In this document: in pieces, positions 1 to 64,000 of the stretch
Numbering within the stretch: the stretch's first letter is position 1
Layout of the letters: every line of letters begins with the position of its first letter
NCBI GenBank assembly: GCA_905182555.1
Contig: CAJJBX010000003.1
Location: forward strand, 124,001-188,000
Direction of reading: 5' to 3'
Source of the DNA: an uncultured Ilumatobacter sp.
GTDB taxonomy: Bacteria; Actinomycetota; Acidimicrobiia; Acidimicrobiales; Ilumatobacteraceae
DNA: 64,000 bases
Program-made: the position numbers and the translations under genes
Notes under the pieces: model-generated
What the model was told of the DNA's origin: nothing
The model's database searches: none
Seen by the model: only the letters and a program-made list of their open reading frames with translations

Positions 1-1889
1 GTCGTCTTTTTGACCGTGCCCTTCTTTGTAGCGAAGAAGAGGTAGCGGTCGACACCGAACTCCCGTGTGTCGATAATTGCTTCGACACGCTCACCCGGGA
101 TGAGCGGCAAGAGGTTGACGATCGGCATACCCTTGGCCGTCCGCTCGCGCTCGGGAACGTCGAGTGCTCGCAGTCGATAGACCTTGCCCAGGTTGGAAAA
201 GAACAAGAGGTGCGCGTGCGCCGTCGTGAAAATCACATGACGCACAATGTCATCAAGCTTCAACTTGCCGCCCGACACACCACGGCCTCCGCGGCCCTGC
301 GTCTTGAACGAGCCGGCCGGTACGGCTTTGACATACTGGGCTTCGGTCATCACGATGACGAGTTCCTTGTCGTCGGTGAGGTCTTCAATTGACATTTCGC
401 CGATGTCGTAGGTCAGTTCGCATTTGCGATCGGTTGCGAACTTGTCGCGGATTGCCGTGATCTCTTCCTTGATGACCGTGTTGAGGCGATCGGGATTGTC
501 GAGGATGTCTTGCAGGTCGATGATCTTCAGGCGCAACTCGTCAAGTTCGGTCTGCAGATCAACTCTTGAAAGCCGGGTGAGCTGACGGAGCTGCATATCC
601 AAGATGTCGTTGGCCTGGATCTCGGAGAATTCAAACGGTGTTGCCATCAGGCCGTCACGAGCAATGGCGACGTCATCGCTTGCACGAATGAGTTTGATGA
701 TTTCGTCGATGACATCGAGGGCCTTAATGCGCCCTTCGAGAATGTGTTCGCGATGCCTTGCCTTCTTCAACCGGTTCTGGGTTCGGCGGGTGATGACCTC
801 GACCTGGTGGTCGAGGTAGGCGACAAGGGCGTCACGCAAGGTGATCTGCTTGGGCACGCCCTTCACCAGAGCGACCATGTTGATCGAGAACGTGGACTGC
901 AGCTGAGTGAGCTTGAACAGGTTGTTCATCACCACGTTGGCGTTGCCGTCGCGTTTGAGGCTGATGATCAGCTCGGTCTTGCCGCCGTTGGAGCCATCGT
1001 TGACATCGGCAATACCGTCGAGGTCGCCGTTGTCGACCAACTGCTGGATACGCGCAGCAATCGCCGAGCAGGAGGTTTGGTACGGCAGCTCAGTAACAAC
1101 GATTTCGTATCGCCCATTCTTGCCTTCTTCAATCGATGCCTTGGCACGCGTTTTGACCGAGCCGCGGCCGGTGCGATACGCGTCCATGATCCCAGCCCGA
1201 CCGAGAATCTGGCCACCGGTCGGGAAGTCCGGACCCTTGACGAACTCCATGAGCGCGTCCGCATCGGCGTCGGGATTGTCAATGAGGTGCACGACGGCGT
1301 CGATTACCTCGCCGAGGTTGTGTGGCGGGATGTTCGTTGCCATACCAACAGCGATGCCCTGGCTGCCATTGACCAGCAGGTTCGGGAACCGCGCTGGAAG
1401 CACAATGGGTTCCTCGGTGGTCCCGTCGTAGTTCGGGATCATGTCGACGGTGTCTTCGTCGATGCCAGCAAGCAGTTCCATCGCGAGCGGGTCAAGGCGA
1501 CACTCGGTATAACGCGAGGCGGCAGGACCGAAGTCGGGTGAGCCGTAGTTGCCGTGGAAGTCGATCAGCGGATGGCGCAACGAGAAAGGCTGGGCCATAC
1601 GCACAAGTGCGGCATAAATGGCAGAGTCACCGTGGGGATGGAAGCGAGCCATCGTGTCGCCTGCGACACGGGCGCACTTGACGTGGCCCCGATCTGGGCG
1701 GAAGCCCTGCTCTTCCATGTCCCAGATGATCCGGCGGTGGACTGGCTTGAGGCCGTCGCGTACATCGGGTAGAGCGCGCGACATGATGACTGACATGGCG
1801 TACTCGAGGAACGAGCTTTCCATTTCCTCGTTGAGCGCGATCGGCTGGATCGAACCGCCGGTTGGTGTGTCGTCAGTGGTGTCAGTCAT
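1..1889 (-). CDS. gyrA: DNA gyrase subunit A, 3' end outside the window
   Basis: Breakage-reunion subunit of DNA gyrase, which introduces negative supercoils with GyrB. The first 629 residues are visible; the C-terminal beta-pinwheel runs off the left edge. The start is an ATG at 1889 (MTDTTDDTPTGG). The QRDR region HPHGDSAIYAALVRMAQ lies at residues 84-100 and the catalytic tyrosine is Y127 in SRYTECRL. The usual Asp after the IY in this motif (E. coli D87, M. tuberculosis D94) is Ala93 here, while the Ser at the E. coli S83 position is kept. It follows gyrB on the same strand after about 130 bases, as in other actinobacteria. The family assignment is certain; whether the protein also serves as topoisomerase IV cannot be judged here. 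Confidence 0.97.
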   Translation of the reverse strand, partial: MTDTTDDTPTGGSIQPIALNEEMESSFLEYAMSVIMSRALPDVRDGLKPVHRRIIWDMEEQGFRPDRGHVKCARVAGDTMARFHPHGDSAIYAALVRMAQPFSLRHPLIDFHGNYGSPDFGPAASRYTECRLDPLAMELLAGIDEDTVDMIPNYDGTTEEPIVLPARFPNLLVNGSQGIAVGMATNIPPHNLGEVIDAVVHLIDNPDADADALMEFVKGPDFPTGGQILGRAGIMDAYRTGRGSVKTRAKASIEEGKNGRYEIVVTELPYQTSCSAIAARIQQLVDNGDLDGIADVNDGSNGGKTELIISLKRDGNANVVMNNLFKLTQLQSTFSINMVALVKGVPKQITLRDALVAYLDHQVEVITRRTQNRLKKARHREHILEGRIKALDVIDEIIKLIRASDDVAIARDGLMATPFEFSEIQANDILDMQLRQLTRLSRVDLQTELDELRLKIIDLQDILDNPDRLNTVIKEEITAIRDKFATDRKCELTYDIGEMSIEDLTDDKELVIVMTEAQYVKAVPAGSFKTQGRGGRGVSGGKLKLDDIVRHVIFTTAHAHLLFFSNLGKVYRLRALDVPERERTAKGMPIVNLLPLIPGERVEAIIDTREFGVDRYLFFATKKGTVKKT

Positions 1890-2023
1890 GTTGAATCCCC
1901 AGTGGTGAGATCATTCGAGTTGTCGCGAGGCGATATTTGGTGAGTGCGCCGCAGGCGGTACTCATCCAATCCGAGGAACGGAAAGGAGGAGCGAAACACG
2001 AGCGACAGAAGGAGTGACGAGGA

Positions 2024-3418
2024 CTAAAAGTCCAGGTTCTGGACGTCGCGGGCATTTTTGACAATGAATTCTCGGCGACTCGGCACATCGTCGCCCATCA
2101 GGACTGATGTGATGTGATCGGCCTCGGCTGCTTCATCGACAGTGACCTGCAGCAACGTGCGGGTGCTGGCATCCATGGTGGTCCCGCGGAGCTCTTCCCA
2201 GTCCATCTCGCCGAGGCCCTTCAGACGCTGAAACTGCTTCTTGTGGTTCGGTCGTTCGGCCATGAACGTGTTCTTGGCCGCATCGTCTTTGAGGTAGACC
2301 TTTTCTTTGCCGATCTCGGTCGAATACAGCGGCGGCTGGGCGATGTAGCAGTAGCCAGCCTCGACCATCTCGCGCATCTGGCGGAAGAAGAACGTCAAAA
2401 GCAAAGTACGAATGTGGCTTCCGTCGACGTCGGCGTCAGCGAGGCAAATGACCTTGTGATAGCGGCACTTCTCGACGTCAAACTCATCACCAACGCCAGC
2501 ACCAATCGCGGTGATCAGCGCTTGGATCTCGGTGTTCTTCAACATTTTGTCGATACGGGCTCGTTCGACATTCAAAATTTTACCGCGAATTGGGAGAATC
2601 GCCTGCGTACGTGGGTCGCGTGCGTCGACGGCCGTGCCGCCAGCCGAGTCGCCCTCGACGATCATGATCTCGGACTCGGAGGCGTCCTTCGACGAACAGT
2701 CCTTCAACTTGTCGGGCATGCCAGCGCCGGACAAAGCTGTCTTGCGGCGGATTGCGTTACGTGCGTTCTTCGCCGCATCGCGTGCCTGAGCAGCGGCGAG
2801 CCCTTTCTTGACCATCCGATTGGCCTCAGCAGGATTCTCATCCATCCACTCGACCATGCGGGCGTATGTAGCCTTTTGGACGAACGAGCGAGCCGGCACA
2901 TTGCCCAGCTTGGCTTTGGTCTGGCCCTCGAACTGCGGCTCGCGAAGCTTGACCGTGACGATCGCCGTGAGGCCCTCGCGCACGTCATCACCGGTGAGGT
3001 TCGCGTCCTTTTCTTTGATGAGGTTCTTCTCTTTGCCGTACTTGTTAACAACCGAAGTGAGGGCCGTCTTGAAGCCCTCGACGTGCATCCCGCCCTCGGT
3101 GGTCGAGATGCCGTTGGCGTACCCGTGGATCCCCTCGTGATACCCAGTATTCCACTGCATGGCGATATCGAGTTCCATGCCCTCTTCGACGTCTTCATCC
3201 TCAAAGCTGCAGACTTTGGTAAACAACGGCTCCTTAGAAGCATTGAGGTGCTTCACGAAGTCGACCAGACCGCCCTTGTATTGGAACGTGACGTCTTGCT
3301 CGCGTTCAGCGCGCTCGTCTTTGAAAACGATCTCGAGGCCCTTGTTCAAGAAGGCCATGATCTGCAGGCGGTCGAGCACCGTGCGGGCCACAAACTCAGT
3401 GCCTTCGGCCTGGAAGAT
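2024..3418 (-). CDS. gyrB: DNA gyrase subunit B, C-terminal part (transducer, TOPRIM), separated from its N-terminus by a frameshift
   Basis: This reading frame carries the rest of GyrB: the end of the transducer domain ([10 protein letters not shown]), the TOPRIM domain with IVEGDSAGG and the [19 protein letters not shown] metal-binding segment, and the C-terminal [10 protein letters not shown] and REFIVKNA segments that pair with GyrA. As read, the frame could open only at an ATG near 3481, inside the N-terminal gene and with no GyrB-like start. It is best joined to the upstream frame by removing one base in the GGG (minus strand) at 3419-3421, which gives a continuous [15 protein letters not shown]. 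The joined protein would be about 678 residues, normal for the family. Confidence 0.93.
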
Positions 3419-4061
3419 CCCGAGCATCGGGGTAAAAGGTGATGCTTGTACCGGTGTTCCGACCGTCGGTCGGTGTTTCACCAGCAGGCTTCATCTCTGC
3501 CTTGGGCTTGCCACCTTCGAGGTAAGTCTGCTCGTAGCGAAGGCCGCCACGGTCAACCTGGATTTCGAGCCGAGTCGACAGTGCGTTGACGACGGAGACG
3601 CCGACCCCGTGGAGCCCGCCAGACACCTTGTAGCCGCTCTCTTCGCCGCCGAATTTGCCACCGGCGTGCAGCACGGTCAGCACCACTTCAGCAGCACTCT
3701 TGCCCTTGTGTTCGCCTGACGGGTATGGGTCGACCGGGATGCCGCGGCCGTTGTCGTCAACGCGACAACCGCCATCGGCCTGCAACGTGACGACGATACT
3801 GTCGCACACACCAGCCATTGCTTCGTCGACCGCATTGTCAACGACTTCCCAGATCAGGTGGTGTAGGCCCTGCAAACCGGTGGAGCCAATGTACATACCA
3901 GGGCGTTTGCGCACGGGGTCGAGCCCCTCAAGCACCTGGATCTGTGCAGCACCGTAATCGCCAGGTTTGTTAGACGTCTTCTCAGCAGAAGGCTTCGGCG
4001 TCGGCTCTGGAGCCTGCTCGTCGCCGGTTTCAGCGGGGGTGTCAGCGGTGTCGTTGGACAC
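3396..4061 (-). CDS. gyrB: DNA gyrase subunit B, N-terminal GHKL ATPase part, frameshifted at the end
   Basis: N-terminal ATPase half of GyrB. The start must be the GTG at 4061, because an in-frame TGA lies directly before it. Visible motifs are [16 protein letters not shown], the Mg/ATP motif [22 protein letters not shown], and the [15 protein letters not shown] glycine-rich lid. The frame follows the family to [11 protein letters not shown] and then runs into RDLPGRRH and a stop, while the neighbouring frame continues the gyrase sequence. The gene is essential and no other copy is visible, so a one-base consensus error is the simplest explanation. Real inactivation with a second gyrB elsewhere cannot be excluded. 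Confidence 0.93.
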
Positions 4062-4093
4062 TCAAACCTCGATGTCTTCAAGTCGTCGGACAC

Positions 4094-4139
4094 GGCGCAA
4101 GCACGCCGTGCTTTTCAGGGCGATGAGAGCGCTTGCGCC
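4094..4139 (-). promoter_or_regulatory. gyrB leader hairpin
   Basis: In the 283-base gap between dciA and gyrB, a 9-base inverted repeat (GGCGCAAGC at 4094-4102 and GCTTGCGCC at 4131-4139) encloses a second small palindrome, GCACGCCGTGC, at 4101-4111. It lies 33-78 bases before the gyrB GTG, so it would fold in the mRNA leader if transcription starts upstream. There is no U-tract, so it is not a classic terminator. Its role is unknown. I see no gene in the rest of 4062-4344. Confidence 0.4.
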
Positions 4140-4344
4140 AGGTACATCAGACCGACGGCAAACCCTTTCCCCAATTGGACTTAAGTCTACTCTATAGGTG
4201 CTACGGAGATGCGATTTCGCCGCGGCAAACTACACGATGGTCGCAAGAGAGGTACACACGAGTTTTGGGGCCATCTCGCGGCACTGACGATGAGCCGGAT
4301 CTAAAGTTAAACGAACGGCCCGAAGCAATGGTTTCAGCAGCAGA

Positions 4345-4641
4345 TTAGCGCGTCCGTGCAACACGTACTTCAACGCGTTCCACCTGCACACGGGCAACTT
4401 CTTCGAGTCGAGCGATAATTGTGCCGGACAAAAACTTGACTTGAGTGGCCCATGCAGCATCATCGGATTCGACAGTGAGAACGCCCTGATCAAGCCGCAC
4501 CGGTCGGACGTGCGCAGCAACGTTCGGGCCGACAGCATCGGCCCACTTTCCGAAAACACCGCCAATCTGAATCCGATCGGTCCCGCGCAACGATTTCATG
4601 ATTCCATCGAGTGATTTTGTGATCGGCACAGGCTCAGCCAT
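4345..4641 (-). CDS. DciA-family protein (DUF721)
   Basis: 98-residue DUF721 protein. It shows the family pattern: an N-terminal helix (SLDGIMKSLRG), then a central GVFGKWADAVGPNVAAHVRPVRLDQGVLTVESDDAAWATQ block and a basic tail. DUF721/DciA proteins act with replicative DNA helicase in bacteria that lack DnaC-type loaders. The gene lies between recF and gyrB, the usual actinobacterial place. The ATG at 4641 (MAEPVPITKSL) matches family start positions; a GTG at 4695 would add 18 residues without family character. No good Shine-Dalgarno is visible for either, so translation may depend on the recF transcript. Confidence 0.85.
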   Translation of the reverse strand: MAEPVPITKSLDGIMKSLRGTDRIQIGGVFGKWADAVGPNVAAHVRPVRLDQGVLTVESDDAAWATQVKFLSGTIIARLEEVARVQVERVEVRVARTR

Positions 4642-4834
4642 CAGGCAGCCCACCGTAGCTGCGTGTTGGAGGACTTGAACGCTTGTCAGGGGCACGATCC
4701 GTGACTGGCAGCGTCGCTAACAGATCAAATCGGCGAATCCACATCGCGCCGATAACCATGCCGAAGACCGGAACTTGATGGGCAAATCACGTCAGCGGTA
4801 TCGGAATGCCAAATCAGACACAAACTCAGTGAAA

Positions 4835-5914
4835 TTATTCAACAACCTTGCCTCCCTCGATCCGGAGAATCCTGTCGGCCTGTGCAGCGGGTGGAAGCTC
4901 ATTCGCTGTCGTGATGATTACTTGACCAGCCGGAATGTGTTCAAGGAGGGCAGTGGCGCGGCCGTCATCAAGTTCAGAGAGCACATCGTCAAGCACAAGT
5001 ACCGGCGCTGACCCCGTGCGTTCGGTGACCAATTGATGAGCAGCGAGGCGCAATGCGAGAGCGAGTGTGCGCTGCTCCCCCTGGGACGCCTGCGTCCGGC
5101 TCGGTAGGCCGTTAATCGTGAAGCTCAACTCATCGCGATGAGGGCCAACTGTTGAAACACCCCGACGAAGATCTGTAGCACGCGCAGCCTGCAGCGCCGA
5201 GACGAGACCGACTTGACGCCACTCCGGTTCGTACCTCAGTTCGATAGGTGTCGGGCTGCCAGCAAGACGCTCGTACGCGTCTTGGATCATCGGGGTAATT
5301 CTTGAAACAAGCGTTGCTCGGGCATAACCGAACTGGTCAGCAATTTCCGCAAACTTCATGTCCCATACGTCGAGTGTGACCGTAATTTCGTTGGTGAGGC
5401 GGCCGTTAGCTTGCTTGAGCAGCGTGTTTCTCTGCTTGACGATTCGATCGATCTCAAGTCGAATCGCGTCGTACTTGGTCGCGAGTGCAACGAGTGTGTC
5501 ATCCATGTAGCGACGCCGGTCGCCTGGTCCACCCTTGACCAAGATGAGATCGTCGGGCGAAAAAACTGTGACGCGTACCGCGCCCAATAGGTCACGGACT
5601 CGCACCAATTTCTGCTTGTTGACTTGCACGCGGTTCCGGCCAGCAGCAACGAGTTCGGCTTCAATCAAGGTTTCGCGGCCATCGTCGTGACGAACATTTG
5701 CACGGATGATTGCTTGCAAGGCACCCGCTTTGACGAGTGCCTCGTTCGGCGCCCCTCTGAAACTTGACAGCGTCGCAAGATAAGCCAGTGCCTCAGCAAG
5801 GTTTGTCTTGCCCTGACCATTGCCTCCGATAATCGCTGTTGTCCCGGACGTCAGGTCGAACGAGCCTTGTGCGTAGTTGCGAAAGTCGATCAGCTCGAGG
5901 TGCTCGACAATCAC
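4835..5914 (-). CDS. recF: DNA replication and repair protein RecF
   Basis: 359-residue SMC-like ATPase that helps load RecA at single-stranded gaps. The N-terminus MIVEHLELIDFRNY is typical of RecF. Walker A is GGNGQGKT at residues 30-37, the ABC signature is SQGEQRTLALALR, and Walker B is VLVLDDVLSELD near the C-terminus. The start is a GTG at 5914, with no earlier in-frame start of family character. It lies downstream of dnaN; the gap between them contains an unusual inverted repeat (see 5940-5986). Length is normal. Confidence 0.97.
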   Translation of the reverse strand: MIVEHLELIDFRNYAQGSFDLTSGTTAIIGGNGQGKTNLAEALAYLATLSSFRGAPNEALVKAGALQAIIRANVRHDDGRETLIEAELVAAGRNRVQVNKQKLVRVRDLLGAVRVTVFSPDDLILVKGGPGDRRRYMDDTLVALATKYDAIRLEIDRIVKQRNTLLKQANGRLTNEITVTLDVWDMKFAEIADQFGYARATLVSRITPMIQDAYERLAGSPTPIELRYEPEWRQVGLVSALQAARATDLRRGVSTVGPHRDELSFTINGLPSRTQASQGEQRTLALALRLAAHQLVTERTGSAPVLVLDDVLSELDDGRATALLEHIPAGQVIITTANELPPAAQADRILRIEGGKVVE

Positions 5915-5939
5915 AGTGGGCAGGTTAGGTCGCCCAGTA

Positions 5940-5986
5940 TTTGTGTGAGTGATTCCGGCAAAAGTCGCATCAATCGTTCACACAAA
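5940..5986. repeat. Inverted-repeat element, TTTGTGTGA / TCACACAAA arms 29 bases apart
   Basis: In the dnaN-recF gap, perfect 9-base inverted arms lie at 5940-5948 and 5978-5986, exactly 29 bases apart and followed by AAGGGG. The same arms with the same 29-base spacing occur twice more between degV and the kinase (21960-22006 and 22020-22066). The internal sequence is partly conserved (GATT.CGG.AA, then CGC). This could be an operator, an RNA element or a small dispersed repeat. Confidence 0.55.
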
Positions 5987-6009
5987 AGGGGAGCGCCGGA
6001 TGTTCCAGA

Positions 6010-7116
6010 TTACGGAACGCGCACGGGCATAAGTAGGTACAGGTAATCATCCTGCCCAACACCACGAAGGACCGCTGGCTTCATGGGATCCATGGTGGCG
6101 AGCGTGACATCGTCGGCGTCGATTGCGTCGATACCTGCAAGTAGATAATCCGGGTTGAACGCCACGGTCATCTCTGTACCGTCATAGCTGGCGTCGATCT
6201 CTTCAACAGCGTTACCGACGTCCTGCGTGATCGCAGTGAGTTGCACCGTGTCACCACCAAGCGTCATTCGCACCGGAGTCGAATCTTGAGCCAGGATTTT
6301 CACACGGCGAATCGCTTCAACCATCGCAACTTTGCTGACTGTCAGCAAGTTCGGGTAGCTCGAAGGAAGCAGATTGCGATAATTCGGAAACTCGCCCTCG
6401 ATAAGGCGGGTGCTTAAGCGGGTTGAGCCAGCTTCAAAGGTTGCTTCGCGCTCACCAAGGCGAACGGTGAGGGTTTCGTCGCTGCCCATCAAACGCTGCA
6501 GCTCATTCAAAGCCCGCCCGGGTATCAGCACCTTTTGACCAGAGCCAAGCATTGATGAATCTGGTAAATCGCGAACAGCCAGGCGGTACGAGTCGGTAGC
6601 AACCATACGGAGCCCGTCATCTTCAGATGCCAGAAGCACACCGGTAAGGACAGCACGCGCGTCATCGGTCGAGGCTGCACGCACAACTTGACGAAGTGCC
6701 TCTGCCATGTCGAGGCCCGAGAGCGTGACTGCGTCGCCCGTCGGTTCGGTTTGCACGGGGTAGTCGTCGAGCGACAGCGGACGCACGGAAAACTGCGACC
6801 GGCCAGCGCTAATCGACATCTCGGCTCCGGAGTCACCATCGGCAAGGTCGATTTCGACCGCACCTGATGGAAGGGCTTTGACAATGTCAGCAACCAGGCG
6901 TGCGGGTACCACCGCAGCACCGTCACGTTCACCGCCGACCTCAATCGACAACCGGATAGTCAGCTCAAGATCGGTACCGGTGATTGTCAGTGAATCGCCG
7001 ACAACCTCCATCCGCACGCCGGCCAACACAGGCAACGTGCCAGTCCGGTTGGTGGCGGCACGACCGGCCGATCCAATGGCGTCAGCAAGGACGTCACGTT
7101 CGCAACGAAACTTCAC
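6010..7116 (-). CDS. dnaN: DNA polymerase III beta subunit (sliding clamp)
   Basis: Ring-shaped processivity clamp of DNA polymerase III, three repeated domains across about 368 residues. It begins VKFRCERDVLADAI and ends with the clamp C-terminus YLYLLMPVRVP, which closes the partner-binding pocket; PNYRNLLPSSYP and VAFNPDYLLAG are conserved clamp segments. I prefer the GTG at 7116 because clamps start with (M/V)KF and because a GAGGAG lies 11 bases upstream; the GTG at 7125 would sit only 2 bases from that site. It lies between dnaA and recF on the same strand. Confidence 0.96.
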   Translation of the reverse strand: MKFRCERDVLADAIGSAGRAATNRTGTLPVLAGVRMEVVGDSLTITGTDLELTIRLSIEVGGERDGAAVVPARLVADIVKALPSGAVEIDLADGDSGAEMSISAGRSQFSVRPLSLDDYPVQTEPTGDAVTLSGLDMAEALRQVVRAASTDDARAVLTGVLLASEDDGLRMVATDSYRLAVRDLPDSSMLGSGQKVLIPGRALNELQRLMGSDETLTVRLGEREATFEAGSTRLSTRLIEGEFPNYRNLLPSSYPNLLTVSKVAMVEAIRRVKILAQDSTPVRMTLGGDTVQLTAITQDVGNAVEEIDASYDGTEMTVAFNPDYLLAGIDAIDADDVTLATMDPMKPAVLRGVGQDDYLYLLMPVRVP

Positions 7117-7429
7117 AGTGGGCACTTCTCCTCATGCATGGATGTTTCAAAAAACAATGTAAGTAGTAGGTGCTGTGGATTGGGGACAACACACCATCCT
7201 GGCAGCGTAGAGCCCTCGTGGGCTTCCACAATGGATGGACCACTTCTCCCCAGGTCGCGGCTTACACGCGTGTGGTCCGGTGGACAACGATGAGTTGTCC
7301 CCTTTTCGCGCGCGACTTGCGCGTTGGTTCGTCCCCCACTTTGTAGCGGTTGTCCACCGATATTCGCGCGAAGATGGCACGTATTCGCGCGATGAGTGAG
7401 AATACAACGCTGCTGATGAGTGCGGTTGG
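7117..7429. promoter_or_regulatory. dnaA-dnaN intergenic region with DnaA-box-like sites
   Basis: This 313-base gap has no gene. It holds DnaA-box-like 9-mers of the actinobacterial TTGTCCACA type: TTGTCCACC at 7350-7358, the same on the other strand at 7279-7287, and weaker TTGTCCCC sites at 7295-7302 and 7181-7189 (minus). An 11-mer, TATTCGCGCGA, is repeated at 7361-7371 and 7382-7392, 21 bases apart. The place is where Mycobacterium and Streptomyces keep oriC, but there is no strong AT-rich stretch, so it is one of three origin candidates here. It also contains the dnaN promoter. Confidence 0.5.
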
Positions 7430-8824
7430 TCATGCTTTGAGCCGTTGCTGAAGGTCGGTGACCTGGTCGTAGATCTGCTTACGCTCACTCATCAGCCGCT
7501 GAATTTTTTCGTTTGCGTGGATGACGGTGGTGTGGTCTCGCCCACCGAACAGCCGGGCGATTGCGGGGTAGCTGAGATCTGTCATCTCACGAAAGACGTA
7601 CATTGCGATCTGACGTGCGGTAACAAGAGGCCGCTGGCGGCTTTTGCCTTTGAGCGCCTCGACTTCAAATTTTAGAATCCCGGCAATTTCGGCGAGCAGC
7701 TCCTCGTCGGTGCGGTGTTTCGGCTTGGTGTCGACCATGAGGTCAGCAAGTTGTGCCATGGCGAGCTCGGTTGTGATTGCTTCCCCGCTGAGGCTCGCGT
7801 AGGCAGTGACTCGGATGAGCGCGCCTTCCAATTCTCGAATGTTGGTCGAGATGTTGGTGGCGATGAAGTCGAGTGTTTCGTTTGGAACTTCGACCCGGTC
7901 ACGTTCGGCTTTGTTGCGCAGAATCGCTGTACGGGTTTCGAGATCAGGCGGCTGGATATCGGTAAGTAAACCCCATTTGAAGCGGCCGCGAAGTCGTTCT
8001 TCTAGTGTGGGAATGGCATCCGGCATTCGATCAGAACTAATGACGATCTGCTTGTTCGCGCCGTGCAGCGTGTTGAACGTATGGAAGAACTCTTCCTGGA
8101 GCCCCTCTTTACCGGCAATGAATTGGATGTCATCGATGAGGAGCACATCGATGTCGCGGTAACGACGTCGAAGCGCGCTGGTGGTGTTCTGGCGAATGGC
8201 GTCGACATATTCGTTCATAAACGTCTCTGTCGACACATACCGCACCTCATGGTGCCGGTAGTTGTCTTGGACGTAATGGCCAATCGCGTGGAGCAGGTGG
8301 GTCTTACCGAGACCAGCTGAACCGTAAATGAAGAGCGGATTGTATGATCTACCAGGTGTTTCAGCGACTCTGAGCGCGGCAGCCAGCGCGAACTGGTTCG
8401 ACGCTCCCTTGACGAATTCCTCGAAGGTGTAACGCGGGTTCAATCCAGCTTCGTCGACATGGGTGCGGGTGTCGTTTCCGCTGCCTATCGGTGAGAAGGA
8501 GGTGGACGAGGCTGCAGGCGACGACGTTGACGCCTCGTTGGCGTCGCTCGGTGTCAATTCGCTTTCAACAGCATCTGATTTAGCGACTTCGATATCGATT
8601 GATCGGTGTCCTTCTCCAGCTTCATCGAGTGCGTCTGTGACCAGTGGGAGATATCTGGTCAGGATTCGGTCACGTACGTAAGCGGAGGGGGCGAGCAGCC
8701 GCAGCATGTCGTTGCCAGCGTCGAGCGGGATGATGTCCTGAAAGGTTGAGAACCAAACGGACTCAGCGAGCTGGGAACGCAGGAACAGCGTGACTTGTGT
8801 CCACACATCATCGGCGTCACTCAC
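7430..8824 (-). CDS. dnaA: Chromosomal replication initiator DnaA
   Basis: 464-residue AAA+ initiator. Domain I (residues 1-80) begins SDADDVWTQVTLFL. A Ser/Thr/Ala-rich linker spans about 85-125. The AAA+ domain starts at YTFEEFVKGASNQFA, with Walker A GSAGLGKT at 168-175 and Walker B DVLLIDDIQF at 226-235. The C-terminal DNA-binding domain carries the signature RDHTTVIHANEKI. The start is a GTG at 8824. The promoter side (8887-8919) has three adjacent DnaA-box-like 9-mers, suggesting autoregulation. Confidence 0.98.
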   Translation of the reverse strand: MSDADDVWTQVTLFLRSQLAESVWFSTFQDIIPLDAGNDMLRLLAPSAYVRDRILTRYLPLVTDALDEAGEGHRSIDIEVAKSDAVESELTPSDANEASTSSPAASSTSFSPIGSGNDTRTHVDEAGLNPRYTFEEFVKGASNQFALAAALRVAETPGRSYNPLFIYGSAGLGKTHLLHAIGHYVQDNYRHHEVRYVSTETFMNEYVDAIRQNTTSALRRRYRDIDVLLIDDIQFIAGKEGLQEEFFHTFNTLHGANKQIVISSDRMPDAIPTLEERLRGRFKWGLLTDIQPPDLETRTAILRNKAERDRVEVPNETLDFIATNISTNIRELEGALIRVTAYASLSGEAITTELAMAQLADLMVDTKPKHRTDEELLAEIAGILKFEVEALKGKSRQRPLVTARQIAMYVFREMTDLSYPAIARLFGGRDHTTVIHANEKIQRLMSERKQIYDQVTDLQQRLKA

Positions 8825-9296
8825 GTGGTGTCAATTTCCTTCGAACGTTGTAGTTCCACTCGTAGTGGCATGATTGGCAACAGATTCTGTCCACATGGTT
8901 GTCCACAAGATGTGGACATGTGTTGGGTCAGTGGCGAGCGATTGAACATAGCAGGTTGCAAACAGAACTGAAACATCGGAGAAAACATCCCGTACGCTGG
9001 GGTGACACGAGGAGTTCCTTAATGTGAATAACTTACAATGATGTTGTTTGACGTGCGATGTCGGTCAGCTGCCGAGTAGAAGGTGGCCGACGTGAAGCCC
9101 CGACAGTGTGGTTGAAGCGTCCTTGCTCGAGCGGTTGGACTCGGTCTGAGTGACGTCCGAGAGCCGGCTGCCTGAAGGGGGTGGTTGGGAGACGCGCCTC
9201 GCGCGCCGTAGCCTTTCTTGGTCAGTCCACAGGAAGTGTCCACCAGGGCACGTATTTCCCCCCGGATGTGACTCGAAACGTCCGAAAGAGAACGTC
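8825..9296. promoter_or_regulatory. dnaA-rpmH divergent intergenic region with clustered DnaA boxes
   Basis: A 472-base gene-free gap between divergent dnaA and rpmH. Three DnaA boxes stand close together: CTGTCCACA at 8887-8895, TTGTCCACA at 8899-8907 and, on the minus strand, ATGTCCACA at 8911-8919. A short AT-rich piece follows at about 9018-9052. The gap must carry both the dnaA and rpmH promoters, so the boxes may serve dnaA autoregulation, an origin, or both. An open frame on the minus strand here looks random and is not called. Confidence 0.5.
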
Positions 9297-9431
9297 GTGA
9301 AGCGCACATTTCAACCAAATAACCGTCGCCGGAACCGTAAGCATGGGTTCCGCGCCCGCATGAGCACCCGCGCTGGTCGCGCTGTGCTGAAGTCCCGCCG
9401 TGACAAAGGCCGCACACGCCTCTCCGCCTGA
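9297..9431 (+). CDS. rpmH: 50S ribosomal protein L34
   Basis: 44-residue, strongly basic ribosomal protein. The sequence begins [18 protein letters not shown] and continues with the diagnostic [13 protein letters not shown] segment. The start is a GTG at 9297; a purine-rich GAAAGAGAA precedes it. It is the first gene of the rightward rpmH-rnpA-yidD-yidC-jag-rsmG-parAB run. Confidence 0.97.
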
Positions 9432-9765
9432 CTTGATTCGTCGGGTCTGTGATCGTGCTTCGTTTGCCCGCCTCCGGCGGGAAGGCGTGCGCGTCCGAAG
9501 TGATGTCATGTGGTGTTCCGTTGTTGCCGATTCGAGTGTGTCGCCACCGCAAGTGGCTTTTGCCATTGGCCGCGCTGTCGGCCCTGCTGTGACGCGAAAT
9601 CAACTCCGACGACGGCTACGTGCCATTCTTGGAGCTATGGATGTCCCCGATGGGTTGTACCTCTTCGGAGGCCAACCATCCATGAGCGAACTCACGTTCG
9701 CAGAACTCGAAACCCGTGCCGCTGCCCTTCTCGACGCAGCACAGCATTCGCGAGCGTATTTATGA
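9400..9765 (+). CDS. rnpA: Ribonuclease P protein component
   Basis: Protein subunit of RNase P, which matures tRNA 5' ends. The family RNR motif is clear as [13 protein letters not shown] in the middle of the protein, preceded by the [13 protein letters not shown] segment. The GTG start at 9400 overlaps rpmH by 32 bases; a TTG at 9433, one base after the rpmH stop, gives the more typical short N-terminus ([13 protein letters not shown]) and may be the true start. The stop overlaps the next gene by ATGA at 9762-9765, so the two are translationally coupled. Confidence 0.92.
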
Positions 9766-10202
9766 CACGCGAGCAGGTCGGAGTGCTTCCGGACGCCGAC
9801 CTGCTAGCTGAGACGACCGAAAAATGTGGTCATTCTGTTCATGGGTACCATGATCTTGGACACCATGATCTTGGACACCAGACTCGCTTGCAGCGCCGGT
9901 TGCGTCGTGCCATTGTCTTGTACCAACGGGCTCGTGAAGGCCGACCTTCGCCATGCCGTTTTTTCCCATCTTGCTCGGCGTACGCCCTCGAGTCCGTCGA
10001 GGTGCACGGGGCCTGGCGCGGCGGATGGTTGAGTTTACGTCGCGTACTTCGGTGCCGACCACTCGGTCCGTCCGGTGTTGATCTTGTTCCCGCCGGCCCG
10101 TTTCCCACCACGTCGTGCCACTCCTGCGGTGCCGGCGCATCGGCACTCCCTACTCCGCTCATTCCGACAGTGATGTCCCCCACTCAACAGAAAGGCGGCT
10201 GA
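9762..10202 (+). CDS. yidD: Membrane protein insertion efficiency factor YidD
   Basis: 146-residue YidD protein. The conserved core is CRFFPSCSAYALESVEVHG, then RGGWLSLRRVLRCRPLG and GVDLVP, which includes the invariant cysteines. YidD aids YidC-dependent membrane insertion and is normally 70-100 residues; this one has about 60 extra N-terminal residues and a C-terminal tail. A 15-base perfect tandem duplication at 9848-9877 produces a DLGHHDLGH peptide repeat in the N-terminal extension. The start ATG overlaps the rnpA stop, and yidC follows after three bases. Confidence 0.9.
   Translation: MTREQVGVLPDADLLAETTEKCGHSVHGYHDLGHHDLGHQTRLQRRLRRAIVLYQRAREGRPSPCRFFPSCSAYALESVEVHGAWRGGWLSLRRVLRCRPLGPSGVDLVPAGPFPTTSCHSCGAGASALPTPLIPTVMSPTQQKGG
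9848..9877 (+). repeat. 15-base perfect tandem duplication inside yidD
   Basis: The unit CCATGATCTTGGACA occurs twice without a gap (9848-9862 and 9863-9877). It stays in frame and duplicates five residues in the non-conserved N-terminal extension of YidD. It looks like a recent slippage or duplication product. Confidence 0.85.
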
Positions 10203-10205
10203 ACG

Positions 10206-11348
10206 ATGTTCGAGATTCCCGCTGGATTACTCGCCTGGTTCTACAGCCTCACCAACGATTACATCATTGCGATTGCGCTGATCGCTGCGGTGGTCATGGC
10301 GATCACCACTCCATTGACCCTCAAGAGCACCAAGGGGATGCTTGAGATGCAGCGGCTTTCGCCGGAGATGCGCAAACTGCAGAACGAGCATCGCAACGAT
10401 CGCCAGAAGCTCAACGAAGAGATGATGAAGCTCTACCAGGAGCACAAAGTCAATCCGATGGCGTCGTGTTTGCCGATTGCGGCGCAAATGCCGATCTTCT
10501 TGGTGATGTTCCGAATCCTGCGCGGCCTCGTGTACAGACCGTCTGACACGAATGGCGCCAAGGAAGTCGCATCCGCGACGTTGCGTGCCATTGGTAGCCC
10601 TGACACTGTTCAAGGGTTCATCCCCCGCTTCTTGGCGAAAGACTCCGATCTCTACCTGTCGCTCTACGGCCGGACAGACATGCCGTCGTGGGGTTTCAAC
10701 CTCGATCTCTCCGCATTCCAAGCCATAGGCAATGGCGTGAGGGAAGGTCTGATTTATACCCTCCTCGTGGTAGCGCTGGGTGCGTTGTACTTTGCCCAGC
10801 AGAAGATGGTGGCGGCTCGCGCGGCAATCAGTCCGACAATGTCACCAACTCAGCAGAAGCTGATGCAGTACCTGCCGGTTTTTTTCGCCGTGTTCCAGAT
10901 CTTCTTCCTGTCTGCCCTCGTCTTCTACTACATCTTCCAGACACTGCTCCGTATTCTTCAGCAGTACTACATCACCAAGAAGTTTTACGGCGACGACGAG
11001 TCACTCGGTCGTCAAGCGCAGCGCGCTGGCGATGCTGCTCGTCGACGCGGGAAGAAGAGCGGCGACTCCGGTGGCATGCTCGCTCAGGCCAAACGGGACC
11101 TTGCAGGAGTGAAGGGCGACGGTGGATCTAAGCCCAAGAAGCTCGCTGAAAAGACGGAGAAGCCGTCGCCGGTGACCAACAAACGGGTGACTCCGTCGAA
11201 GAACGGTACGAAAAAGTCCGGTGCGAGTCGCCCGACTCCGTCAGGTTCAAGCAAGGGCCGCCCGACACCAACGCGTCAAGAAGCCGAAGCAGCTCGCGCT
11301 AAGCAAGCGAAGAGTCGTCCCAAGTCGTCCGGCAAGAAGAAGCGCTGA
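10206..11348 (+). CDS. yidC: Membrane protein insertase YidC/Oxa1
   Basis: 380-residue Oxa1/YidC insertase that places proteins in the cytoplasmic membrane with or without SecYEG. The first hydrophobic segment is at about residues 17-40, followed by a charged hairpin (LSPEMRKLQNEHRNDRQKLNEEM) and KVNPMASCLPIAAQMPIF, the hallmark of the family. Later membrane segments lie near 185-205 and 225-260. The last 110 residues are rich in Lys, Arg and Ser, a ribosome-binding type tail. AAAGG before the ATG is the likely ribosome site. Confidence 0.95.
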   Translation: MFEIPAGLLAWFYSLTNDYIIAIALIAAVVMAITTPLTLKSTKGMLEMQRLSPEMRKLQNEHRNDRQKLNEEMMKLYQEHKVNPMASCLPIAAQMPIFLVMFRILRGLVYRPSDTNGAKEVASATLRAIGSPDTVQGFIPRFLAKDSDLYLSLYGRTDMPSWGFNLDLSAFQAIGNGVREGLIYTLLVVALGALYFAQQKMVAARAAISPTMSPTQQKLMQYLPVFFAVFQIFFLSALVFYYIFQTLLRILQQYYITKKFYGDDESLGRQAQRAGDAARRRGKKSGDSGGMLAQAKRDLAGVKGDGGSKPKKLAEKTEKPSPVTNKRVTPSKNGTKKSGASRPTPSGSSKGRPTPTRQEAEAARAKQAKSRPKSSGKKKR

Positions 11349-11411
11349 CCAATCAAGATCGTGTGCCGACCGCATGGAGCGGCGGCCAGTCGAAGGAAAG
11401 AGAGAAATCAT

Positions 11412-12302
11412 ATGGAATGGGTGGAAACCACTGCCAAAACGATCGAGGAAGCGCGAGAAGCAGCACTTGATCAACTGGGTGTCGGAGCCGACGAGGCCGA
11501 ATTCGACGTTCTTGAGGAGCCCAAGCCGGGCCTCTTCGGACGAACTCGCGGCCAAGCTCGCATTCGTGCTCGAATCATGCCGAGCCCGGCGCGCGCCAAG
11601 CAGGAACGACGCCGTAAGCCCAAGGGCGACAAGCCTCGTGGCCAATCAGCTGGCGTTAAGAAGCAGGCTGACAAGACACCGAAGGCAAGCAACGACGCTT
11701 CAACAGAGGAAGCGTCAGATGATTCAACCGAGCAGGATTCAGCTGCAACTACGAACGAGCCGCAGACCCGATCTCGCGGCAACAGCCGTGGCGGTAAGAG
11801 CCAGGAGAAGAAGATGAGTAACGAAGAGCGCCCCCAGTCCGACGTAACGCCACAGGAAGTGGGTGACGCGGCGGTGTCGTTCATGAACGATCTGGTCAGC
11901 GCCTTCGGTGGAACTGGCACAGCTGAGCTGACTGTTGACGGAATCGAACTCGACGTGCAGGTCCGTGGCGATGACCTCGGTCTCCTCGTCGGTCCGGGTG
12001 GTCGCACATTGAATGCAGTGCAAGACCTGGTCCGCGTCGCAGCGCAGCGGCGCCTCGGTGACCATGAGACTCGCTTGAGGATTGATGTTGCGGGTTATCG
12101 CGAGCGTCGTTCGGCCGCATTGTCCAAGTTCGCTGCTGAAGTTGCCAGCCAGGTTCGCGAGAGCGGCAGCGCCCGTTCGTTGGAGCCAATGACTTCGGCG
12201 GATCGCAAGGTCATCCACGATGCGCTCAACGATGAAGATGGCGTGGTGAGCACGTCCTCAGGCGAGGACCCGTATCGCAGGGTTGTCGTCGAGTCGGCCT
12301 GA
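11412..12302 (+). CDS. jag: Jag/KhpB-type RNA-binding protein (Jag-N, KH, R3H)
   Basis: 296-residue RNA-binding protein found beside yidC. The Jag N-terminal domain is MEWVETTAKTIEEAREAALDQLG followed by EFDVLEEPKPGLFGR (residues 1-50). A charged low-complexity linker spans about 60-140. The KH domain is near 185-225 (DDLGLLVGPGGRTLNAVQDLVRV) and the R3H domain is C-terminal (DRKVIHDALN). I chose the ATG at 11412, preceded by AAGGAAAGAGAG, over a longer frame without family sequence. The last codons lie inside the first unit of a 27-base tandem repeat. Confidence 0.93.
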   Translation: MEWVETTAKTIEEAREAALDQLGVGADEAEFDVLEEPKPGLFGRTRGQARIRARIMPSPARAKQERRRKPKGDKPRGQSAGVKKQADKTPKASNDASTEEASDDSTEQDSAATTNEPQTRSRGNSRGGKSQEKKMSNEERPQSDVTPQEVGDAAVSFMNDLVSAFGGTGTAELTVDGIELDVQVRGDDLGLLVGPGGRTLNAVQDLVRVAAQRRLGDHETRLRIDVAGYRERRSAALSKFAAEVASQVRESGSARSLEPMTSADRKVIHDALNDEDGVVSTSSGEDPYRRVVVESA

Positions 12303-12382
12303 CAGATCGTCACGGTCGAGTCGGCCTGACAGATCGTCACGGTCGAGTCGGCCTGACAGTTCGTCACGGTCGAGTCGGCCTG
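12288..12382 (+). repeat. 27-base tandem repeat at the jag-rsmG junction, about 3.5 copies
   Basis: Units 12288-12314, 12315-12341 and 12342-12368 plus a partial copy to 12382; each begins GTCGAGTCGGCCTGACAG. The third unit differs from the others by one base. The jag stop codon (TGA) is within the first unit. Read in the rsmG frame it would encode Ser/Arg-rich 9-residue repeats, so it is probably untranslated. Confidence 0.9.
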
Positions 12383-12399
12383 CTGACATACTGATCCCT

Positions 12400-12948
12400 G
12401 TGAACGAGGATCAGGTCGAACAAGAATTGCACGAGGCGCTGGGATCTTCCCAGCGCCTCGGCTTTTTGGGGGACAGGCCCATCGTCGAGGTGATCGAGCA
12501 CGCTCGAGCCTTTGTGACGGCTCTGGACGGTGTGTCAGGTTCTGTCATTGACTTAGGTGCCGGCGGAGGTGTTCCTGGCCTGGTGTTGGCTGTCGACCGA
12601 CCCGACCTTGCAATTACGCTGCTGGATCGGCGGACGAAACGGACAGACTTTTTAGCGCGGATAGTTCGTCGGATGCGCCTGGATCATGTGACCGTGGTTG
12701 CTGCGGATGTAGACGATGCCATTCGCCAAGGCCACATCGGATTCGACGCAGTGGTGGCTCGTGGGTTCGGCCCACCAGATTTCACCCTTCGGACCGGGGT
12801 TCGCTGCCTGGGTGAGCCTGGTGTCATTGTCATCAGTGAACCGCCGACAGGCGATCGCTGGGATGCGGATTTGATCGAATCTCTCGGTCTTGTGCGGGTT
12901 CCGTCTGATAGCCGCGTCGTCTGTTTTTCACGAAAATTAGACTCCTGA
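12400..12948 (+). CDS. rsmG: 16S rRNA 7-methylguanosine methyltransferase RsmG
   Basis: 182-residue SAM-dependent methyltransferase of the GidB/RsmG family, modifying G527 (E. coli numbering) of 16S rRNA. The SAM-binding motif is VIDLGAGGGVPGLVLA near residues 49-64, preceded by the family segment SQRLGFLGDRPIVEVIEHA. The start at the GTG 12400 excludes the tandem repeat; the frame stays open upstream to 12283 but would add only repeat peptides. The protein is at the short end of the family. A terminator-like hairpin lies within its first codons (12433-12459). Confidence 0.88.
   Translation: MNEDQVEQELHEALGSSQRLGFLGDRPIVEVIEHARAFVTALDGVSGSVIDLGAGGGVPGLVLAVDRPDLAITLLDRRTKRTDFLARIVRRMRLDHVTVVAADVDDAIRQGHIGFDAVVARGFGPPDFTLRTGVRCLGEPGVIVISEPPTGDRWDADLIESLGLVRVPSDSRVVCFSRKLDS
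12433..12459 (+). terminator. Terminator-like hairpin inside the start of rsmG
   Basis: Perfect 12-base arms GAGGCGCTGGGA and TCCCAGCGCCTC with a TCT loop, followed at once by GGCTTTTTGG. This has the form of an intrinsic terminator, 33 bases after the rsmG start codon. The hairpin codes for the conserved residues EALGSSQRLG, so it lies in real coding sequence. It could attenuate read-through from yidC-jag into rsmG. Confidence 0.55.
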
Positions 12949-13007
12949 GCAGGCACGATGCGCCATGTCTCAAGCCAGATAACAGCACTGTCATCTGACT
13001 TGAGGGA

Positions 13008-13023
13008 TGTTTCACGTGAAACA
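13008..13023. promoter_or_regulatory. parS site
   Basis: TGTTTCACGTGAAACA, a perfect match to the conserved 16-base bacterial parS palindrome bound by ParB. It lies about 190 bases before parA, where origin-proximal parS sites are usual. ParB loads here and spreads to form the partition complex. Confidence 0.95.
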
Positions 13024-13058
13024 CCGCGCGTCACGCGGACGTTCAGAGTCTCCGTCTC

Positions 13059-13105
13059 GGACTGATGACCGGACTGATGACCGGACTGATGACTGGACTA
13101 GTGAC
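13059..13105 (+). repeat. 12-base tandem repeat between the two parS sites
   Basis: GGACTGATGACC at 13059-13070 and 13071-13082, then GGACTGATGACT at 13083-13094 and a degenerate GGACTAGTGAC at 13095-13105. The array sits in the 90-base gap between the two parS sites, upstream of parA. No gene is read through it. Function unknown. Confidence 0.8.
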
Positions 13106-13113
13106 ACGCCGAA

Positions 13114-13129
13114 GGTTTCACGTGAAACC
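13114..13129. promoter_or_regulatory. Second parS-like site
   Basis: GGTTTCACGTGAAACC keeps the 14-base inner palindrome of parS and differs from the canonical site only at the two outermost bases. It is 106 bases from the perfect parS at 13008 and about 87 bases before the parA start. Confidence 0.85.
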
Positions 13130-13215
13130 AGGCGGAGATAGTTGTAACGCGTCGTGGAATGAGGCACAGTAGGTACGTCCCGAACAGGACGAGTTGACCG
13201 GCGTTTGGAGAATGT

Positions 13216-14067
13216 GTGTCGGATACCGAGGAACCATCTTCCCCTACTAGCAGTGAATCTGTCGGAGTGCCCGAGGTGGCCGCCTCCGTCAGACGTTCAC
13301 TCCCCCGCATCATGGCGGTGGCTAACCAGAAGGGTGGCGTCGGTAAGACGACCACCACAGTGAACCTTGGCGCATCACTTGCTGAACTCGGGCTTCGGAC
13401 GCTTCTCATTGATCTCGACCCACAAGGAAACGCATCGACGGGCCTTGGGATTGAGAATCGCGGCCTCGAACTCTCGATGTACCACGTGCTGATGCACGAG
13501 GAACCACTTGACAACGTGGTCGAGCCAACTGATGTGAAGAATCTGTTTGTTGCACCTGCGTCACTCGACCTTGCAGGTGCTGAGATTGAACTCGTGCCAG
13601 CGTTTAGTCGGGAGCAGCGATTGAAGCGTGCGATTGATGCCGTGATTGATGATTACGACTACGTTCTTATTGACTGCCCACCGTCATTGGGGCTTCTCAC
13701 CGTCAATGGCTTGTCGGCTGCGACCGAGGTGTTGGTGCCGATTCAGTGTGAGTACTACGCACTGGAGGGCTTGGGTCAACTGCTTCGTAATGTTGATCTC
13801 GTGAAGCGGAATCTCAACCCTACGCTTGAGATGAGCACGATTCTCTGCGTCATGTTCGATGCTCGAACCAGGCTTGCGGGGCAAGTTGTTGCCGAGGTCC
13901 GTGACCACTTCGGTGACAAAGTGCTGCGAAGTGTCATTCCACGCAACGTGCGCTTGTCGGAGGCACCGTCGTTTGGCCAGCCCATCAATACGTTCGATCC
14001 AATGTCGCGAGGTGCAATTGCATACCGCGACGCAGCAAAAGAGGTGCATGCTCGTGTCACGTCGTAG
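13216..14067 (+). CDS. parA: Chromosome partitioning ATPase ParA
   Basis: 283-residue ParA/Soj ATPase that moves ParB-parS complexes. The deviant Walker A motif KGGVGKTTTTVNLG is near residues 39-52; Walker A' is LLIDLDPQGNAS and Walker B is YVLIDCPPSLG. The start is a GTG at 13216 with GGAG five bases upstream. It overlaps parB by 20 bases. A 30-residue acidic, Ser-rich extension precedes the ATPase core, as in other actinobacterial ParAs. Confidence 0.97.
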   Translation: MSDTEEPSSPTSSESVGVPEVAASVRRSLPRIMAVANQKGGVGKTTTTVNLGASLAELGLRTLLIDLDPQGNASTGLGIENRGLELSMYHVLMHEEPLDNVVEPTDVKNLFVAPASLDLAGAEIELVPAFSREQRLKRAIDAVIDDYDYVLIDCPPSLGLLTVNGLSAATEVLVPIQCEYYALEGLGQLLRNVDLVKRNLNPTLEMSTILCVMFDARTRLAGQVVAEVRDHFGDKVLRSVIPRNVRLSEAPSFGQPINTFDPMSRGAIAYRDAAKEVHARVTS

Positions 14068-14974
14068 TGGTCTTGGTAAGGGGCTGAGCTCCTTGATTCC
14101 TGCAAGCGAAGTTGCCGATGGCGGTGAGGGAGCGATTTTCGCTGAAGTTCCGACGGCGTCGGTCGCACCGAACCCGAACCAGCCTCGCATCCACTTCTCT
14201 GAAGAAGGACTCGTCGAATTGGCCGCGTCTATTTCGGAAATGGGTGTCTTGCAGCCGATTTTGATTCGCCCGGCCCCAGGCGGAGAAGGCCAGTACGAAC
14301 TGATTGCGGGCGAACGACGCTGGCGTGCAGCCCAGCGTGCCGGGCTGACGACCATTCCTGCGATCATTCGTCTGACCGATGATGTGAGCTCGGTTGAGCA
14401 AGCGCTCGTCGAGAACTTACACCGTCAGGATCTGACCCCGCTCGAGGAGGCTGCTGCATTCCAGCAACTGATCGAAGACTTTGAGATGACCCACGACCAG
14501 GTGGCCACCCGCGTCGGTAAGAGTCGGTCGGTGGTCACGAATACTATCCGCTTGCTGGGCTTACCTCCGACGGTGCAAAGTTTACTGGCAGACGGTCAAC
14601 TCTCAGCGGGTCATGCTCGAGCGCTCCTCGGTACGCCCGACCGGGCCCGTCAGGAGACGTTGGCTCGGACAGCGGTGGCTGAAGGGTGGACCGTTCGTGC
14701 AATGGAACAGGCAGTTCGCGGTCCTGTAGCGCCACTGGCGGCACCCGTCGCGGCGGGAGAGGACGTAGGGACGGGTACGAGACTGATTGACGGAGCGGGT
14801 CTGACGTCCGCGACGCAGCTTCGCCCTCCCGGACTCCTTGAACTTGAAGAGTTATTGGCAGATCGACTTGACACGCGTGTTGCGGTAACGATGGGCGCGA
14901 AGCGTGGTCGGGTGACGATTGATTTTGCAGATCTCGAAGACCTTGAGCGGATTTATCGTTTGATGACCGGTTAA
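14048..14974 (+). CDS. parB: Chromosome partitioning protein ParB
   Basis: 308-residue ParB/Spo0J protein. The N-terminus SRRSGLGKGLSSLIP is typical. The CTP-binding and clamp region includes GEGQYELIAGERRWRAAQ, followed by the helix-turn-helix parS-binding domain (THDQVATRVGKSRSVVTN) and GQLSAGHARALLG. The C-terminal dimer domain ends LERIYRLMTG. The start is the ATG at 14048 or GTG at 14054, both inside the end of parA, so the pair is translationally coupled. The stop codon lies in the centre of a 22-base palindrome. Confidence 0.97.
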   Translation: MLVSRRSGLGKGLSSLIPASEVADGGEGAIFAEVPTASVAPNPNQPRIHFSEEGLVELAASISEMGVLQPILIRPAPGGEGQYELIAGERRWRAAQRAGLTTIPAIIRLTDDVSSVEQALVENLHRQDLTPLEEAAAFQQLIEDFEMTHDQVATRVGKSRSVVTNTIRLLGLPPTVQSLLADGQLSAGHARALLGTPDRARQETLARTAVAEGWTVRAMEQAVRGPVAPLAAPVAAGEDVGTGTRLIDGAGLTSATQLRPPGLLELEELLADRLDTRVAVTMGAKRGRVTIDFADLEDLERIYRLMTG

Positions 14975-14983
14975 CCGGTCATC
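14962..14983. terminator. 22-base perfect palindrome over the parB stop codon
   Basis: Arms GATGACCGG (14962-14970) and CCGGTCATC (14975-14983) around TTAA; the parB TAA is the centre. It can form a hairpin in either direction between the convergent parB and cwlM-like genes. No clear U-tract follows on the plus strand, so terminator function is only likely. It could also be a protein site beside the adjoining DnaA-box cluster. Confidence 0.5.
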
Positions 14984-15190
14984 CGTGGGCAAATTACACG
15001 AATGTATTTTATCCACAGGCCTATCCTCAAGTTGGCAATGACGGTGATACGTGTCCACACATTGAGTGACTTTCCTAAAATTAACCACAAATAGTCGTAT
15101 TTTTTTAGATTTACTTACTTTAAGCGGTTAAATATTGAAGATCCACTCGAGGGATACTCACAAGTTGTGCACAAAGCTGTGGACAAAGTC
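14984..15190. other. Candidate replication origin: AT-rich region with DnaA boxes
   Basis: In the gap between parB and the cwlM-like gene (no gene present) are five DnaA-box-like 9-mers: TTATCCACA (perfect E. coli consensus) at 15009-15017, GTGTCCACA at 15051-15059, TTAACCACA at 15081-15089, TTGTGCACA at 15165-15173, and TTGTCCACA on the minus strand at 15178-15186. Between them, about 15060-15145 is strikingly AT-rich against the GC-rich surroundings. Boxes flanking an AT-rich stretch are what an origin with an unwinding element looks like. Only a computed skew minimum or origin mapping can decide among the three candidate regions. Confidence 0.55.
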
Positions 15191-15261
15191 TCACGCGCGC
15201 TCGCGATGTTGGGGAGGCGGATGATCGGTGCCCTTGCGGCTGTAAACCGTGAGTCTGAGAC

Positions 15262-16245
15262 TCAGACGTCGGGCATGGGCAGTGGACCGTCACCCCAGCG
15301 CCGAGCAGCCTCGACCACTGCGCTGGTGATAAGGCTTGTTGCATCGACGACTTCGCGGACCGGACCCATAGCGCAGAGGACGGCGGGCATCTGTGTTTCG
15401 CGGAGCACCGGCAGTCGCATACCGCGCAGCGTCGGCGACATGGGGAGTGTCTGTTCGAACTGTTGAACAACGTGTGCGGCGAGTGAACGGCCGCCAACGG
15501 AAACGAACGCCGGTACGGCAAAGTAGGAAATGTCGCAACAGAAGATCGGGTGCGCTTCAAAGCCGATGTACATGGTCGCGCCGAAGCGGTTTGCGGCCGC
15601 GGCCTGAGCTCCGGCCTCGTATTCGTCGGTGGACATGACAGTCGCACCGTTCTGGCGAAGTGACCGAGCGACGGAGCGACCCACGGAGCTGAGCCCGCCG
15701 AACTGACCAACGACGATGCGCAACGACGCGAGCGAGGTAGGCGTTCGCACCGATTCCTGTTCGCGAACAGACGCTACACCCGGTCCCGATCCACTCTGTC
15801 GGCGAAGCACGTCAAGCATCTTGACCGTTTTGCGACCGCAGATACCATCGGCTGGAAGCCCGCAATTCTTCTGGAAGTCCGTGAGCGCGCGGATCGTGGC
15901 AGGCCCCAGGATGCCGTCAGGGCGGCCACAATCGAAGCCGACGTGGTTGAGTGAGCGCTGGAGTTCCTCAATGTCGTCTCCGCGTAGCTGGGGCGCCTTG
16001 AGTAACAGTGTGCGGTCACCGAGTTGGTGGCCTGCCTCGATCACTGCGAGCCAGGTCTGCTCGTCACAGATGCCGTCGACATTGAGCCCGCGCGCTTGCT
16101 GGAAGCGCGAGACGGCATCGATCGTTGACGCGCAAAAGAAGCCCGCCTCGGCGCCTGCCGGGGCGTACCCGGCGGCACCGAGGCGGCGCTGTAAATCTCG
16201 AATTGGTTCGCCGCGTTGCCCCTCTGCGAGGGGGAACGGGGTCAG
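15262..16245 (-). CDS. CwlM-like peptidoglycan-binding protein with degenerate amidase domain
   Basis: Two PG_binding_1 repeats (RDLQRRLGAAGY...DGICDEQTW and IEELQRSLNHVGF...DGICGRKTV) precede an amidase_3-like domain. The zinc ligands expected in active N-acetylmuramoyl-L-alanine amidases are not seen: the first strand reads IVVGQFGG and the later SxHxN-type segment reads MYIGFEAHP. In mycobacteria the homologous CwlM, in the same place, acts as a kinase-controlled regulator of peptidoglycan synthesis. The first ATG/GTG/TTG is the GTG at 16044, but the first PG-binding repeat continues upstream in frame to a CTG at 16245 that overlaps the trxA stop as CTGA. I take CTG as the likely start. 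Confidence 0.78.
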   Translation of the reverse strand: MTPFPLAEGQRGEPIRDLQRRLGAAGYAPAGAEAGFFCASTIDAVSRFQQARGLNVDGICDEQTWLAVIEAGHQLGDRTLLLKAPQLRGDDIEELQRSLNHVGFDCGRPDGILGPATIRALTDFQKNCGLPADGICGRKTVKMLDVLRRQSGSGPGVASVREQESVRTPTSLASLRIVVGQFGGLSSVGRSVARSLRQNGATVMSTDEYEAGAQAAAANRFGATMYIGFEAHPIFCCDISYFAVPAFVSVGGRSLAAHVVQQFEQTLPMSPTLRGMRLPVLRETQMPAVLCAMGPVREVVDATSLITSAVVEAARRWGDGPLPMPDV

Positions 16246-16577
16246 CTGTTTGGAAGGAATTCCTCGAGCTCCTGCAGTAGTGCGCCCTTGCTCTTGGCGC
16301 CGACGAGACGTTTTTCCAGTTCACCATTCTTGAACACGAGCAGTGTCGGGATGCTCATGACATTGTATTTCATGGCGAGGTCGGGGTTGTCATCGACATT
16401 TAACTTGGTGACTGCGATGTTTTCACCGTGCTCGGCACTGATCTCTTCGAGGATGGGGGCGATCTGCTTGCACGGACCGCACCACTCAGCCCAGAAGTCA
16501 ACGATCACAGGGGTAGTTGCAGCTCCGAGGACCTCGTCGAAAGTTGCGGTTGAGAGATTGGTGATTCCGTTCGCCAT
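16242..16577 (-). CDS. trxA: Thioredoxin
   Basis: 111-residue thioredoxin with the active site WCGPC (Cys33 and Cys36), the cis-Pro segment MSIPTLLVFKNG and the usual C-terminal helix. It reduces protein disulfides and is recycled by the neighbouring TrxB. The ATG at 16577 gives a normal N-terminus (MANGITNLS); a GTG at 16595 would add six residues. Only a weak AAAGG is seen upstream. Its stop overlaps the probable CTG start of the cwlM-like gene. Confidence 0.96.
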   Translation of the reverse strand: MANGITNLSTATFDEVLGAATTPVIVDFWAEWCGPCKQIAPILEEISAEHGENIAVTKLNVDDNPDLAMKYNVMSIPTLLVFKNGELEKRLVGAKSKGALLQELEEFLPNS

Positions 16578-16715
16578 GAGGAGGCAGCCTTTCACATGCG
16601 GGTCATTGCCCTGTGTGACGCAAGACCCACTGTCTTGTCGTTCGAGTCAATACAACCGTGGTTTCGGCGAGATCATTCCCCTCGTGGGTAGGACCCGCGC
16701 TGACCAGGGCAGATG

Positions 16716-17711
16716 TCAGTAGTTGGGAACGTTTGCCCCGATGTCATGTGCATCTTCGAGCCAGCGTTCTGCGTCGATTGCTGCCATACACCCGGAGCCA
16801 GCGGCAGTGATTGCTTGACGATATACGGAGTCCTGCACGTCGCCACAGGCGAAAACGCCAGCGACATTCGTGTATGTCGAGTCGGGGATAGTCCGGAGAT
16901 AGCCGGTTGTCTCGTCCATGTCGAGTTTGCCACGGAAGAGATCTGTGTTCGGCTTGTGGCCGATGGCGATGAACACGCCGGTGATCGCGAGTTCTGAGGT
17001 CGACCCGTCGACAGTGCTGGTGATCTCGGCGCCGCTGACCTTTTCCTCACCATGGATTTTAGTGACCTGGGAGTTCCACAGAAATTCGATTTTTGGATTG
17101 GCACGGGCGCGATCTTGCATAATTTTCGAAGCACGGAGCTCGTCACGGCGTACAACGATGGTGACCTTGTCGGCAAACTTGGTGAGGAAGGTGGCTTCCT
17201 CGAGCGCAGAGTCACCACCGCCGATCACAGCAATGTCGTGGCCCCGGAAGAAGAACCCGTCGCAGGTAGCGCATGTGGAGAGGCCGTGACCGATCAGGCG
17301 CTGTTCTTCGGCGATGCCGAGCATGAGTGATTGGGCACCCGTGCTGACAATGATCGATTTGGCAAAAAACTCCTGGTCACGAACGGTGACTTTGAAGGGC
17401 TGGACGGTGAAGTCGACGTCGGTCACCTTCTCGGTGATCACTGTGGTACCGAAGCGCTCAGCTTGAGCCCGCATCTCAGCCATCAACTCCGGGCCCATGA
17501 TGCCGTCGCGGAACCCGGGGAAGTTTTCGACTTCGGTGGTCAGCATGAGCTGCCCGCCGGGCTGGTCACTGGTGCTCGACGGTTCGCCTTCAATCAGCAG
17601 CGGCGCGAGTGAGGCCCGCGCCGTGTAGATCGCAGCGGTTAAGCCGGCGGGGCCGGAACCAATGATGATGACGTCGCGGACGTCAAGAGTACTTGCGGTG
17701 GATTCGGACAT
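16716..17711 (-). CDS. trxB: Thioredoxin-disulfide reductase
   Basis: 331-residue FAD/NADPH flavoenzyme that reduces thioredoxin. The FAD-binding GSGPAG is at residues 18-23, the redox centre CATC at 147-150, and the NADPH-binding GGGDSA follows. The C-terminal FAD segment GVFACGDVQD is present. The ATG at 17711 has GGAG six bases upstream. It forms a redox pair with trxA 138 bases downstream on the same strand. Confidence 0.97.
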   Translation of the reverse strand: MSESTASTLDVRDVIIIGSGPAGLTAAIYTARASLAPLLIEGEPSSTSDQPGGQLMLTTEVENFPGFRDGIMGPELMAEMRAQAERFGTTVITEKVTDVDFTVQPFKVTVRDQEFFAKSIIVSTGAQSLMLGIAEEQRLIGHGLSTCATCDGFFFRGHDIAVIGGGDSALEEATFLTKFADKVTIVVRRDELRASKIMQDRARANPKIEFLWNSQVTKIHGEEKVSGAEITSTVDGSTSELAITGVFIAIGHKPNTDLFRGKLDMDETTGYLRTIPDSTYTNVAGVFACGDVQDSVYRQAITAAGSGCMAAIDAERWLEDAHDIGANVPNY

Positions 17712-17795
17712 GAGCTTCTCCGGGTGTGGTGAGGGGTAAGTCGGTGCACATGGCGCCTGTAGTGCCCAGAGTGCTTTGGCAACGATGCCGCACGA

Positions 17796-18119
17796 TCACG
17801 AAGCGTTGGCGTTGCGCTTCTTAAATAACAACAGCCCGATGAGGGAGAAGATTCCCCCGATCACCAGGTAACTGACGTACACCGAGCGAGCGTGAGTGAA
17901 CTGCCAGTCAAGTGCAGCCTGCATGCCACGTGTGAGACCGATAAGCAAGATGACGACGGCAAACACTCCCAGGAAGAGTGCAATCAGCCCGAAGACCAGA
18001 CCTCGGGCGGCGTAGACGATTGGCGTTGTTGTCTTGTCGCGCACGTTGCCGACGAATCGGACAAGCGTGTCGGTTGTCTCGTCGGCCCAGCTTGGATCAG
18101 TCAGCGGATTACCTGGCAT
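17796..18119 (-). CDS. Small two-helix membrane protein
   Basis: 107-residue protein of unknown function. A short soluble N-terminus (DETTDTLVRFVGNVRDKTTTP) leads into two hydrophobic segments, about residues 42-64 and 79-98, with a basic end (FKKRNANAS). It begins at ATG 18119, downstream of the anti-sigma gene and before trxB. The positive C-terminus suggests both ends are cytoplasmic. A longer frame to 18257 overlaps the anti-sigma gene and is unlikely. Confidence 0.7.
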   Translation of the reverse strand: MPGNPLTDPSWADETTDTLVRFVGNVRDKTTTPIVYAARGLVFGLIALFLGVFAVVILLIGLTRGMQAALDWQFTHARSVYVSYLVIGGIFSLIGLLLFKKRNANAS

Positions 18120-18192
18120 AAGGTCACCAGGATAACCGCCGTGGTCCGTACGCGCCTCACAAGCATGTTCGGTGAGACGCCATCGCGGCGAT

Positions 18193-19158
18193 TTAGCGCA
18201 GCAATGGCGTTCGAGCGGTGACTGTGCAATCGCCTGGCTCATAGGCCACGGCTTCACCGTTGTTATCGTCGATGCCGACGATCACGGGCACATCGACAAG
18301 GCCAGGGGCGTCCCACAGTGCCGGCCCTACAATCCGAGTGACGAGGTCACAGAGTGGGAACGGAGCAACGCTGGCGTTGCCCGGAGCTGCTTGGACGCTG
18401 ACGTCAAAGGCTGCATCGCTCTGTGCAGCCGACTCAGGTGCGGCTTCGTCGACACCGTTGTTGCCGACGAGAAGAGTCGTGCGATTCAGATCGTTGGCGA
18501 AGACAGCGAGATCTTCAGCACTGCTCAGCACTTCGAGACCCTCATCGGGCGAACCCTCGCTCTCGCCACCAACGAGCGTGTCGGCGTCCGGTGCAGCAGG
18601 TGCATCGGCGGAACTCAACTCGCTCGCAGCTGCATCACCTGCGTCACTGAACGTTTCGTCGGCTGCTTCGACCTCGAGTTCGGCGCGAGGGCTGAGGCTC
18701 TGCTCAACGTCGGAGACAGCCTTGCTGGCGATGCTGTCGTTACTGTTGTTCCAAGGGATGAACCCTCGGGCCGCCACGCCACCGCCAAGGACGACAACGA
18801 GGCCTGCAGCAAGCACGAGAAGGCGATTGCTGCTGCTGCGTTGACGCCAGACCGTTGGTGACGTCGGTGACGTGATTGAAGCCTGTCCGGCTGCAGCTGC
18901 CGATTCAGCGCCAGCGGGTGTGGCGTCACGGCTGAACTCGCTCGTCGGCATTCGGTCCCACACCTCGAAGGCTGTAGCAAGGTGCCGCTCGCGGGTCGAA
19001 ATTGATGCACTGTCGGTCAGGCTCAGCACGGCCCGGACTTGACGGAGACGTTCCACTTCCATGAGCGCTGTGGGATCACTATCGACCTGGGCGCGTTCGG
19101 CTGGTGTGGTGTCGCCGTCGAGATACGCGCTCGCAAGAAGAGTCAGGTCGTTGTTCAT
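18193..19158 (-). CDS. Membrane-bound anti-sigma factor-like protein
   Basis: 321-residue protein overlapping the sigma gene by ATGA (19155-19158), the classic sigma/anti-sigma layout. The N-terminal ~45 residues (LLASAYLDGDTTPAERAQVDSD) resemble the anti-sigma domain of RskA/RsmA-type proteins but lack zinc-binding Cys residues. One membrane helix lies at about 112-134 (LLVLAAGLVVVLGGGVAA). An acidic, Ala/Ser/Asp-rich extracytoplasmic part follows, with a C-terminal region containing two Cys. It corresponds in position to the anti-SigM of mycobacteria. Confidence 0.8.
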   Translation of the reverse strand: MNNDLTLLASAYLDGDTTPAERAQVDSDPTALMEVERLRQVRAVLSLTDSASISTRERHLATAFEVWDRMPTSEFSRDATPAGAESAAAAGQASITSPTSPTVWRQRSSSNRLLVLAAGLVVVLGGGVAARGFIPWNNSNDSIASKAVSDVEQSLSPRAELEVEAADETFSDAGDAAASELSSADAPAAPDADTLVGGESEGSPDEGLEVLSSAEDLAVFANDLNRTTLLVGNNGVDEAAPESAAQSDAAFDVSVQAAPGNASVAPFPLCDLVTRIVGPALWDAPGLVDVPVIVGIDDNNGEAVAYEPGDCTVTARTPLLR

Positions 19159-19853
19159 GTCGAACCTGTTGGACGTTCCGGATCGGCGGCGTGGTTCCCG
19201 ATGACGCGAATTTCTTCGGTGACGGGGTCGGTGACGTCCACCCCGTCCTGATGCTTGCTGGCGGGCCGAGTGAGCGAATTGTCCAGTAGGTCCTCCAGAC
19301 GGAGTGATTCGGCAAGCGCCGCACGTCCGCGAGCGATTCGCGATTTGACCGTGCCAATTGGAATCTGCAGGGCGTCCGCGATCTCGTCGTAGTTGAGGTC
19401 AGCGACGTCACGGAGCACGACGGCGGCTTTGAAGTCGTCACTCAGTTCACTCAGTGCTTCGTCGATGGCGAGGCGATCGTCGATCGCATCGATGCGTTTG
19501 GCGGCCATTGGGTCGACTCGCTCGGGTCCGGTGCTGTTGGAACCGTCGCTGTGAGGGTTCATCGAATGCAGCCTGGGCCGACGTTTGCGCTTGCGAAGCT
19601 CGTCAAGCGAAGCGTTGGTGGCAATGCGATAGGCCCAGGTGCTGAACGCTGCTCGCTCATCAAAGCGCGGCAGGCTCCGAGTGATCTTGATGAGTGCTTC
19701 TTGGCAAGCGTCGTCGGCATTCTTGGTCCCGCCGGTGACCCGGCGACAGACTGCGTAGATGCGGTCGTAGTGGCGGCGCAGGAGCTGGTCCATCGCGCTT
19801 CGATCGCCACCCTGGGCTGCGGCGACCAGCTCGTCATCGGAGAGCGGATCCAT
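19155..19853 (-). CDS. ECF RNA polymerase sigma factor, SigM-like
   Basis: 232-residue ECF sigma-70 factor. Region 2 spans about residues 8-95 (DRIYAVCRRVTGGTKNADDACQEA and RFDERAAFSTWAYRIATN); region 4 is near 135-190 with the HTH segment LNYDEIADALQIPIGTVKSR. A non-conserved tail of about 40 residues follows. The gene order (sigma, anti-sigma, trxB, trxA) matches mycobacterial sigM. It is probably held inactive at the membrane by the next gene. Confidence 0.92.
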   Translation of the reverse strand: MDPLSDDELVAAAQGGDRSAMDQLLRRHYDRIYAVCRRVTGGTKNADDACQEALIKITRSLPRFDERAAFSTWAYRIATNASLDELRKRKRRPRLHSMNPHSDGSNSTGPERVDPMAAKRIDAIDDRLAIDEALSELSDDFKAAVVLRDVADLNYDEIADALQIPIGTVKSRIARGRAALAESLRLEDLLDNSLTRPASKHQDGVDVTDPVTEEIRVIGNHAADPERPTGST

Positions 19854-19877
19854 CAGCGCGACATCTCACTCAATGGG

Positions 19878-20681
19878 CTATCCGACCAGGGCAATTTCGC
19901 CGAGCCGACCCCGGAACGGGTTGTTGTCACTGCACGATGTGTCGGCCCCAAGCTGCTTCAGAAGGACGAGCAGGTGGCGTACGGGAGCGGTTGGAATGTC
20001 GGTTTGCAGCACTTCGCCTTCGGTGGCGAACCGTTGAGCACCCAGCTGACCATCCCAGCCGCTCAGTTCGCTTGGGGCCCGTTCGGCTGACGAGGTGTAA
20101 AAGTCAACGATGAACGGGCCGTTGATTACGTCGACAGTCAGGGCCTGCAGCGCGGGTTGATCGAGGGTAACAACGAGGCCGACGCCAACTTTGCCGCCCA
20201 TGTACTGACCGCTGTAGCACACCGTGCGCCAGTTGGTGTTTGCGATGCCATCACTGACGGCGAGCATGGACTCGTCGTCGTTCTCTTCGCGATCACCGTC
20301 AGGGTCGAACGTGGTGATGCCAGCGATTGAGGCAGGCCCGGTGGGCGCAGCCTGAGCGGGAGCATCTTCGGACGCAGGATCCGCACCGCTCGCTACGAGG
20401 TCGCTGTTTTGAGTTGTTGCGGTGTCGACTCCAGCGACGATGGCAGCATCAGGGACAACGCCTGGCGCAGGATCCGACCTGTCATCGTCACTACCGAACT
20501 GAGCGCTCATTACGAGGGCGATGGCAATGATGGCGGCGAGCAGCAAGAGACCGCCAATCACGGTGAGCGAGGGCTTCCACCCCTGCGACATGCCCTTGAC
20601 TGGTTCGCCACGGAGATGTGCACCAGCGTGCGGTGTGTTGTCGCGCCGGCGAGGTTCCCGTGGGGGTTGTTGAATCGGCAC
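19878..20681 (-). CDS. Transmembrane and extracellular part of the protein kinase (discoidin-like domain), frameshifted
   Basis: 267 residues if read alone from a GTG at 20681. A basic juxtamembrane region (PPREPRRRDN) precedes one membrane helix at about residues 38-60, an acidic linker, and a C-terminal beta-rich domain starting ITTFDPDGDREENDD and including ANTNWRTVCYSG. This resembles the sugar-binding discoidin-like module found at the end of mycobacterial MviN and of receptor-type kinases. The frame continues upstream without a stop as an Ala-Pro-Leu repeat, which is also how the kinase frame ends, so this is most likely the rest of the kinase gene rather than a separate gene. Confidence 0.75.
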   Translation of the reverse strand: MPIQQPPREPRRRDNTPHAGAHLRGEPVKGMSQGWKPSLTVIGGLLLLAAIIAIALVMSAQFGSDDDRSDPAPGVVPDAAIVAGVDTATTQNSDLVASGADPASEDAPAQAAPTGPASIAGITTFDPDGDREENDDESMLAVSDGIANTNWRTVCYSGQYMGGKVGVGLVVTLDQPALQALTVDVINGPFIVDFYTSSAERAPSELSGWDGQLGAQRFATEGEVLQTDIPTAPVRHLLVLLKQLGADTSCSDNNPFRGRLGEIALVG

Positions 20682-21856
20682 TGTGGCGGTGATCCGCTCT
20701 GGCTCACCGGGTATGCCACGATGCGCCGCGAGGGGAGCGAGGGGAGCGAGGGGAGCAGGGGAGCAAGGGGAGCAAGGCGAGGATGGGGAGCGAACGGATC
20801 GCTGCGCGCCTTGCGTTCATTGATGGGACGGTCACGCCGTTGCGGCTCACTGGGTGTCTGATCGCGACGTTGACGCGGGGTTCCGCCCGGTGATGAATCG
20901 CCGCGGGTGGCGCGCCGGCGGTCGTCGGCGCGACCATCGAGATCTGACGGTGCACGACGCAGACGACCTGCAGAAAAGGGCGCGACTGTTGAGCGCTCGT
21001 GGGGGGTTTCGTCGATGTTGGGCGGACCTTCGGCAGCAGCGTGTTCCAGCGCGGCAACCAGGTCGGCGCCGGTCGCTGGACGGTGCACCGGGTTGCGTGC
21101 AAGAAGCTGGTGGATAATTGTCACCAAGCTCGTAGGCAGCGTTGCACGGAGTCGGGAGAGGTCGGTCGGGTCGCGCTGAAGGCGCGCGAGCGCAGTGTCG
21201 GCATCGCTTTCGCCGAGGAACGGAACCCGACCGGCTAGGCACTCGTACAAGACCAAGCCCAGTGAGTACAGATCAGCGCGACCGTCGAGCTTCTTGCCGC
21301 GGACTTGTTCGGGTGACAGGTATTTCGCCGTGCCCATCATGATGTTTTCACTCGTCAGATCGTCGCCGCCCTGAAGGGCCTTGGCGATCCCGAAGTCGGT
21401 GAGGAGCACCCGTCCGTCTGGCGTAATCATGATGTTTCCAGGCTTCACGTCACGGTGGACGAAGTTGTTCTCGTGTGCGTGTTGCAGCGCCGCTGCCGTG
21501 CAGGCGCCGATGTGCGCCGTGAGTTCTGGAGAGAGGCGCTTTTGTGTGTCGAGCAGCTGGCGCAGGCTCTTGCCATCGACGAGCTGCATCACCACGGCCT
21601 GGCGACCCTCATGCTCGAACACGTCATGAACGGCGACGATGTTCGGGTGGTTGAGGCTCGCTGCAGCGATTGCCTCGCGCCGGAAGCGTTCCGCCACGAC
21701 TTCGTCAGAAGCCAATGCAGGCTTGAGCCACTTGACTGCGACCTTCCGGTCCAGCGTGAGGTCGACAGCGAGCCAGACCTCGGCCATACCACCCTGAGCC
21801 AGGCGGCGTTTGAGTTGGTAACGCTCGGCGATCAGCGTTGAAGTCGGGTCGGACAT
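20558..21856 (-). CDS. Serine/threonine protein kinase, cytoplasmic part, frameshifted in a 9-base repeat
   Basis: Hanks-type kinase with all catalytic residues: glycine loop LAQGGMAEV at 19-27, Lys42 in VAVKWLK, HRDVKPGN at 134-141, DFG at 154-156, and GTAKYLSPEQV. The fold ends near residue 270 and a basic, Pro-rich linker follows. The linker then enters an Ala-Pro-Leu repeat coded by 9-base units; one unit (20757-20764) has only 8 bases. After it the frame reads Leu-Pro-Ser and about 45 unrelated residues. Adding one base there fuses the kinase to the membrane/discoidin frame. I chose the ATG at 21856; a TTG at 21901 is the alternative. Confidence 0.9.
   Translation of the reverse strand: MSDPTSTLIAERYQLKRRLAQGGMAEVWLAVDLTLDRKVAVKWLKPALASDEVVAERFRREAIAAASLNHPNIVAVHDVFEHEGRQAVVMQLVDGKSLRQLLDTQKRLSPELTAHIGACTAAALQHAHENNFVHRDVKPGNIMITPDGRVLLTDFGIAKALQGGDDLTSENIMMGTAKYLSPEQVRGKKLDGRADLYSLGLVLYECLAGRVPFLGESDADTALARLQRDPTDLSRLRATLPTSLVTIIHQLLARNPVHRPATGADLVAALEHAAAEGPPNIDETPHERSTVAPFSAGRLRRAPSDLDGRADDRRRATRGDSSPGGTPRQRRDQTPSEPQRRDRPINERKARSDPFAPHPRLAPLAPLLPSLPSLPSRRIVAYPVSQSGSPPQCRFNNPHGNLAGATTHRTLVHISVANQSRACRRGGSPRSP
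20730..20791 (-). repeat. 9-base repeat array containing the kinase frameshift
   Basis: Seven units of the GAGGGGAGC type on the plus strand: three identical copies (20730-20756), an 8-base copy AGGGGAGC (20757-20764), then AAGGGGAGC, AAGGCGAGG and ATGGGGAGC. The units encode Leu-Ala-Pro steps in the minus strand. The single short unit shifts the frame by one base. Arrays of this kind can vary by slippage and are also prone to sequencing error. Confidence 0.85.
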
Positions 21857-21959
21857 GATCGGTTCAGACGTTACTTGGCTGACGGTTTGATCATGGGGCA
21901 ATGCAACGGTTGCTGCCGGATGGGTTGCAGTCGGTGCATTGGTCGGGCGGAATCAGGTT

Positions 21960-22006
21960 TTTGTGTGACCGATTGCGGGAACCGACGCCCGTATCGCTCA
22001 CACCAA
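21960..22006. repeat. Inverted-repeat element, second copy
   Basis: TTTGTGTGA at 21960-21968 and TCACACCAA at 21998-22006 with 29 bases between the arms, followed by AAGGGGG. It matches the element in the dnaN-recF gap in arm sequence, spacing and the trailing AAGGGG. It lies upstream of the kinase gene. Confidence 0.55.
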
Positions 22007-22019
22007 AAGGGGGACCAGT

Positions 22020-22066
22020 TCTGTGTGAGGAAAAATTGCCAACGACGCGGCGAACGCTCACACAAG
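22020..22066. repeat. Inverted-repeat element, third copy
   Basis: TCTGTGTGA at 22020-22028 and TCACACAAG at 22058-22066, again 29 bases apart. It follows the second copy with a 60-base period. Together the two copies fill most of the 236-base gap between degV and the kinase gene, in which I see no other feature. Confidence 0.5.
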
Positions 22067-22092
22067 CAGCCGAGAGCAGGACCCAGCAAACC

Positions 22093-22956
22093 CTAGAGTT
22101 GGTGGAACGCCACGCCGATCGTTCCCCGGCCCCCGTGGGTGCCGATGACTGGACCGATTTCGCCGACGACGATGTCGCCGTCGTAGTGCGGGGTGAGCAT
22201 GTCGACGAACAAGTCGACGTCACTGCAGTCGGCGTGGAGCACCGCGAGGTTTTCGATCTTGCCGTCAAAGCTTTTCACTTTGTCCACAAGATACTGAAGG
22301 GCCTTTGAGCGGGTGCGCTGCTTGCCGGCTTCTTCGACGATGCCATCAGCGACTTCGATGATCGGCTTGATCGACAAGACGGTGGCGAGAAGTGCTTTCG
22401 CGTTGCCGACGCGGCCACCTTTTTTCAAGTTCTCGAGCGTGTCGAGTGCACTGAACACCCGGGTCCGCTGGGCGAGGTCGGTGGCGAGTGCTTCGACGTC
22501 ATCAATTGATCCACCGTCGCGTCCAGCGCGAGCGCAGGCGAGAGCAATGGTGCCAAGGCCGAGGGTGACGGTGCGGCTGTCGACGACGCGAACGTCGAAG
22601 TCGATCGAATCATCGTTGGTGATGGAACGTGCTGCGAGTTCGGCACTCTGCATGGTGGCCGAGAGGGCGCCCGACAGTGAGACGACAATCACACCCGCTG
22701 CACCTTCGTCTTTGAGCCGTCTGTACACGGTCTCGAATTGGCCGGGTGCGGGCGCTGCGGTTTCGGGCAGCGTGTCTGATCCGGCGCATCGGCTCCAGAA
22801 CTCAGCGACCGTGAGCTCTTCGCGATCAATCAACTCTTCGTCGCCGAAGCGGATGCTGAGCGGCACGATCGCGATGCCGAGTTCATCGGCGATCTCTTGG
22901 GGCAGGTCACACGAGCTGTCGGTGACGATTCGAACGATGTTTGTTGGCGCGCTCAC
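22093..22956 (-). CDS. DegV family fatty-acid-binding protein
   Basis: 287-residue DegV protein. The family start IVRIVTDSSCDLPQEIADELGI is clear, followed by VVPLSIRFGDEE-type sequence, the lid segment TAAPAPGQFETVYRRL, and VVSLSGALSATMQSAELAA. DegV/FakB proteins bind a fatty acid, in firmicutes for phosphorylation by FakA; no FakA is visible here. The GTG start at 22956 overlaps the stop of the DUF6049 gene (GTGA), so they are coupled. Confidence 0.92.
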   Translation of the reverse strand: MSAPTNIVRIVTDSSCDLPQEIADELGIAIVPLSIRFGDEELIDREELTVAEFWSRCAGSDTLPETAAPAPGQFETVYRRLKDEGAAGVIVVSLSGALSATMQSAELAARSITNDDSIDFDVRVVDSRTVTLGLGTIALACARAGRDGGSIDDVEALATDLAQRTRVFSALDTLENLKKGGRVGNAKALLATVLSIKPIIEVADGIVEEAGKQRTRSKALQYLVDKVKSFDGKIENLAVLHADCSDVDLFVDMLTPHYDGDIVVGEIGPVIGTHGGRGTIGVAFHQL

Positions 22957-25238
22957 AAAGATGAAAGGTTAGTGGTCTCGACGCTGGCGTCGCCATTATC
23001 TCGATCAGCATCTTGAAGGTCATCTGAATCGGCAGAGCGTCGTTTGCGCCAGTTTGCGAACCACCAGGTTCCCAGCAGGATGATGAATGCTCCCGTGAGT
23101 ACCTGGCCAAGGCCAGTTAGTGCATTCACGCGTGACGTCAATACCACTGGTCCAGCGAGCGGGTCGCCGAGTGGTGTGAGTAACGCGACGTTGACAGCCG
23201 AGGTTCCGTTTGAGCGAGCTCGGACCGGCACCCGAATGTCGGTGCTGTCGTTCGGGCGCAGCGTGATCAACTGGTCGTTGTTCGGAAAGGTGAGTTTCGA
23301 TGACGACATCTGCAAGATGACGGTGAGTGGATCGCTGCTGGTGTTTCTGAGCCGAATGGTGATTTCGTCGGCGTTGCCCGTCAATGTGAAGGTGAACGGA
23401 TCAGGTAGAACAACAGCTGTGCGGACACGACTGGCTTCGTCAAGCACATCGTCGATCTCGGCGTTGGCCGCGCTTTCGCCGACTGACGTCGAGACGAGCT
23501 GATCGAGAGCATTGAACCAGTCAGCAGTCCGTCCGGCGTCGGCCGTCAGCATCGATCCAACACTCTGTAGCGACAACTTGGCGTCGTTGATTCGTTGGAG
23601 TCGCGCAGTGAGATCAGGTCCTGCGAAATCTGGGAACGTGATTCCACTTGATCCGAGTCGTTGCACGTCCGTCGAGCCAATCAGCGTCGATGGTGCAGCA
23701 AAACGGAGGTCAGGTGTCAGTTCGGCGATGTCGGCGAGCGCATTGATGAGTCGCGGGTCGGGCGCGGTGAGGTCGGACCCTGAAAGGAGTCGTGTCCGAC
23801 GGACATTTCGGCCGTTCTCTCGATGGTCGAGAACCAACTCGGTGGCCATCCGCACGGCCCATTCGACGGTTGTCTGTTCAGCGAGCACGTCGTCAGCGAC
23901 CTCCGTGGTCAACGACGCACCGAGTCGATCGATCAGCAGGACTGGCATGTTGCCGCCGTCGGGGAGCGGGAGCTCGACGAGCCGGTCTGTGTCGGGCACG
24001 TTCTCGGAGATAGTCGTCGCGTAGAGCTCAGGCGTCATCACTACGTACCGGACGCCGAGGTCACGAAGCAGCTGTGCCCCGCCACTGCTGAGCGGCGCCG
24101 AAGCAATCCACACAACGCGGGTTGGTGTCTGACGTAAGACGTCGGTGACGATGTCTTCGCCAGCGTTGAGGGCCCGAGTGAAGACGTCGGTGACGCCTGC
24201 TGCGACAGCTGATGACACATCCAGCTCGATGTCGGTGTGGGTGGTGATTTCATCGTTGTCAAACGCCACCGCAGCTGCTTGCGGATCGGCGAGCGCGGAG
24301 ACCGCTGCTGGTGGGACTGCAGCGAGGATGGGGGGAGTGAGCTTGCCAGCCACGCCGACGAGGGTGACGATCTCGTCCTGCGTGGCCTGTGCGTCAGTCA
24401 GTGACCCATTGGAGCGACTGACTTCAGCGACCAAGCCCAGTGTGACGGGTTCGGTCGGACGCTGGGTCTCATCGCTGCCGGGCACGCGTTCGATGATCGT
24501 GCCGTGAGTGGCGACCAGGTTGTTGTCGATGAGGAGTTGCATTCGTATCGGCGTGAATCCAGGGTCGGGGAACTCGAGGCTGTCCGGTCCACTCGGTACC
24601 TCGTCGCCGCCGGTGTCGGTCGGTATATCGAGGGTGAGGGTTGCCTCAGTGGGCGTGAGGATTTCGATCTGATTGCGAACGTCGGCGAACCGGACGCCAT
24701 CGATGTTGTTGCGGAACGCACCCGGCTGGGCACCTTGGCCGAAAATCTGATCGAAAACGGACCTGTCAGCGCTCGTGATGGCCTCGAAGTTGGCGATGTC
24801 GACCGTGAGTGAAGGGATGGGCGCAACCGTGGTCGTCGTCGTCGTCGATGCAGTGGTGCCTGGTCTGGTGGTTTCGGGTGGCGCCGCTGCGTCGACTGCT
24901 GGTGCTGCTGGGCCGATCGGGACCGTGGTCGCCGGACTCGTGGTCGTTGTTGTCGTTGTCGTCGTTGTCGTTGTCGTTGTTGTTGTTGTTGTTGTTGTTG
25001 GGGGTGTGATGCCGCCTGCATCGAGGTCGCCGGTGATTCGGTAGACGAGGCGAATTGAGGCGCCAGGGCGGAACGTGAAATCTTGCTCGACGAGCTCAAC
25101 CTGCAGGCCGCTGCGCTGCCGAGCGGCCTGTTCGGGGGGCGTGGGAGCACCGCTTGCAACTCTCGCAGTGAATGCGGTGCTCGCGAAGAGTAAGGAGGCT
25201 GCGACGAGGAAGCCAGTTGGTGTGTGTCGAAGGCCCAT
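22953..25238 (-). CDS. DUF6049 family exported membrane protein
   Basis: 761-residue protein matching the Rv3909-type (DUF6049) family by context and layout: signal peptide (GFLVAASLLFASTAFTARVASGA), a long extracytoplasmic part, one C-terminal membrane helix (GQVLTGAFIILLGTWWFANW) and a short basic cytoplasmic tail. After residue 75 is a run of about 20 threonines. In mycobacteria the homologue lies between mutT4 and mviN and is linked to envelope assembly; its biochemical function is unknown. The ATG at 25238 overlaps the GNAT stop (TGATG). A much longer frame upstream is only a shadow of the GNAT gene. Confidence 0.85.
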   Translation of the reverse strand: MGLRHTPTGFLVAASLLFASTAFTARVASGAPTPPEQAARQRSGLQVELVEQDFTFRPGASIRLVYRITGDLDAGGITPPTTTTTTTTTTTTTTTTTTTTSPATTVPIGPAAPAVDAAAPPETTRPGTTASTTTTTTVAPIPSLTVDIANFEAITSADRSVFDQIFGQGAQPGAFRNNIDGVRFADVRNQIEILTPTEATLTLDIPTDTGGDEVPSGPDSLEFPDPGFTPIRMQLLIDNNLVATHGTIIERVPGSDETQRPTEPVTLGLVAEVSRSNGSLTDAQATQDEIVTLVGVAGKLTPPILAAVPPAAVSALADPQAAAVAFDNDEITTHTDIELDVSSAVAAGVTDVFTRALNAGEDIVTDVLRQTPTRVVWIASAPLSSGGAQLLRDLGVRYVVMTPELYATTISENVPDTDRLVELPLPDGGNMPVLLIDRLGASLTTEVADDVLAEQTTVEWAVRMATELVLDHRENGRNVRRTRLLSGSDLTAPDPRLINALADIAELTPDLRFAAPSTLIGSTDVQRLGSSGITFPDFAGPDLTARLQRINDAKLSLQSVGSMLTADAGRTADWFNALDQLVSTSVGESAANAEIDDVLDEASRVRTAVVLPDPFTFTLTGNADEITIRLRNTSSDPLTVILQMSSSKLTFPNNDQLITLRPNDSTDIRVPVRARSNGTSAVNVALLTPLGDPLAGPVVLTSRVNALTGLGQVLTGAFIILLGTWWFANWRKRRSADSDDLQDADRDNGDASVETTNLSSL
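24942..25001 (-). repeat. Trinucleotide run coding a poly-threonine stretch
   Basis: About twenty consecutive Thr codons (ACA/ACG; GTT/GTC on the plus strand) just after the signal peptide of the DUF6049 protein. A second, shorter Thr run occurs about 45 residues later. Such runs are typical of O-glycosylated stalks in actinobacterial surface proteins; glycosylation here is inference. Confidence 0.85.
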
Positions 25239-25990
25239 CACGTGAAAATGTGTTCGAGAATCTGCAGTGTTTCGGCGCGCCGGGTAAATCCGAGTGAGCG
25301 GTAGAGGTCGAGCGCAGCGTCGTTGTTGACGCCAGTGTTGACGAGCGCGGTTGAGGCGCCGCGCCGTTCCATCCAGTGAAGAGCACCCTCGACGAGGTCT
25401 CGTGCATGGCCGCGTCGACGCGCACCCCGCTGTTCCGCGAGGCGCTGCAGGTATCCGTAACGGTCGGATTGGCCGCTGATAGCAAAGGCTTCGAGGCCGT
25501 CGGGACCCTCGACGACGCGCGCCTGATGCCGTGGGGTGGCCGTGGTGATGTCGCCGAGCGAACGGACGTCGTTGCCCCACGGATCACCAAATGCTGTCCG
25601 GTCAAGTTCGGCGACCGCCGGGAGGTCACTCGAGCGCATCCGCCGTGTTGTTGTACGGACGTTCCGCCGTGTTGTTGTACGGACGTTCCGCCGTTGGCCT
25701 GGACGACCGCGATCACTGCGCGTCAAAAGACGGATGTCGAGAAGGGCCAGCGTGTCGATTGTCGTGAAGCCAACGTCAGCGAATACGCCGGCAGCCTCGG
25801 GGAACATCGCGCCCGTTCGCATCGCGCGCTTCGGTTCGGGTGCTTGACGCACTTCGGCGACCCAGGCCCCGACGTCGGTGCGGGTAGGCACCATGTGGTG
25901 GTCGAGAAGCACCAGGTGGGCGACGTCGGGTTCGTAGGGCCAGGTGCCGAGGCGCCCGCGCACCGTGTCTCGCGCCGTCGCCGTCGTCAC
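25238..25990 (-). CDS. GNAT family N-acetyltransferase
   Basis: 250-residue acetyltransferase. The C-terminal half is a recognisable GNAT domain: RMRSSDLPAVAELDRTAFGD, then the acyl-CoA loop region QRGARRRGHARDLVEGAL, and NNDAALDLYRSLGFTRR. The N-terminal half (residues 1-120) is not recognised but may be a second, degenerate GNAT fold. The GTG at 25990 is preferred; the frame continues to 26287 but would then run antisense into pcnA. Two 24-base repeats (25641-25688) put RRNVRTTT twice in the inter-domain linker. It is divergent from pcnA and coupled to the DUF6049 gene. Confidence 0.8.
   Translation of the reverse strand: MTTATARDTVRGRLGTWPYEPDVAHLVLLDHHMVPTRTDVGAWVAEVRQAPEPKRAMRTGAMFPEAAGVFADVGFTTIDTLALLDIRLLTRSDRGRPGQRRNVRTTTRRNVRTTTRRMRSSDLPAVAELDRTAFGDPWGNDVRSLGDITTATPRHQARVVEGPDGLEAFAISGQSDRYGYLQRLAEQRGARRRGHARDLVEGALHWMERRGASTALVNTGVNNDAALDLYRSLGFTRRAETLQILEHIFT
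25641..25688 (-). repeat. 24-base perfect tandem duplication in the GNAT gene
   Basis: Two identical 24-base units, 25641-25664 and 25665-25688, followed by the first six bases of a third. The duplication is in frame and repeats an eight-residue basic peptide between the two halves of the protein. Confidence 0.88.
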
Positions 25991-26118
25991 GAGGCCAACG
26001 TTACTTGCCCGATGCCTGCTCGGCTGGTGCTTCTCGACCAGCAGTCTGAAAGAGAACCGCCCGGCAAGATTGGCGGCAGATGATAGAAGTGAGCGGTCAT
26101 CCAATATCGTGATCAGTC

Positions 26119-27630
26119 GTGGTGCCAGAACGATTCGAACCCGTCTTGCGAGAGCTGTCACCGCTTGCCGAGCGTTTTCATGCAGCCGGTCACCGTCTCT
26201 ACCTGGTCGGGGGCACCGTGCGCGACCTCCTCGTTGACAGTGGAAAGACCGATTTCGACCTCGATCTGACGACCGATGCACGGCCACCCGAGATCAAGGC
26301 CTGCCTTGAGGGCTGGGCCGATGCAATCTGGACGCAGGGCGAGAAGTTCGGCACGATCGGCGCACACAAGGTCAATCCGGAAACCGGTGCAACACGGCCG
26401 TACGAGATCACCACGTTCCGGGCCGAGGCCTACACCGACGATTCTCGCAAACCGCAGGTCGTGTTCGCCGACGAGATTGAAGCCGACTTGGCGCGGCGCG
26501 ACTTCACCGTCAATGCAATGGCGTTGGAACTGACCGGCGACAACTTTGGTGCTGGAGCGGCCATGCCGACCTTGGTTGATCCTTTCCATGGTGCGCGAGA
26601 CCTCGCTACGAAAACCTTACGTACGCCCCTCGGCCCTGAGGTGAGTTTCAGCGACGACCCGTTGCGGATGCTGCGCGCTGCCCGGTTCATTTCGAGATAT
26701 CAGTTGCAGCCGACAGATGAACTCGTGGCTGCGGTCAAGGAGATGTCAAATCGCTTGGAGATCGTGTCGGCTGAGCGGATTCGCGACGAGCTCGACAAGT
26801 TGATGGTCGTTGACCATCCGACTGCTGGCCTGTGGTTTCTGATCGAGAACGGTCTGGCCGATGAGTTTCTGCCCGAATTGCCGGCGATGCAGCTTGAACG
26901 CGATCCGATTCATCGGCACAAAGACGTGTTGACGCATTCGTTGGCGGTTGTCGAGAATGTCCGACCGCTGCACGAGCACCCAGCAATCGAATCCGGCGAT
27001 CGACCTCAGTTCGACTTTCGCCTCACGCGCCTCGCAGCGTTGTTCCACGACATCGGCAAGCCCAAGACACGCGGCTACCTCGAGGGTAAGGGGACAACGT
27101 TTCACCATCACGATGCTGTTGGCGCCCGGATGACGAAGAAGCGTCTGAGCGCGCTGCGCTATTCCAATGATGACGTCAAGGCGATCACCGAACTTGTGGC
27201 CCTTCACCTTCGCTTCCACACGTATTCGATGGGATGGTCGGACTCTGCTGTTCGCCGCTACGTTCGCGACGCTGGCCCGTTGCTGCAGGAACTGAATGTC
27301 TTGACGCGCTGCGATTGCACGACGCGCAACGCCAAGAAGGCAGCGCGCCTCTCACGCCGGATGGACGAACTCGAAGAACGCATCGACGAGCTGGCCGAAG
27401 CCGAAGAGCTTGCTGCGCTCCGTCCTGAGATGGATGGCAACTCGGTGATTGAGCATCTCGGTATCAAGCCGGGTCGCGAAGTCGGTCAAGCTATGGTTTT
27501 TCTGATGGAAGTTCGACTTGAAGAGGGTCTGATCGGCGAGGACGACGTCCGCGCCCGCCTCGATGAGCGTCCGCACCAAACGGACACCCCTGATCCACGC
27601 GCTGGGTATCTCCGATACCTACGCACTTGA
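26119..27630 (+). CDS. pcnA: CCA tRNA nucleotidyltransferase
   Basis: Adds or repairs the CCA end of tRNAs. The nucleotidyltransferase head has [10 protein letters not shown] and the metal motif DFDLDLTT near residues 30-55; the [11 protein letters not shown] and [11 protein letters not shown] segments follow. An HD domain has [15 protein letters not shown] and [13 protein letters not shown]. The family sequence ends near [11 protein letters not shown]; the last 20 residues ([13 protein letters not shown]) are read from the start of a decayed GGDEF/EAL gene in another frame, so the original C-terminus may be altered. Position beside DUF6049 matches mycobacteria (Rv3907c). Confidence 0.95.
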
Positions 27631-28324
27631 ACAGCGGTACAGGCACAAGGACGGGGGTTGCGTGTGGGGACGTACACGTGTGTCGATCACCGAAGACATC
27701 ACGCAAGAACGGCATTCGAAGGCCTTGCTGACGCATGCTGCAACCCATGACGACCTGACCGACCTCGATAATTTCAAGGTCGTCAACGACAGTCTCGGAC
27801 ACGGCATCAGCGATCAGATGCTGCGCGAGATTGCCAAGCGTTTTCGCGGCGTGCTGCGCGGACTGCTCGGTTGGCCCGTTTCGGCGGTGATGAATTCGTG
27901 GTCTTCAGCGATGGAACCGATCGTCGATCTTGGCGTGTCGATTCTGCGTGATTCGCTCACGCAACTCGCGCACCGGCGGGCAGGAGCTATGCGTTTCGCG
28001 AACTGTGGCCTCTCGGTCAAGGTTGCGACGCGGCAACTCATTGATCCAGATTTCGTCGTGACCGTGCGGGACGCGCTTGGTTCGACGGGGATCGCTGCCG
28101 ACTCACTTTGGCTCGAGATCTCCGAGACGACTCTGATGCAAGACGCATCAATCGTCGAAGCAGTCGTCCGCCTGGGGCACAGCCTTGGACTGTCGGTCGT
28201 CGTCGAAGGTATTGAGACACCGCTGTAGCTCAACAGGCTGCGTGAACTCGGCTGCGATAGTGCCCAGGGATATCTCTTCGGACGTCCCCGCCCGGCGTCG
28301 ATAATTCAGCCCGAACGGGTCTGA
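27563..28324 (+). pseudogene. Decayed PAS-GGDEF-EAL cyclic-di-GMP gene
   Basis: The open frame starts with a PAS/PAC end ([32 protein letters not shown]), then [11 protein letters not shown] joined directly to [13 protein letters not shown], so about 30 residues that normally lie between are missing. The GGDEF motif itself is not found. An EAL part follows ([36 protein letters not shown]), then an in-frame TAG at 28226-28228, after which the family sequence continues (LRELGCDSAQGYLFGRP) to 28324. Internal deletions plus a stop mean it cannot make an active enzyme. Confidence 0.88.
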
Positions 28325-28463
28325 GCGGGTCGCTCTGCCACTTATGGCGTCAGGTGTTTGCCGAACAATTAGGCCCTTGGCCACGGTGGTGGTCCCTTAT
28401 CTCCGGCCCCGCAATTCAATGTGCTCCTCTCGCTGTCGCGAAGAGCCCCTCGTGCTAGTGGGG

Positions 28464-29138
28464 TCAGCTCGATCGAAGGTGGCGGTCGAAGAACGCCGTC
28501 GTACGTTCGTGCGCGAGCTGCGACGCGTCTGCGTTGTATGACGCCCGCACGTCGCAGTTGAACCCATGTCCTGCGCCTTGGTACACATGAATCGGAATAT
28601 TTGGGTAGGAGGCTCGAACGTCAGCGATGTCCCCGAATGGGATCATGTGATCGATCTCGCCGAAGTGGAGCAGGGTCGGGCACTGCGGGACCCGATCAAT
28701 GAACTGATGAATTTGCCCCCCGTAGTAGCTGACAGCCGCGTCGATGCTCAACTCGTTCGCACTCAGCCACGCAACCCCCCCGCCGTAACAGAACCCAATC
28801 ACACCGACCGGCTGGTCCCGCCGGACGTGGTCGACTGCTGCTGCGATGTCGATCGTGGTCGTTGCCCAGGCGACTTGCTCGCGCACAGCTAAGCCCGCAT
28901 GCATCCCCTCTTCGGTGTACTCGAGGTCGACGCCGCGCATTACGCGATCGAAGAGAGCGGGTGCGATCGCTCGGTATCCGAGCGCTGCATACGCGTCGAC
29001 GACGGATCGTATGTGGCTGTTGATACCAAAAATTTCCTGGACAACAACGATCGATGCACCTGCGTCTGGATCCCCCGCAACGTAAGCAGACAACACATGG
29101 TCATCGTTTGCGGTGAGCTCCTCAAATCTTCCTCTCAT
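28464..29138 (-). CDS. Dienelactone hydrolase family protein
   Basis: 224-residue alpha/beta hydrolase of the DLH family (carboxymethylenebutenolidase type). The nucleophile elbow has cysteine (GFCYGGG), the conserved Glu is in VVVQEIFGIN, Asp in GEIDHMIP and His in GAGHGFNCD. DLH opens lactones in chlorocatechol and related ring-cleavage pathways. It is the last gene of an overlapping four-gene unit (ALDH, alpha/beta hydrolase, M24, DLH); its ATG overlaps the M24 stop by ATGA. The 139 bases to the EAL pseudogene hold nothing I recognise. Confidence 0.9.
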   Translation of the reverse strand: MRGRFEELTANDDHVLSAYVAGDPDAGASIVVVQEIFGINSHIRSVVDAYAALGYRAIAPALFDRVMRGVDLEYTEEGMHAGLAVREQVAWATTTIDIAAAVDHVRRDQPVGVIGFCYGGGVAWLSANELSIDAAVSYYGGQIHQFIDRVPQCPTLLHFGEIDHMIPFGDIADVRASYPNIPIHVYQGAGHGFNCDVRASYNADASQLAHERTTAFFDRHLRSS

Positions 29139-30355
29139 AACAACAGCCGCTCTTCGTATTCGACACGTGAGAGAACCTCGGCCTCGCCGTCAGTGATCAA
29201 CACCATGTCTTCGATGCGGACGCCTCCACCTCCGCGCACACCTGGCACCCACACCAAAGGTTCGAGGGCGAAAACCATGTTTGGCTTGAACTCTGTCACC
29301 GTGGCACCAGGCATATTCTCGCCGATGTAGGGCGGTTCGTTCGCGCCAATGCCGATCCCGTGACCAATGAACAGGCTGAAAAGATGATCAGCGAGTCCGT
29401 GGTCACCGATCTTGTTGACGATTGCGTCGGACGCATCTTGAGTGGTGAAGCCCGGACGCATTTTGTCAATGCCTGCTATCAGTCCCTCGTAGACCGCTGT
29501 GTAGATCTGCTGTTGTTGCTTGGACGCCTTGCCAATGACGGTCGTGCGTCCGATGTCGGCAAAGTAGCCGTTCCACATAGCGCCGATGTCGATAAAGCAC
29601 AGATCCATATTTCGTGTGAGCTTGTCGGTCGCGATCCGGTGCGGCGGCGACATATGTTCGCCCGACGCCACGAACGGCGTAATCACATGAGCCATTTCGC
29701 CGCCGAGGTGGAACAGGGTTTGCATTGCGTCGCCGGCGATTTCCAACTCCCGTCGCCCGGCACGGGTCTCGTCGAGTGCGCGCTGCGTTACGGCGTCGCC
29801 AATCGCGCAGGACTCGTGAATGATCGCTATTTCGACATCGGTCTTTATCAATCGAGCGCGCTGCATCAACTGGTCACCATCGACCAATTCGAGGTCGGGG
29901 AGGTGGCGTCGCATGGCATTGATGAATGAAATGTTGCCAGCGTCGACCCCGAGTCGGCCACTGTCGAGTCGACGATCCCGCAACACGGGTCGCAAAATGT
30001 CTGCGACGAACCCGTCGACGAGCTCAGCCTGCTCCATGATCGGGATTGCGTGAGCTTCAGCAATCCACGGCATACCTGCGCGCGCCTTGTCGATCTCGCC
30101 ACCCGAGCACAGCAGCACCGGGTCGCCGTCGGGAAGAAGTAGAGCGCCATTGAGGGCCATTGTTTTGCCGGCGATCAGCTGAGCTCGCAAAGACGTCAGG
30201 TATCGGACGTTTTCGTCCTTCCAGACGAGCAGGCCATCAACGGCCGCTTCACGCAGCTCGTATTGGGCTGACTCAACTCGCTCGCGACGCAGTCGCGGGA
30301 GGTCGTACCGCTCTTCCCAGTCGACAGCGAATGGACCCTTGGCATATCCGGTCAT
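29135..30355 (-). CDS. M24 family metallopeptidase (Xaa-Pro dipeptidase/creatinase fold)
   Basis: 406 residues. An N-terminal creatinase-like domain is followed by the pita-bread catalytic domain with the five metal ligands visible: FIDIGAMWNGYFADIGRTT (two Asp), FIGHGIGIG (His), FALEPLVW (Glu) and VRIEDMVL (Glu). This set indicates an active metalloenzyme, dipeptidase type, rather than metal-free creatinase. The start ATG at 30355 (MTGYAKGPFAVDW) avoids overlap with the upstream hydrolase. In an amide/hydantoin catabolic setting it may cleave an N-acyl or imidodipeptide bond; the substrate is unknown. Confidence 0.88.
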   Translation of the reverse strand: MTGYAKGPFAVDWEERYDLPRLRRERVESAQYELREAAVDGLLVWKDENVRYLTSLRAQLIAGKTMALNGALLLPDGDPVLLCSGGEIDKARAGMPWIAEAHAIPIMEQAELVDGFVADILRPVLRDRRLDSGRLGVDAGNISFINAMRRHLPDLELVDGDQLMQRARLIKTDVEIAIIHESCAIGDAVTQRALDETRAGRRELEIAGDAMQTLFHLGGEMAHVITPFVASGEHMSPPHRIATDKLTRNMDLCFIDIGAMWNGYFADIGRTTVIGKASKQQQQIYTAVYEGLIAGIDKMRPGFTTQDASDAIVNKIGDHGLADHLFSLFIGHGIGIGANEPPYIGENMPGATVTEFKPNMVFALEPLVWVPGVRGGGGVRIEDMVLITDGEAEVLSRVEYEERLLL

Positions 30356-30368
30356 CAGCGGTTTCTTC

Positions 30369-31142
30369 TCACTGTGTGTCTCGGGTTCGGCGAAGATACC
30401 CCGCGACTGCGGCGACAAACTCTTCGGGTTGTTCAAGTGGGGGGCAGTGGCCGCATCGCGTCAACTCGAAAAATTCGGCACCAGGAATCAGCTCTGCAAG
30501 TTCTCGCGCCATTTCGGGTGGCGTGGTCTGGTCGGAACCACCGGCGATAACAAATGCAGGGTTCGTGATGTTGCGCGCTCCCTCAGTGAGATCCATGTCC
30601 CGCAAAGCTCGGCACGATGCTGCAAATGCTCCCGGATCGGTCTCGACGAGGATCGCTCGCCGCTCTTCGATCACCTCGGGATACGTGGCGAGGTGCTGTT
30701 CGGTGAAGATCCGGCGAACAGCGACGTCGACGACGGCATCCATGCCGCCGGCAGTGACGAGGTCACTCATGTGGGTGAAGGTCGCCCGCCGCTCGTCTGT
30801 AAAGACGGCGCCGCCGTTGGCGACGATGAGCGGGCCGAATCGATCGCCGTGGCGAATCGCGAGCGCAACGCAGACGAATGCACCAAGCCCGTTACCGAGC
30901 ACTGCGGCATCTTGTTCGACGTCGGCCTGATCGAGGGCGGCAGCAACGGTGTCAGCGAGATCGTAGATCGTCGGAGCGTCGATTTCCATCGGGGGTGTCG
31001 TGCCGAATCCTGGAAGTGACACACGCACGACACGGTGTTTCGTCGACAACGTCGACGCCACGGATTCGAACGCACGGCTGTCGGTCAGTAGCGAATGAAC
31101 GAGCACGAGCGACGGGCCGGAACCAACGATGTCGATTTGCAT
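30369..31142 (-). CDS. Alpha/beta-hydrolase fold protein lacking the serine nucleophile
   Basis: 257 residues resembling 3-oxoadipate enol-lactonase type hydrolases: MQIDIVGSGPSLVLVHSLLTD, VVRVSLPGFGTT, and the C-terminal ARELAELIPGAEFFELTRCGHCPPLEQPEEF with the catalytic His. The nucleophile elbow reads GNGLGA where GxSxG is expected, so the Ser position is Gly. It may be inactive, or use a different nucleophile. The ATG at 31142 overlaps the aldehyde dehydrogenase stop (TGATG), so it is translationally coupled. Confidence 0.85.
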   Translation of the reverse strand: MQIDIVGSGPSLVLVHSLLTDSRAFESVASTLSTKHRVVRVSLPGFGTTPPMEIDAPTIYDLADTVAAALDQADVEQDAAVLGNGLGAFVCVALAIRHGDRFGPLIVANGGAVFTDERRATFTHMSDLVTAGGMDAVVDVAVRRIFTEQHLATYPEVIEERRAILVETDPGAFAASCRALRDMDLTEGARNITNPAFVIAGGSDQTTPPEMARELAELIPGAEFFELTRCGHCPPLEQPEEFVAAVAGYLRRTRDTQ

Positions 31143-32629
31143 CAGTTCAACCTCTGGGTTCCGCCGCCATACCAATCGACGGCTTTCGGGTCGGTTCGTA
31201 TCGTGACGGCTCGGACGTGGGTGAACTCGTGGAACGACTCCCAACCTCCTTCGCGACCCGATCCACTCTCACCGATGCCTCCCCACGGCAATCCAGGATC
31301 GAGGCGATGATGATCGTTCACCCAGACAATTCCGTGCTCAAGCGCGCCAGCGACGCGATGGGCGCGCCCAACGTCAGCGGTCCAAATCGCAGAACCGAGA
31401 CCAAAGTCAGAATCGTTTGCCAATTCGATCGCATGCGCCTCATTGGTAAATGGAATCACCACGACGACGGGCCCAAATATCTCTTCTCGAGCGCAACGCA
31501 TCGTGTTGTCCACGCCCGTCAGAATTGTGGGTTCGACGTAGTACCCGGCGGCGAGGTCTGGCCGGTCGGGGATTCCCCCGCCGCAGACGACGGTTGCGCC
31601 TTCAGCGCGGCCAATCTCGATGTACCCAAGAATCCGTTCTCTTGCCGCTGCGCTGATCACCGGACCGAGTTGAGTGTCGGCATCAGTCGGGTCACCGATG
31701 CGGATCTGGGTGGCCTGCGCGACGAGTGCCTCGACGAACTCGTCGTGAATAGTGTCCTGGACCAGTACTCGGCTTCCACAAATACAGGTCTGTCCAGCAG
31801 CGATGAACCCGCCGAAGGCGACGCCCTTGGCCGAGACCTCGATGTTCTGGTCGTCGAACACGATGACCGGCGACTTGCCGCCGAGCTCGACGGTGACTTT
31901 GGCGAAGCGTTTTGCGGCGGCTTGCGCTACTGCGCGGCCCGGCTCGGTGCCGCCGGTGAATGTCAGTTTGCCGACGTCAGGGTGTTCGGCAAGACGCGCC
32001 CCTGCGACGGGTCCCAGTCCCGGCGTCACGTTCAACACGCCTCGTGGTATCCCAGCTTCGGCGGCGATGTCGCCGAGTAGGAGGCACGTAAATGGTGTCA
32101 ACTCCGATGGCTTGAGGACGACTGAATTTCCTGTCGCCAACGCCGGGGCGAGACTCTTGGAGGTGATCATCAGTGGGTGGTTGAAGGAGCTGAGAATGCC
32201 GACGACCCCGATTGGAAATCGGGAGGTGTACGAGTGGTAGGAACCAGGAGTCGAGATCACGTCGGCGCGGTCGGCGAGTAGGAGGGCGGCGTTGTATCGA
32301 TACCAGCCCGAGAGCCGACTGATTTGCGCTCGAGTTTCGACGATCGGCCTGCCGTTGTTCGAGGCTTCGAGCCGAAACAGATCTTCGAGTCGACTGTCGA
32401 TGAGGTCTGCGTACCGATTGAGCACCTTGGCCCGGTCCCAGATCGGCATCTTCGACCAGACGCCGGAGTCGAATGCCGCTTTTGCTGCAGCGACGGCATG
32501 ATCGATGTCCGCGACGCCTGCCGAAGAAGCGGTGCCGATTGCTTGCCCGGTGCTCGGGCTAATGACCGTCAGGGTGTCGCCGCCCTGAGCTGGAATTTCC
32601 TCCCCGTCAATCAAAAGTCCTCTATGCAT
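31142..32629 (-). CDS. Aldehyde dehydrogenase family protein
   Basis: 495-residue NAD(P)-dependent aldehyde dehydrogenase. Visible are the active-site Glu in VTVELGGKSP, the catalytic Cys in GQTCICGSRV, the cofactor segment FTGGTEPGRAV and the C-terminal GGIGESGSGREGG. The ATG at 32629 lies exactly six bases after a TATGAT -10 hexamer that is part of the shared operator (32635-32654), the layout of a leaderless mRNA; no Shine-Dalgarno is present. It heads the unit ALDH, alpha/beta hydrolase, M24 peptidase, DLH. Confidence 0.94.
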   Translation of the reverse strand: MHRGLLIDGEEIPAQGGDTLTVISPSTGQAIGTASSAGVADIDHAVAAAKAAFDSGVWSKMPIWDRAKVLNRYADLIDSRLEDLFRLEASNNGRPIVETRAQISRLSGWYRYNAALLLADRADVISTPGSYHSYTSRFPIGVVGILSSFNHPLMITSKSLAPALATGNSVVLKPSELTPFTCLLLGDIAAEAGIPRGVLNVTPGLGPVAGARLAEHPDVGKLTFTGGTEPGRAVAQAAAKRFAKVTVELGGKSPVIVFDDQNIEVSAKGVAFGGFIAAGQTCICGSRVLVQDTIHDEFVEALVAQATQIRIGDPTDADTQLGPVISAAARERILGYIEIGRAEGATVVCGGGIPDRPDLAAGYYVEPTILTGVDNTMRCAREEIFGPVVVVIPFTNEAHAIELANDSDFGLGSAIWTADVGRAHRVAGALEHGIVWVNDHHRLDPGLPWGGIGESGSGREGGWESFHEFTHVRAVTIRTDPKAVDWYGGGTQRLN

Positions 32630-32634
32630 GTATA

Positions 32635-32654
32635 GATCATACATTATGCATGAT
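32635..32654 (-). promoter_or_regulatory. Island operator 1 with embedded -10 element (ALDH operon / MFS)
   Basis: Plus-strand GATCATACATTATGCATGAT. On the minus strand it contains TATGAT (32641-32636), six bases before the ALDH ATG. It lies in the 64-base gap between the ALDH operon and the divergent MFS gene, so a bound protein could control both. It matches the shared core KATCATAYATNATG exactly. Confidence 0.75.
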
Positions 32655-32693
32655 TGTGGGCGGGGGTTGTGGAACACCGGATAACTTCCAACC

Positions 32694-33911
32694 ATGGACG
32701 ATCGTGCGCCAAACGTTGCAACGACGACAGCGATTTTGCGACGCCTTGCGATGCCGGTATACGTACCGGTCGTTGCGGGCAACCTCGGCTTGACGATGCT
32801 TGTCCCGGTCTTGCCGCTCTACCTCACCGACTCCGGACTTTCGCTTCGCCTCGCCTCGATAGTTCTCGCCACACTCGGTTTAGGCGCATCGTTCGGCGGG
32901 CTCCCAACTGGCGCGTTGATGGGCAGATTTGGTGAGCGAAAAGTGCTCATCGGCGCCATTGCCATTTTCGCATCAGCGACCGCAACACTTGGCACCACGA
33001 CTGTGGCGTTGGTTTTGGCGGCTCTACGCCTCACGAGCGGCGCTGCAAACGGCGCCATCCGTCTCTCACGTCAGACGTATATCACTCGCCGGATCGACGT
33101 GGGTGTCCGCGGCCGGGCGATGGCAATGATCGGCGGATCGATGAGAATATCGCTCTTCATTGGACCCTTGATCGGCGGCATCCTCGTCGACCTTGTCGGA
33201 TACACCGCGACATTCGCGATCGCCGGCGTGCTGACGGCAACCGGCATGCTTCCCCCACTCTTGGTACCCGATCACATCCCCCTCCTCGCCGGTCGAGAGC
33301 CCAAACGCCGCATTGGAATACTGCGCGCCATCTCCACCCACCGCCGATTGCTCGCAAAGGTTGGAATCATCCCGATGTTGGTTATGACCGTACGCGAGGG
33401 CCGACTGGTCGTGATCCCCTTAATCGGCGACGACTTGGGCCTGTCATCGTCTGCAGTTGGGGCCGTTGTCACCGTTGGCACAGCGGCAGATCTGATGTTG
33501 TTTCCCGTTGCGGGGTGGGTCATGGATCGCTTTGGACGTCTTGCTGCGATGATTCCAGCGTTCGGCTTGATCGCCTGTGGCCTGGTGGCGCTCGGGATGG
33601 CGAATGGGACACCTCTGGTCGTCGCGGCCGGCGCGATTATCGGTATCGGAAACGGTCTGTGTTCCGGCACGATGTTGACTCTCGGAAGCGACGTCGCTCC
33701 ACCAGAAGCGCCCGGTCAATTCCTTGCCGGCTTGGCAACGATGCAGGAAGGCGGTCGCGTCGCTGGCCCGCTGCTCGTTGGCGCAATGGGAGCCGCCTAC
33801 GGCCTGGGGGCTGCAGCGTACGCGTTGGCGCTGGTACTGGTTGTTGCGATTGTCTGGCTGGTTCTTATCGTTGGCGAAACCGGCCGGCAGCGTGTCGACA
33901 TCGTTGGGTGA
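32694..33911 (+). CDS. MFS transporter
   Basis: 405-residue major facilitator with 12 hydrophobic segments in two halves. The cytoplasmic loop between helices 2 and 3 has GALMGRFGERKVLIG, and the equivalent in the second half is GWVMDRFGRLAAM. Substrate cannot be told; divergent placement from the ALDH operon across a shared operator suggests uptake or efflux of the compound degraded by the island. The ATG is at 32694. Confidence 0.9.
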   Translation: MDDRAPNVATTTAILRRLAMPVYVPVVAGNLGLTMLVPVLPLYLTDSGLSLRLASIVLATLGLGASFGGLPTGALMGRFGERKVLIGAIAIFASATATLGTTTVALVLAALRLTSGAANGAIRLSRQTYITRRIDVGVRGRAMAMIGGSMRISLFIGPLIGGILVDLVGYTATFAIAGVLTATGMLPPLLVPDHIPLLAGREPKRRIGILRAISTHRRLLAKVGIIPMLVMTVREGRLVVIPLIGDDLGLSSSAVGAVVTVGTAADLMLFPVAGWVMDRFGRLAAMIPAFGLIACGLVALGMANGTPLVVAAGAIIGIGNGLCSGTMLTLGSDVAPPEAPGQFLAGLATMQEGGRVAGPLLVGAMGAAYGLGAAAYALALVLVVAIVWLVLIVGETGRQRVDIVG

Positions 33912-33946
33912 ACGCACCGTCTGGTTTTAGGTTGACGGGTGGTGCT

Positions 33947-35617
33947 TTAGGAAGTGACTGCGAGGGGTGCAAGCGCGTCGATGTCGGTGACGACATCAAT
34001 GACCGTTGGACGCCCCGATGAAAAGCCCCGCTCGAGGGCGCCCGCCAGGTCGCCTGGCTTTTCGACACGTATGCCGAGCGCCCCGATTTGCGTGGCGATT
34101 GCGGCAAAATTGACCTCGGTGAACTTCCAAATTTCCCGCGCTCCCTGCTCGGTCTGTGTGCCGCCATAAGCACGATCGAACCCTCGCTTCGATTGGTTCC
34201 CGCCGGAGTTGTTGTTGACGACAATGACAGCGCAGATGTTCCATCTGACCGCTGTTTCGATTTCTGCGATGTGGTACCAAAAGCCGGAGTCACCTGTAAA
34301 GCACACAACCGGTCGATCCGGCGCGCCACATTTCGCGCCGAGCGCTGCTGGGAACGCCCACCCGAGGTGGCCGGCTGAGCGGAGATAGCTCTGACCTGCT
34401 CGGTTGTCGAATATTCCACCCATCCACATCCCAGCGTGGCCGGTATCGACGACGACGATTCCATTGTCGGGCGTGTTCTTGGAGAGTTCAACGCAGAGAC
34501 GTTCGGGCCGGATCGGCACCTGATCGGAGCCGAATTCGTTGGCGTGTTCGCTCCGCCATTCGCGCACGGCGTCGGCGGCTCGCTCTGTCCAAGATGACGA
34601 CGCGCGCCGTGCACCGGCGAGCGTGAGCATCGCGTTGAGGACTGAACGGGCGTCGCCTTGGATGCCGACGAGCGGTGTGTAGTTGCGTCCGATTGATTCA
34701 GCGTCGATGTCGATGTGGATGGTGTCGGTATCGAACCGCGGGACTTGCCAGAAGTGGGTGGTCATTCCGCCCGTCTCCGTGCCGATGAAACACACCAGAT
34801 CGGCTTCGGCGACGACGCGGTTGGCGGAGGCTCGCGAGTATGTCCCGACCACCCCGACTGCGAGCGGGTGATCAGCCGGGATCATGTCCTTGCCGTTGAG
34901 TGACGTGGACACCGGGATTTGAAGATGCTCAGCGAGGGCGACGAGGGCAGGTCCGGCCTGGGACCATTTGACGCCGCCTCCGGCGACGAGAACCGGACGT
35001 TCTGCTGTGCGAAGAAGTTCGATTGCAGCACGAAGTTTTTCATCGTCGGCGGGCATCAATCGATGGGGTGGAATCGTTGCGAACGCGGAGTCCACCATTG
35101 GTTCGACCTGTGTTTCTTCGGCATCAACCTGGCCTTCGTTTCCGCGGAACTGGAGATGGACCGGCCCGGGGGAGCCTGTTGTTGCCACACGAAATGCCTG
35201 GCGGACCATGTCGGGAATTCGATCGACGTCGTCGACTGTCGCGTTGAACTTCGTCACCGATTCAAACGCCGGAACATCGTCAACCTCTTGGTACACCTTG
35301 CGAAACTTTGTGCTTGGATCGCGCCCACCGGTGAATGCGAGAACCGGTGAGTGAGCGAGGTGCGCGTCGCGGAGCCCAGCGGCGAGATTCAGCGCTCCAA
35401 TCACCTGAGCCATACACACCCCGGGTCGCTGCGCGGCGCGCGCATAGCCGTCTGCCATGTAGGCCGCGGATTTCTCACTGTGTGCTCGAATGCGTTTGAT
35501 CTGTGTCTGGTACTCGAGCTCGACCATCGTGCGCCGGAGTACCGCCGGTACCTGGAATATGTGGGTGACTCCGTAGCCGTCGAGCATGCGGGCAAGGACT
35601 GACGCGCCAGTTGTCAT
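33947..35617 (-). CDS. Thiamine-pyrophosphate-dependent enzyme, acetolactate synthase/lyase family
   Basis: 556 residues with the three TPP-enzyme domains: an N-terminal PYR domain with the catalytic Glu in RAHSEKSAAYMADGYAR, a central domain (VLVAGGGVKWSQAG), and the C-terminal PP domain whose Mg/TPP motif runs from TGDSGFW to VVNNNSGG. The family includes acetolactate synthase, oxalyl-CoA decarboxylase and 2-hydroxyacyl-CoA lyase; its place behind an acyl-CoA dehydrogenase and MaoC pair favours a C-C lyase of an acyl-CoA or 2-oxo acid. The ATG at 35617 overlaps the MaoC stop by ATGA. Confidence 0.9.
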   Translation of the reverse strand: MTTGASVLARMLDGYGVTHIFQVPAVLRRTMVELEYQTQIKRIRAHSEKSAAYMADGYARAAQRPGVCMAQVIGALNLAAGLRDAHLAHSPVLAFTGGRDPSTKFRKVYQEVDDVPAFESVTKFNATVDDVDRIPDMVRQAFRVATTGSPGPVHLQFRGNEGQVDAEETQVEPMVDSAFATIPPHRLMPADDEKLRAAIELLRTAERPVLVAGGGVKWSQAGPALVALAEHLQIPVSTSLNGKDMIPADHPLAVGVVGTYSRASANRVVAEADLVCFIGTETGGMTTHFWQVPRFDTDTIHIDIDAESIGRNYTPLVGIQGDARSVLNAMLTLAGARRASSSWTERAADAVREWRSEHANEFGSDQVPIRPERLCVELSKNTPDNGIVVVDTGHAGMWMGGIFDNRAGQSYLRSAGHLGWAFPAALGAKCGAPDRPVVCFTGDSGFWYHIAEIETAVRWNICAVIVVNNNSGGNQSKRGFDRAYGGTQTEQGAREIWKFTEVNFAAIATQIGALGIRVEKPGDLAGALERGFSSGRPTVIDVVTDIDALAPLAVTS

Positions 35618-36060
35618 GGCTGCTCCGATCGTGTGGCTGATGTCGTCGCGCCCGGAATCTTGAACCGGGCTGCACCACTGGTCGTGACCGTGCCGTCGTC
35701 CTTCTTGACCCACAGTTCGGCGTCGAACAGCCCTGCGACATCGTCAATCGCTTCGATTGTTCCTCCGCACGTCAAGGTGTCGCCGGCGTAGGCGGGGCTG
35801 GAATGTCGATACTTGACGGACATGAGAGACGCTTCATATCCAAGCCACCACTGCACCGACTGGATCATGTAGGTGCCCTGTAACGGGCCATGTACGAGGA
35901 GTCCTGGGTGTCCGTCGTGGTCAGTCGTGAAAGGCAGGTCGTAGTGGATCCGGTGAAGCAGCCACGCAGCCGCACTGAAGCCGAAAAGGTCTACAGGGTC
36001 CGGAGTGCGTACGAGCTCCGGAATATGGGCCCCCGTCGCCAAGACGTGGATGCTGCTCAT
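35614..36060 (-). CDS. MaoC-type dehydratase, C-terminal half protein
   Basis: 148-residue hot-dog fold protein. AAAWLLHRIHYDLPFTTDHDGHPGLLVHGPL contains the hydratase Asp/His pattern of the MaoC family. With the preceding gene it forms a two-protein MaoC hydratase like HadAB/HadBC or the mesaconyl-CoA hydratase arrangement. Both its ends overlap neighbours by ATGA, so the four genes 37711 to 33947 are one translationally coupled operon. Confidence 0.88.
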   Translation of the reverse strand: MSSIHVLATGAHIPELVRTPDPVDLFGFSAAAWLLHRIHYDLPFTTDHDGHPGLLVHGPLQGTYMIQSVQWWLGYEASLMSVKYRHSSPAYAGDTLTCGGTIEAIDDVAGLFDAELWVKKDDGTVTTSGAARFKIPGATTSATRSEQP

Positions 36061-36569
36061 TGGTAAATCCTTGTGAATCGTTCGTTCATCACCATCTCGC
36101 TGAGCTGGTTGGCGAAGACAAACTCGGTGGTGACGAAGATGAGGGCGCCCGAACGTCCGGACTTTTCGTATAGGTCGACAATTCGCTTGTTGAGAGTGAT
36201 TTTGTCGCCTGCGTGAATCAGGGCGCCCATCTCGAGCCGCGTCTCGCCGGCCATTGCGCGATTGGTTGGAAGCGGCGGCACGTCAGCACTCGAGGAGCCA
36301 TCAGGTTCGAGGTCTGAGCGAGCGATGAGATGAGCGGCCTGCATGCGGATCGTGTAAGGGAAGTATGCGGGTGCGAGCACGTCGGGGTGGCCTGCGCGCT
36401 TGGCTGCCTCAACGTCGTAGTACACGGGATTGGTCTCGCCCACAGCGCGTGCGTAGCGGGCAATGTCTGTGCGGCTCACCGTTGTTTCGTGTTGCTCGAA
36501 CGGCTCAGTTGCCCATTGACGCGCTTGTTCGGTGATGACGTTTCCTGTCGTGTTCTGCTCGTCGGGCAT
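36057..36569 (-). CDS. MaoC-type dehydratase, N-terminal (FAS1-like) half protein
   Basis: 170-residue hot-dog protein with the FAS1-like dehydratase pattern: DIARYARAVGETNPVYYDVEAAKRAGHPDVLAPAYFP and AGETRLEMGALIHAGD. Such subunits shape the acyl-CoA site while the partner (35614-36060) supplies catalytic residues. The start ATG overlaps the acyl-CoA dehydrogenase stop as TAATG, and its end overlaps the next gene by ATGA. Confidence 0.88.
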   Translation of the reverse strand: MPDEQNTTGNVITEQARQWATEPFEQHETTVSRTDIARYARAVGETNPVYYDVEAAKRAGHPDVLAPAYFPYTIRMQAAHLIARSDLEPDGSSSADVPPLPTNRAMAGETRLEMGALIHAGDKITLNKRIVDLYEKSGRSGALIFVTTEFVFANQLSEMVMNERFTRIYQ

Positions 36570-37711
36570 TAGAGCCCCATTGTCCGAGCGATGATATTGC
36601 GCTGGACGTCGGACGTTCCGGCACCGATCACTCCGAGGCGCGACTCCCGGTAGTGCCGTTGGAGGTCGTACTCCATTGTGTAGCCGTAACCACCGAGGAC
36701 CTGCAGGCCGTCATCCGCCACTTCCTTGTAGGCCTCACAGGCGTACAGCTTGAGGATCGCCGCATCGCGCACAGTGGCTTCGTCACGGTCCAGGAGCGCT
36801 GCATATCGATACACGAGCGCTTCGGAGATCTCTGTCTTCATTTGCATCTCGGCGAGGCGGTGACTCACGGCTTGGAACTTTGAAATTGGCTGATCAAACT
36901 GTGAGCGCTGTTGCGCGTATTCGATTGAGTCTGCAAGCGCTGCTTTTGAGGCGCCGGTTCGAGCTGCTGACAGGCACAAGCGCTCGTAGCGGAGATACAC
37001 GGCGTTGTCGTTCCAGCCGTTGTGTAACGTCCCGAGCATCCGCGACTTCGAGACGCGTACGTCATCGAAGAACACATGCGCGGTACCAAGCGGCCAATGT
37101 CCGAGAGTTTCCATTGCGGTGTACGTGACGCCGGGAGCGTCGGTGTCAACGACGAACAAGGTGATCCCGTGATGCTTCTTCTCGCCAGTCGCGGTGCGGC
37201 ACGCGACGACGTCGAGATCGCTTGCCTTGAACCCGGATGTGAAGACTTTCTGGCCGTTGAGGATGAAGTCGTCGCCGTCTTCGGTTGCCGTCAGGCTGAT
37301 CGCGGCGGCGTCAGATCCGGCCTCCGGCTCGGTGAGCGAGAAGCACACCGTTGTCGTGCCGTCGGCAATCTTTGGCAGTACCGCGCGTTTGAGATCGTCT
37401 TGGCCGTCGCGCCCGATCGCGAGGCCGCCCCACGTGACTGCGCGGAACACCCAGAAGGCCAAGTCGAGGAACGACCGGCCAAGCTCCTCGAGCAGGATGG
37501 CGACTTCGACAGCGCCGCCACCGCTCCCGCCGTGCTCCTCAGCAATGTTGATGCCGAGCCAGCCCATTTTGCCCAGTTTGTCGTACACCTCGCGCGGCGG
37601 TCGGCGTTCGCGATCGCATTCGCGTACGTATTCGCGGGTGATCTCGCGAGCACAGAAGTCCCGAACAGCATCACGAAACATTATTTGTTCCGGGGTGAAT
37701 TCAACAAGCAC
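36569..37711 (-). CDS. Acyl-CoA dehydrogenase
   Basis: About 380 residues with the ACAD fold: N-terminal helices (EFTPEQIMFRDAVRDFCAREI), the FAD/substrate loop CFSLTEPEAGSDAA, the middle beta domain, and the C-terminal QVLGGYGYTMEYDLQRHYRESRL region with YRESR. The start at GTG 37711 is preceded by GAGAGGAA at a normal distance; longer frames to 37918 lack family sequence. It feeds a 2-enoyl-CoA to the MaoC pair encoded just downstream. The gap to the divergent cyclase gene (37712-37823) has no match to the island operator. Confidence 0.92.
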   Translation of the reverse strand: MLVEFTPEQIMFRDAVRDFCAREITREYVRECDRERRPPREVYDKLGKMGWLGINIAEEHGGSGGGAVEVAILLEELGRSFLDLAFWVFRAVTWGGLAIGRDGQDDLKRAVLPKIADGTTTVCFSLTEPEAGSDAAAISLTATEDGDDFILNGQKVFTSGFKASDLDVVACRTATGEKKHHGITLFVVDTDAPGVTYTAMETLGHWPLGTAHVFFDDVRVSKSRMLGTLHNGWNDNAVYLRYERLCLSAARTGASKAALADSIEYAQQRSQFDQPISKFQAVSHRLAEMQMKTEISEALVYRYAALLDRDEATVRDAAILKLYACEAYKEVADDGLQVLGGYGYTMEYDLQRHYRESRLGVIGAGTSDVQRNIIARTMGL

Positions 37712-37823
37712 GACTGGTTCCTCTCGGTTGACATTGGTGATTGCACGAGCATAGACTCGTCTTGTCTCACGCGCCACCGTCTTGAAATATGAGACGCCGC
37801 GCCTTCCTTGAAAGTGTCCTGCC

Positions 37824-38792
37824 ATGGCGACTCCGAACATCGACACCGTGCGATCGTTGGCTGAAAAAGTGTCGAACTGGGGTCGTTTTGGGCCCGACGA
37901 TGAGCGCGGCACCCTCAACCTTCTGACACCTCAGCACGTTGTGGCGGCATCGCAACTTGTCAGATCAGGGCGCACGATTTCGATGGCGTTGCCATTCGAT
38001 GATGCCGGTCCACAGACCGGGGGGCTCGGACGATTCAATCCGATCCACCTCATGATTCGAGACGGTGCTGACGCAATCGCCGGTACCGCCATCCGCGATT
38101 TTTACGGTGGCGTTGACAAGCACTTTCGAGGCACCGACGACATCATCATCATGCCGCTGCAGTCAGGAACACAGTGGGACGCTCTCGGCCACGTCGTGTT
38201 CGAAGACGTCATTTACAACGGCTACTCCGCCGACCAGGTCTCGAGCAAAGGAGCAATGAAGGGCGCTGTGACACAAGCGTGCAACTCGATGGTCGGCCGC
38301 GGGGTGCTCCTCGACGTGGCACGGGCGAACGGTGTCGAATGGCTCGAACAGGGGTACGTGATCAACGCTAACGATCTCGACCGGGCCGCCGAAATGGCCG
38401 GCGTCAAGGTCGGCCGTGGTGATCACGTTTTTGTCCGCACCGGCGCAATTGCCCAGGCCCGAGCCCGCGACGACTGGGGCGACTACGCCGGCGGCCCTGC
38501 CGCTGGGCTGGGTCTTGGCAGTGTTGAGTGGATCGCCGATCGCCAGATTGTGGCAATGGCCACCGACACCTGGGGATTCGAAGTGCGACCAAACGAAACG
38601 CCCGATGTCGCGCAGCCGCTCCATTTAATCCTGATCGCACACATGGGTCTTTGGGTTGGAGAGATCTTTGACCTCGAACCAATCGCTGACGACTGCGCCG
38701 CAGATGGGGTCTATGAGTTTATGTTCTGCGGACCGCCGTTGCCGTTCACGCGCGCTGTTGGATCGCCCCTCAATCCAATGGCGATCAAGTAG
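37824..38792 (+). CDS. Cyclase family protein (kynurenine formamidase/isatin hydrolase fold)
   Basis: 322-residue PF04199-type hydrolase. The metal region reads LQSGTQWDALGHV, aligning with the HxGTHxDxxxH motif but with Gln at both first His positions; the second block GVLLDVARANGVEWL is typical of the long actinobacterial members. The family opens amide or lactam rings such as N-formylkynurenine and isatin. The substituted ligands make metal use uncertain. It starts at ATG 37824 and is followed by the CitE-type lyase. Confidence 0.85.
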   Translation: MATPNIDTVRSLAEKVSNWGRFGPDDERGTLNLLTPQHVVAASQLVRSGRTISMALPFDDAGPQTGGLGRFNPIHLMIRDGADAIAGTAIRDFYGGVDKHFRGTDDIIIMPLQSGTQWDALGHVVFEDVIYNGYSADQVSSKGAMKGAVTQACNSMVGRGVLLDVARANGVEWLEQGYVINANDLDRAAEMAGVKVGRGDHVFVRTGAIAQARARDDWGDYAGGPAAGLGLGSVEWIADRQIVAMATDTWGFEVRPNETPDVAQPLHLILIAHMGLWVGEIFDLEPIADDCAADGVYEFMFCGPPLPFTRAVGSPLNPMAIK

Positions 38793-38823
38793 CGAGCAAC
38801 TCCGGAGCGAAAGAGCCATTCCC

Positions 38824-39303
38824 GTGCCAATGCAGCCAATGCGGTCAATGATCTTCACACCGGGGCACCGCCATGACCTTGTCGCAAAGGCAATCGCGTG
38901 TGGCACTGATGCTGTCATCGTGGACCTTGAAGATGCTGTCGCGCTGGAAGAGAAGCCAGCCGCGCGAGCGGGACTCAAGAATCTGCCGAGGGCCAACATC
39001 CCGATGTACGTTCGAACCAACGCCATCGAAACCGGGCTCTTGTGGGACGACGTTGTTGCGGCCGGTCAGGCGAACATCGACGGACTCGTCATCCCGAAGG
39101 CAGAGTCGGCAGATGTTCTGCGCGAGATCGACGGAGCGTTGCGGGCCCTGGAAATGGCGAACGGGCGCGAGGTCGGCTCAATCACGGTGATCCCACTCAT
39201 CGAGAGTGGCCTCGGCGTTCGGGAAACGTTCAACATGATGTCGATCGGTGGCCGCTTTGCCGCAGCGCATCGGTGGCGGCGAGCAAGGCGACCTCGTTGC
39301 TGA
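38824..39303 (+). CDS. CitE/HpcH-type acyl-CoA lyase, N-terminal part, frameshifted
   Basis: N-terminal half of a TIM-barrel lyase of the CitE/malyl-CoA lyase family: MRSMIFTPGHRHDLVAKA, AVIVDLEDAVALEEKPAAR, VIPKAESADVL and VIPLIESGLGV. The frame then breaks at about 39245-39265 and ends FAAAHRWRRARRPRC; the rest of the gene is one frame over. Removing one base near 39250 restores GRFAALPQRIGGGEQGDL. Starts at GTG 38824 or ATG 38830 are both possible. It would cleave a 3-hydroxyacyl-CoA or citramalyl/malyl-CoA type ester. Confidence 0.85.
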   Translation: MPMQPMRSMIFTPGHRHDLVAKAIACGTDAVIVDLEDAVALEEKPAARAGLKNLPRANIPMYVRTNAIETGLLWDDVVAAGQANIDGLVIPKAESADVLREIDGALRALEMANGREVGSITVIPLIESGLGVRETFNMMSIGGRFAAAHRWRRARRPRC

Positions 39304-39733
39304 CCTCGGCGTCGAGTGGACACCCGAGGGAACCGGCCTGATGCATGCTCGGGCGCAGGTCCTGATGGACTCTCGTGCGGCTGGTTGCCAGCACCCAATG
39401 GAGGCCGTCTTCATGGACTTCAGGAACCTTGATGCCTTGCGGGTCGAATGTGAGCTCGCCCGGACACTGGGTTATGTCGGCAAAGTGGCGATTCATCCAG
39501 CACAGATTCCCGTTATCCATGAGGTCTTCGCGCCTTCAGATGATGACGTTGCGCATCATCGCCGGATCATCGAAGAGTTCGATGCTGCCCTAGCTCGGGG
39601 AAGTGCATCGATTCAGGTCGACGGAAAGATGGTCGACTACGCGGTCGCCCGCGTGGCACGCGGCGTTCTGGCCCGGGCCGACCTCGCCGTCAGTGCCGCG
39701 GCCCGTGCTGCCAACTCCTCAACACAACTCTGA
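39248..39733 (+). CDS. CitE/HpcH-type acyl-CoA lyase, C-terminal part, frameshifted
   Basis: Continuation of the lyase in the next frame: IGGGEQGDLVADLGVEWT, GLMHARAQVLMDSRAAGC, HPMEAVFMDFRNLDAL and the family's GYVGKVAIHPAQIPVIHEVF. GGGEQGDL holds the acidic metal-binding residue of the barrel. A GTG at 39248 could open this frame but gives no family N-terminus, so the two halves were one gene. It ends 27 bases before the first Gfo/Idh gene, which has its own strong ribosome site. Confidence 0.85.
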   Translation: MAALPQRIGGGEQGDLVADLGVEWTPEGTGLMHARAQVLMDSRAAGCQHPMEAVFMDFRNLDALRVECELARTLGYVGKVAIHPAQIPVIHEVFAPSDDDVAHHRRIIEEFDAALARGSASIQVDGKMVDYAVARVARGVLARADLAVSAAARAANSSTQL

Positions 39734-39760
39734 AGTACTCGTTCACATCAAGGGGAAGTC

Positions 39761-40858
39761 ATGTCACGAAGCAGATACATCAATAATGGGGTCGGCATTG
39801 CAGTGATCGGCTGCGGTGGGATCGGCACGCTTCGAGCTCAGATCTGCCACCGCCACCCATCGGTCAAGTTCCTCGGCGTCTGCGACGTCATTGAAGAGCG
39901 CGCATCGACGCTCGCTGCTGCGTGTGACGCAGATGACTGGACGGCTGACGCAATGGAACTCGTCAACCGAGATGAGGTTGATTGTGTGATTGTCGCATCG
40001 ACCGAAGATGCCCATTTCGCTCCGGCGATGGCAGCTATCCAAGCTGGCAAGCATGTCCTGATCGAAAAGCCGCTGACGATCGAACCAGATGAGGCCAAGC
40101 AGCTCCTTGTTGCGGCCGAAGAATACGGCGTGTTTATCTACACCGGATTTACTCAGCGTTTCCGCCGACGGTTCCTCTCTATTAAAGAGTCCATCGAAAG
40201 GGGCCACATCGGTGACATCACCAGTGTGAAGGCGTCGATCTACCTCACGCAGGCTGTGGCGCGAGCGGTGATCTCCCGCGCTCCGACGACGACGCCGTCC
40301 ATCAACACCATGACCTACCTGGTCGATCTTTTGGTCTGGTTTGCCGACGGCAAGAAGCCGATATCAGCCTATGCATCAGGGGCAAAAGGCATGTTTTACG
40401 AGGAGTTCGGGGCGCTTGATTCCACGTGGACGGTGCTGAACTTTGACGGGGGCATGGTGGCAACCCTCGGCGCCAGTTGGGAAGTCCCAGTGTTTTGGCC
40501 AGCGAACAACGCATCGATGGAGTTCGAGGTCTTTGGCCGTGAGGGCGCTGTCAGCGTGAAGGATGACCATCGCGACATGTTGATTGCCTCGAATAAGCCG
40601 ATGCCAGGGCCGTATACGCCCGACGTCGATATGCACGTGGCCCTCTTCGGCAGCAATATGCCCGGCGATTGGTCCCTTGGTGAACATTTCGGCGCGATGC
40701 AAGAAGAGACGCACGCATTCATCAACAGCGTCGGCCAGCGTCGGCAAGACACGATTCTGGCGACAGGTCGCGATGGATTCGACGTGTTGGCCATTTCCCG
40801 CGCAATCGACCGGTCGGCCAACACTGGCGAGGTCGTGCCGATCCCGTGGGCGACCTGA
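39761..40858 (+). CDS. Gfo/Idh/MocA family oxidoreductase 1
   Basis: 365 residues. Rossmann motif IGCGGIGTLR near residues 13-22, the family EKPLTIEPDEA segment, then a catalytic barrel domain with GYTQRFRRRFL-type sequence (here GFTQRFRRRFLS). These enzymes oxidise sugar, inositol or related polyol carbons with NAD(P). AAGGGGAAG stands five bases before the ATG at 39761. The stop overlaps the CaiB start (TGATG). It is close to the Gfo/Idh at 54693 in motif order and C-terminal sequence, so they are probably paralogues. Confidence 0.9.
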   Translation: MSRSRYINNGVGIAVIGCGGIGTLRAQICHRHPSVKFLGVCDVIEERASTLAAACDADDWTADAMELVNRDEVDCVIVASTEDAHFAPAMAAIQAGKHVLIEKPLTIEPDEAKQLLVAAEEYGVFIYTGFTQRFRRRFLSIKESIERGHIGDITSVKASIYLTQAVARAVISRAPTTTPSINTMTYLVDLLVWFADGKKPISAYASGAKGMFYEEFGALDSTWTVLNFDGGMVATLGASWEVPVFWPANNASMEFEVFGREGAVSVKDDHRDMLIASNKPMPGPYTPDVDMHVALFGSNMPGDWSLGEHFGAMQEETHAFINSVGQRRQDTILATGRDGFDVLAISRAIDRSANTGEVVPIPWAT

Positions 40859-42069
40859 TGCCCGGTGCGAACGTGGCAGCCATGCTCGAGGGCGTGACTA
40901 TTCTCGAACTTGGAGGGGTGATTGCTGGAAATTTCGGTGGGATCATCCTGGCTGATCTCGGGGCCGATGTCATCAAAATCGAACCGAAGACGGGCGATAC
41001 TGCGCGCAACCCCCAGATTGCGCCATACCAGGACCACAGCGCGATCCACCTCTTCATGAATCGCGGCAAGAAGAGTGTCGTGCTCGATCTCAAGAGCGAA
41101 GAAGGTTTAGAGATTCTGCAGCGCCTCGTCGAGCAGGCCGACGTCGTCGTGGACAACTTTCGGCCCGGGGTCCTGACGCGACTGGGAATCGACCATGCAG
41201 CGCTCAAAAAGATCAATCCGAAGATCATTACCGTCAGCATTACCGGATTCGGCGAGACCGGCCCACAGAAAGACAAAGCGGCATTTGATCTCGTCATCCA
41301 GGCGTACAGCGGTCACATGTCGATCACCGGCGAGCCGGACGGTCCACCCGCTCGAGCCGGTGTGCCGCTCGCCGACATGTCTGGCGGAATCTACGGGTGC
41401 ATCTCGATTCTTGCGGCGCTGGTCGGTCGTGAACTCCACGGGGGAGGTGCTCATGTCGACGTCGCGATGCTCGACTCGATGGTGCATCTGCTCTCGTACG
41501 ACGCTCTCGACTATCTGACCGCTGGCAATCAGGCCAGCCGCCATGGATCTGCCCACGCTCATATGGTGCCGTGGCAGGCTTTCCCGGCATCGGACGGTCA
41601 CGTGGTGGTTGCTGCGCGCGACGAGAAGTTCTGGCTCAATCTGTGCGATGCATTGGGGCGCGACGATTTGAAATCCGATCCGCGAACCGAGAACAACGCC
41701 GCCCGTTTGGTGAACCGCGAGTGGCTCGTCCCACAACTGGAGGAGGAGTTCAGCCGACGTTCCCAAGCCGAATGGGTGTCGATCCTGGACGAGTTTGACA
41801 TCCCGTCGGCTCCGGTCAACACGCTTGAGACATTGTTCGACGATCCACACATGGAGGCGCGCGGCATGATCCAGTCGTACGAGCATCCGACCCTCGGCGC
41901 TATTCGATATCAACCCAGTCCAATGAAGGTTGCTGACTGGGATTTCCCGAAACGACATGCGCCGATGCTCGGTGAACACACGCTCGAAGTACTCACCGAT
42001 CGTCTCGACTACACCGCTGATCGGGTTCGAGAGTTGGCGGTCGCGGGTGTCGTCGGCACCTGGAAGTAA
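40858..42069 (+). CDS. CaiB/BaiF type III CoA-transferase 1
   Basis: 403 residues with the interlocked-ring CoA-transferase pattern: VTILELGGVIAGNFGGIILADLGADVIKIE, NRGKKSVVLDLKSEEG, VDNFRPGVLTRLGI, and the putative catalytic Asp in LADMSGGIYGCISILAAL. It moves CoA between carboxylic acids, activating a substrate for the acyl-CoA genes of the island. It is coupled to the upstream Gfo/Idh gene by TGATG. A second member of the family is encoded at 49594. Confidence 0.92.
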   Translation: MPGANVAAMLEGVTILELGGVIAGNFGGIILADLGADVIKIEPKTGDTARNPQIAPYQDHSAIHLFMNRGKKSVVLDLKSEEGLEILQRLVEQADVVVDNFRPGVLTRLGIDHAALKKINPKIITVSITGFGETGPQKDKAAFDLVIQAYSGHMSITGEPDGPPARAGVPLADMSGGIYGCISILAALVGRELHGGGAHVDVAMLDSMVHLLSYDALDYLTAGNQASRHGSAHAHMVPWQAFPASDGHVVVAARDEKFWLNLCDALGRDDLKSDPRTENNAARLVNREWLVPQLEEEFSRRSQAEWVSILDEFDIPSAPVNTLETLFDDPHMEARGMIQSYEHPTLGAIRYQPSPMKVADWDFPKRHAPMLGEHTLEVLTDRLDYTADRVRELAVAGVVGTWK

Positions 42070-42149
42070 CGCCACCGTGGCCGGCGGCAAAGCGAACTCG
42101 ATCAGCGTCGTAGTCGCCGTGGTCGATTGTGATCGCCTGGTCGAAGATG

Positions 42150-42313
42150 CCATCAGGGAGTGGCCCCAACCGCCTATGAGCGGGATATTTCAAATACTGA
42201 CGTCCGCCGGTGTGGATCAATACCGGACAGTAATCGGGGTGCGCCCGCTGTAACTCCACCAGAGCATCCGGGACAATGGCATGCGCGTGGAGGTCAACGG
42301 TGAAGTTCGACAC
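42150..42313 (-). pseudogene. Truncated amidohydrolase remnant
   Basis: In the 288-base gap after CaiB 1, the minus strand starts GTG TCG AAC at 42313 with GAGGGG four bases upstream and reads TVDLHAHAIVPDALVEL, then GPLPDGIFD. This is the N-terminus of an ACMSD-type amidohydrolase, including the first metal-binding HxH. About 55 residues remain; the frame then loses family character and runs into the antisense of CaiB 1. The intact start and ribosome site facing operator 2 suggest that a divergent gene was lost by deletion. Confidence 0.72.
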
Positions 42314-42331
42314 GGTTCCCCTCGTAAGACG

Positions 42332-42351
42332 ATGTTGCATCATATATGATC
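42332..42351 (+). promoter_or_regulatory. Island operator 2 with embedded -10 element (amidase-hydantoinase operon)
   Basis: The reverse complement begins GATCATATATGATG, an exact match to the shared core. On the plus strand TATGAT at 42345-42350 is seven bases before the amidase ATG at 42358, again a leaderless layout. It also faces the amidohydrolase remnant on the other strand. Confidence 0.75.
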
Positions 42352-42357
42352 TAAGCA

Positions 42358-43560
42358 ATGAAGGGAATGACAGACTTCGATTGTTTTACCCTTCAGAGCG
42401 CTGCACGAAACCCCACTGGTTCGGGCCTACTCGATGGCATTCGCATCGCGGTCAAGGATCTCATTGCGATCGGAGGGCACACGTCGTCGTTTGGGACCGC
42501 CCGCTGGCGTGAGACGCACGATCCCGCCTCGGCGGATGCGCCGATTGTGGCCAAGCTCCGGGCAGCGGGAGGCGAGGTGGTCGGTACGACCAAGATGGAT
42601 CAACTTGCATATTCTCTGATTGGCAACGTTGGCGAAGGCGACCCACCAATCAACGTTTTTGACACGGACTCCTACTGCGGAGGTTCATCGTCGGGATCTG
42701 CCTCGGCGGTGGCTGCTGATGCTGCGGACATCGGCGTTGGTACCGACACGGCAGGTTCGATCCGTGTTCCTGCCGCCGCGTGTGGTTTGTTCGGTTTTCG
42801 ACCAACACACGGCCGGGTTGAAACAGTGGGCGTTGTGCCGCTGGCGCCCTCGTTTGACGTTGTCGGGTTCCTCACTCATGATCCGGCGGCGCTGCGCAAT
42901 GTGATGACGGTCGTCGGAACTGGTCTGACGGCCCGGAAGGGGCCGGCTCGGATTCTGTTCCCGTCCGACGTCTGGGCGATGCAAGATCCGTTTGACTCAG
43001 CTGCAGCGCTGGCTGCGAGTGAACGAATTCGGTACGAGCTCGATGCTGAAATCATTTACGAACCGCTCCGTCAATTTTTCGACCCGGCAGCTGGAGATCT
43101 CCTCGCTCGACTGCAAGGTCGCGAAATCTGGGCGCAGCATGAGCACTGGGTTACGGACAACGCGAACGTGCTCGCAGACGACGTCCAACTCCGCCTGCGC
43201 GGCTGCGCGTCCCTTGCCGCAGATTCGCTTGAGGTGCAAAGGGTCGATCGCGATACACATCGTCGATACGTGGACGAATTGGTAACGACAATCCCGACCG
43301 GAACGGTTGCAGTCGTGCCTGTTCGACCACAACGTGGACCGCTACGCGCATCGACGAACGCCGAATTGTTCGCCTTCCGCCGGGCGTCATTCTGCCTGAC
43401 AGCTCCGAGCACACTTGCCGGTTTGCCGCAGCTCGTCGTTCCGGTGCTTTACAATTCACGCCCTTCGCCAATTGGCCTCGTCGGGGCTCGACACTTCGAC
43501 GAGGCTCTGATCGAACTGGCGACCACCTTGTCGTCAGGAAACACGGAGGTTCAGCTGTGA
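42358..43560 (+). CDS. Amidase signature family hydrolase
   Basis: 400 residues with the Ser-cisSer-Lys triad of amidase-signature enzymes: Lys in IAVKDLIA, cis-Ser in CGGSSSGSAS and nucleophile Ser in DTAGSIRVPA. The protein is at the short end for the family. There is no Shine-Dalgarno; the ATG follows a -10 hexamer by seven bases. The stop overlaps the hydantoinase start by ATGA/GTGA-type coupling (43557-43560). With the hydantoinase it could open a cyclic imide or ureide and cleave the resulting amide. Confidence 0.92.
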   Translation: MKGMTDFDCFTLQSAARNPTGSGLLDGIRIAVKDLIAIGGHTSSFGTARWRETHDPASADAPIVAKLRAAGGEVVGTTKMDQLAYSLIGNVGEGDPPINVFDTDSYCGGSSSGSASAVAADAADIGVGTDTAGSIRVPAAACGLFGFRPTHGRVETVGVVPLAPSFDVVGFLTHDPAALRNVMTVVGTGLTARKGPARILFPSDVWAMQDPFDSAAALAASERIRYELDAEIIYEPLRQFFDPAAGDLLARLQGREIWAQHEHWVTDNANVLADDVQLRLRGCASLAADSLEVQRVDRDTHRRYVDELVTTIPTGTVAVVPVRPQRGPLRASTNAELFAFRRASFCLTAPSTLAGLPQLVVPVLYNSRPSPIGLVGARHFDEALIELATTLSSGNTEVQL

Positions 43561-44915
43561 CGAACGTGATTGTGGCAGGCGGAACGATTGTTTCAAGTTC
43601 TGGGCGACAGCGTGCTGACCTTGCGCTGCTCAACGGTCGAGTCGTTGCGGTTGGACGTGATCTTCCGGCCGCAGACCTGGTCATCGACGCGACCGACCTG
43701 TTGGTCTTGCCCGGTGGCGTCGATACGCACGTCCACCTCATGGAGCCCGGCGATTTGAGCCGAGAGGATTATCCATCTGGCACGGCCGCTGCGGCGGCAC
43801 GGGGCGTGACGACGATTATCGAACATACCCATGGTCATCCGATTCGTGAGGTCGAAGACTTACACGAGAAAAAATCGCACCTCGTTGGTCGTGCCAATGT
43901 CGATTACGCGCTCGCCGCTCATACGTGGCCCGATCGAGTTGACAGGATCCCTGATCTCTGGCGCGCCGGCGTGGCGTTCTTCAAGATCTTCACGTGCTCC
44001 ACCCACGGTGTGCCCGGCCTTGATCCTGCCAATTTGCTCGCTGCCCTGCGGGCGATCTCGGACGCCGGAGCGGCCGCCCTCATCCATTGTGAAGACGAGT
44101 CGATTACTGCTGTTGCAGAACGAGCGTTGAAGGAGTCCGGCCGAACCGACAACGGAATTCTACTCGAGTGGCGGAGCCGCGAGGCCGAACTGGCCGCAAC
44201 CGCTGCTGCCGCGTCGCTCGTTGCCGTGACCGGCGCACGGGCAACGATTGCCCATGTCAGCAGCCCGGCGGTCGCTGCGGTGGTCACCGATGCACGGGCG
44301 CGTGGCGGCAATCTCGCTGCTGAGGCATGCCCTCAGTATCTGTTGCTCAGAGAGGACGAAGTGCACTCGTGTGGGTCTTTGCGAAAATTCACACCACCGG
44401 CCCGGGCCCGTTCCGACGCAGATGAAGATGCGATGTGGGATTTGGTTCGCAACGGAACGTATTCACATTTCTCGACCGACCACGCGCCATCCACGATGGA
44501 GCAGAAACAGAGTGGTGATATCTGGACTTCACCGTTCGGGCTGCCCGGCCTCGACACCACTTTCCCCGTGCTTGTGGACGCCGCCTTGCGGGGAAAAATC
44601 GACCTGGCTGATGTCGCTCGTTTGTATTGCGAGACGCCAGCCAAGCGTTATGGACTTTTTCCGCGTAAGGGTCACCTGGGCGTGGGAGCCGACGCCGACT
44701 TCGTCTTGATCGATGCGGCCGGGTCATGGCGCATCGACGACAGCAGCCTGCTTTCCAAGGCAGGCTGGAGTCCGTACGACGGGCGAGTGCTCCAGGGTCG
44801 AGCAGTCGCGACATATCTGGGCGGCAAAGAAGTTGCCCGTGACGGAGCAGCGCATCAGCAGCGCACGGGCTCGTTTGTCGACGGTGCAGGACGCCTGCCG
44901 GCTGGGGTGCGGTGA
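43557..44915 (+). CDS. Cyclic amidohydrolase (hydantoinase/dihydropyrimidinase/allantoinase type)
   Basis: 452-residue binuclear metal enzyme. Metal ligands are visible as HVH in GGVDTHVHL, the carbamylated Lys in AFFKIFTCS, His in ALIHCEDE, His in IAHVSSPA and Asp in FSTDHAPST. The end carries the family GHLGVGADADFVLID. Hydantoinase, dihydropyrimidinase and allantoinase cannot be separated by eye. It overlaps the amidase by four bases and ends before a transposase remnant. Confidence 0.9.
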   Translation: MTNVIVAGGTIVSSSGRQRADLALLNGRVVAVGRDLPAADLVIDATDLLVLPGGVDTHVHLMEPGDLSREDYPSGTAAAAARGVTTIIEHTHGHPIREVEDLHEKKSHLVGRANVDYALAAHTWPDRVDRIPDLWRAGVAFFKIFTCSTHGVPGLDPANLLAALRAISDAGAAALIHCEDESITAVAERALKESGRTDNGILLEWRSREAELAATAAAASLVAVTGARATIAHVSSPAVAAVVTDARARGGNLAAEACPQYLLLREDEVHSCGSLRKFTPPARARSDADEDAMWDLVRNGTYSHFSTDHAPSTMEQKQSGDIWTSPFGLPGLDTTFPVLVDAALRGKIDLADVARLYCETPAKRYGLFPRKGHLGVGADADFVLIDAAGSWRIDDSSLLSKAGWSPYDGRVLQGRAVATYLGGKEVARDGAAHQQRTGSFVDGAGRLPAGVR

Positions 44916-44944
44916 GAGACAGCGCCGACATCAGGTCGTTGGGT

Positions 44945-45003
44945 GGCGTCTGGTGGACTTCACGAACGGGCCCACCGAGGCCGTCAACAGCTTGATCAAC
45001 TGA
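44945..45003 (+). pseudogene. ISL3-type transposase C-terminal fragment
   Basis: The plus strand reads VDFTNGPTEAVNSLIN and then stops at 45001-45003. NGPTEAxNxxIK is the conserved C-terminal motif of ISL3-family DDE transposases; here the residue after IN is a stop codon, and the following bases (VRCLEGARKACET-like) no longer match well. Only about 20 residues remain, with no terminal repeats seen. It lies between the hydantoinase operon and the convergent IclR gene. Confidence 0.65.
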
Positions 45004-45068
45004 GTGCGTTGCCTCGAAGGGGCACGCAAAGCCTGCGAAACAGTCGATCGTCAGCGGTGGTGCGCTTG

Positions 45069-45851
45069 CTACTCCGTGATTTCGGGGCGTTGTTCGAGAC
45101 CAGCCTCGTGGGCGCCGAGGCGGGCCGACAGTCCGTCAGCGGCGCTGTGTACGGATTGACCCATCACATCGATCTGGTTGTCGATGAGGCGTGACAATGG
45201 TGCACTGAGCACGACCGAGCCGAGGCATGTGCCGTTGTGGTCGAAGTAAGGCGACGCGATGGCGAATCCCCCTTCGACCCGTTCCTGGCGGCTGACTGAG
45301 TAGCCGACCTCGAGGTCGCGACTGCGCTGTTCCAGGAGTTCGTTGAGATCGGTCATCGTTGCGTCGGTGAGCGAGGGCAGTGGCTGTTGGCTGATCAGCT
45401 CGCTGGCTATGTCTTGCGGTAGCCCCGCCAGAATCGCTCGGCCGGCGGCTCCAGCATGCAGCGCCACCGGACGACCGAGCTCGATGACGTACCGAAGTGG
45501 TTTTGAGCACTGGCCCTCGTAGAGAAAGACCGCAGAATTGCCCCGCCATGTGCAGACATACGCGGTCTCATCGAACTCCTTGACGAGTCCCGCGAGGGTT
45601 GCATGGGCGGCACGGGGCAGGCTGTCTTGGGCGGATAACCCGCGGCCGATTCCGTAGAGCCGTGTGCCCGGGCTGTAGCTGCCATCCTGGGCGGTGAGCA
45701 TGCCGAGCGCTGCCAACTGTTTCAGAATGCGCCCAACCGCGCTGCGGTCGATACCTGTGGCCCGTGCGAGGGCGCGCGGACCGATTGGTTCGCCTGCTTC
45801 GACGATTGCTTCGATCACCCGCGTCGAGCGTTCGAGCAGACTTTCGCTCAC
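45069..45851 (-). CDS. IclR family transcriptional regulator
   Basis: 260 residues. The N-terminal winged helix (SESLLERSTRVIEAIVEAGEPIGPRALARATGIDRSAVGRILKQL) is followed by an IclR effector domain (RPVALHAGAAGRAILAGL, and QERVEGGFAIASPYFD). The GTG at 45851 overlaps the TauD-like stop (GTGA), so it is co-transcribed with that gene behind operator 3. It is the only transcription regulator I see between 28 and 64 kb, and so the best candidate to bind the eight shared operators. The effector is unknown. Confidence 0.92.
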   Translation of the reverse strand: MSESLLERSTRVIEAIVEAGEPIGPRALARATGIDRSAVGRILKQLAALGMLTAQDGSYSPGTRLYGIGRGLSAQDSLPRAAHATLAGLVKEFDETAYVCTWRGNSAVFLYEGQCSKPLRYVIELGRPVALHAGAAGRAILAGLPQDIASELISQQPLPSLTDATMTDLNELLEQRSRDLEVGYSVSRQERVEGGFAIASPYFDHNGTCLGSVVLSAPLSRLIDNQIDVMGQSVHSAADGLSARLGAHEAGLEQRPEITE

Positions 45852-46885
45852 GTACTGCGTTGCGGTTTTGCTGGAATACCACCCATCTCGACGTAACGGT
45901 AGCGGTCGGCGAGCAGTGGCGAAAGCGGCTGACGTAGAACCGGTGGATACGCGATCCACATCCGGAGGAGATGTCGCTTGAGTTTGGGGTCGGCGTGATC
46001 CTCGAATGCCTCTCGGGCGTGGAGCATGACGTGGTTGTTGAGAAACTGCATGTCGCCCTCTTCAAAGCTCATCGCCACCGCCATTCCGGGCCGATGAGCG
46101 ATTTCTTGAACGAGGTCGAGCGCTTCGGCCTGGTCTGGGGTTAACGCGAGTTCGGCGCCGTATCGGTCGACCGACCGGAAGTACGCGAGCGATGTGAACC
46201 GAGAGGCGATCATCCCGTCGGCCCAACTGAACATCGGGAGCTGGTACCAGGGTTGCTCCCCCTCGGGTTCTTCGCCGCGCCAGTCGAGGTTGAACGGCGC
46301 GTACAACACCTCGAGAAGGTCGGGACGCTCGTGACGTATGACATTGTGGATTTCGGTGGCGCTGACGATCTTGCTTTCGCCGCCGCGCTGTGCCGAGCGC
46401 AGGCAGAACAGCCCGAGCACGTCCACTGGCAACTGGTCGGCGTGATAATCGAGCTTGGCATTGGTCTGGTACACCCGAACATTCGGATCGGCCAGGGTGA
46501 GGCCCTGATCGCGAACCTGGCCGATGCGGTGTCCGTGGGTGTTCTGGGAGATCGGAGTGCCGAGATGGATGCCGAACGCCCAATAGATGAGTTCACACTG
46601 CGCAGTTGTGTACCGGTCGCGTGGAAGGCCGCGGATGAGCGCCATGCCTGGCCCGTTGCGGAGGAGTCCAATCACATCCTCCACGACTCGGCCGCAAATA
46701 TTCAGTTGAAACTGATTTGGCTCAAAGGGCACAGTGAGCTGGGTATCGGCGGCCTCAGCGAGCCGTACATCAATCTCGGCGACCATCTCGGGAGTGAGTT
46801 GAACAACCCACGACCCATCGTGTTGGACGTCCTCGCCGCGCCAGACGCTTGAACTTTTGACTGGACGGAGCGGTGTCTTAACCAT
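45848..46885 (-). CDS. TauD/TfdA-like 2-oxoglutarate/Fe(II) dioxygenase
   Basis: 345 residues. The iron-binding HxD is His148-Ala-Asp150 in KLDYHADQLP; the distal His is in NNHVMLHAREAF and an Arg that can bind 2-oxoglutarate follows in HLLRMWI. Such enzymes hydroxylate small organic acids or N-containing compounds. The ATG at 46885 lies six bases after a TATGAT hexamer in operator 3, with no Shine-Dalgarno, so the mRNA is probably leaderless. The gene is coupled to the IclR regulator downstream. Confidence 0.88.
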   Translation of the reverse strand: MVKTPLRPVKSSSVWRGEDVQHDGSWVVQLTPEMVAEIDVRLAEAADTQLTVPFEPNQFQLNICGRVVEDVIGLLRNGPGMALIRGLPRDRYTTAQCELIYWAFGIHLGTPISQNTHGHRIGQVRDQGLTLADPNVRVYQTNAKLDYHADQLPVDVLGLFCLRSAQRGGESKIVSATEIHNVIRHERPDLLEVLYAPFNLDWRGEEPEGEQPWYQLPMFSWADGMIASRFTSLAYFRSVDRYGAELALTPDQAEALDLVQEIAHRPGMAVAMSFEEGDMQFLNNHVMLHAREAFEDHADPKLKRHLLRMWIAYPPVLRQPLSPLLADRYRYVEMGGIPAKPQRST

Positions 46886-46890
46886 CTATA

Positions 46891-46910
46891 TATCATATAT
46901 AATGCATGAC
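46891..46910 (-). promoter_or_regulatory. Island operator 3 with embedded -10 element (TauD-IclR operon)
   Basis: Plus-strand TATCATATATAATGCATGAC, an exact match to the shared core. On the minus strand TATGAT (46897-46892) is six bases before the TauD-like ATG. Because the IclR gene is in this unit, the site would make the regulator autoregulated. Confidence 0.78.
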
Positions 46911-46969
46911 GAAGGTGCGCTTTTGTTATGCGGTGTGCCGAGCTTGGTACACCGACGGCAGTTCCCGCC

Positions 46970-47980
46970 CTACGCCGCGATGATGTCGGCGGAGCGGTAT
47001 GCGGGTGCGACGGTCGGCACCGGATCAGTTTCTGGGAGGACCCCCCACGTGCCGTATGCGTCGTCGACGACAACGTCGGCGTCCTGCAATACGGCGATTG
47101 CCCATGCGTTGAAGAGCTCGGGGCCTTGGACCGGCACGGCCTGCTCGAGCACCTGGTCGCGCACTGCGTCGAGTTCGTCGATCGTGCGGTCGTCAACCCA
47201 GAGCAGGTGGAGACCAACGCTGCTGACGACGGGCCCGATTGCCTCGCCGAGTGGGGCCGATATCGTTGCTTCGGCGAGGCCAGGTGGGAGTGCACTCGGA
47301 GGAGAGCAGCCAAGGTCGCCGCCAGCGCCGACACCTTCGTCTCTCTGGACGAAGGGATGTATTGACAGGTCGCGGGCGACCGAGCCGAAATTTTCGCCTG
47401 CGTCAAGCCGTGCCCGGGCAACATCGAAGTCGGCTTCTACAGCGAATTGCATCTGCTTGATACAGACCTCGGCGTGAGCGAGCAAGTACTGCAGGTAGGC
47501 GGCGTCGATATCGAACCCGCCGCGTTCGGATCGCACTAGCGCTGCAGCGACTTCGGTTCTGAGCGTGTCGAGTTCTGCTTCAAGTTGAAGTCGTTCGCGC
47601 GTCCGGTTCTGCGCTCCCAGAACATCGTCGATGTTGCCCCGTGCTTCGATCACGGCAAGTTTCTCGTCGAGTGCGGCCTGGACAATCTCGGCCGACAACT
47701 CCACATTTAAGTCGGCCAATGCATTGCGAACCATTGCCTCCCGGAGGACCAACACCACAGCACTTCCGGCGCGTTCATCGTCGTTGAGCACGTCGACGTC
47801 GGTGTGCAATGCAGCGAATTGTTTGTGTGAAATTTCAATGCCGTCCACGGTTAGCGCCGGACCGTCGTTGTCGGCCGCACAAGCGCTGATCGCTGCGACG
47901 CCGATCAGCGTTACAGCGACCGCTGCGAATGAATGACGTCGCGCTGCGAACCGAGTGATCTGAGGCTGCGTTCTCGGCAT
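46970..47980 (-). CDS. Exported lipoprotein, SurA/PpiC-like foldase
   Basis: 336 residues. The N-terminus has a basic head, a hydrophobic segment and the lipobox AISAC (Cys34). DNDGPALTVDGIEISHKQF resembles the SurA/PrsA N-terminal chaperone region, and the parvulin-like domain (FGSVARDLSIHPFVQRDEG, GGDLGCSPPSALPPGLAEA, VGLHLLWVDDR) follows. These proteins assist folding of exported proteins. It lies four bases after the CMD gene, an odd partner for a catabolic operon. Confidence 0.82.
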   Translation of the reverse strand: MPRTQPQITRFAARRHSFAAVAVTLIGVAAISACAADNDGPALTVDGIEISHKQFAALHTDVDVLNDDERAGSAVVLVLREAMVRNALADLNVELSAEIVQAALDEKLAVIEARGNIDDVLGAQNRTRERLQLEAELDTLRTEVAAALVRSERGGFDIDAAYLQYLLAHAEVCIKQMQFAVEADFDVARARLDAGENFGSVARDLSIHPFVQRDEGVGAGGDLGCSPPSALPPGLAEATISAPLGEAIGPVVSSVGLHLLWVDDRTIDELDAVRDQVLEQAVPVQGPELFNAWAIAVLQDADVVVDDAYGTWGVLPETDPVPTVAPAYRSADIIAA

Positions 47981-47984
47981 CAGG

Positions 47985-48497
47985 TCAGCATGCTCCAGCG
48001 ACTTTCATTGCGTATCCGAGGAACGTGTAGTAGCCGACGAGCGCCGACAATTCGATGACGCGGCTCGTGCCGATGGCGACCTCGATTTCATCGAAAGTCT
48101 CGTCGGATACGTTGCTGTTAGCGCACAACTCGCGAACGAAATCGACGATCATCTGGTCATCGGGTGCAATGTTTCCTGCGCCGCTCTTGAGCGCAGTGAT
48201 CGTGCCTTCAGCAACCCCTGCCGAGCGAGCGATGTCGACATGGCTTGTCCATTCGAATTCGCAGTCGTGGACTTGTGAGGTCGTGATGATTGCGAGTTCG
48301 CGGTCATGGTCGCTGAGCTGACCCTGGTAGCGGATTTGATGACCGAGTTTCGCTGCAGCACCAGCGATGCCAGGCGTATGAAGTAGTACCTCGTAGGGAC
48401 GGATCATTGATCCGCGAGTTTCGACGACCGAATCGAAAACAGCTTGGCGTTCCGAGTCGAGTTCCTCGCGGTGTGTCAGGAGCGGGATCCGTGCCAT
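47985..48497 (-). CDS. Carboxymuconolactone decarboxylase family protein
   Basis: 170-residue AhpD-like helical protein. The active-site-like segment reads HDCEFEWTSHVDIARSAGV: the His is kept but the CxxC pair of peroxidase AhpD is absent, as in many CMD-family members of unknown function. It ends LSALVGYYTFLGYAMKV. The gene follows the amidohydrolase by two bases in the crotonase-CaiB-amidohydrolase-CMD unit. Confidence 0.87.
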   Translation of the reverse strand: MARIPLLTHREELDSERQAVFDSVVETRGSMIRPYEVLLHTPGIAGAAAKLGHQIRYQGQLSDHDRELAIITTSQVHDCEFEWTSHVDIARSAGVAEGTITALKSGAGNIAPDDQMIVDFVRELCANSNVSDETFDEIEVAIGTSRVIELSALVGYYTFLGYAMKVAGAC

Positions 48498-48499
48498 GT

Positions 48500-49597
48500 C
48501 TACTTTTGTCCGATCTTGAAGAGGCGAGCGGCATTGCCACCCAGAATCCGTTCACGTGATGTCTCGGTGAGCTTTGCTTGCTCGAGGAAGGCCAGCGGAT
48601 CGGTTGGGCCCATGTCGAATGGGTAGTCGGTCCCGAGCAGCACTTGTTTGTCGCTGTACTCGTCGACGAGGTACTCCACCATTTTTGGTTCGAACACTGT
48701 GGTGTCGAAGTGCAGTTTGTGGAGGTATTCGCTGGGTGGCCGTGAGATGTGGCGACGCATTTCTGGACGCATTTTGAATGCGTGATCCGTACGGGCGAAG
48801 TAGAAGGGGAGGTACCCGCCACCGTGCACAACCACCATCTTGAAGTCAGGGAATCGCTCCCAGACTCCGCCGAGGATCATGCGCGAAATAGCAACCGTCG
48901 ATGCAAGCGGCATGCAGACCACATTGACGAGGTAGTAGTCGTCCATCCGTTGGCCATGGGTGAACCCCTGCGGGTGCAGGATTGCGGTCATGTCGAGCTC
49001 TACGGCCTTCTCCCAAATTGGGTCAAACCGCCGGTGGTCGAGATCTTCACCATTGACGTCGCCGTTGATCTGGAACCCGTTGAAACCGAAGTCGCGCTTG
49101 GCCTCTTCCATGACCTCGATTGCAATGTCTGGGTAACCCATTGGAAGGTTCGCAACACCGGCGAACCGTTCGGGGTATGCCGCGACGACCTCTGCGAACC
49201 GCTCATGCTGAATACGGCAGGATCTCAGAGCGTTCTGCGGGTCGAGCCAGTAGTAGTACTGAGGGGGGACGACCGACAGCAACTGCATGTCGATGCCCTG
49301 TTTATCCATGTCGGCAATGCGTGCTTCAGGCTCGTGGTACCGCGCGACCTGATCGGGCTGGCTACGGAGTTCAGTGTTGTACCGGATGCTCTCGGGCGGA
49401 CTGAAGAACGTGCGGGGGTCCATCTCTGGCTTGAAGTGTGGTTTGGCGAGCGCGGCGGATTGAGCGACCGCCAGATGAGAGTGAACGTCGATACAGAGGC
49501 AAGTCGGCCTCTGGGCTGTGGTCGGTTCCCACTTCGGGCCAAGTTCGGGCCACCATTCGCCCCCGGGGATTTCTGGTCCGGTCTTCTGATCTGTCAT
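48500..49597 (-). CDS. ACMSD-type metal-dependent amidohydrolase 1
   Basis: 365 residues of the amidohydrolase_2 family. Metal ligands: HxH in IDVHSHLAV, His in AILHPQG, His in VVHGGGYLP and Asp in LGTDYPFDMG. Members decarboxylate or hydrolyse ring-cleavage products (ACMSD, 5-carboxyvanillate and resorcylate decarboxylases). It shares many segments with the amidohydrolase at 53680 (HGGGYLP, VFEP, TDYP.DMG), so they are paralogues. Its start overlaps CaiB 2 by ATGA. Confidence 0.9.
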   Translation of the reverse strand: MTDQKTGPEIPGGEWWPELGPKWEPTTAQRPTCLCIDVHSHLAVAQSAALAKPHFKPEMDPRTFFSPPESIRYNTELRSQPDQVARYHEPEARIADMDKQGIDMQLLSVVPPQYYYWLDPQNALRSCRIQHERFAEVVAAYPERFAGVANLPMGYPDIAIEVMEEAKRDFGFNGFQINGDVNGEDLDHRRFDPIWEKAVELDMTAILHPQGFTHGQRMDDYYLVNVVCMPLASTVAISRMILGGVWERFPDFKMVVVHGGGYLPFYFARTDHAFKMRPEMRRHISRPPSEYLHKLHFDTTVFEPKMVEYLVDEYSDKQVLLGTDYPFDMGPTDPLAFLEQAKLTETSRERILGGNAARLFKIGQK

Positions 49598-50817
49598 GTG
49601 TCCTCCGGTTGTGATTCGACGATGGTCGTAGTTCCCGCTGCGACGAGCTGGTTGAACCGGTCGACATCGAGGCCTACGTCGTCGACGAGCACCTCTCGGC
49701 TGTGTTGACCAAGGAGTGGTGGCGGGCGCCGAATCGAGGGTGGCGTACCGAACATCTGAAATGGAATACCGACGACCGAAACAGCACCGACAGTCGGGTG
49801 GTCGAGGCGCTCAACCATTTGGCGATCAGCTGTTTGCTGGGTCGCTAACGCCTCGGCAACGGTATGGATTGGACCGGACGGAATTCCGTTTGGTTCGAGT
49901 TCAGCAGTCCACTCGGCGCGCGTCCGGTGACGCATTGCTGCAGTGACGAGTCCGTCGATTTCGTCGCGGTGCTTGACTCGATCTCGGTTACGTACAAACC
50001 GTTCATTGGTCGCCCACTCTGGATGTCCGAGCACCTCGGCGAACCGAGCAAACTGGTCGTCGTTGCCGACTGATACGGCGAGTTCGCCGTCGGCTGTTGC
50101 GAACGTTCGGTATGGGACGATGTTGGGATGTCCGTTGCCAAACCGTTGGGCATCCTCGCCCGATGCGAGGTGGTTGGAGGCGACGTTGGCGAGCATCTGG
50201 ATGCCGGTGTCGTGGAGTGATGCTTCACACCGTTGTCCACGCCCTGTCCGTTGCCGGGCCTGAAGTGCGCCGAGGATCGAGATGGCGGCGAACATTCCGG
50301 TGCAGATGTCGACGATCGCAACGCCGAGCTTCATTGATTCGCCGTCGGTTTCGCCGGTGATCGACATGAGCCCGGTCTCGGCCTGGAGGATGAAGTCGTA
50401 ACCGGGCAAGCCAGCCTTCGGCCCGCTCGACCCGTAGCCCGACACGGTGCAACGCACGACGGTCGGTGCGTGCTCGTTGTACCAGTCGTCGGTGAGGCCC
50501 CATCGATCGAGCGTTCCGATTTTGAAGTTGTCGACCACGACGTCTGCGGTGATGATGAGTTCACGGAGCACAGCGCGTCCACCGTCTGTGGTGAGATCAA
50601 GTGTGAGACTTCGCTTGTTTCGATTGACGCCGAGAAAGTACGCGGATTCGGTGCCGACGAACGGAGGCCCCCAGGCACGGGTGTCGTCGCCGCGGCCAGG
50701 CCGCTCGACCTTGATCACATCGGCACCCATGTCGCCGAGCCACATTGCGCACAGCGGCCCGGCAAGAATGCGCGTGAGGTCCACGACGCGCAGGCCTGCG
50801 AGCGCTCCTTCCGTCAT
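49594..50817 (-). CDS. CaiB/BaiF type III CoA-transferase 2
   Basis: 407 residues: LAGLRVVDLTRILAGPLCAMWLGDMGADVIKVE, NRNKRSLTLDL, VDNFKIGTLDRWGL and a putative catalytic Asp in IVDICTGMFAAISIL. The ATG at 50817 overlaps the crotonase stop (ATGA); a longer frame to 51018 lies inside the crotonase gene. It likely activates a carboxylic acid as CoA ester for the crotonase encoded upstream. Confidence 0.92.
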   Translation of the reverse strand: MTEGALAGLRVVDLTRILAGPLCAMWLGDMGADVIKVERPGRGDDTRAWGPPFVGTESAYFLGVNRNKRSLTLDLTTDGGRAVLRELIITADVVVDNFKIGTLDRWGLTDDWYNEHAPTVVRCTVSGYGSSGPKAGLPGYDFILQAETGLMSITGETDGESMKLGVAIVDICTGMFAAISILGALQARQRTGRGQRCEASLHDTGIQMLANVASNHLASGEDAQRFGNGHPNIVPYRTFATADGELAVSVGNDDQFARFAEVLGHPEWATNERFVRNRDRVKHRDEIDGLVTAAMRHRTRAEWTAELEPNGIPSGPIHTVAEALATQQTADRQMVERLDHPTVGAVSVVGIPFQMFGTPPSIRRPPPLLGQHSREVLVDDVGLDVDRFNQLVAAGTTTIVESQPEDT

Positions 50818-51686
50818 TCGTTTGCGCGTGCGGCTCGAGAGCTCTCGGCTTGGTTCTGCCCAGTGCTGAAGTCGTCGAGGTAGGTGTCGAGTGCTTCCTT
50901 GTTGCGCTCTCGAAATTGATGGAAGTCGGCTGGACGCTTTTCGAGGAAGGCGTTCATGCCTTCGAGCGATTCCTCGGTGCCCCAGATATTGGCGAGCAAT
51001 TCCATGCCGTGTTGCCACGAGGGGTACAGCGCATCGGAGTCGTAGTTGAGGCTGACCTTCGTGGCTCGGATCGTTTGTGAGCTAAATCCCCTGATGTCGG
51101 CGACGACTTCTTCGACCCGCTCCAGTAGGTCGGCTGCAGGAACCGCTTCATTTGCGAGCCCGATCGCCGCTGCCTCGGCGCCGGAGTAGCGTTTACACAA
51201 GAAGATCATTTCTTTGGCGCGGCGCTCTCCGATCAGCTTGCCAATGTATTGCGTGGCTCCAACCGTTGGGCAGGCTCCGACGCGTGCTCCGGTTTGACCG
51301 AAGATCGAGTCGTTGCTGGCGATCACGAGGTCACACCACAGCATTAATTCGTGGCCGCCACCGACACACGCTCCTTCGACCATTGCGATAACCGGAATGG
51401 GCAAGTTGCGACAGGTCATTGCGACCTTCTGCATGCGGTCGTTCCACATGGAGGAATTGGCCTTGTTCAGTTTCATCATCGCGTGAAAGTCGCCGCCAGC
51501 TGAGAAGTGGCCGCCGATTCCGTAGACAACCACTGCAACGATCGTTGGGTCCTCGCGCGTTTCGTTGAGGGCGTGTGCGATTTCATCAAGCGTCTGCTCA
51601 CGAAAGGCGTTGCGAACTTCGGGTCGATTGAGGCCGATCCAGGTGGCGTCGTTGCGCCGGTCGACGATGATTTCGCTGTAGTTCAA
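50814..51686 (-). CDS. Enoyl-CoA hydratase/isomerase family protein
   Basis: 290-residue crotonase. The oxyanion-hole segments are GGHFSAGGDFHAM and VEGACVGGGHELMLWCD; GQTGARVGACPTVGATQY resembles MenB/BadI-type enzymes that form or open rings through a CoA enolate, but the assignment is only to superfamily. An AGGAG precedes the ATG at 51686. Operator 4 lies 40 bases upstream. It is first in the unit crotonase, CaiB 2, amidohydrolase 1, CMD, lipoprotein. Confidence 0.9.
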   Translation of the reverse strand: MNYSEIIVDRRNDATWIGLNRPEVRNAFREQTLDEIAHALNETREDPTIVAVVVYGIGGHFSAGGDFHAMMKLNKANSSMWNDRMQKVAMTCRNLPIPVIAMVEGACVGGGHELMLWCDLVIASNDSIFGQTGARVGACPTVGATQYIGKLIGERRAKEMIFLCKRYSGAEAAAIGLANEAVPAADLLERVEEVVADIRGFSSQTIRATKVSLNYDSDALYPSWQHGMELLANIWGTEESLEGMNAFLEKRPADFHQFRERNKEALDTYLDDFSTGQNQAESSRAARANE

Positions 51687-51725
51687 TGGAGTACTCCTGT
51701 GTGGTGAATCAATAGGACCACTGCA

Positions 51726-51745
51726 ATCCTACATAATATACGATA
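51726..51745. promoter_or_regulatory. Island operator 4 (crotonase operon)
   Basis: The reverse complement begins TATCGTATATTATG, one mismatch from the shared core. It lies in the 71-base gap between the 3-hydroxyisobutyrate dehydrogenase-like gene and the crotonase start. Here the crotonase has a leader of about 35 bases with a Shine-Dalgarno, unlike the leaderless units. Confidence 0.62.
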
Positions 51746-51757
51746 GTGGGTGCGAAC

Positions 51758-52639
51758 TCAACAGCGGCCAATTCCGGCCCGGCGGCGCATGACTTCCATA
51801 ACGGAAGCGTTGTCCTCGTCAGCGAGTCCGCCGTCGACCGCGTCGACCAACGCTGCCCGTACGACTTCGACAAGCGCGTGCGATGCGCCGATTGATTCGG
51901 CGTGGGCATTGATCAGTCGGGCATCCTTGAGGCTTTGGCGAACGCGCGACGCAGGCGGGTTGAAGTCGCCATCGATCATCCGCTGGCCCCAAATGTCCAT
52001 TGCCTTGGAGTAGGCCGCACTGTCACGAAGCACCTGGAACATTGGTTCCAGCTCAAGACCGGCCTTCTCTGCGACAGCGAGGCCCTCGGCAATGGCTGCG
52101 CGATTGATGTACAAGATGTGATTCACCACGATTTTCGCGCGCATCCCAGCACCCAGCGGCCCAACTCGATACACCTGTCGCCCGAGCGGTTCGAGCACTG
52201 CAGCGGCCCTTGTCACATCAGCAGCTGCTCCACCGATCATAAAAATGATGTCCTTGACCGCCGCCTGAGCGGCGTTGCCCGACACTGTGGCATCGACATA
52301 CCTGGCGCCAATCGACGCCAACATCAGCGAACCAGTGAACGAATCGGACGGATCCCCAGTCGTCGTGTCGATGACGAGTAATTCAGACGGCGCGGCCTCG
52401 ACGATTTCATTGCATACAGCGATGGTGGTCGAGCTGTTTGGCAGGGAAAGAATGGCCAGAGAGCACGAGACCACGGCATCAGCGATCGACTCGACCGAGA
52501 CGCCTCCACGGCGAACGTGCTCCCGGCGGCGACCGTGGTTTGGATCGTATCCGACCACTGTGTGGCCTTCACCCTGAAGGTGCGTTGCCAGCGTCGAACC
52601 CATCAACCCGAGTCCGATCATCGCAATTGATTCACTCAC
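51758..52639 (-). CDS. NAD(P)-dependent 3-hydroxyisobutyrate dehydrogenase family oxidoreductase
   Basis: 293 residues. The Rossmann motif GLGLMGSTLA is at residues 9-18, the substrate segment DATVSGNAAQA follows, and the catalytic Lys is in GAGMRAKIVVNHIL. Family members oxidise beta-hydroxyacids such as 3-hydroxyisobutyrate or tartronate semialdehyde. It lies 10 bases after the LigI-like lactonase gene on the same strand, so both should be transcribed from operator 5. Confidence 0.9.
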   Translation of the reverse strand: MSESIAMIGLGLMGSTLATHLQGEGHTVVGYDPNHGRRREHVRRGGVSVESIADAVVSCSLAILSLPNSSTTIAVCNEIVEAAPSELLVIDTTTGDPSDSFTGSLMLASIGARYVDATVSGNAAQAAVKDIIFMIGGAAADVTRAAAVLEPLGRQVYRVGPLGAGMRAKIVVNHILYINRAAIAEGLAVAEKAGLELEPMFQVLRDSAAYSKAMDIWGQRMIDGDFNPPASRVRQSLKDARLINAHAESIGASHALVEVVRAALVDAVDGGLADEDNASVMEVMRRRAGIGRC

Positions 52640-52649
52640 CGGGCGAACC

Positions 52650-53531
52650 TCAGAATCGGTAGAACGCTTGAGGAGTGGTCGCGAAGATCTTCTGGCGCAG
52701 GTCAGCGTCGGCGATCCAGTCGTAGGCGGCGTCGACCAGGTCGCCGTCGTTCGGGTTGATCTCGTACTTGTTTGGGTGTGGCCAATCCGTCCCCCACATG
52801 AGGCGGTCGGGGGCGGCGTCCAATAATGCGTGGGCCATGGGCGTCACGTCGTCATACGGAGGGAGGTCGGTGTGGCTCACCCGGTTCGCGCCCGAGATCT
52901 TGATCCAAGTGTTGCCCGCCCGAGCGAGTTCGAGGAGCGCTTTGAATCCTGGGGTCATGATGCCGTTGGTGGCCGACTGATAGGCGAAATGGCCGATACT
53001 CATTGGAACGGTCAATGCAGTAAAGATCGGCATCAACTCAACGATGTCGGCGCCAGGGAACAAGAATTCGAGATGCCAGCCCAGCGGTCGGATCCGATCA
53101 CAGAGGTGCGGAATCTCATCCATCCTTATCGGCATTCCGCCGAGGTTGTCGGTGTTGAGGCGTACGCCTCGTACGCCGCGGGCGTCGAGCGTGTGGAGTT
53201 CGTCATCGCTGATGTCGAGACCGCAGGCGATGACAGCGCGCGCTCGATTTGGTGTCTCAGTATTTAACGTCGACATCGAGTCGACGATGGCGGAGTTGTC
53301 GGTTCCGTACACCGACGGCTGGGTCAAGACGACGCGGTCAACGCCGAGGGTCAAATGCAGGTGACGCAGATCGTCGAGTGTGGAAGGGGGAGGGTCGTAC
53401 CCCCTGGCGGGGTCGAGTGGGTATTTCGGTTCGAACACGTGCACGTGCGTATCGACTGTTCCGCTTGGCAATTCGACCGATGGAGTCCGCGGGTGTCGGT
53501 CCGGCGTGATGCACTTGCGGATCTTTGTCAT
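52650..53531 (-). CDS. Amidohydrolase, 2-pyrone-4,6-dicarboxylate lactonase-like
   Basis: 293 residues of the amidohydrolase_2 family, closest by motif to LigI/PDC hydrolase: TVDTHVHVFEPKYPL, VVLTQPSVYGTDN, GVRGVRLN, the barrel-end WIKISGANR and WGTDWPHPN. LigI-type enzymes need no metal. I chose the ATG at 53531 (MTKIRKCITPD), which has GGAG upstream, over an ATG at 53609 that lies inside operator 5. It opens or closes a lactone in ring catabolism; the exact substrate is unknown. Confidence 0.87.
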   Translation of the reverse strand: MTKIRKCITPDRHPRTPSVELPSGTVDTHVHVFEPKYPLDPARGYDPPPSTLDDLRHLHLTLGVDRVVLTQPSVYGTDNSAIVDSMSTLNTETPNRARAVIACGLDISDDELHTLDARGVRGVRLNTDNLGGMPIRMDEIPHLCDRIRPLGWHLEFLFPGADIVELMPIFTALTVPMSIGHFAYQSATNGIMTPGFKALLELARAGNTWIKISGANRVSHTDLPPYDDVTPMAHALLDAAPDRLMWGTDWPHPNKYEINPNDGDLVDAAYDWIADADLRQKIFATTPQAFYRF

Positions 53532-53603
53532 GGGTTTGTCTGCTCCTTTGTCCAGCGGCCGTCGAAGGGGGGGGGAGGCGTATCGTTTTGCCTTCCTGTC
53601 TAA

Positions 53604-53623
53604 TATCATATATTATGCACAAT
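53604..53623. promoter_or_regulatory. Island operator 5 (divergent lactonase and amidohydrolase units)
   Basis: Plus-strand TATCATATATTATGCACAAT, an exact match to the shared core. It lies in the 148-base gap between the divergent lactonase-like (53531, minus) and amidohydrolase (53680, plus) genes. TATGAT on the minus strand (53610-53605) is a possible -10 for the leftward unit, giving a leader of about 66 bases with a Shine-Dalgarno. Confidence 0.75.
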
Positions 53624-53679
53624 ACGTCCGCTCTGATGGATGGACGTATTGCAAGCCCGAGGAAAGAGCAGCACAGTCA

Positions 53680-54696
53680 ATGAGAGCGAAACGATCTAAC
53701 GGTCCCGTCATCGATATCCACTGTCACCGTGAATGTGGGCCAGCCGGTGAAACAATGAAGGAAGAGGTCCGTAAAGCTGGCCGCGTGCCATTGCAGTACG
53801 GCAATGACACGACAAAGCGGGTGAACGCTGCGCAGCTTGAGTATTTGCGTCCAAAGATGGATTTCTTGGACGTTCGGCTCAAGGACATGGATGAGATGGG
53901 CGTCGACATGCAGGCAGTCGCGGTCGCCGTGTACCAGTACTACTACTGGGCTGATGCCGAGGTCGGTGCGCGGGTTTCACGGGTCGTGAACGAAGAACTC
54001 GCCGAGTCGACCTCGAGGTATGGCGGCCGCTTCTCGCCGCTTGGCACCGTGCCCATGCAGGACACCGACGCTGCGATTGCCGAGCTGCGCTACTGCGTCG
54101 AAGAGCTCGGATTCAAGGGGTTGGAAATAGGAACGCACATCAACGGCGAAGAGATTGCTGCACCTCGCTTCGAACCGTTCTGGGCAGAAGTTGAGCGACT
54201 TGGCGCGGTGGTTGTGGTTCACACGTCCGGTCATAACCACATGGACCGACTTGCCGACCACAACTTCCTCAATATTCTCGGGCACGCCTTCGAAGCGACT
54301 CTTGCGACGGCGCACCTGATTTTCAGTGGCGTGATCGATCGGTATCCGAATCTTAAGATCGTGGTGGTGCATGGCGGCGGCTATCTCCCCGCCTACGCCG
54401 GCCGCATCGATCACGCATGGCGGGCTCGCGAGGACGTCAGCGAAGGAGTCCGCCTGCCACCGACCGACTATCTGAAGAAGTTTTACTTCGACACGATGGT
54501 CTTCGAGCCGGACCAACTGAAGTTTTTGATCGACAAGTACGGTGCCGATCACATTCTCCTAGGCACCGACTATCCGTACGACATGGGCGACGACGATCCG
54601 CTCGACACGATTGGTCGAGTCGAGGGCCTGAACCAAGACCAAATCGACCTAATCAGCGGCGGTAATGCCGCCCGCTTGCTTGGATTTGGCTCATGA
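53680..54696 (+). CDS. ACMSD-type metal-dependent amidohydrolase 2
   Basis: 338 residues. Metal ligands: IDIHCHREC (HxH), VVVHTSGH, VVHGGGYLP and LGTDYPYDMG. Sequence around the last two is almost the same as in the amidohydrolase at 48500. The ATG at 53680 is preferred; the frame is open far upstream, but that part is antisense to the lactonase-like gene. Its stop overlaps the next Gfo/Idh start by ATGA. Confidence 0.9.
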   Translation: MRAKRSNGPVIDIHCHRECGPAGETMKEEVRKAGRVPLQYGNDTTKRVNAAQLEYLRPKMDFLDVRLKDMDEMGVDMQAVAVAVYQYYYWADAEVGARVSRVVNEELAESTSRYGGRFSPLGTVPMQDTDAAIAELRYCVEELGFKGLEIGTHINGEEIAAPRFEPFWAEVERLGAVVVVHTSGHNHMDRLADHNFLNILGHAFEATLATAHLIFSGVIDRYPNLKIVVVHGGGYLPAYAGRIDHAWRAREDVSEGVRLPPTDYLKKFYFDTMVFEPDQLKFLIDKYGADHILLGTDYPYDMGDDDPLDTIGRVEGLNQDQIDLISGGNAARLLGFGS

Positions 54697-55832
54697 CCCC
54701 CGTCATGCCGGGCTCGGGGCAGAGTGGCATCGGCTTGGCACTTATTGGTTGTGGCACGATCGGTCGAATTCGGGCCGAGCTTGCTCGAGAACATCCAGGT
54801 ATCGCGTGGCTCGGGCTTGCTGACCGAAACGCTGAGGTCGCACAGCAACTTGGCCACGACACCGACGCCGACTTCGTCACGACCGACACGGAGGCGTTGT
54901 TGGCGCGGCCCGAGGTGACAGCCGTGATCGTTGCTACTGACGAGCAAGAACACGTCGACCCGGTGATGCGGGCTGTTTCTTACGGATTTCCGCTTTTCAT
55001 CGAAAAACCACTCGCGACTGATCCGGTGGAATCAGCCAGCGTGCTCGCAGCTATCGAAGCCAACGGCGTCGATGCCGTGATTGGGTACACCAACCGGTTC
55101 CGTCGGCGCTTTCTGACGACCAAGCAGCGCCTGCGCGATGGCCAAATCGGCGAGGTCACCACCGTCATGACTCGAGCTTTGATGAATCGGATGGTGGTGT
55201 ACGCCACGTTAAGTAAGGCTGCAGATCGCTCGAATCTCACGCCGATGGTTGTCTCGGGTACTCATTCGCTCGACATGTCGATGTGGTTGATGGAGGGCAA
55301 GACGCCTGTCGAGGTGTATGCACGATCGAACGACACCCTGCTCGGCGAGTGGGGGACGAAGGACGCCACCCTCGGGATTTTCACGATGGATGACGGCACG
55401 TTGTTCAGCATGGGCATCAGTTGGGCGCTCCCCGTTGTCTGGCCGGGCGCTGTGTACGGGCTGGAGATTGGCATCGTTGGGACCAAGGGCGTGATCGATA
55501 TCGAAGACACGCACCGCGACGTGATCGTGGCGTCGGAAATTCCGCAGCCGGCGGGCTATCGCAGCCGAGGCTTCGAGGCGCCAGCTGCTCGCCACGTTGA
55601 CTTTCTCGGCAGTTATCCACCGGGTGACATTTCCGACGGAATGTTGTGGGGCCCGATGCGCGAGGAAACGCTCACCTGGTTCAACCGCTTGTCGAAGGGT
55701 TTCGCGACGCCGCATGCCACCGCTGCTGAAGGCCATCGCAACCTCATGCTCACGATGGCAATGGACCTGTCAGCGCGAACCGGCAAGGCCATCAAGCTCC
55801 CAATCGAACCCGAACAGCTTTTGGAGGCATGA
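54693..55832 (+). CDS. Gfo/Idh/MocA family oxidoreductase 2
   Basis: 379 residues with Rossmann motif IGCGTIGRIRAEL, FIEKPLATDPVES and GYTNRFRRRFLTTKQRL in the catalytic domain. MLWGPMREETLTWFNRL near the C-terminus resembles the equivalent segment of Gfo/Idh 1 and 3. It is coupled to amidohydrolase 2 by ATGA and followed one base later by Gfo/Idh 3. Confidence 0.9.
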   Translation: MTPVMPGSGQSGIGLALIGCGTIGRIRAELAREHPGIAWLGLADRNAEVAQQLGHDTDADFVTTDTEALLARPEVTAVIVATDEQEHVDPVMRAVSYGFPLFIEKPLATDPVESASVLAAIEANGVDAVIGYTNRFRRRFLTTKQRLRDGQIGEVTTVMTRALMNRMVVYATLSKAADRSNLTPMVVSGTHSLDMSMWLMEGKTPVEVYARSNDTLLGEWGTKDATLGIFTMDDGTLFSMGISWALPVVWPGAVYGLEIGIVGTKGVIDIEDTHRDVIVASEIPQPAGYRSRGFEAPAARHVDFLGSYPPGDISDGMLWGPMREETLTWFNRLSKGFATPHATAAEGHRNLMLTMAMDLSARTGKAIKLPIEPEQLLEA

Positions 55833-55833
55833 C

Positions 55834-56904
55834 ATGAAACCGCTCAACGTTGCAGTTATTGGTACCGGCTGGTGCGGTGGCATCAGGGCGATTGCCGCAG
55901 CGAACCACCCGATTGTCGCAAATCTGCATATTGCTGAGACCAACCCAGAGCGCCTTGCAGAAATAATCGCGCTGACCAACCCTGCTTCCGCGGTCGCCAA
56001 CTGGGAGCAGCTCATTGCGCGAAATGACATCGACACTGTCATTGTCTCGGCAACACCCGAGACCACGCACTATCCAATGGCCAAGGCAGCGCTTGCTGCC
56101 GGCAAACACGTGCTGTTGGAGAAGCCCATGGCACTGCGCCTCGACGAGGCTGATGACCTCATCGACATTGCAGAGGCGAATGGGCTCAAGTTCACTATCG
56201 GGTATTCCCAACGTTTCAGCGCCAAGCAAGCCTTGGCCAAAAGATCGATTGTTGATGGCACCCTCGGAGAGCCATCAGCAATCCTCGTCAGTCGTCACAT
56301 CGGGCGGGGCCTTGGCGAAAAGATTGGTAATCGCATCAAGTTGTCGCCTGCTGTGATGGAAGCAACGCATGACATCGACTTCGCGATGTGGTGCCTTGAG
56401 CCTCGGCGGCCGGTGCGCGTCTATTCACAGAACTCGTACGGAATCCGTCGAGACACGGTCGGGTTGCCGGACTCACAGATCACCGTCATCACGATGGACG
56501 ATGGCGTGGTCGTCACCATTAACGCTGGGATGTCCCTGCCCAACCATTACCAGAATGCCTCGACCACCTGGATCGAAGTGATTGGTACCGCCGGATCAAT
56601 CTTTGCCGACGACAGCCACCGCGACATCGTGGTCAACACGGTTGCTGAGGGGATCCAGTTTCCGTTGTCGACGATGCCGGGGGAGGCGGTTGGCGATATG
56701 TACGCCGGTCCAATGGAGCGCGAGACGACGCACTTCCTCGAGGCGGTGTCGTATGACCGCCCGGTGATGGTCGAGCCGCGCTTGGCGCGAATGACGATGG
56801 AGTTATATACAGCCGCTGACCTTTCTGCCGAGCTCAACGAGGTAATCAAACTTCCGCTTAGCCCGGATCAGGCCGGAATGGCTCTCGCCGCTGCGGTTCA
56901 ATAG
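55834..56904 (+). CDS. Gfo/Idh/MocA family oxidoreductase 3
   Basis: 356 residues. GTGWCGGIRAIAAANH forms the nucleotide-binding turn; LLEKPMALRLDEADDLID and GYSQRFSAKQALA follow. GGAGG lies six bases before the ATG at 55834. Like Gfo/Idh 1 and 2 it has a D.HRDI segment and GPM.RET near the C-terminus, pointing to tandem duplication with divergence. Confidence 0.9.
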   Translation: MKPLNVAVIGTGWCGGIRAIAAANHPIVANLHIAETNPERLAEIIALTNPASAVANWEQLIARNDIDTVIVSATPETTHYPMAKAALAAGKHVLLEKPMALRLDEADDLIDIAEANGLKFTIGYSQRFSAKQALAKRSIVDGTLGEPSAILVSRHIGRGLGEKIGNRIKLSPAVMEATHDIDFAMWCLEPRRPVRVYSQNSYGIRRDTVGLPDSQITVITMDDGVVVTINAGMSLPNHYQNASTTWIEVIGTAGSIFADDSHRDIVVNTVAEGIQFPLSTMPGEAVGDMYAGPMERETTHFLEAVSYDRPVMVEPRLARMTMELYTAADLSAELNEVIKLPLSPDQAGMALAAAVQ

Positions 56905-57213
56905 CAGGACCGCGATCACATGGTAGACGGAGCTTTCGTTTTCTCAGTCTGCACGTCGGTGATGGTGTGGCGCGATGAGGACCTTCCAAGTCAGGTGATC
57001 TCTGACCAGCGCCAAAACTGCAACGTCGCGCACGTTCTGACAAACGATCAACGGTGAGGTCCTGGCCGGCTGCAAGTTTTTTGTGCTCATCACCAAGAAA
57101 ATCCGACAACCGTTTTTTGGCACGAAACCGAAGACAAAATCCTCGAACAATTGGGCTGCTACTGCGACGACAGCGGAACACCGAATGAGTCAAGGAAACA
57201 ACGTGACAGGAAG
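56905..57213. other. Intergenic region without a recognised gene
   Basis: A 309-base gap between convergent Gfo/Idh 3 and PPDK. Minus-strand frames of 68 to 144 codons cross it but show no family motif and have atypical composition; I do not call them. No clear hairpin with a U-tract is visible. It may hold the decayed end of a lost gene. Confidence 0.5.
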
Positions 57214-59946
57214 CTAGACCGTGGTCTGCGTGGTCTGGATCTGAGCGTGCGCCGCGGCGAGTCGTGCGACCGGAACGCGGTAGGCCGAGCAACTCACGTA
57301 GTCGAGGCCCATCTCGTGACAGAGCGAGATCGACGCGGGGTCACCGCCGTGTTCACCACACACCCCTGACTCGATGCCTGGTTTTGCACGGCGAGCACCG
57401 GCGAGTGCGAGCCGCATCAGCTGCCCGACTCCGTCATCGTCGATTGATGCGAAGGGGTTTTGGTCAAGTAGCCCGTCGTTCAGATAGTCGAGCAGGAAGG
57501 CGGATTCAGCGTCGTCACGACTGATCGCGAACGTGGTTTGAGTCAGATCGTTGGTGCCGAACGACACGAAGTCAGCAAATTCGGCAATCTGCTCGCAGGT
57601 GAGCGCAGCTCGCGGGACTTCGATCATCGTGCCGATCTGTAGGGGGACGTCGACGTGGGACTCGGCCATCACCTCAGCGGCCACCTCCTCGATGATCAAG
57701 CGCTGCTTTGCAAGTTCGTTGTGGTGGCTGACGAGCGGCACCATGATTTCCGGCTTTGGTTTACCCCCGGCTCGAATGACGCCGACCGCTGCTTCGGTCA
57801 CAGCCCGCACCTGCATTCGGGTGAGGTCAGGGAGTTGGAGACCGAGTCGAACGCCGCGCAACCCGAGCATCGGGTTCGATTCGCTGAGTGCCTCGACCCG
57901 AGCCAGCATCGCACTCGTCTCGTGAAGTTCTGTAATAAGTGATTCAACAGCCTGGAGATCACCTGCCCTGACGAGGCGAAGTTGAAGATCGGTGATTGTT
58001 CGGTGGAGATCGGTCCAACTCGGAAGGAACTCGTGCAACGGGGGATCCAGCAGACGGATGATCACTGGCAAGCCGTCCATTGCTTCGAAGAGACCGGTGA
58101 AGTCCTCACGTTGCATCGGCAAGAGCAAGTCGATGGCTTCGCGCTGCTCGGCGAGCGTCGGTGCGGTGATCATTTGTTGGACGATTGGAAGCCGTTCCGA
58201 CCCAAAGAACATGTGCTCCGTGCGGCACAGTCCGATCCCTTCAGCGCCGTGCCGGCGTGCACGAGCCGCCTCGATCGGATCGTCGGCGTTGGCGCGAACC
58301 CCGAGCGTCCGTATGTCGTCGGCCCAGTCGAGCAATGTGGCGAGTGAATCGTTGTCAAGATCAGGATCGACCGTGGGGACCTGGCCCGCATAGATCCGGC
58401 CAGTAGTCCCATCGAGGGAGAGCCAGTCGCCCTCAGCAATTGTGATGTTGCGAATAGTGACGCATCGATTAGCGAGGTCTATATCGAGGTCGGATGCACC
58501 GGTCACAGCCGGTTTGCCAAACTGGCGGGCGACGAGTGCGGCGTGGCTTGTACGACCCCCGCTTGAGGTGAGAATGCCGACGGCAGCGAGCATCCCATGC
58601 ACATCGTCAGGTTTGGTTTCTTGGCGAACGAGCACAACCGGGCGCCCCTCAGCCGCCCAGCGTTGCGCCAGGTCGGGATCGAACGCGACCACTCCGACTG
58701 CGGCGCCTGGTGACACGTTGAGGCCGTACGCGAGTACAGGTCGGCGAGTGATCTCGTCGCCCGAGAACTGAGGGTGCAGGAAGAAATCGATCTGCTCAGG
58801 CGTGATTCGGCGGACTGCTTCCTGGCGCGAGATCCGACCCTCGTTCGCAAGGTCGACCGCAATACGCACAGCTGCCTGAGCGGTTCGCTTTCCGTCTCTC
58901 GTTTGCAGCAGCCAGAGGCGACCGTTCTCGATCGTGAACTCGATGTCTTGCATGTCGCCGTAGTGCGCCTCGAGTTGCTTTGCTGTGGCGAGAAGGTCTC
59001 GGGCGCATTCGGGTGCGTCGTCAGCGAGCTCGGAGATTGGTTTAGTCGGACGGTTGCCGGCAACGACGTCTTCTCCTTGAGCGTTCATCAAGTAGTCGCC
59101 CTCGAGGTGGGGTTCACCAGTGGTTCCGTCGCGCGACATCGCAACGCCTGTGCCCGAGGTCGGGCCCGTGTTCCCGAAGACCATGGCGACCACGTTGACT
59201 GCTGTCCCAAGATCGTGGGGGATCCCCGAGGCGTCGCGGTAGTCGCGCGCTCGTCGGCTGTGCCAGCTCTTGAACACGGCCTCGATGGACAATTGCAACT
59301 GATCCATCGGATCGGAGGGAAACGGTTCGGATCCGTTTGTTGCAATGATCTTCTTGAACTCGTCGGTAATTTCTCGGAGTACATCGCCATCGAGGTTGCT
59401 GTCCGAAGTGACGCCGTGGGCTCGGCGTGCCGACGTCAGCACGTGATCGAACCGTTCTGCGTCGACACCGAGCACGATTGCCCCGAACATCTGGAGGAGC
59501 CGTCGGTACGAATCGAAGACGAACCGTGCGTCGCCGGTTTTGTCGACCATTGCCTCAGCGACGACGTCGTTCATCCCGACGTTGAGCACGGTGTCCATCA
59601 TTCCGGGCATTGAGAACTTTGCGCCAGAGCGCACAGCGACGAGGAGCGGATTGTCAGCACCACCGAAAGTTCGACCAGTCTGCGACATAACGTTTTTGAG
59701 TGCGCTGCCGGCCTGGTCCCACAGCCCGGCAGGCATTTGGTTGCTCTGCGAAGCGAACTCGTTACATGCTTTCGTGGTGATCGTAAACCCGGGCGGCACC
59801 GGGATGCCGAGTGCCGCCATGTCGGCAAGGTTGGCGCCCTTTCCTCCGAGGAGACCCCGAACGGCGTCCCAGTCGCCGCCGACGGCGTGTTTTGCATCAT
59901 CGAGATCTTGGAAATCGAACACCCAGCGTTGTGATTCTTTGCTCAC
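57214..59946 (-). CDS. ppdK: Pyruvate, phosphate dikinase
   Basis: About 910 residues, normal for PPDK, which interconverts pyruvate, ATP and Pi with PEP, AMP and PPi. Domains: N-terminal ATP-grasp (GGKGANLADMAALGIPVPPGFTI), the central swivelling phosphohistidine domain (GGRTSHAALVARQFGKPAV), and the PEP/pyruvate barrel (GTNDLTQTTFAISRDDAE, and GVCGEHGGDPASI with the catalytic Cys). AAGGAG stands seven bases before the GTG at 59946; an ATG at 59961 overlapping the upstream stop is the alternative. Cotranscription with Gfo/Idh 4 suggests it feeds island products into gluconeogenesis. Confidence 0.95.
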   Translation of the reverse strand: MSKESQRWVFDFQDLDDAKHAVGGDWDAVRGLLGGKGANLADMAALGIPVPPGFTITTKACNEFASQSNQMPAGLWDQAGSALKNVMSQTGRTFGGADNPLLVAVRSGAKFSMPGMMDTVLNVGMNDVVAEAMVDKTGDARFVFDSYRRLLQMFGAIVLGVDAERFDHVLTSARRAHGVTSDSNLDGDVLREITDEFKKIIATNGSEPFPSDPMDQLQLSIEAVFKSWHSRRARDYRDASGIPHDLGTAVNVVAMVFGNTGPTSGTGVAMSRDGTTGEPHLEGDYLMNAQGEDVVAGNRPTKPISELADDAPECARDLLATAKQLEAHYGDMQDIEFTIENGRLWLLQTRDGKRTAQAAVRIAVDLANEGRISRQEAVRRITPEQIDFFLHPQFSGDEITRRPVLAYGLNVSPGAAVGVVAFDPDLAQRWAAEGRPVVLVRQETKPDDVHGMLAAVGILTSSGGRTSHAALVARQFGKPAVTGASDLDIDLANRCVTIRNITIAEGDWLSLDGTTGRIYAGQVPTVDPDLDNDSLATLLDWADDIRTLGVRANADDPIEAARARRHGAEGIGLCRTEHMFFGSERLPIVQQMITAPTLAEQREAIDLLLPMQREDFTGLFEAMDGLPVIIRLLDPPLHEFLPSWTDLHRTITDLQLRLVRAGDLQAVESLITELHETSAMLARVEALSESNPMLGLRGVRLGLQLPDLTRMQVRAVTEAAVGVIRAGGKPKPEIMVPLVSHHNELAKQRLIIEEVAAEVMAESHVDVPLQIGTMIEVPRAALTCEQIAEFADFVSFGTNDLTQTTFAISRDDAESAFLLDYLNDGLLDQNPFASIDDDGVGQLMRLALAGARRAKPGIESGVCGEHGGDPASISLCHEMGLDYVSCSAYRVPVARLAAAHAQIQTTQTTV

Positions 59947-59957
59947 TTGATGCTCCT

Positions 59958-60953
59958 TCATTCCCGCGCCCGTATTTCGTCGAGGTTGACAACCTGGCCG
60001 GTCGCTGCGCTCTCGACGATGCCTTCCAGCACGGCGATGACTTCGAGCGCCTCCGGACCTCCGGTTTCTGGCCGGGTTCTGTTGCGTACGTTTTGTGCGA
60101 ACTCGGCGAGTTCGTCTGCGACGGTGTCGATTTCGTCGATGGGCTGAGTGATCCAGCCCTTTTCGCCAGTTGCCTGAAAAAGAAATTGGGCTCCGTCCAT
60201 CTCGTTTGCAGCAGCGGCCTTGATGCCCCAGACTGCTGTTCGACAGATGTCGGGAATCACCAGTGACGTGCTGAGTACTGCGAGTGGGCCACTCTTGAAT
60301 TCGAGGTTTGCCGTAGTGACGTCATCGAGGTCGCTGCGGCCCAGGACCTGTCGGCTGAAGGCGAATACGCGCGACGGTCGCCCGAGGAGATACATGAGGT
60401 TGTCAGCCATGTGCACGCCCAGCCCAGTCATGCCGCCGGCGGGGCTTTCCGCTGGGTTGCCTCGCCAGCCACCTCGCGGCGTCAGCTCTTTAGGGAGCGA
60501 CATATTGGCCTCGGCGTAGACGATGGTGCCGAGGCCACCACTGTCGATCAGGTGCTTCAAACGTCGGGTCCCCGGTTGTCGGCGACGGTTGTGTCCGACT
60601 TGGAGTACCACTCCGGCAGCGTCGGTGGCAGCCATCGCACGTTTTCCACTAGCGACATCAAGTGTGAAGGGCTTGTCACAGAACACGTGCTTTCCCGCTT
60701 GGGCTGCCCGGATCACCAAATCGCTGTGGGTGGAGTGAGGGCTTGCGACCAGGACTGCCTCGACGTCTGGATCCAACAGCATCTCGTCGACGGAAGACGC
60801 AGATGAGCAGGTGTATGCCTTGGCAAAGTCGTCTCGCGTTGCGACGGTTCGAGCGAAGCAGCTCACGATGTCGACCCCGGCCCCTCCGGTCTTCTGGGCG
60901 AGGACTCCACCCCACCAGCCCAGTCCAATGAGTCCTACCCGGAGCGGTTCCAT
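59958..60953 (-). CDS. Gfo/Idh/MocA family oxidoreductase 4
   Basis: 331 residues, GLIGLGWWGGVLAQK at the N-terminus and FCDKPFTLDVASGKRAM for the family EKP segment, with Asp in place of Glu. The C-terminal domain diverges from Gfo/Idh 1-3. The ATG at 60953 lies six bases after a TATGAT hexamer inside operator 6, another leaderless layout. The stop is within 12 bases of the PPDK start. Confidence 0.9.
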   Translation of the reverse strand: MEPLRVGLIGLGWWGGVLAQKTGGAGVDIVSCFARTVATRDDFAKAYTCSSASSVDEMLLDPDVEAVLVASPHSTHSDLVIRAAQAGKHVFCDKPFTLDVASGKRAMAATDAAGVVLQVGHNRRRQPGTRRLKHLIDSGGLGTIVYAEANMSLPKELTPRGGWRGNPAESPAGGMTGLGVHMADNLMYLLGRPSRVFAFSRQVLGRSDLDDVTTANLEFKSGPLAVLSTSLVIPDICRTAVWGIKAAAANEMDGAQFLFQATGEKGWITQPIDEIDTVADELAEFAQNVRNRTRPETGGPEALEVIAVLEGIVESAATGQVVNLDEIRARE

Positions 60954-60958
60954 CGCAT

Positions 60959-60978
60959 GATCATACATAATGTCAGAT
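60959..60978 (-). promoter_or_regulatory. Island operator 6 with embedded -10 element (Gfo/Idh 4-PPDK unit)
   Basis: Plus-strand GATCATACATAATGTCAGAT, an exact match to the shared core. On the minus strand TATGAT (60965-60960) is six bases before the ATG at 60953. The site partly overlaps the 3' end of the transporter gene whose stop is at 60973. Confidence 0.75.
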
Positions 60979-61944
60979 CTTGTTCTGTGTGTGGTCGTCG
61001 TCCGTTTGGCGGTCCGACAATATGTTGATTGACACGCCGGTGATAACGAGTGCCATGCCAAGCGTCAGTGCGAAGGTGATCTGTTCATCGAGAACGATGA
61101 TCGACGAGACAACGCCGATCACCGGAATCCCCATCATCGAGAGATTTGTTGACACCGCGGACAGGTTTCGTAGCACGACGATCTGCGCCCAGAACGCCGT
61201 GCCTGTCGCGAGTCCAGCCTGATACAGAACGATCAATTTGAGTTGAGGCGTCCACTGGATAGAGGGAACGCCTTCAACGATGAGCGCGAGCAGCGTCAGC
61301 AGGATCGATGCGATCCCGAGCTGCCACGGCAGCGCTTGGGAGGGTGTCATTGTCCATCGATGTCGGCGGATGTGTACTGCGGTCGACGCGTTGACCAATG
61401 CTCCTGCGAGGAGGAGGCCGGTACCGGTTATCACGTCCCGTTGGCGCCAGTCGTTGTCCCACAGCTCTGAGATCACGACGACGCCGATCAAGCCGACGAG
61501 GAGACCAGTCCACTTCGGCCTCGAGATCTTCTCTCTGAGGAAGACGCCCGCGATTGGAACCGTCCAGAGGGCACTCGTCCACACGAGAACCGATGCCCGC
61601 CCCGCAGGGAGGAGTCGAAGCGCGAAAAAGACGAGCGTCATCAAAATCGCCAGCCGAAAGACGGCAACCGAGGCGATGATCGGCAGGTCACGCCGCGGTG
61701 GCACGATCACATTTCCGCTGACGGCGCTGACGGCGCCGACGAGAATTGCAGCGCCACCTATTCGCATTGCAGCCATCCAGATCGGGGTGATCGACCGGAG
61801 CCCTGTTGCCATGACTGGCCAGTTGGCTCCAAGGATCACAATGGCGTATGCCAGCAAGCCGTAGACAACCGGTTTGGGGAGATGCCGCCCGCTCGCATGG
61901 TCGGCGCCGGAATTCCAGATCAGATCGCGGCCCGGCACGCTCAT
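60973..61944 (-). CDS. EamA/DMT family transporter
   Basis: 323 residues with about ten hydrophobic segments in two EamA repeats (VVYGLLAYAIVILGANWPVM and ALVNASTAVHIRRHRW starting the second). VLVWTSALWTVPIAGVFLREKISRPKW is the typical end of repeat 1. Such proteins export or import small metabolites. The ATG at 61944 is about 75 bases from operator 7. Confidence 0.88.
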   Translation of the reverse strand: MSVPGRDLIWNSGADHASGRHLPKPVVYGLLAYAIVILGANWPVMATGLRSITPIWMAAMRIGGAAILVGAVSAVSGNVIVPPRRDLPIIASVAVFRLAILMTLVFFALRLLPAGRASVLVWTSALWTVPIAGVFLREKISRPKWTGLLVGLIGVVVISELWDNDWRQRDVITGTGLLLAGALVNASTAVHIRRHRWTMTPSQALPWQLGIASILLTLLALIVEGVPSIQWTPQLKLIVLYQAGLATGTAFWAQIVVLRNLSAVSTNLSMMGIPVIGVVSSIIVLDEQITFALTLGMALVITGVSINILSDRQTDDDHTQNKI

Positions 61945-62018
61945 GAAGTCGCTCCGGTGCTTGTCATAGAGGCGTCAGAGCCACTGCCGTCGTGCAGGGC
62001 CTCTCGTCAAGCGACCTA

Positions 62019-62038
62019 GTCATATATCATGCATGATA
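62019..62038. promoter_or_regulatory. Island operator 7 (EamA transporter / FMN dehydrogenase)
   Basis: The reverse complement begins TATCATGCATGATA, the most diverged copy (three differences from the core) but strongly palindromic (ATCATGCATGAT). It lies in the 123-base gap between the divergent EamA and FMN-dependent dehydrogenase genes. Confidence 0.55.
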
Positions 62039-62067
62039 TGTTCAATTTTCGGCTTCGGGGCTGACGA

Positions 62068-63171
62068 ATGGCCAACGATTCGCTCGGCCGCGAACCAACG
62101 ACATCGGTATCGAGCGGTGCTGTGACATCGTTTGTGTCGGTTGAGCAGTTCGTCGAGCGGGCTCGGGGCACTCTGGATCATTCCCACTTTCTTTGGGGGG
62201 ACGCGGCGGCGGGTAGGGAGGTCACAGCAGACCGCAACACGCTTGCCCTGAACCGGCTCGCGCTGATCTCGCAGGTGCTTGTCGACGTCGGTGAAGTCGA
62301 CGTCAGCAGCAGCTTTGTCGGCGTACCGCTTCGATTGCCGATCGTCATGGCTCCGGTCGGCGCCGCCTCGCTGTATCACCCGGAGGGCGCCGTCCTCGCA
62401 GCAGCAGCAGCAGCAACAGCTGGAACTTCGAGCACGTGCGCAATGCTTGCGTCGGACGCCTGGGAAGACGTGGCAGCAACAGCACCCGGCCGCCACTTCT
62501 TCCAACTGTATGTCGGGGGCGACCGCGGCTGGCTCGCTGCGGTTATCGCGCGCGTCGAAGCTGCAGGGTTTGCCGCAATCATCGTGTCGGCTGATTCGCC
62601 GGTAGTTGGGCGTCGCGATCGGGTCCTCCTCGACGGGTTCACGTGGAGTCAGGCGTTGCACGCTCATCCGGAAAATCTCGCCGGACTGGGGTACGACTCT
62701 GAGTTCCGCAAACGCACCACCTGGGACGACATGGAGTGGATCTGTGCAGCGACCTCGTTACCGGTTGTTCTCAAGGGCGTCCTTTCAACAAATGATGCCC
62801 GGTCAGGTGTCGACCGCGGATGTGCAGGTATCTATGTGTCGAATCATGGTGGTCGAACTCTCGACCACAACATCTCGACCATCGAGGTTCTCGAAGAGAT
62901 CGTTGAAACGGTTGGTGGCTCAGCCGACGTCATGATCGACGGCGGATTCACAGGTGGCTCCGATGTCTGCAAGGCGTTGGCACTCGGAGCGAAGGCGGTA
63001 GCGCTCGGACGCCTTCAATGTTGGGCGCTTGCTGCGGGAGGCCAGTTTGGGGTGCAGCGTCTCCTCGAAATTTTGTGCGCCGAGTTGGAGACGTCAATGG
63101 CCAACCTCGGGTGTGATCGCATCGCGAATCTTGGCCCCGAGCGAACCCGGTGGTCGATTCCGACGGTGTGA
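62068..63171 (+). CDS. FMN-dependent alpha-hydroxy acid dehydrogenase
   Basis: 367-residue TIM-barrel flavoenzyme of the lactate/glycolate/mandelate oxidase family. LRLPIVMAPVGAASLYHPEGA, FFQLYVGGDRGW, the FMN phosphate region VSNHGGRTLDH with the active-site His, and VMIDGGFTGGSDVCKALALGAKAVALGR are all present. The catalytic Lys is in PVVLKGVLS. It oxidises a 2-hydroxyacid to a 2-oxoacid. The ATG is at 62068, divergent from the EamA gene across operator 7. Confidence 0.9.
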   Translation: MANDSLGREPTTSVSSGAVTSFVSVEQFVERARGTLDHSHFLWGDAAAGREVTADRNTLALNRLALISQVLVDVGEVDVSSSFVGVPLRLPIVMAPVGAASLYHPEGAVLAAAAAATAGTSSTCAMLASDAWEDVAATAPGRHFFQLYVGGDRGWLAAVIARVEAAGFAAIIVSADSPVVGRRDRVLLDGFTWSQALHAHPENLAGLGYDSEFRKRTTWDDMEWICAATSLPVVLKGVLSTNDARSGVDRGCAGIYVSNHGGRTLDHNISTIEVLEEIVETVGGSADVMIDGGFTGGSDVCKALALGAKAVALGRLQCWALAAGGQFGVQRLLEILCAELETSMANLGCDRIANLGPERTRWSIPTV

Positions 63172-63239
63172 CTGTTCGCGATGCGCCGTTGCGCCCCTGT
63201 ACGACCCAGCCCATCTTTCGATCCTGGGCCCCGTGCAAG

Positions 63240-63259
63240 ATCTGACATAAGATATGATC
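63240..63259 (+). promoter_or_regulatory. Island operator 8 (2OG oxygenase)
   Basis: The reverse complement begins GATCATATCTTATG, one mismatch from the shared core. TATGAT at 63253-63258 on the plus strand is a likely -10, giving a leader of about 33 bases before the ATG at 63298. Confidence 0.65.
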
Positions 63260-63297
63260 GTGATCAAAACGCTGGACGGCGCGCACAGAAAAGACGA

Positions 63298-64000
63298 ATG
63301 ACTGTGGAAATTTTCGACTATCGGACTGTCACCCAGGAGGAAGAGTTCGAGCAGATTCCGATTCTTGATGTCGCTCCGTACCTCGCAGACGTGGATGGTG
63401 CCGCTGATGAGTTGGCCGCCAATATACGGTTCGTCCAAGAGACCATCGGATTCTACGTGATTGTGAACCATGGTCTCGATCAGCGGGTGATCAACGCTGC
63501 CTACGCTGCCTTGGAACGCTTCTTTGAACTGCCGGACGATGACAAGCAACGGTTGCAGTTCGGTGAACAGTCGGTCGGATACATCGCTCCCCAGCACACG
63601 GTGTACGTGACGTCCACGCTCAACGACAACACGAAGCGTGATCTCAATGAGACCCTTGCGCTGGCGTATGACCGCCCGGCCAACCATCCGTATCTTCTGC
63701 GCGGTCTCCGGTTTGTCGGGCCAAATCCCTGGCCGCAGAATCTGCCCGGGTTCCGTGCTGCGATTGTCAATTTCCAACACGCGATCCTCGATGTAGCGAT
63801 GAGCTTGGTGCCGCTGTATGCGCTCGCACTTGAGCAGCCAATCGACGCGTTCGATTCCTACTTTGAGGACCCGATCATGTGGGTTCGGAATTCGCATTAC
63901 CCGGCAGTGGAACCTGAGCCGAACCAGTTTGGGATCGCGCCGCACAGCGACCACAGCTTCATGACGCTTCTCCCGATGTCGGAGGTGTCAGGCTTGCAGG
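63298..64000 (+). CDS. Isopenicillin N synthase-type 2-oxoglutarate/Fe(II) oxygenase, 3' end outside the window
   Basis: First 234 residues of an IPNS-family non-haem iron oxygenase. The N-terminal DIOX_N region reads EQIPILDVAPYLADVDGAA and TIGFYVIVNHGLDQRVI; the iron-binding HxD is His216-Ser-Asp218 in IAPHSDHSFMTLL. The distal His and the cosubstrate Arg lie beyond the right edge. It begins at ATG 63298, about 33 bases after the -10 of operator 8. Confidence 0.9.
   Translation, partial: MTVEIFDYRTVTQEEEFEQIPILDVAPYLADVDGAADELAANIRFVQETIGFYVIVNHGLDQRVINAAYAALERFFELPDDDKQRLQFGEQSVGYIAPQHTVYVTSTLNDNTKRDLNETLALAYDRPANHPYLLRGLRFVGPNPWPQNLPGFRAAIVNFQHAILDVAMSLVPLYALALEQPIDAFDSYFEDPIMWVRNSHYPAVEPEPNQFGIAPHSDHSFMTLLPMSEVSGLQ

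Follow-up and report, generated by a model that had tools for sequence, protein, structure and literature searches.

Among operators of the FadR subfamily of GntR regulators, the common consensus is TKGT/ACMA in the survey by Suvorova et al. 2015 (PMC4494728), which names BioR and NanR among the exceptions with other motifs. In Atu1419, a VanR-group regulator from Agrobacterium fabrum, an asparagine and three histidines hold a zinc ion, according to the description of that protein (PMC7797058). The catabolic island described here contains a 19-bp palindrome, ATCATRYATNATRYATGAT, which, as judged from sequence comparison, is very probably the operator of P0001, a GntR-family regulator of the FCD type. 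Across the genomes compared, the sites and P0001 occur together, and the sites precede orthologous operons in several families.

Operator sites in the island

The window, that is, the whole 64-kb stretch of DNA that was analysed, corresponds to C3:124001–188000. The palindrome, whose centre is N, fits all eight sites in the window, and a search at up to three mismatches gave 15 strand-hits, compared with a mean of 0.14 and a largest count of 2 in shuffles. Judged by the start codons in the sequence itself, each site lies 6–73 bp upstream of at least one gene. The sites, given without strand, are as follows.

32636–32654, operator 1: no mismatches to the palindrome; between ALDH (minus strand) and MFS (plus strand), 6 bp and 39 bp from their respective start codons.
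42332–42350, operator 2: two mismatches; upstream of amidase and amidohydrolase genes (42358–44915, plus strand), 7 bp from the amidase ATG.
46892–46910, operator 3: one mismatch; upstream of the TauD-type oxygenase and IclR genes (45069–46885, minus strand), 6 bp from the TauD ATG.
51726–51744, operator 4: two mismatches; heads ECH, CaiB2, AH2a, CMD and PpiC (46970–51686, minus strand), 39 bp from the ECH start codon.
53605–53623, operator 5: two mismatches; between AH2b–HIBDH (minus strand) and AH2c–Gfo2–Gfo3 (plus strand), 73 bp from the AH2b start codon and 56 bp from that of AH2c.
60960–60978, operator 6: two mismatches; upstream of Gfo4–PPDK (57214–60953, minus strand), 6 bp from the Gfo4 ATG and overlapping the final codons of EamA.
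62019–62037, operator 7: one mismatch; between EamA (minus strand) and FMN dehydrogenase (plus strand), 30 bp from the FMN dehydrogenase ATG.
63240–63258, operator 8: three mismatches; upstream of an IPNS-like 2OG-Fe(II) oxygenase gene, assigned by Pfam and starting at 63298 (plus strand), 39 bp from its ATG.

An earlier note on this DNA had reported eight copies of one site, each at the head of a transcription unit; all eight exist, and each precedes at least one gene. All eight copies match its 14-base core, five exactly and two with one mismatch, as it had counted, but the copy at 62018, to which it had given three mismatches, has two. It had noticed no copy before 28 kb; the top matrix score in window positions 1–28000 is 9.8 bits, at 17112.

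Scanning the draft genome (2.56 Mb, 72.7% complete) at up to three mismatches identified 14 places, 13 of which, including two that overlap, lie within 50 kb at C3:156636–206182. The single place outside this island is a three-mismatch match in C2, and the reversed palindrome has no place in the whole draft genome at the same threshold. The sites are real and form a regulon. The proposal in the earlier note of one operator serving one regulon is well supported, although the set is larger than the eight copies it had listed and some island operons stand without a site. As the window stops at C3:188000, the set extends 18 kb beyond it, with eight of the 13 sites inside and five past its end.

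C3:190460, site upstream of an FAA hydrolase gene.
C3:196508 overlapping 196515, doubled site downstream of the GntR gene.
C3:197290, site between the GntR gene and an M24 peptidase gene.
C3:206164, site upstream of an ABC-transporter binding protein gene.

Matrix scores of the 13 C3 sites range from 15.4 to 32.4 bits, nine of the 13 having trained the matrix. The doubled operator (G000:C3:196508–196533) lies 17 bp beyond the 3′ end of the GntR coding region, 245 bp separate it from a preceding alcohol dehydrogenase gene, and no gene nearby is an obvious target for it.

A set of 81 nonredundant sites gives the consensus ATCnTRYATNATRYAnGAT, which is partly circular as these were picked with the matrix; it is without GT...AC and lacks the TKGT/ACMA boxes usual in the FadR subfamily. 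A second site stands at a 7-bp offset in 23 of the 81, compared with 6.2 expected.

The starts of ALDH, amidase, TauD and Gfo4 (window 32629, 42358, 46885 and 60953) share the arrangement TATGAT-N6/7-ATG, in which an operator arm occupies the place of a leaderless −10 box; this is not general in relatives. As a general account of the operator arm, the −10 box was rejected: of 41 one-sided sites, 26 have TA at the start of the arm nearer the gene and 21 at the start of the far arm (p 0.37). An ATG lies 5–7 bp from a site 13 times, against 7.8 expected from the mean rate, and the −10 reading is not established. No known RNA family was found in the window at the gathering threshold.

Gene content of the island

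Pfam scans covered selected ORFs of 28–64 kb together with the remaining contig. The enzymes assigned are aldehyde dehydrogenase, amidase, amidohydrolases, TauD, enoyl-CoA hydratase, CoA transferases, Gfo/Idh proteins, a PPDK-like enzyme, FMN dehydrogenase, 2OG-Fe(II) oxygenase, FAA hydrolase, an HMGL/DmpG-type aldolase with acetaldehyde dehydrogenase, and a split D-lactate dehydrogenase. They are accompanied by MFS, TRAP and ABC transporter parts and by an IclR regulator. One part of the island stands apart from the operators:

33947–42069, no strand given, divergent TPP-enzyme/MaoC/ACAD and Cyclase/HpcH/Gfo1/CaiB1 units, without an operator.

The best matrix score between 33001 and 42200 is 5.8 bits, so both units are without a site; the module that they form is conserved in several island carriers. 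HpcH, an Ldh_2-type dehydrogenase and D-lactate dehydrogenase appear to be broken across two frames or by a stop (window 38873–39733, L015:7760–9250 and L015:17847–19522, respectively), reflecting either real decay or assembly error.

A GntR/FCD protein as the candidate regulator

The best candidate for the regulator is encoded in the same island:

G000:C3:196551–197240, minus strand, P0001, a GntR/FCD regulator of 229 aa, 8.5 kb beyond the end of the window.

Searching 13 genomes for PF00392 placed the GntR domain within the island, at C3:196995–197168; the frame antisense to this gene is longer than the GntR frame itself. P0001 is composed of a GntR winged helix-turn-helix (PF00392, 50.9 bits, cut-off 27) and an FCD effector domain (PF07729, 89.5 bits, cut-off 24.3), in which a predicted metal site of one asparagine and three histidines (N140, H144, H189 and H211) is invariant in 18 P0001-like sequences. 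It is the sole such protein in its own genome at E≤1e-25 among the 7 of 12 candidates that were scored, and its gene sits among the genome's sites. It speaks against the assignment that the site closest to the GntR promoter is the weakest, at 15.4 bits.

In the mechanism that we propose, a P0001 dimer would repress at least ten operons, binding at their starts or immediately beside them, and overlapping sites offset by 7 bp would take a second dimer. The position of the sites, at or just before start codons, would suit repression by blocking RNA polymerase. A pathway acid bound by the metal site in the FCD domain would then release the protein from DNA; such an acid is a likely inducer, as the domain keeps the asparagine and three histidines. 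These data do not give the direction of control, and P0001 might bind the sites as an activator rather than a repressor, but this is unlikely, since a protein bound 6–73 bp before a start codon would more probably block transcription.

Co-occurrence of the operator and the regulator

Among 221 genomes of the same family, the source genome alone reaches three sites or more when up to two mismatches are allowed. In a class-wide sample (Acidimicrobiia, 395 genomes), nine genomes from six genera and three families reach this count (the source genome, G283, G379, G485, G528, G301, G312, G442 and G441), and all nine encode P0001 or a close homologue. With homologues accepted at E≤3e-50, a limit that includes G286 at 2.7e-50, three or more such sites are present in 9 of 22 genomes with a homologue as opposed to 0 of 373 others, in association tests that ignore shared ancestry. 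At up to two mismatches, seven of the 22 are without a site, and in four of these (G270, G332, G382 and G534) the matrix finds a site beside the GntR gene.

An alignment of 18 homologues was then used, with the protein as the only criterion, to fetch 78 loci from genomes in GTDB, some of them near-copies or on a common contig and therefore not all independent. The matrix, made from the nine own-genome sites, matches 41 of the 78 loci, with 77 matches in all, whereas 300 palindromic column permutations of it match a mean of 0.97 loci and a maximum of 13, none reaching the real count. Against the assignment, no site was present in the nearby DNA searched for four homologues that rank among the closest to P0001: L147 (58%), L148 (55%), L165 (53%) and L149 (52%). 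The cyanobacteria Gloeocapsopsis and Leptolyngbya (L216 and L219) have an operator 108 and 153 bp, respectively, upstream of their GntR genes, the one in L219 being doubled with the 7-bp offset.

These data also bear on whether a separate, unrecognised regulator, travelling with the GntR gene and the islands, reads the site. The evidence is one of co-occurrence, the draft genome is 72.7% complete, and not every GntR homologue has a site nearby, all of which such a regulator would accommodate. We nevertheless regard it as quite improbable, because in distant phyla the site immediately precedes the GntR gene, with a match within 450 bp upstream in 13 of the 78 loci (permuted mean 0.11, maximum 3). 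Moreover, none of 20 loci of other GntR proteins drawn from the PF00392 search (81 kb, ten genomes) carries a site, compared with 9 of 20 P0001-like loci in the same matrix comparison.

The IclR protein of the island

A second regulator is encoded within the window:

45069–45959, minus strand, IclR-family regulator (PF01614 and PF09339), encoded after TauD in the operon that operator 3 heads.

This protein was the regulator favoured in the earlier note, and several observations agree with that choice. Its gene lies in mid-island, and an orthologue (49–56% identity) occurs in eight other genomes of the 395, all eight of which have sites at up to three mismatches, the reversed control giving 0 in seven of them and 4, against 5 sites, in G459. 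Three or more sites at up to two mismatches are found in 5 of 9 IclR genomes and in 4 of 386 others. The assignment is nonetheless probably wrong. G301, G312, G442 and G441, four of the nine site-rich genomes, have 3–4 sites each without an IclR orthologue, which disposes of a rule that sites occur only where one is encoded, whereas the operator tracks the GntR/FCD protein as far as the two cyanobacteria, where it stands upstream of GntR genes. When 19 genomes were searched in full, the IclR proteins of G301, G312 and G442 proved to be distant ones (24–30% identity), and G441 had none at E≤1e-10. Among IclR-negative genomes, two or more sites are present in 4 of 14 with the GntR protein and in 3 of 372 without it. 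None of the eight IclR orthologues has a match in the region examined before its gene, where the best score is 1.2 bits.

There is thus very little likelihood that the IclR protein binds the palindrome and coordinates the island; it is likely to be a target rather than a reader of the site and, being encoded in a site-headed operon, may provide a second layer of control. No match precedes the TauD orthologue in three of three relatives, so the link between IclR and a site-headed operon is local.

Sites before orthologous genes in relatives

Searches by tblastn with 56 island ORFs (one of them antisense to the GntR gene; matches kept at ≥38% identity, reaching 88%) located much of the island gene set around sites in relatives. 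Many of these loci were chosen for holding sites, so that only the position of the site relative to the genes counts. On that measure, a site precedes the orthologue of SBP in G283, G347, G379 and G459; of FAAH in G283, G379, G442, G459 and G485; of AH2c in G301, G312, G442, G543 and G347; and of ECH in G485 and G459. Homologues of Gfo4 are preceded by a site in G283, G379 and G528. DctP, which is site-less in the source genome, has one before it in G283, G379 and G459.

Loci chosen by their IclR gene were selected without regard to sites. There, with a divergent pair counted twice, promoters of the genes predicted as targets in the source genome have a match of at least 12 bits in 8 of 21 cases, compared with 5 of 92 for other island genes; raising the limit to 14 bits leaves 4 of 21 against an unchanged 5 of 92 (Fisher p 0.06), and a rank test of the two groups gives p 0.003. 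The five other genes with a site are DctP twice, SDR1 twice and HIBDH2. Sites of SBP are missed by the examined region because the SBP alignments start behind the N-terminus. In G025, from another genus of the same family, one doubled operator (L043:5879–5904) lies over an ORF for FAA hydrolase at 40% identity.

The earlier note would have given up its regulon had the motif proved as common inside genes and before unrelated genes, or unconserved in orthologous islands; neither was the case, and sites are kept before orthologues in the islands of other families. That the palindromes are mobile or structural repeats without a regulatory role, as their confinement to a probably acquired island might suggest, is scarcely credible given that the copies are degenerate, adjoin start codons and precede orthologous genes in other families.

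Origin of the island

Gfo2 has no match at E≤1e-80 in a sample of 219 other genomes of the family, with up to eight candidates scored per genome, and is 74–81% identical in other families. The simplest reading is therefore that the island probably entered the genome by horizontal transfer together with its regulator and operators; loss of the island in relatives and a join within the contig are the alternatives.

Other explanations of the distribution were considered and rejected. A poly(A) polymerase gene on the same contig (26119–27630) has the opposite pattern to Gfo2: it is 81–82% identical to those of five congeners and 53–59% identical to those of nine other-family genomes; the contig is therefore not foreign as a whole, at least that part, at 26 kb, belonging to the same genus. 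Nor are the sites common to congeners: in nine genomes of the genus there is neither a site at up to two mismatches nor a match to Gfo2 at E≤1e-80.

A broader reading is tentative, if quite possible: a large GntR/FCD subfamily, marked by a VSTTPVREA recognition helix, may read an undescribed operator and move between families as a self-contained regulon. The range of such a subfamily would take in Actinomycetota and at least two cyanobacteria; its operator would be 7-bp-periodic, with ATNATRY boxes and no GT...AC; and the regulator would move together with ten or more operator-marked operons.

Significance and comparison with known systems

These results tie an unassigned operator to a definite type of regulator, and, for Acidimicrobiia, whose genomes here are mostly metagenome assemblies, provide a regulon of at least ten operons that can be put to the test. 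They suggest that a catabolic island can spread along with its whole control system, and offer a case for how swapping the usual arginine of the GntR recognition helix could alter the operator. No paper on the site strings with GntR, or on a GntR regulon of Acidimicrobiia, was found in a literature search that had subscription journals and supplements outside its scope.

Among solved GntR/FCD proteins, 3c7j is the best sequence match of P0001 (E 1e-25), and McbR (4p9f) and TM0439 (3sxy) resemble it in having no arginine at the aligned recognition position; all three are remote relatives, likened to P0001 by protein sequence alone. In the description of Atu1419 (PMC7797058), that protein, like P0001, consists of a GntR winged helix-turn-helix and an FCD domain, and its metal site (Asn137, His141, His192 and His214) corresponds to N140, H144, H189 and H211. 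Atu1419 represses a catabolic region, as P0001 is predicted to do. Their operators differ: Atu1419 recognises a 10-bp palindrome, ATGTATACAT, and uses Arg45 to read its guanine, whereas the P0001 site is 19 bp long and without GT...AC. By alignment offsets, Thr56 of P0001 takes the position of Arg45, and the want of the GT...AC usual in the FadR subfamily is in keeping with this threonine in the recognition helix, where several relatives have arginine.

The present sites resemble FadR-subfamily operators, as given in the survey (PMC4494728), in being AT-rich palindromes and in serving divergent pairs, and the doubling at a 7-bp offset is like the extra boxes found 7–12 nt from the centre of GntR operators. 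The type of regulator is a known one, but its operator is unusual, being built as TRYA-TNA-TRYA with outer ATC/GAT arms, unlike the TKGT/ACMA of the FadR subfamily.
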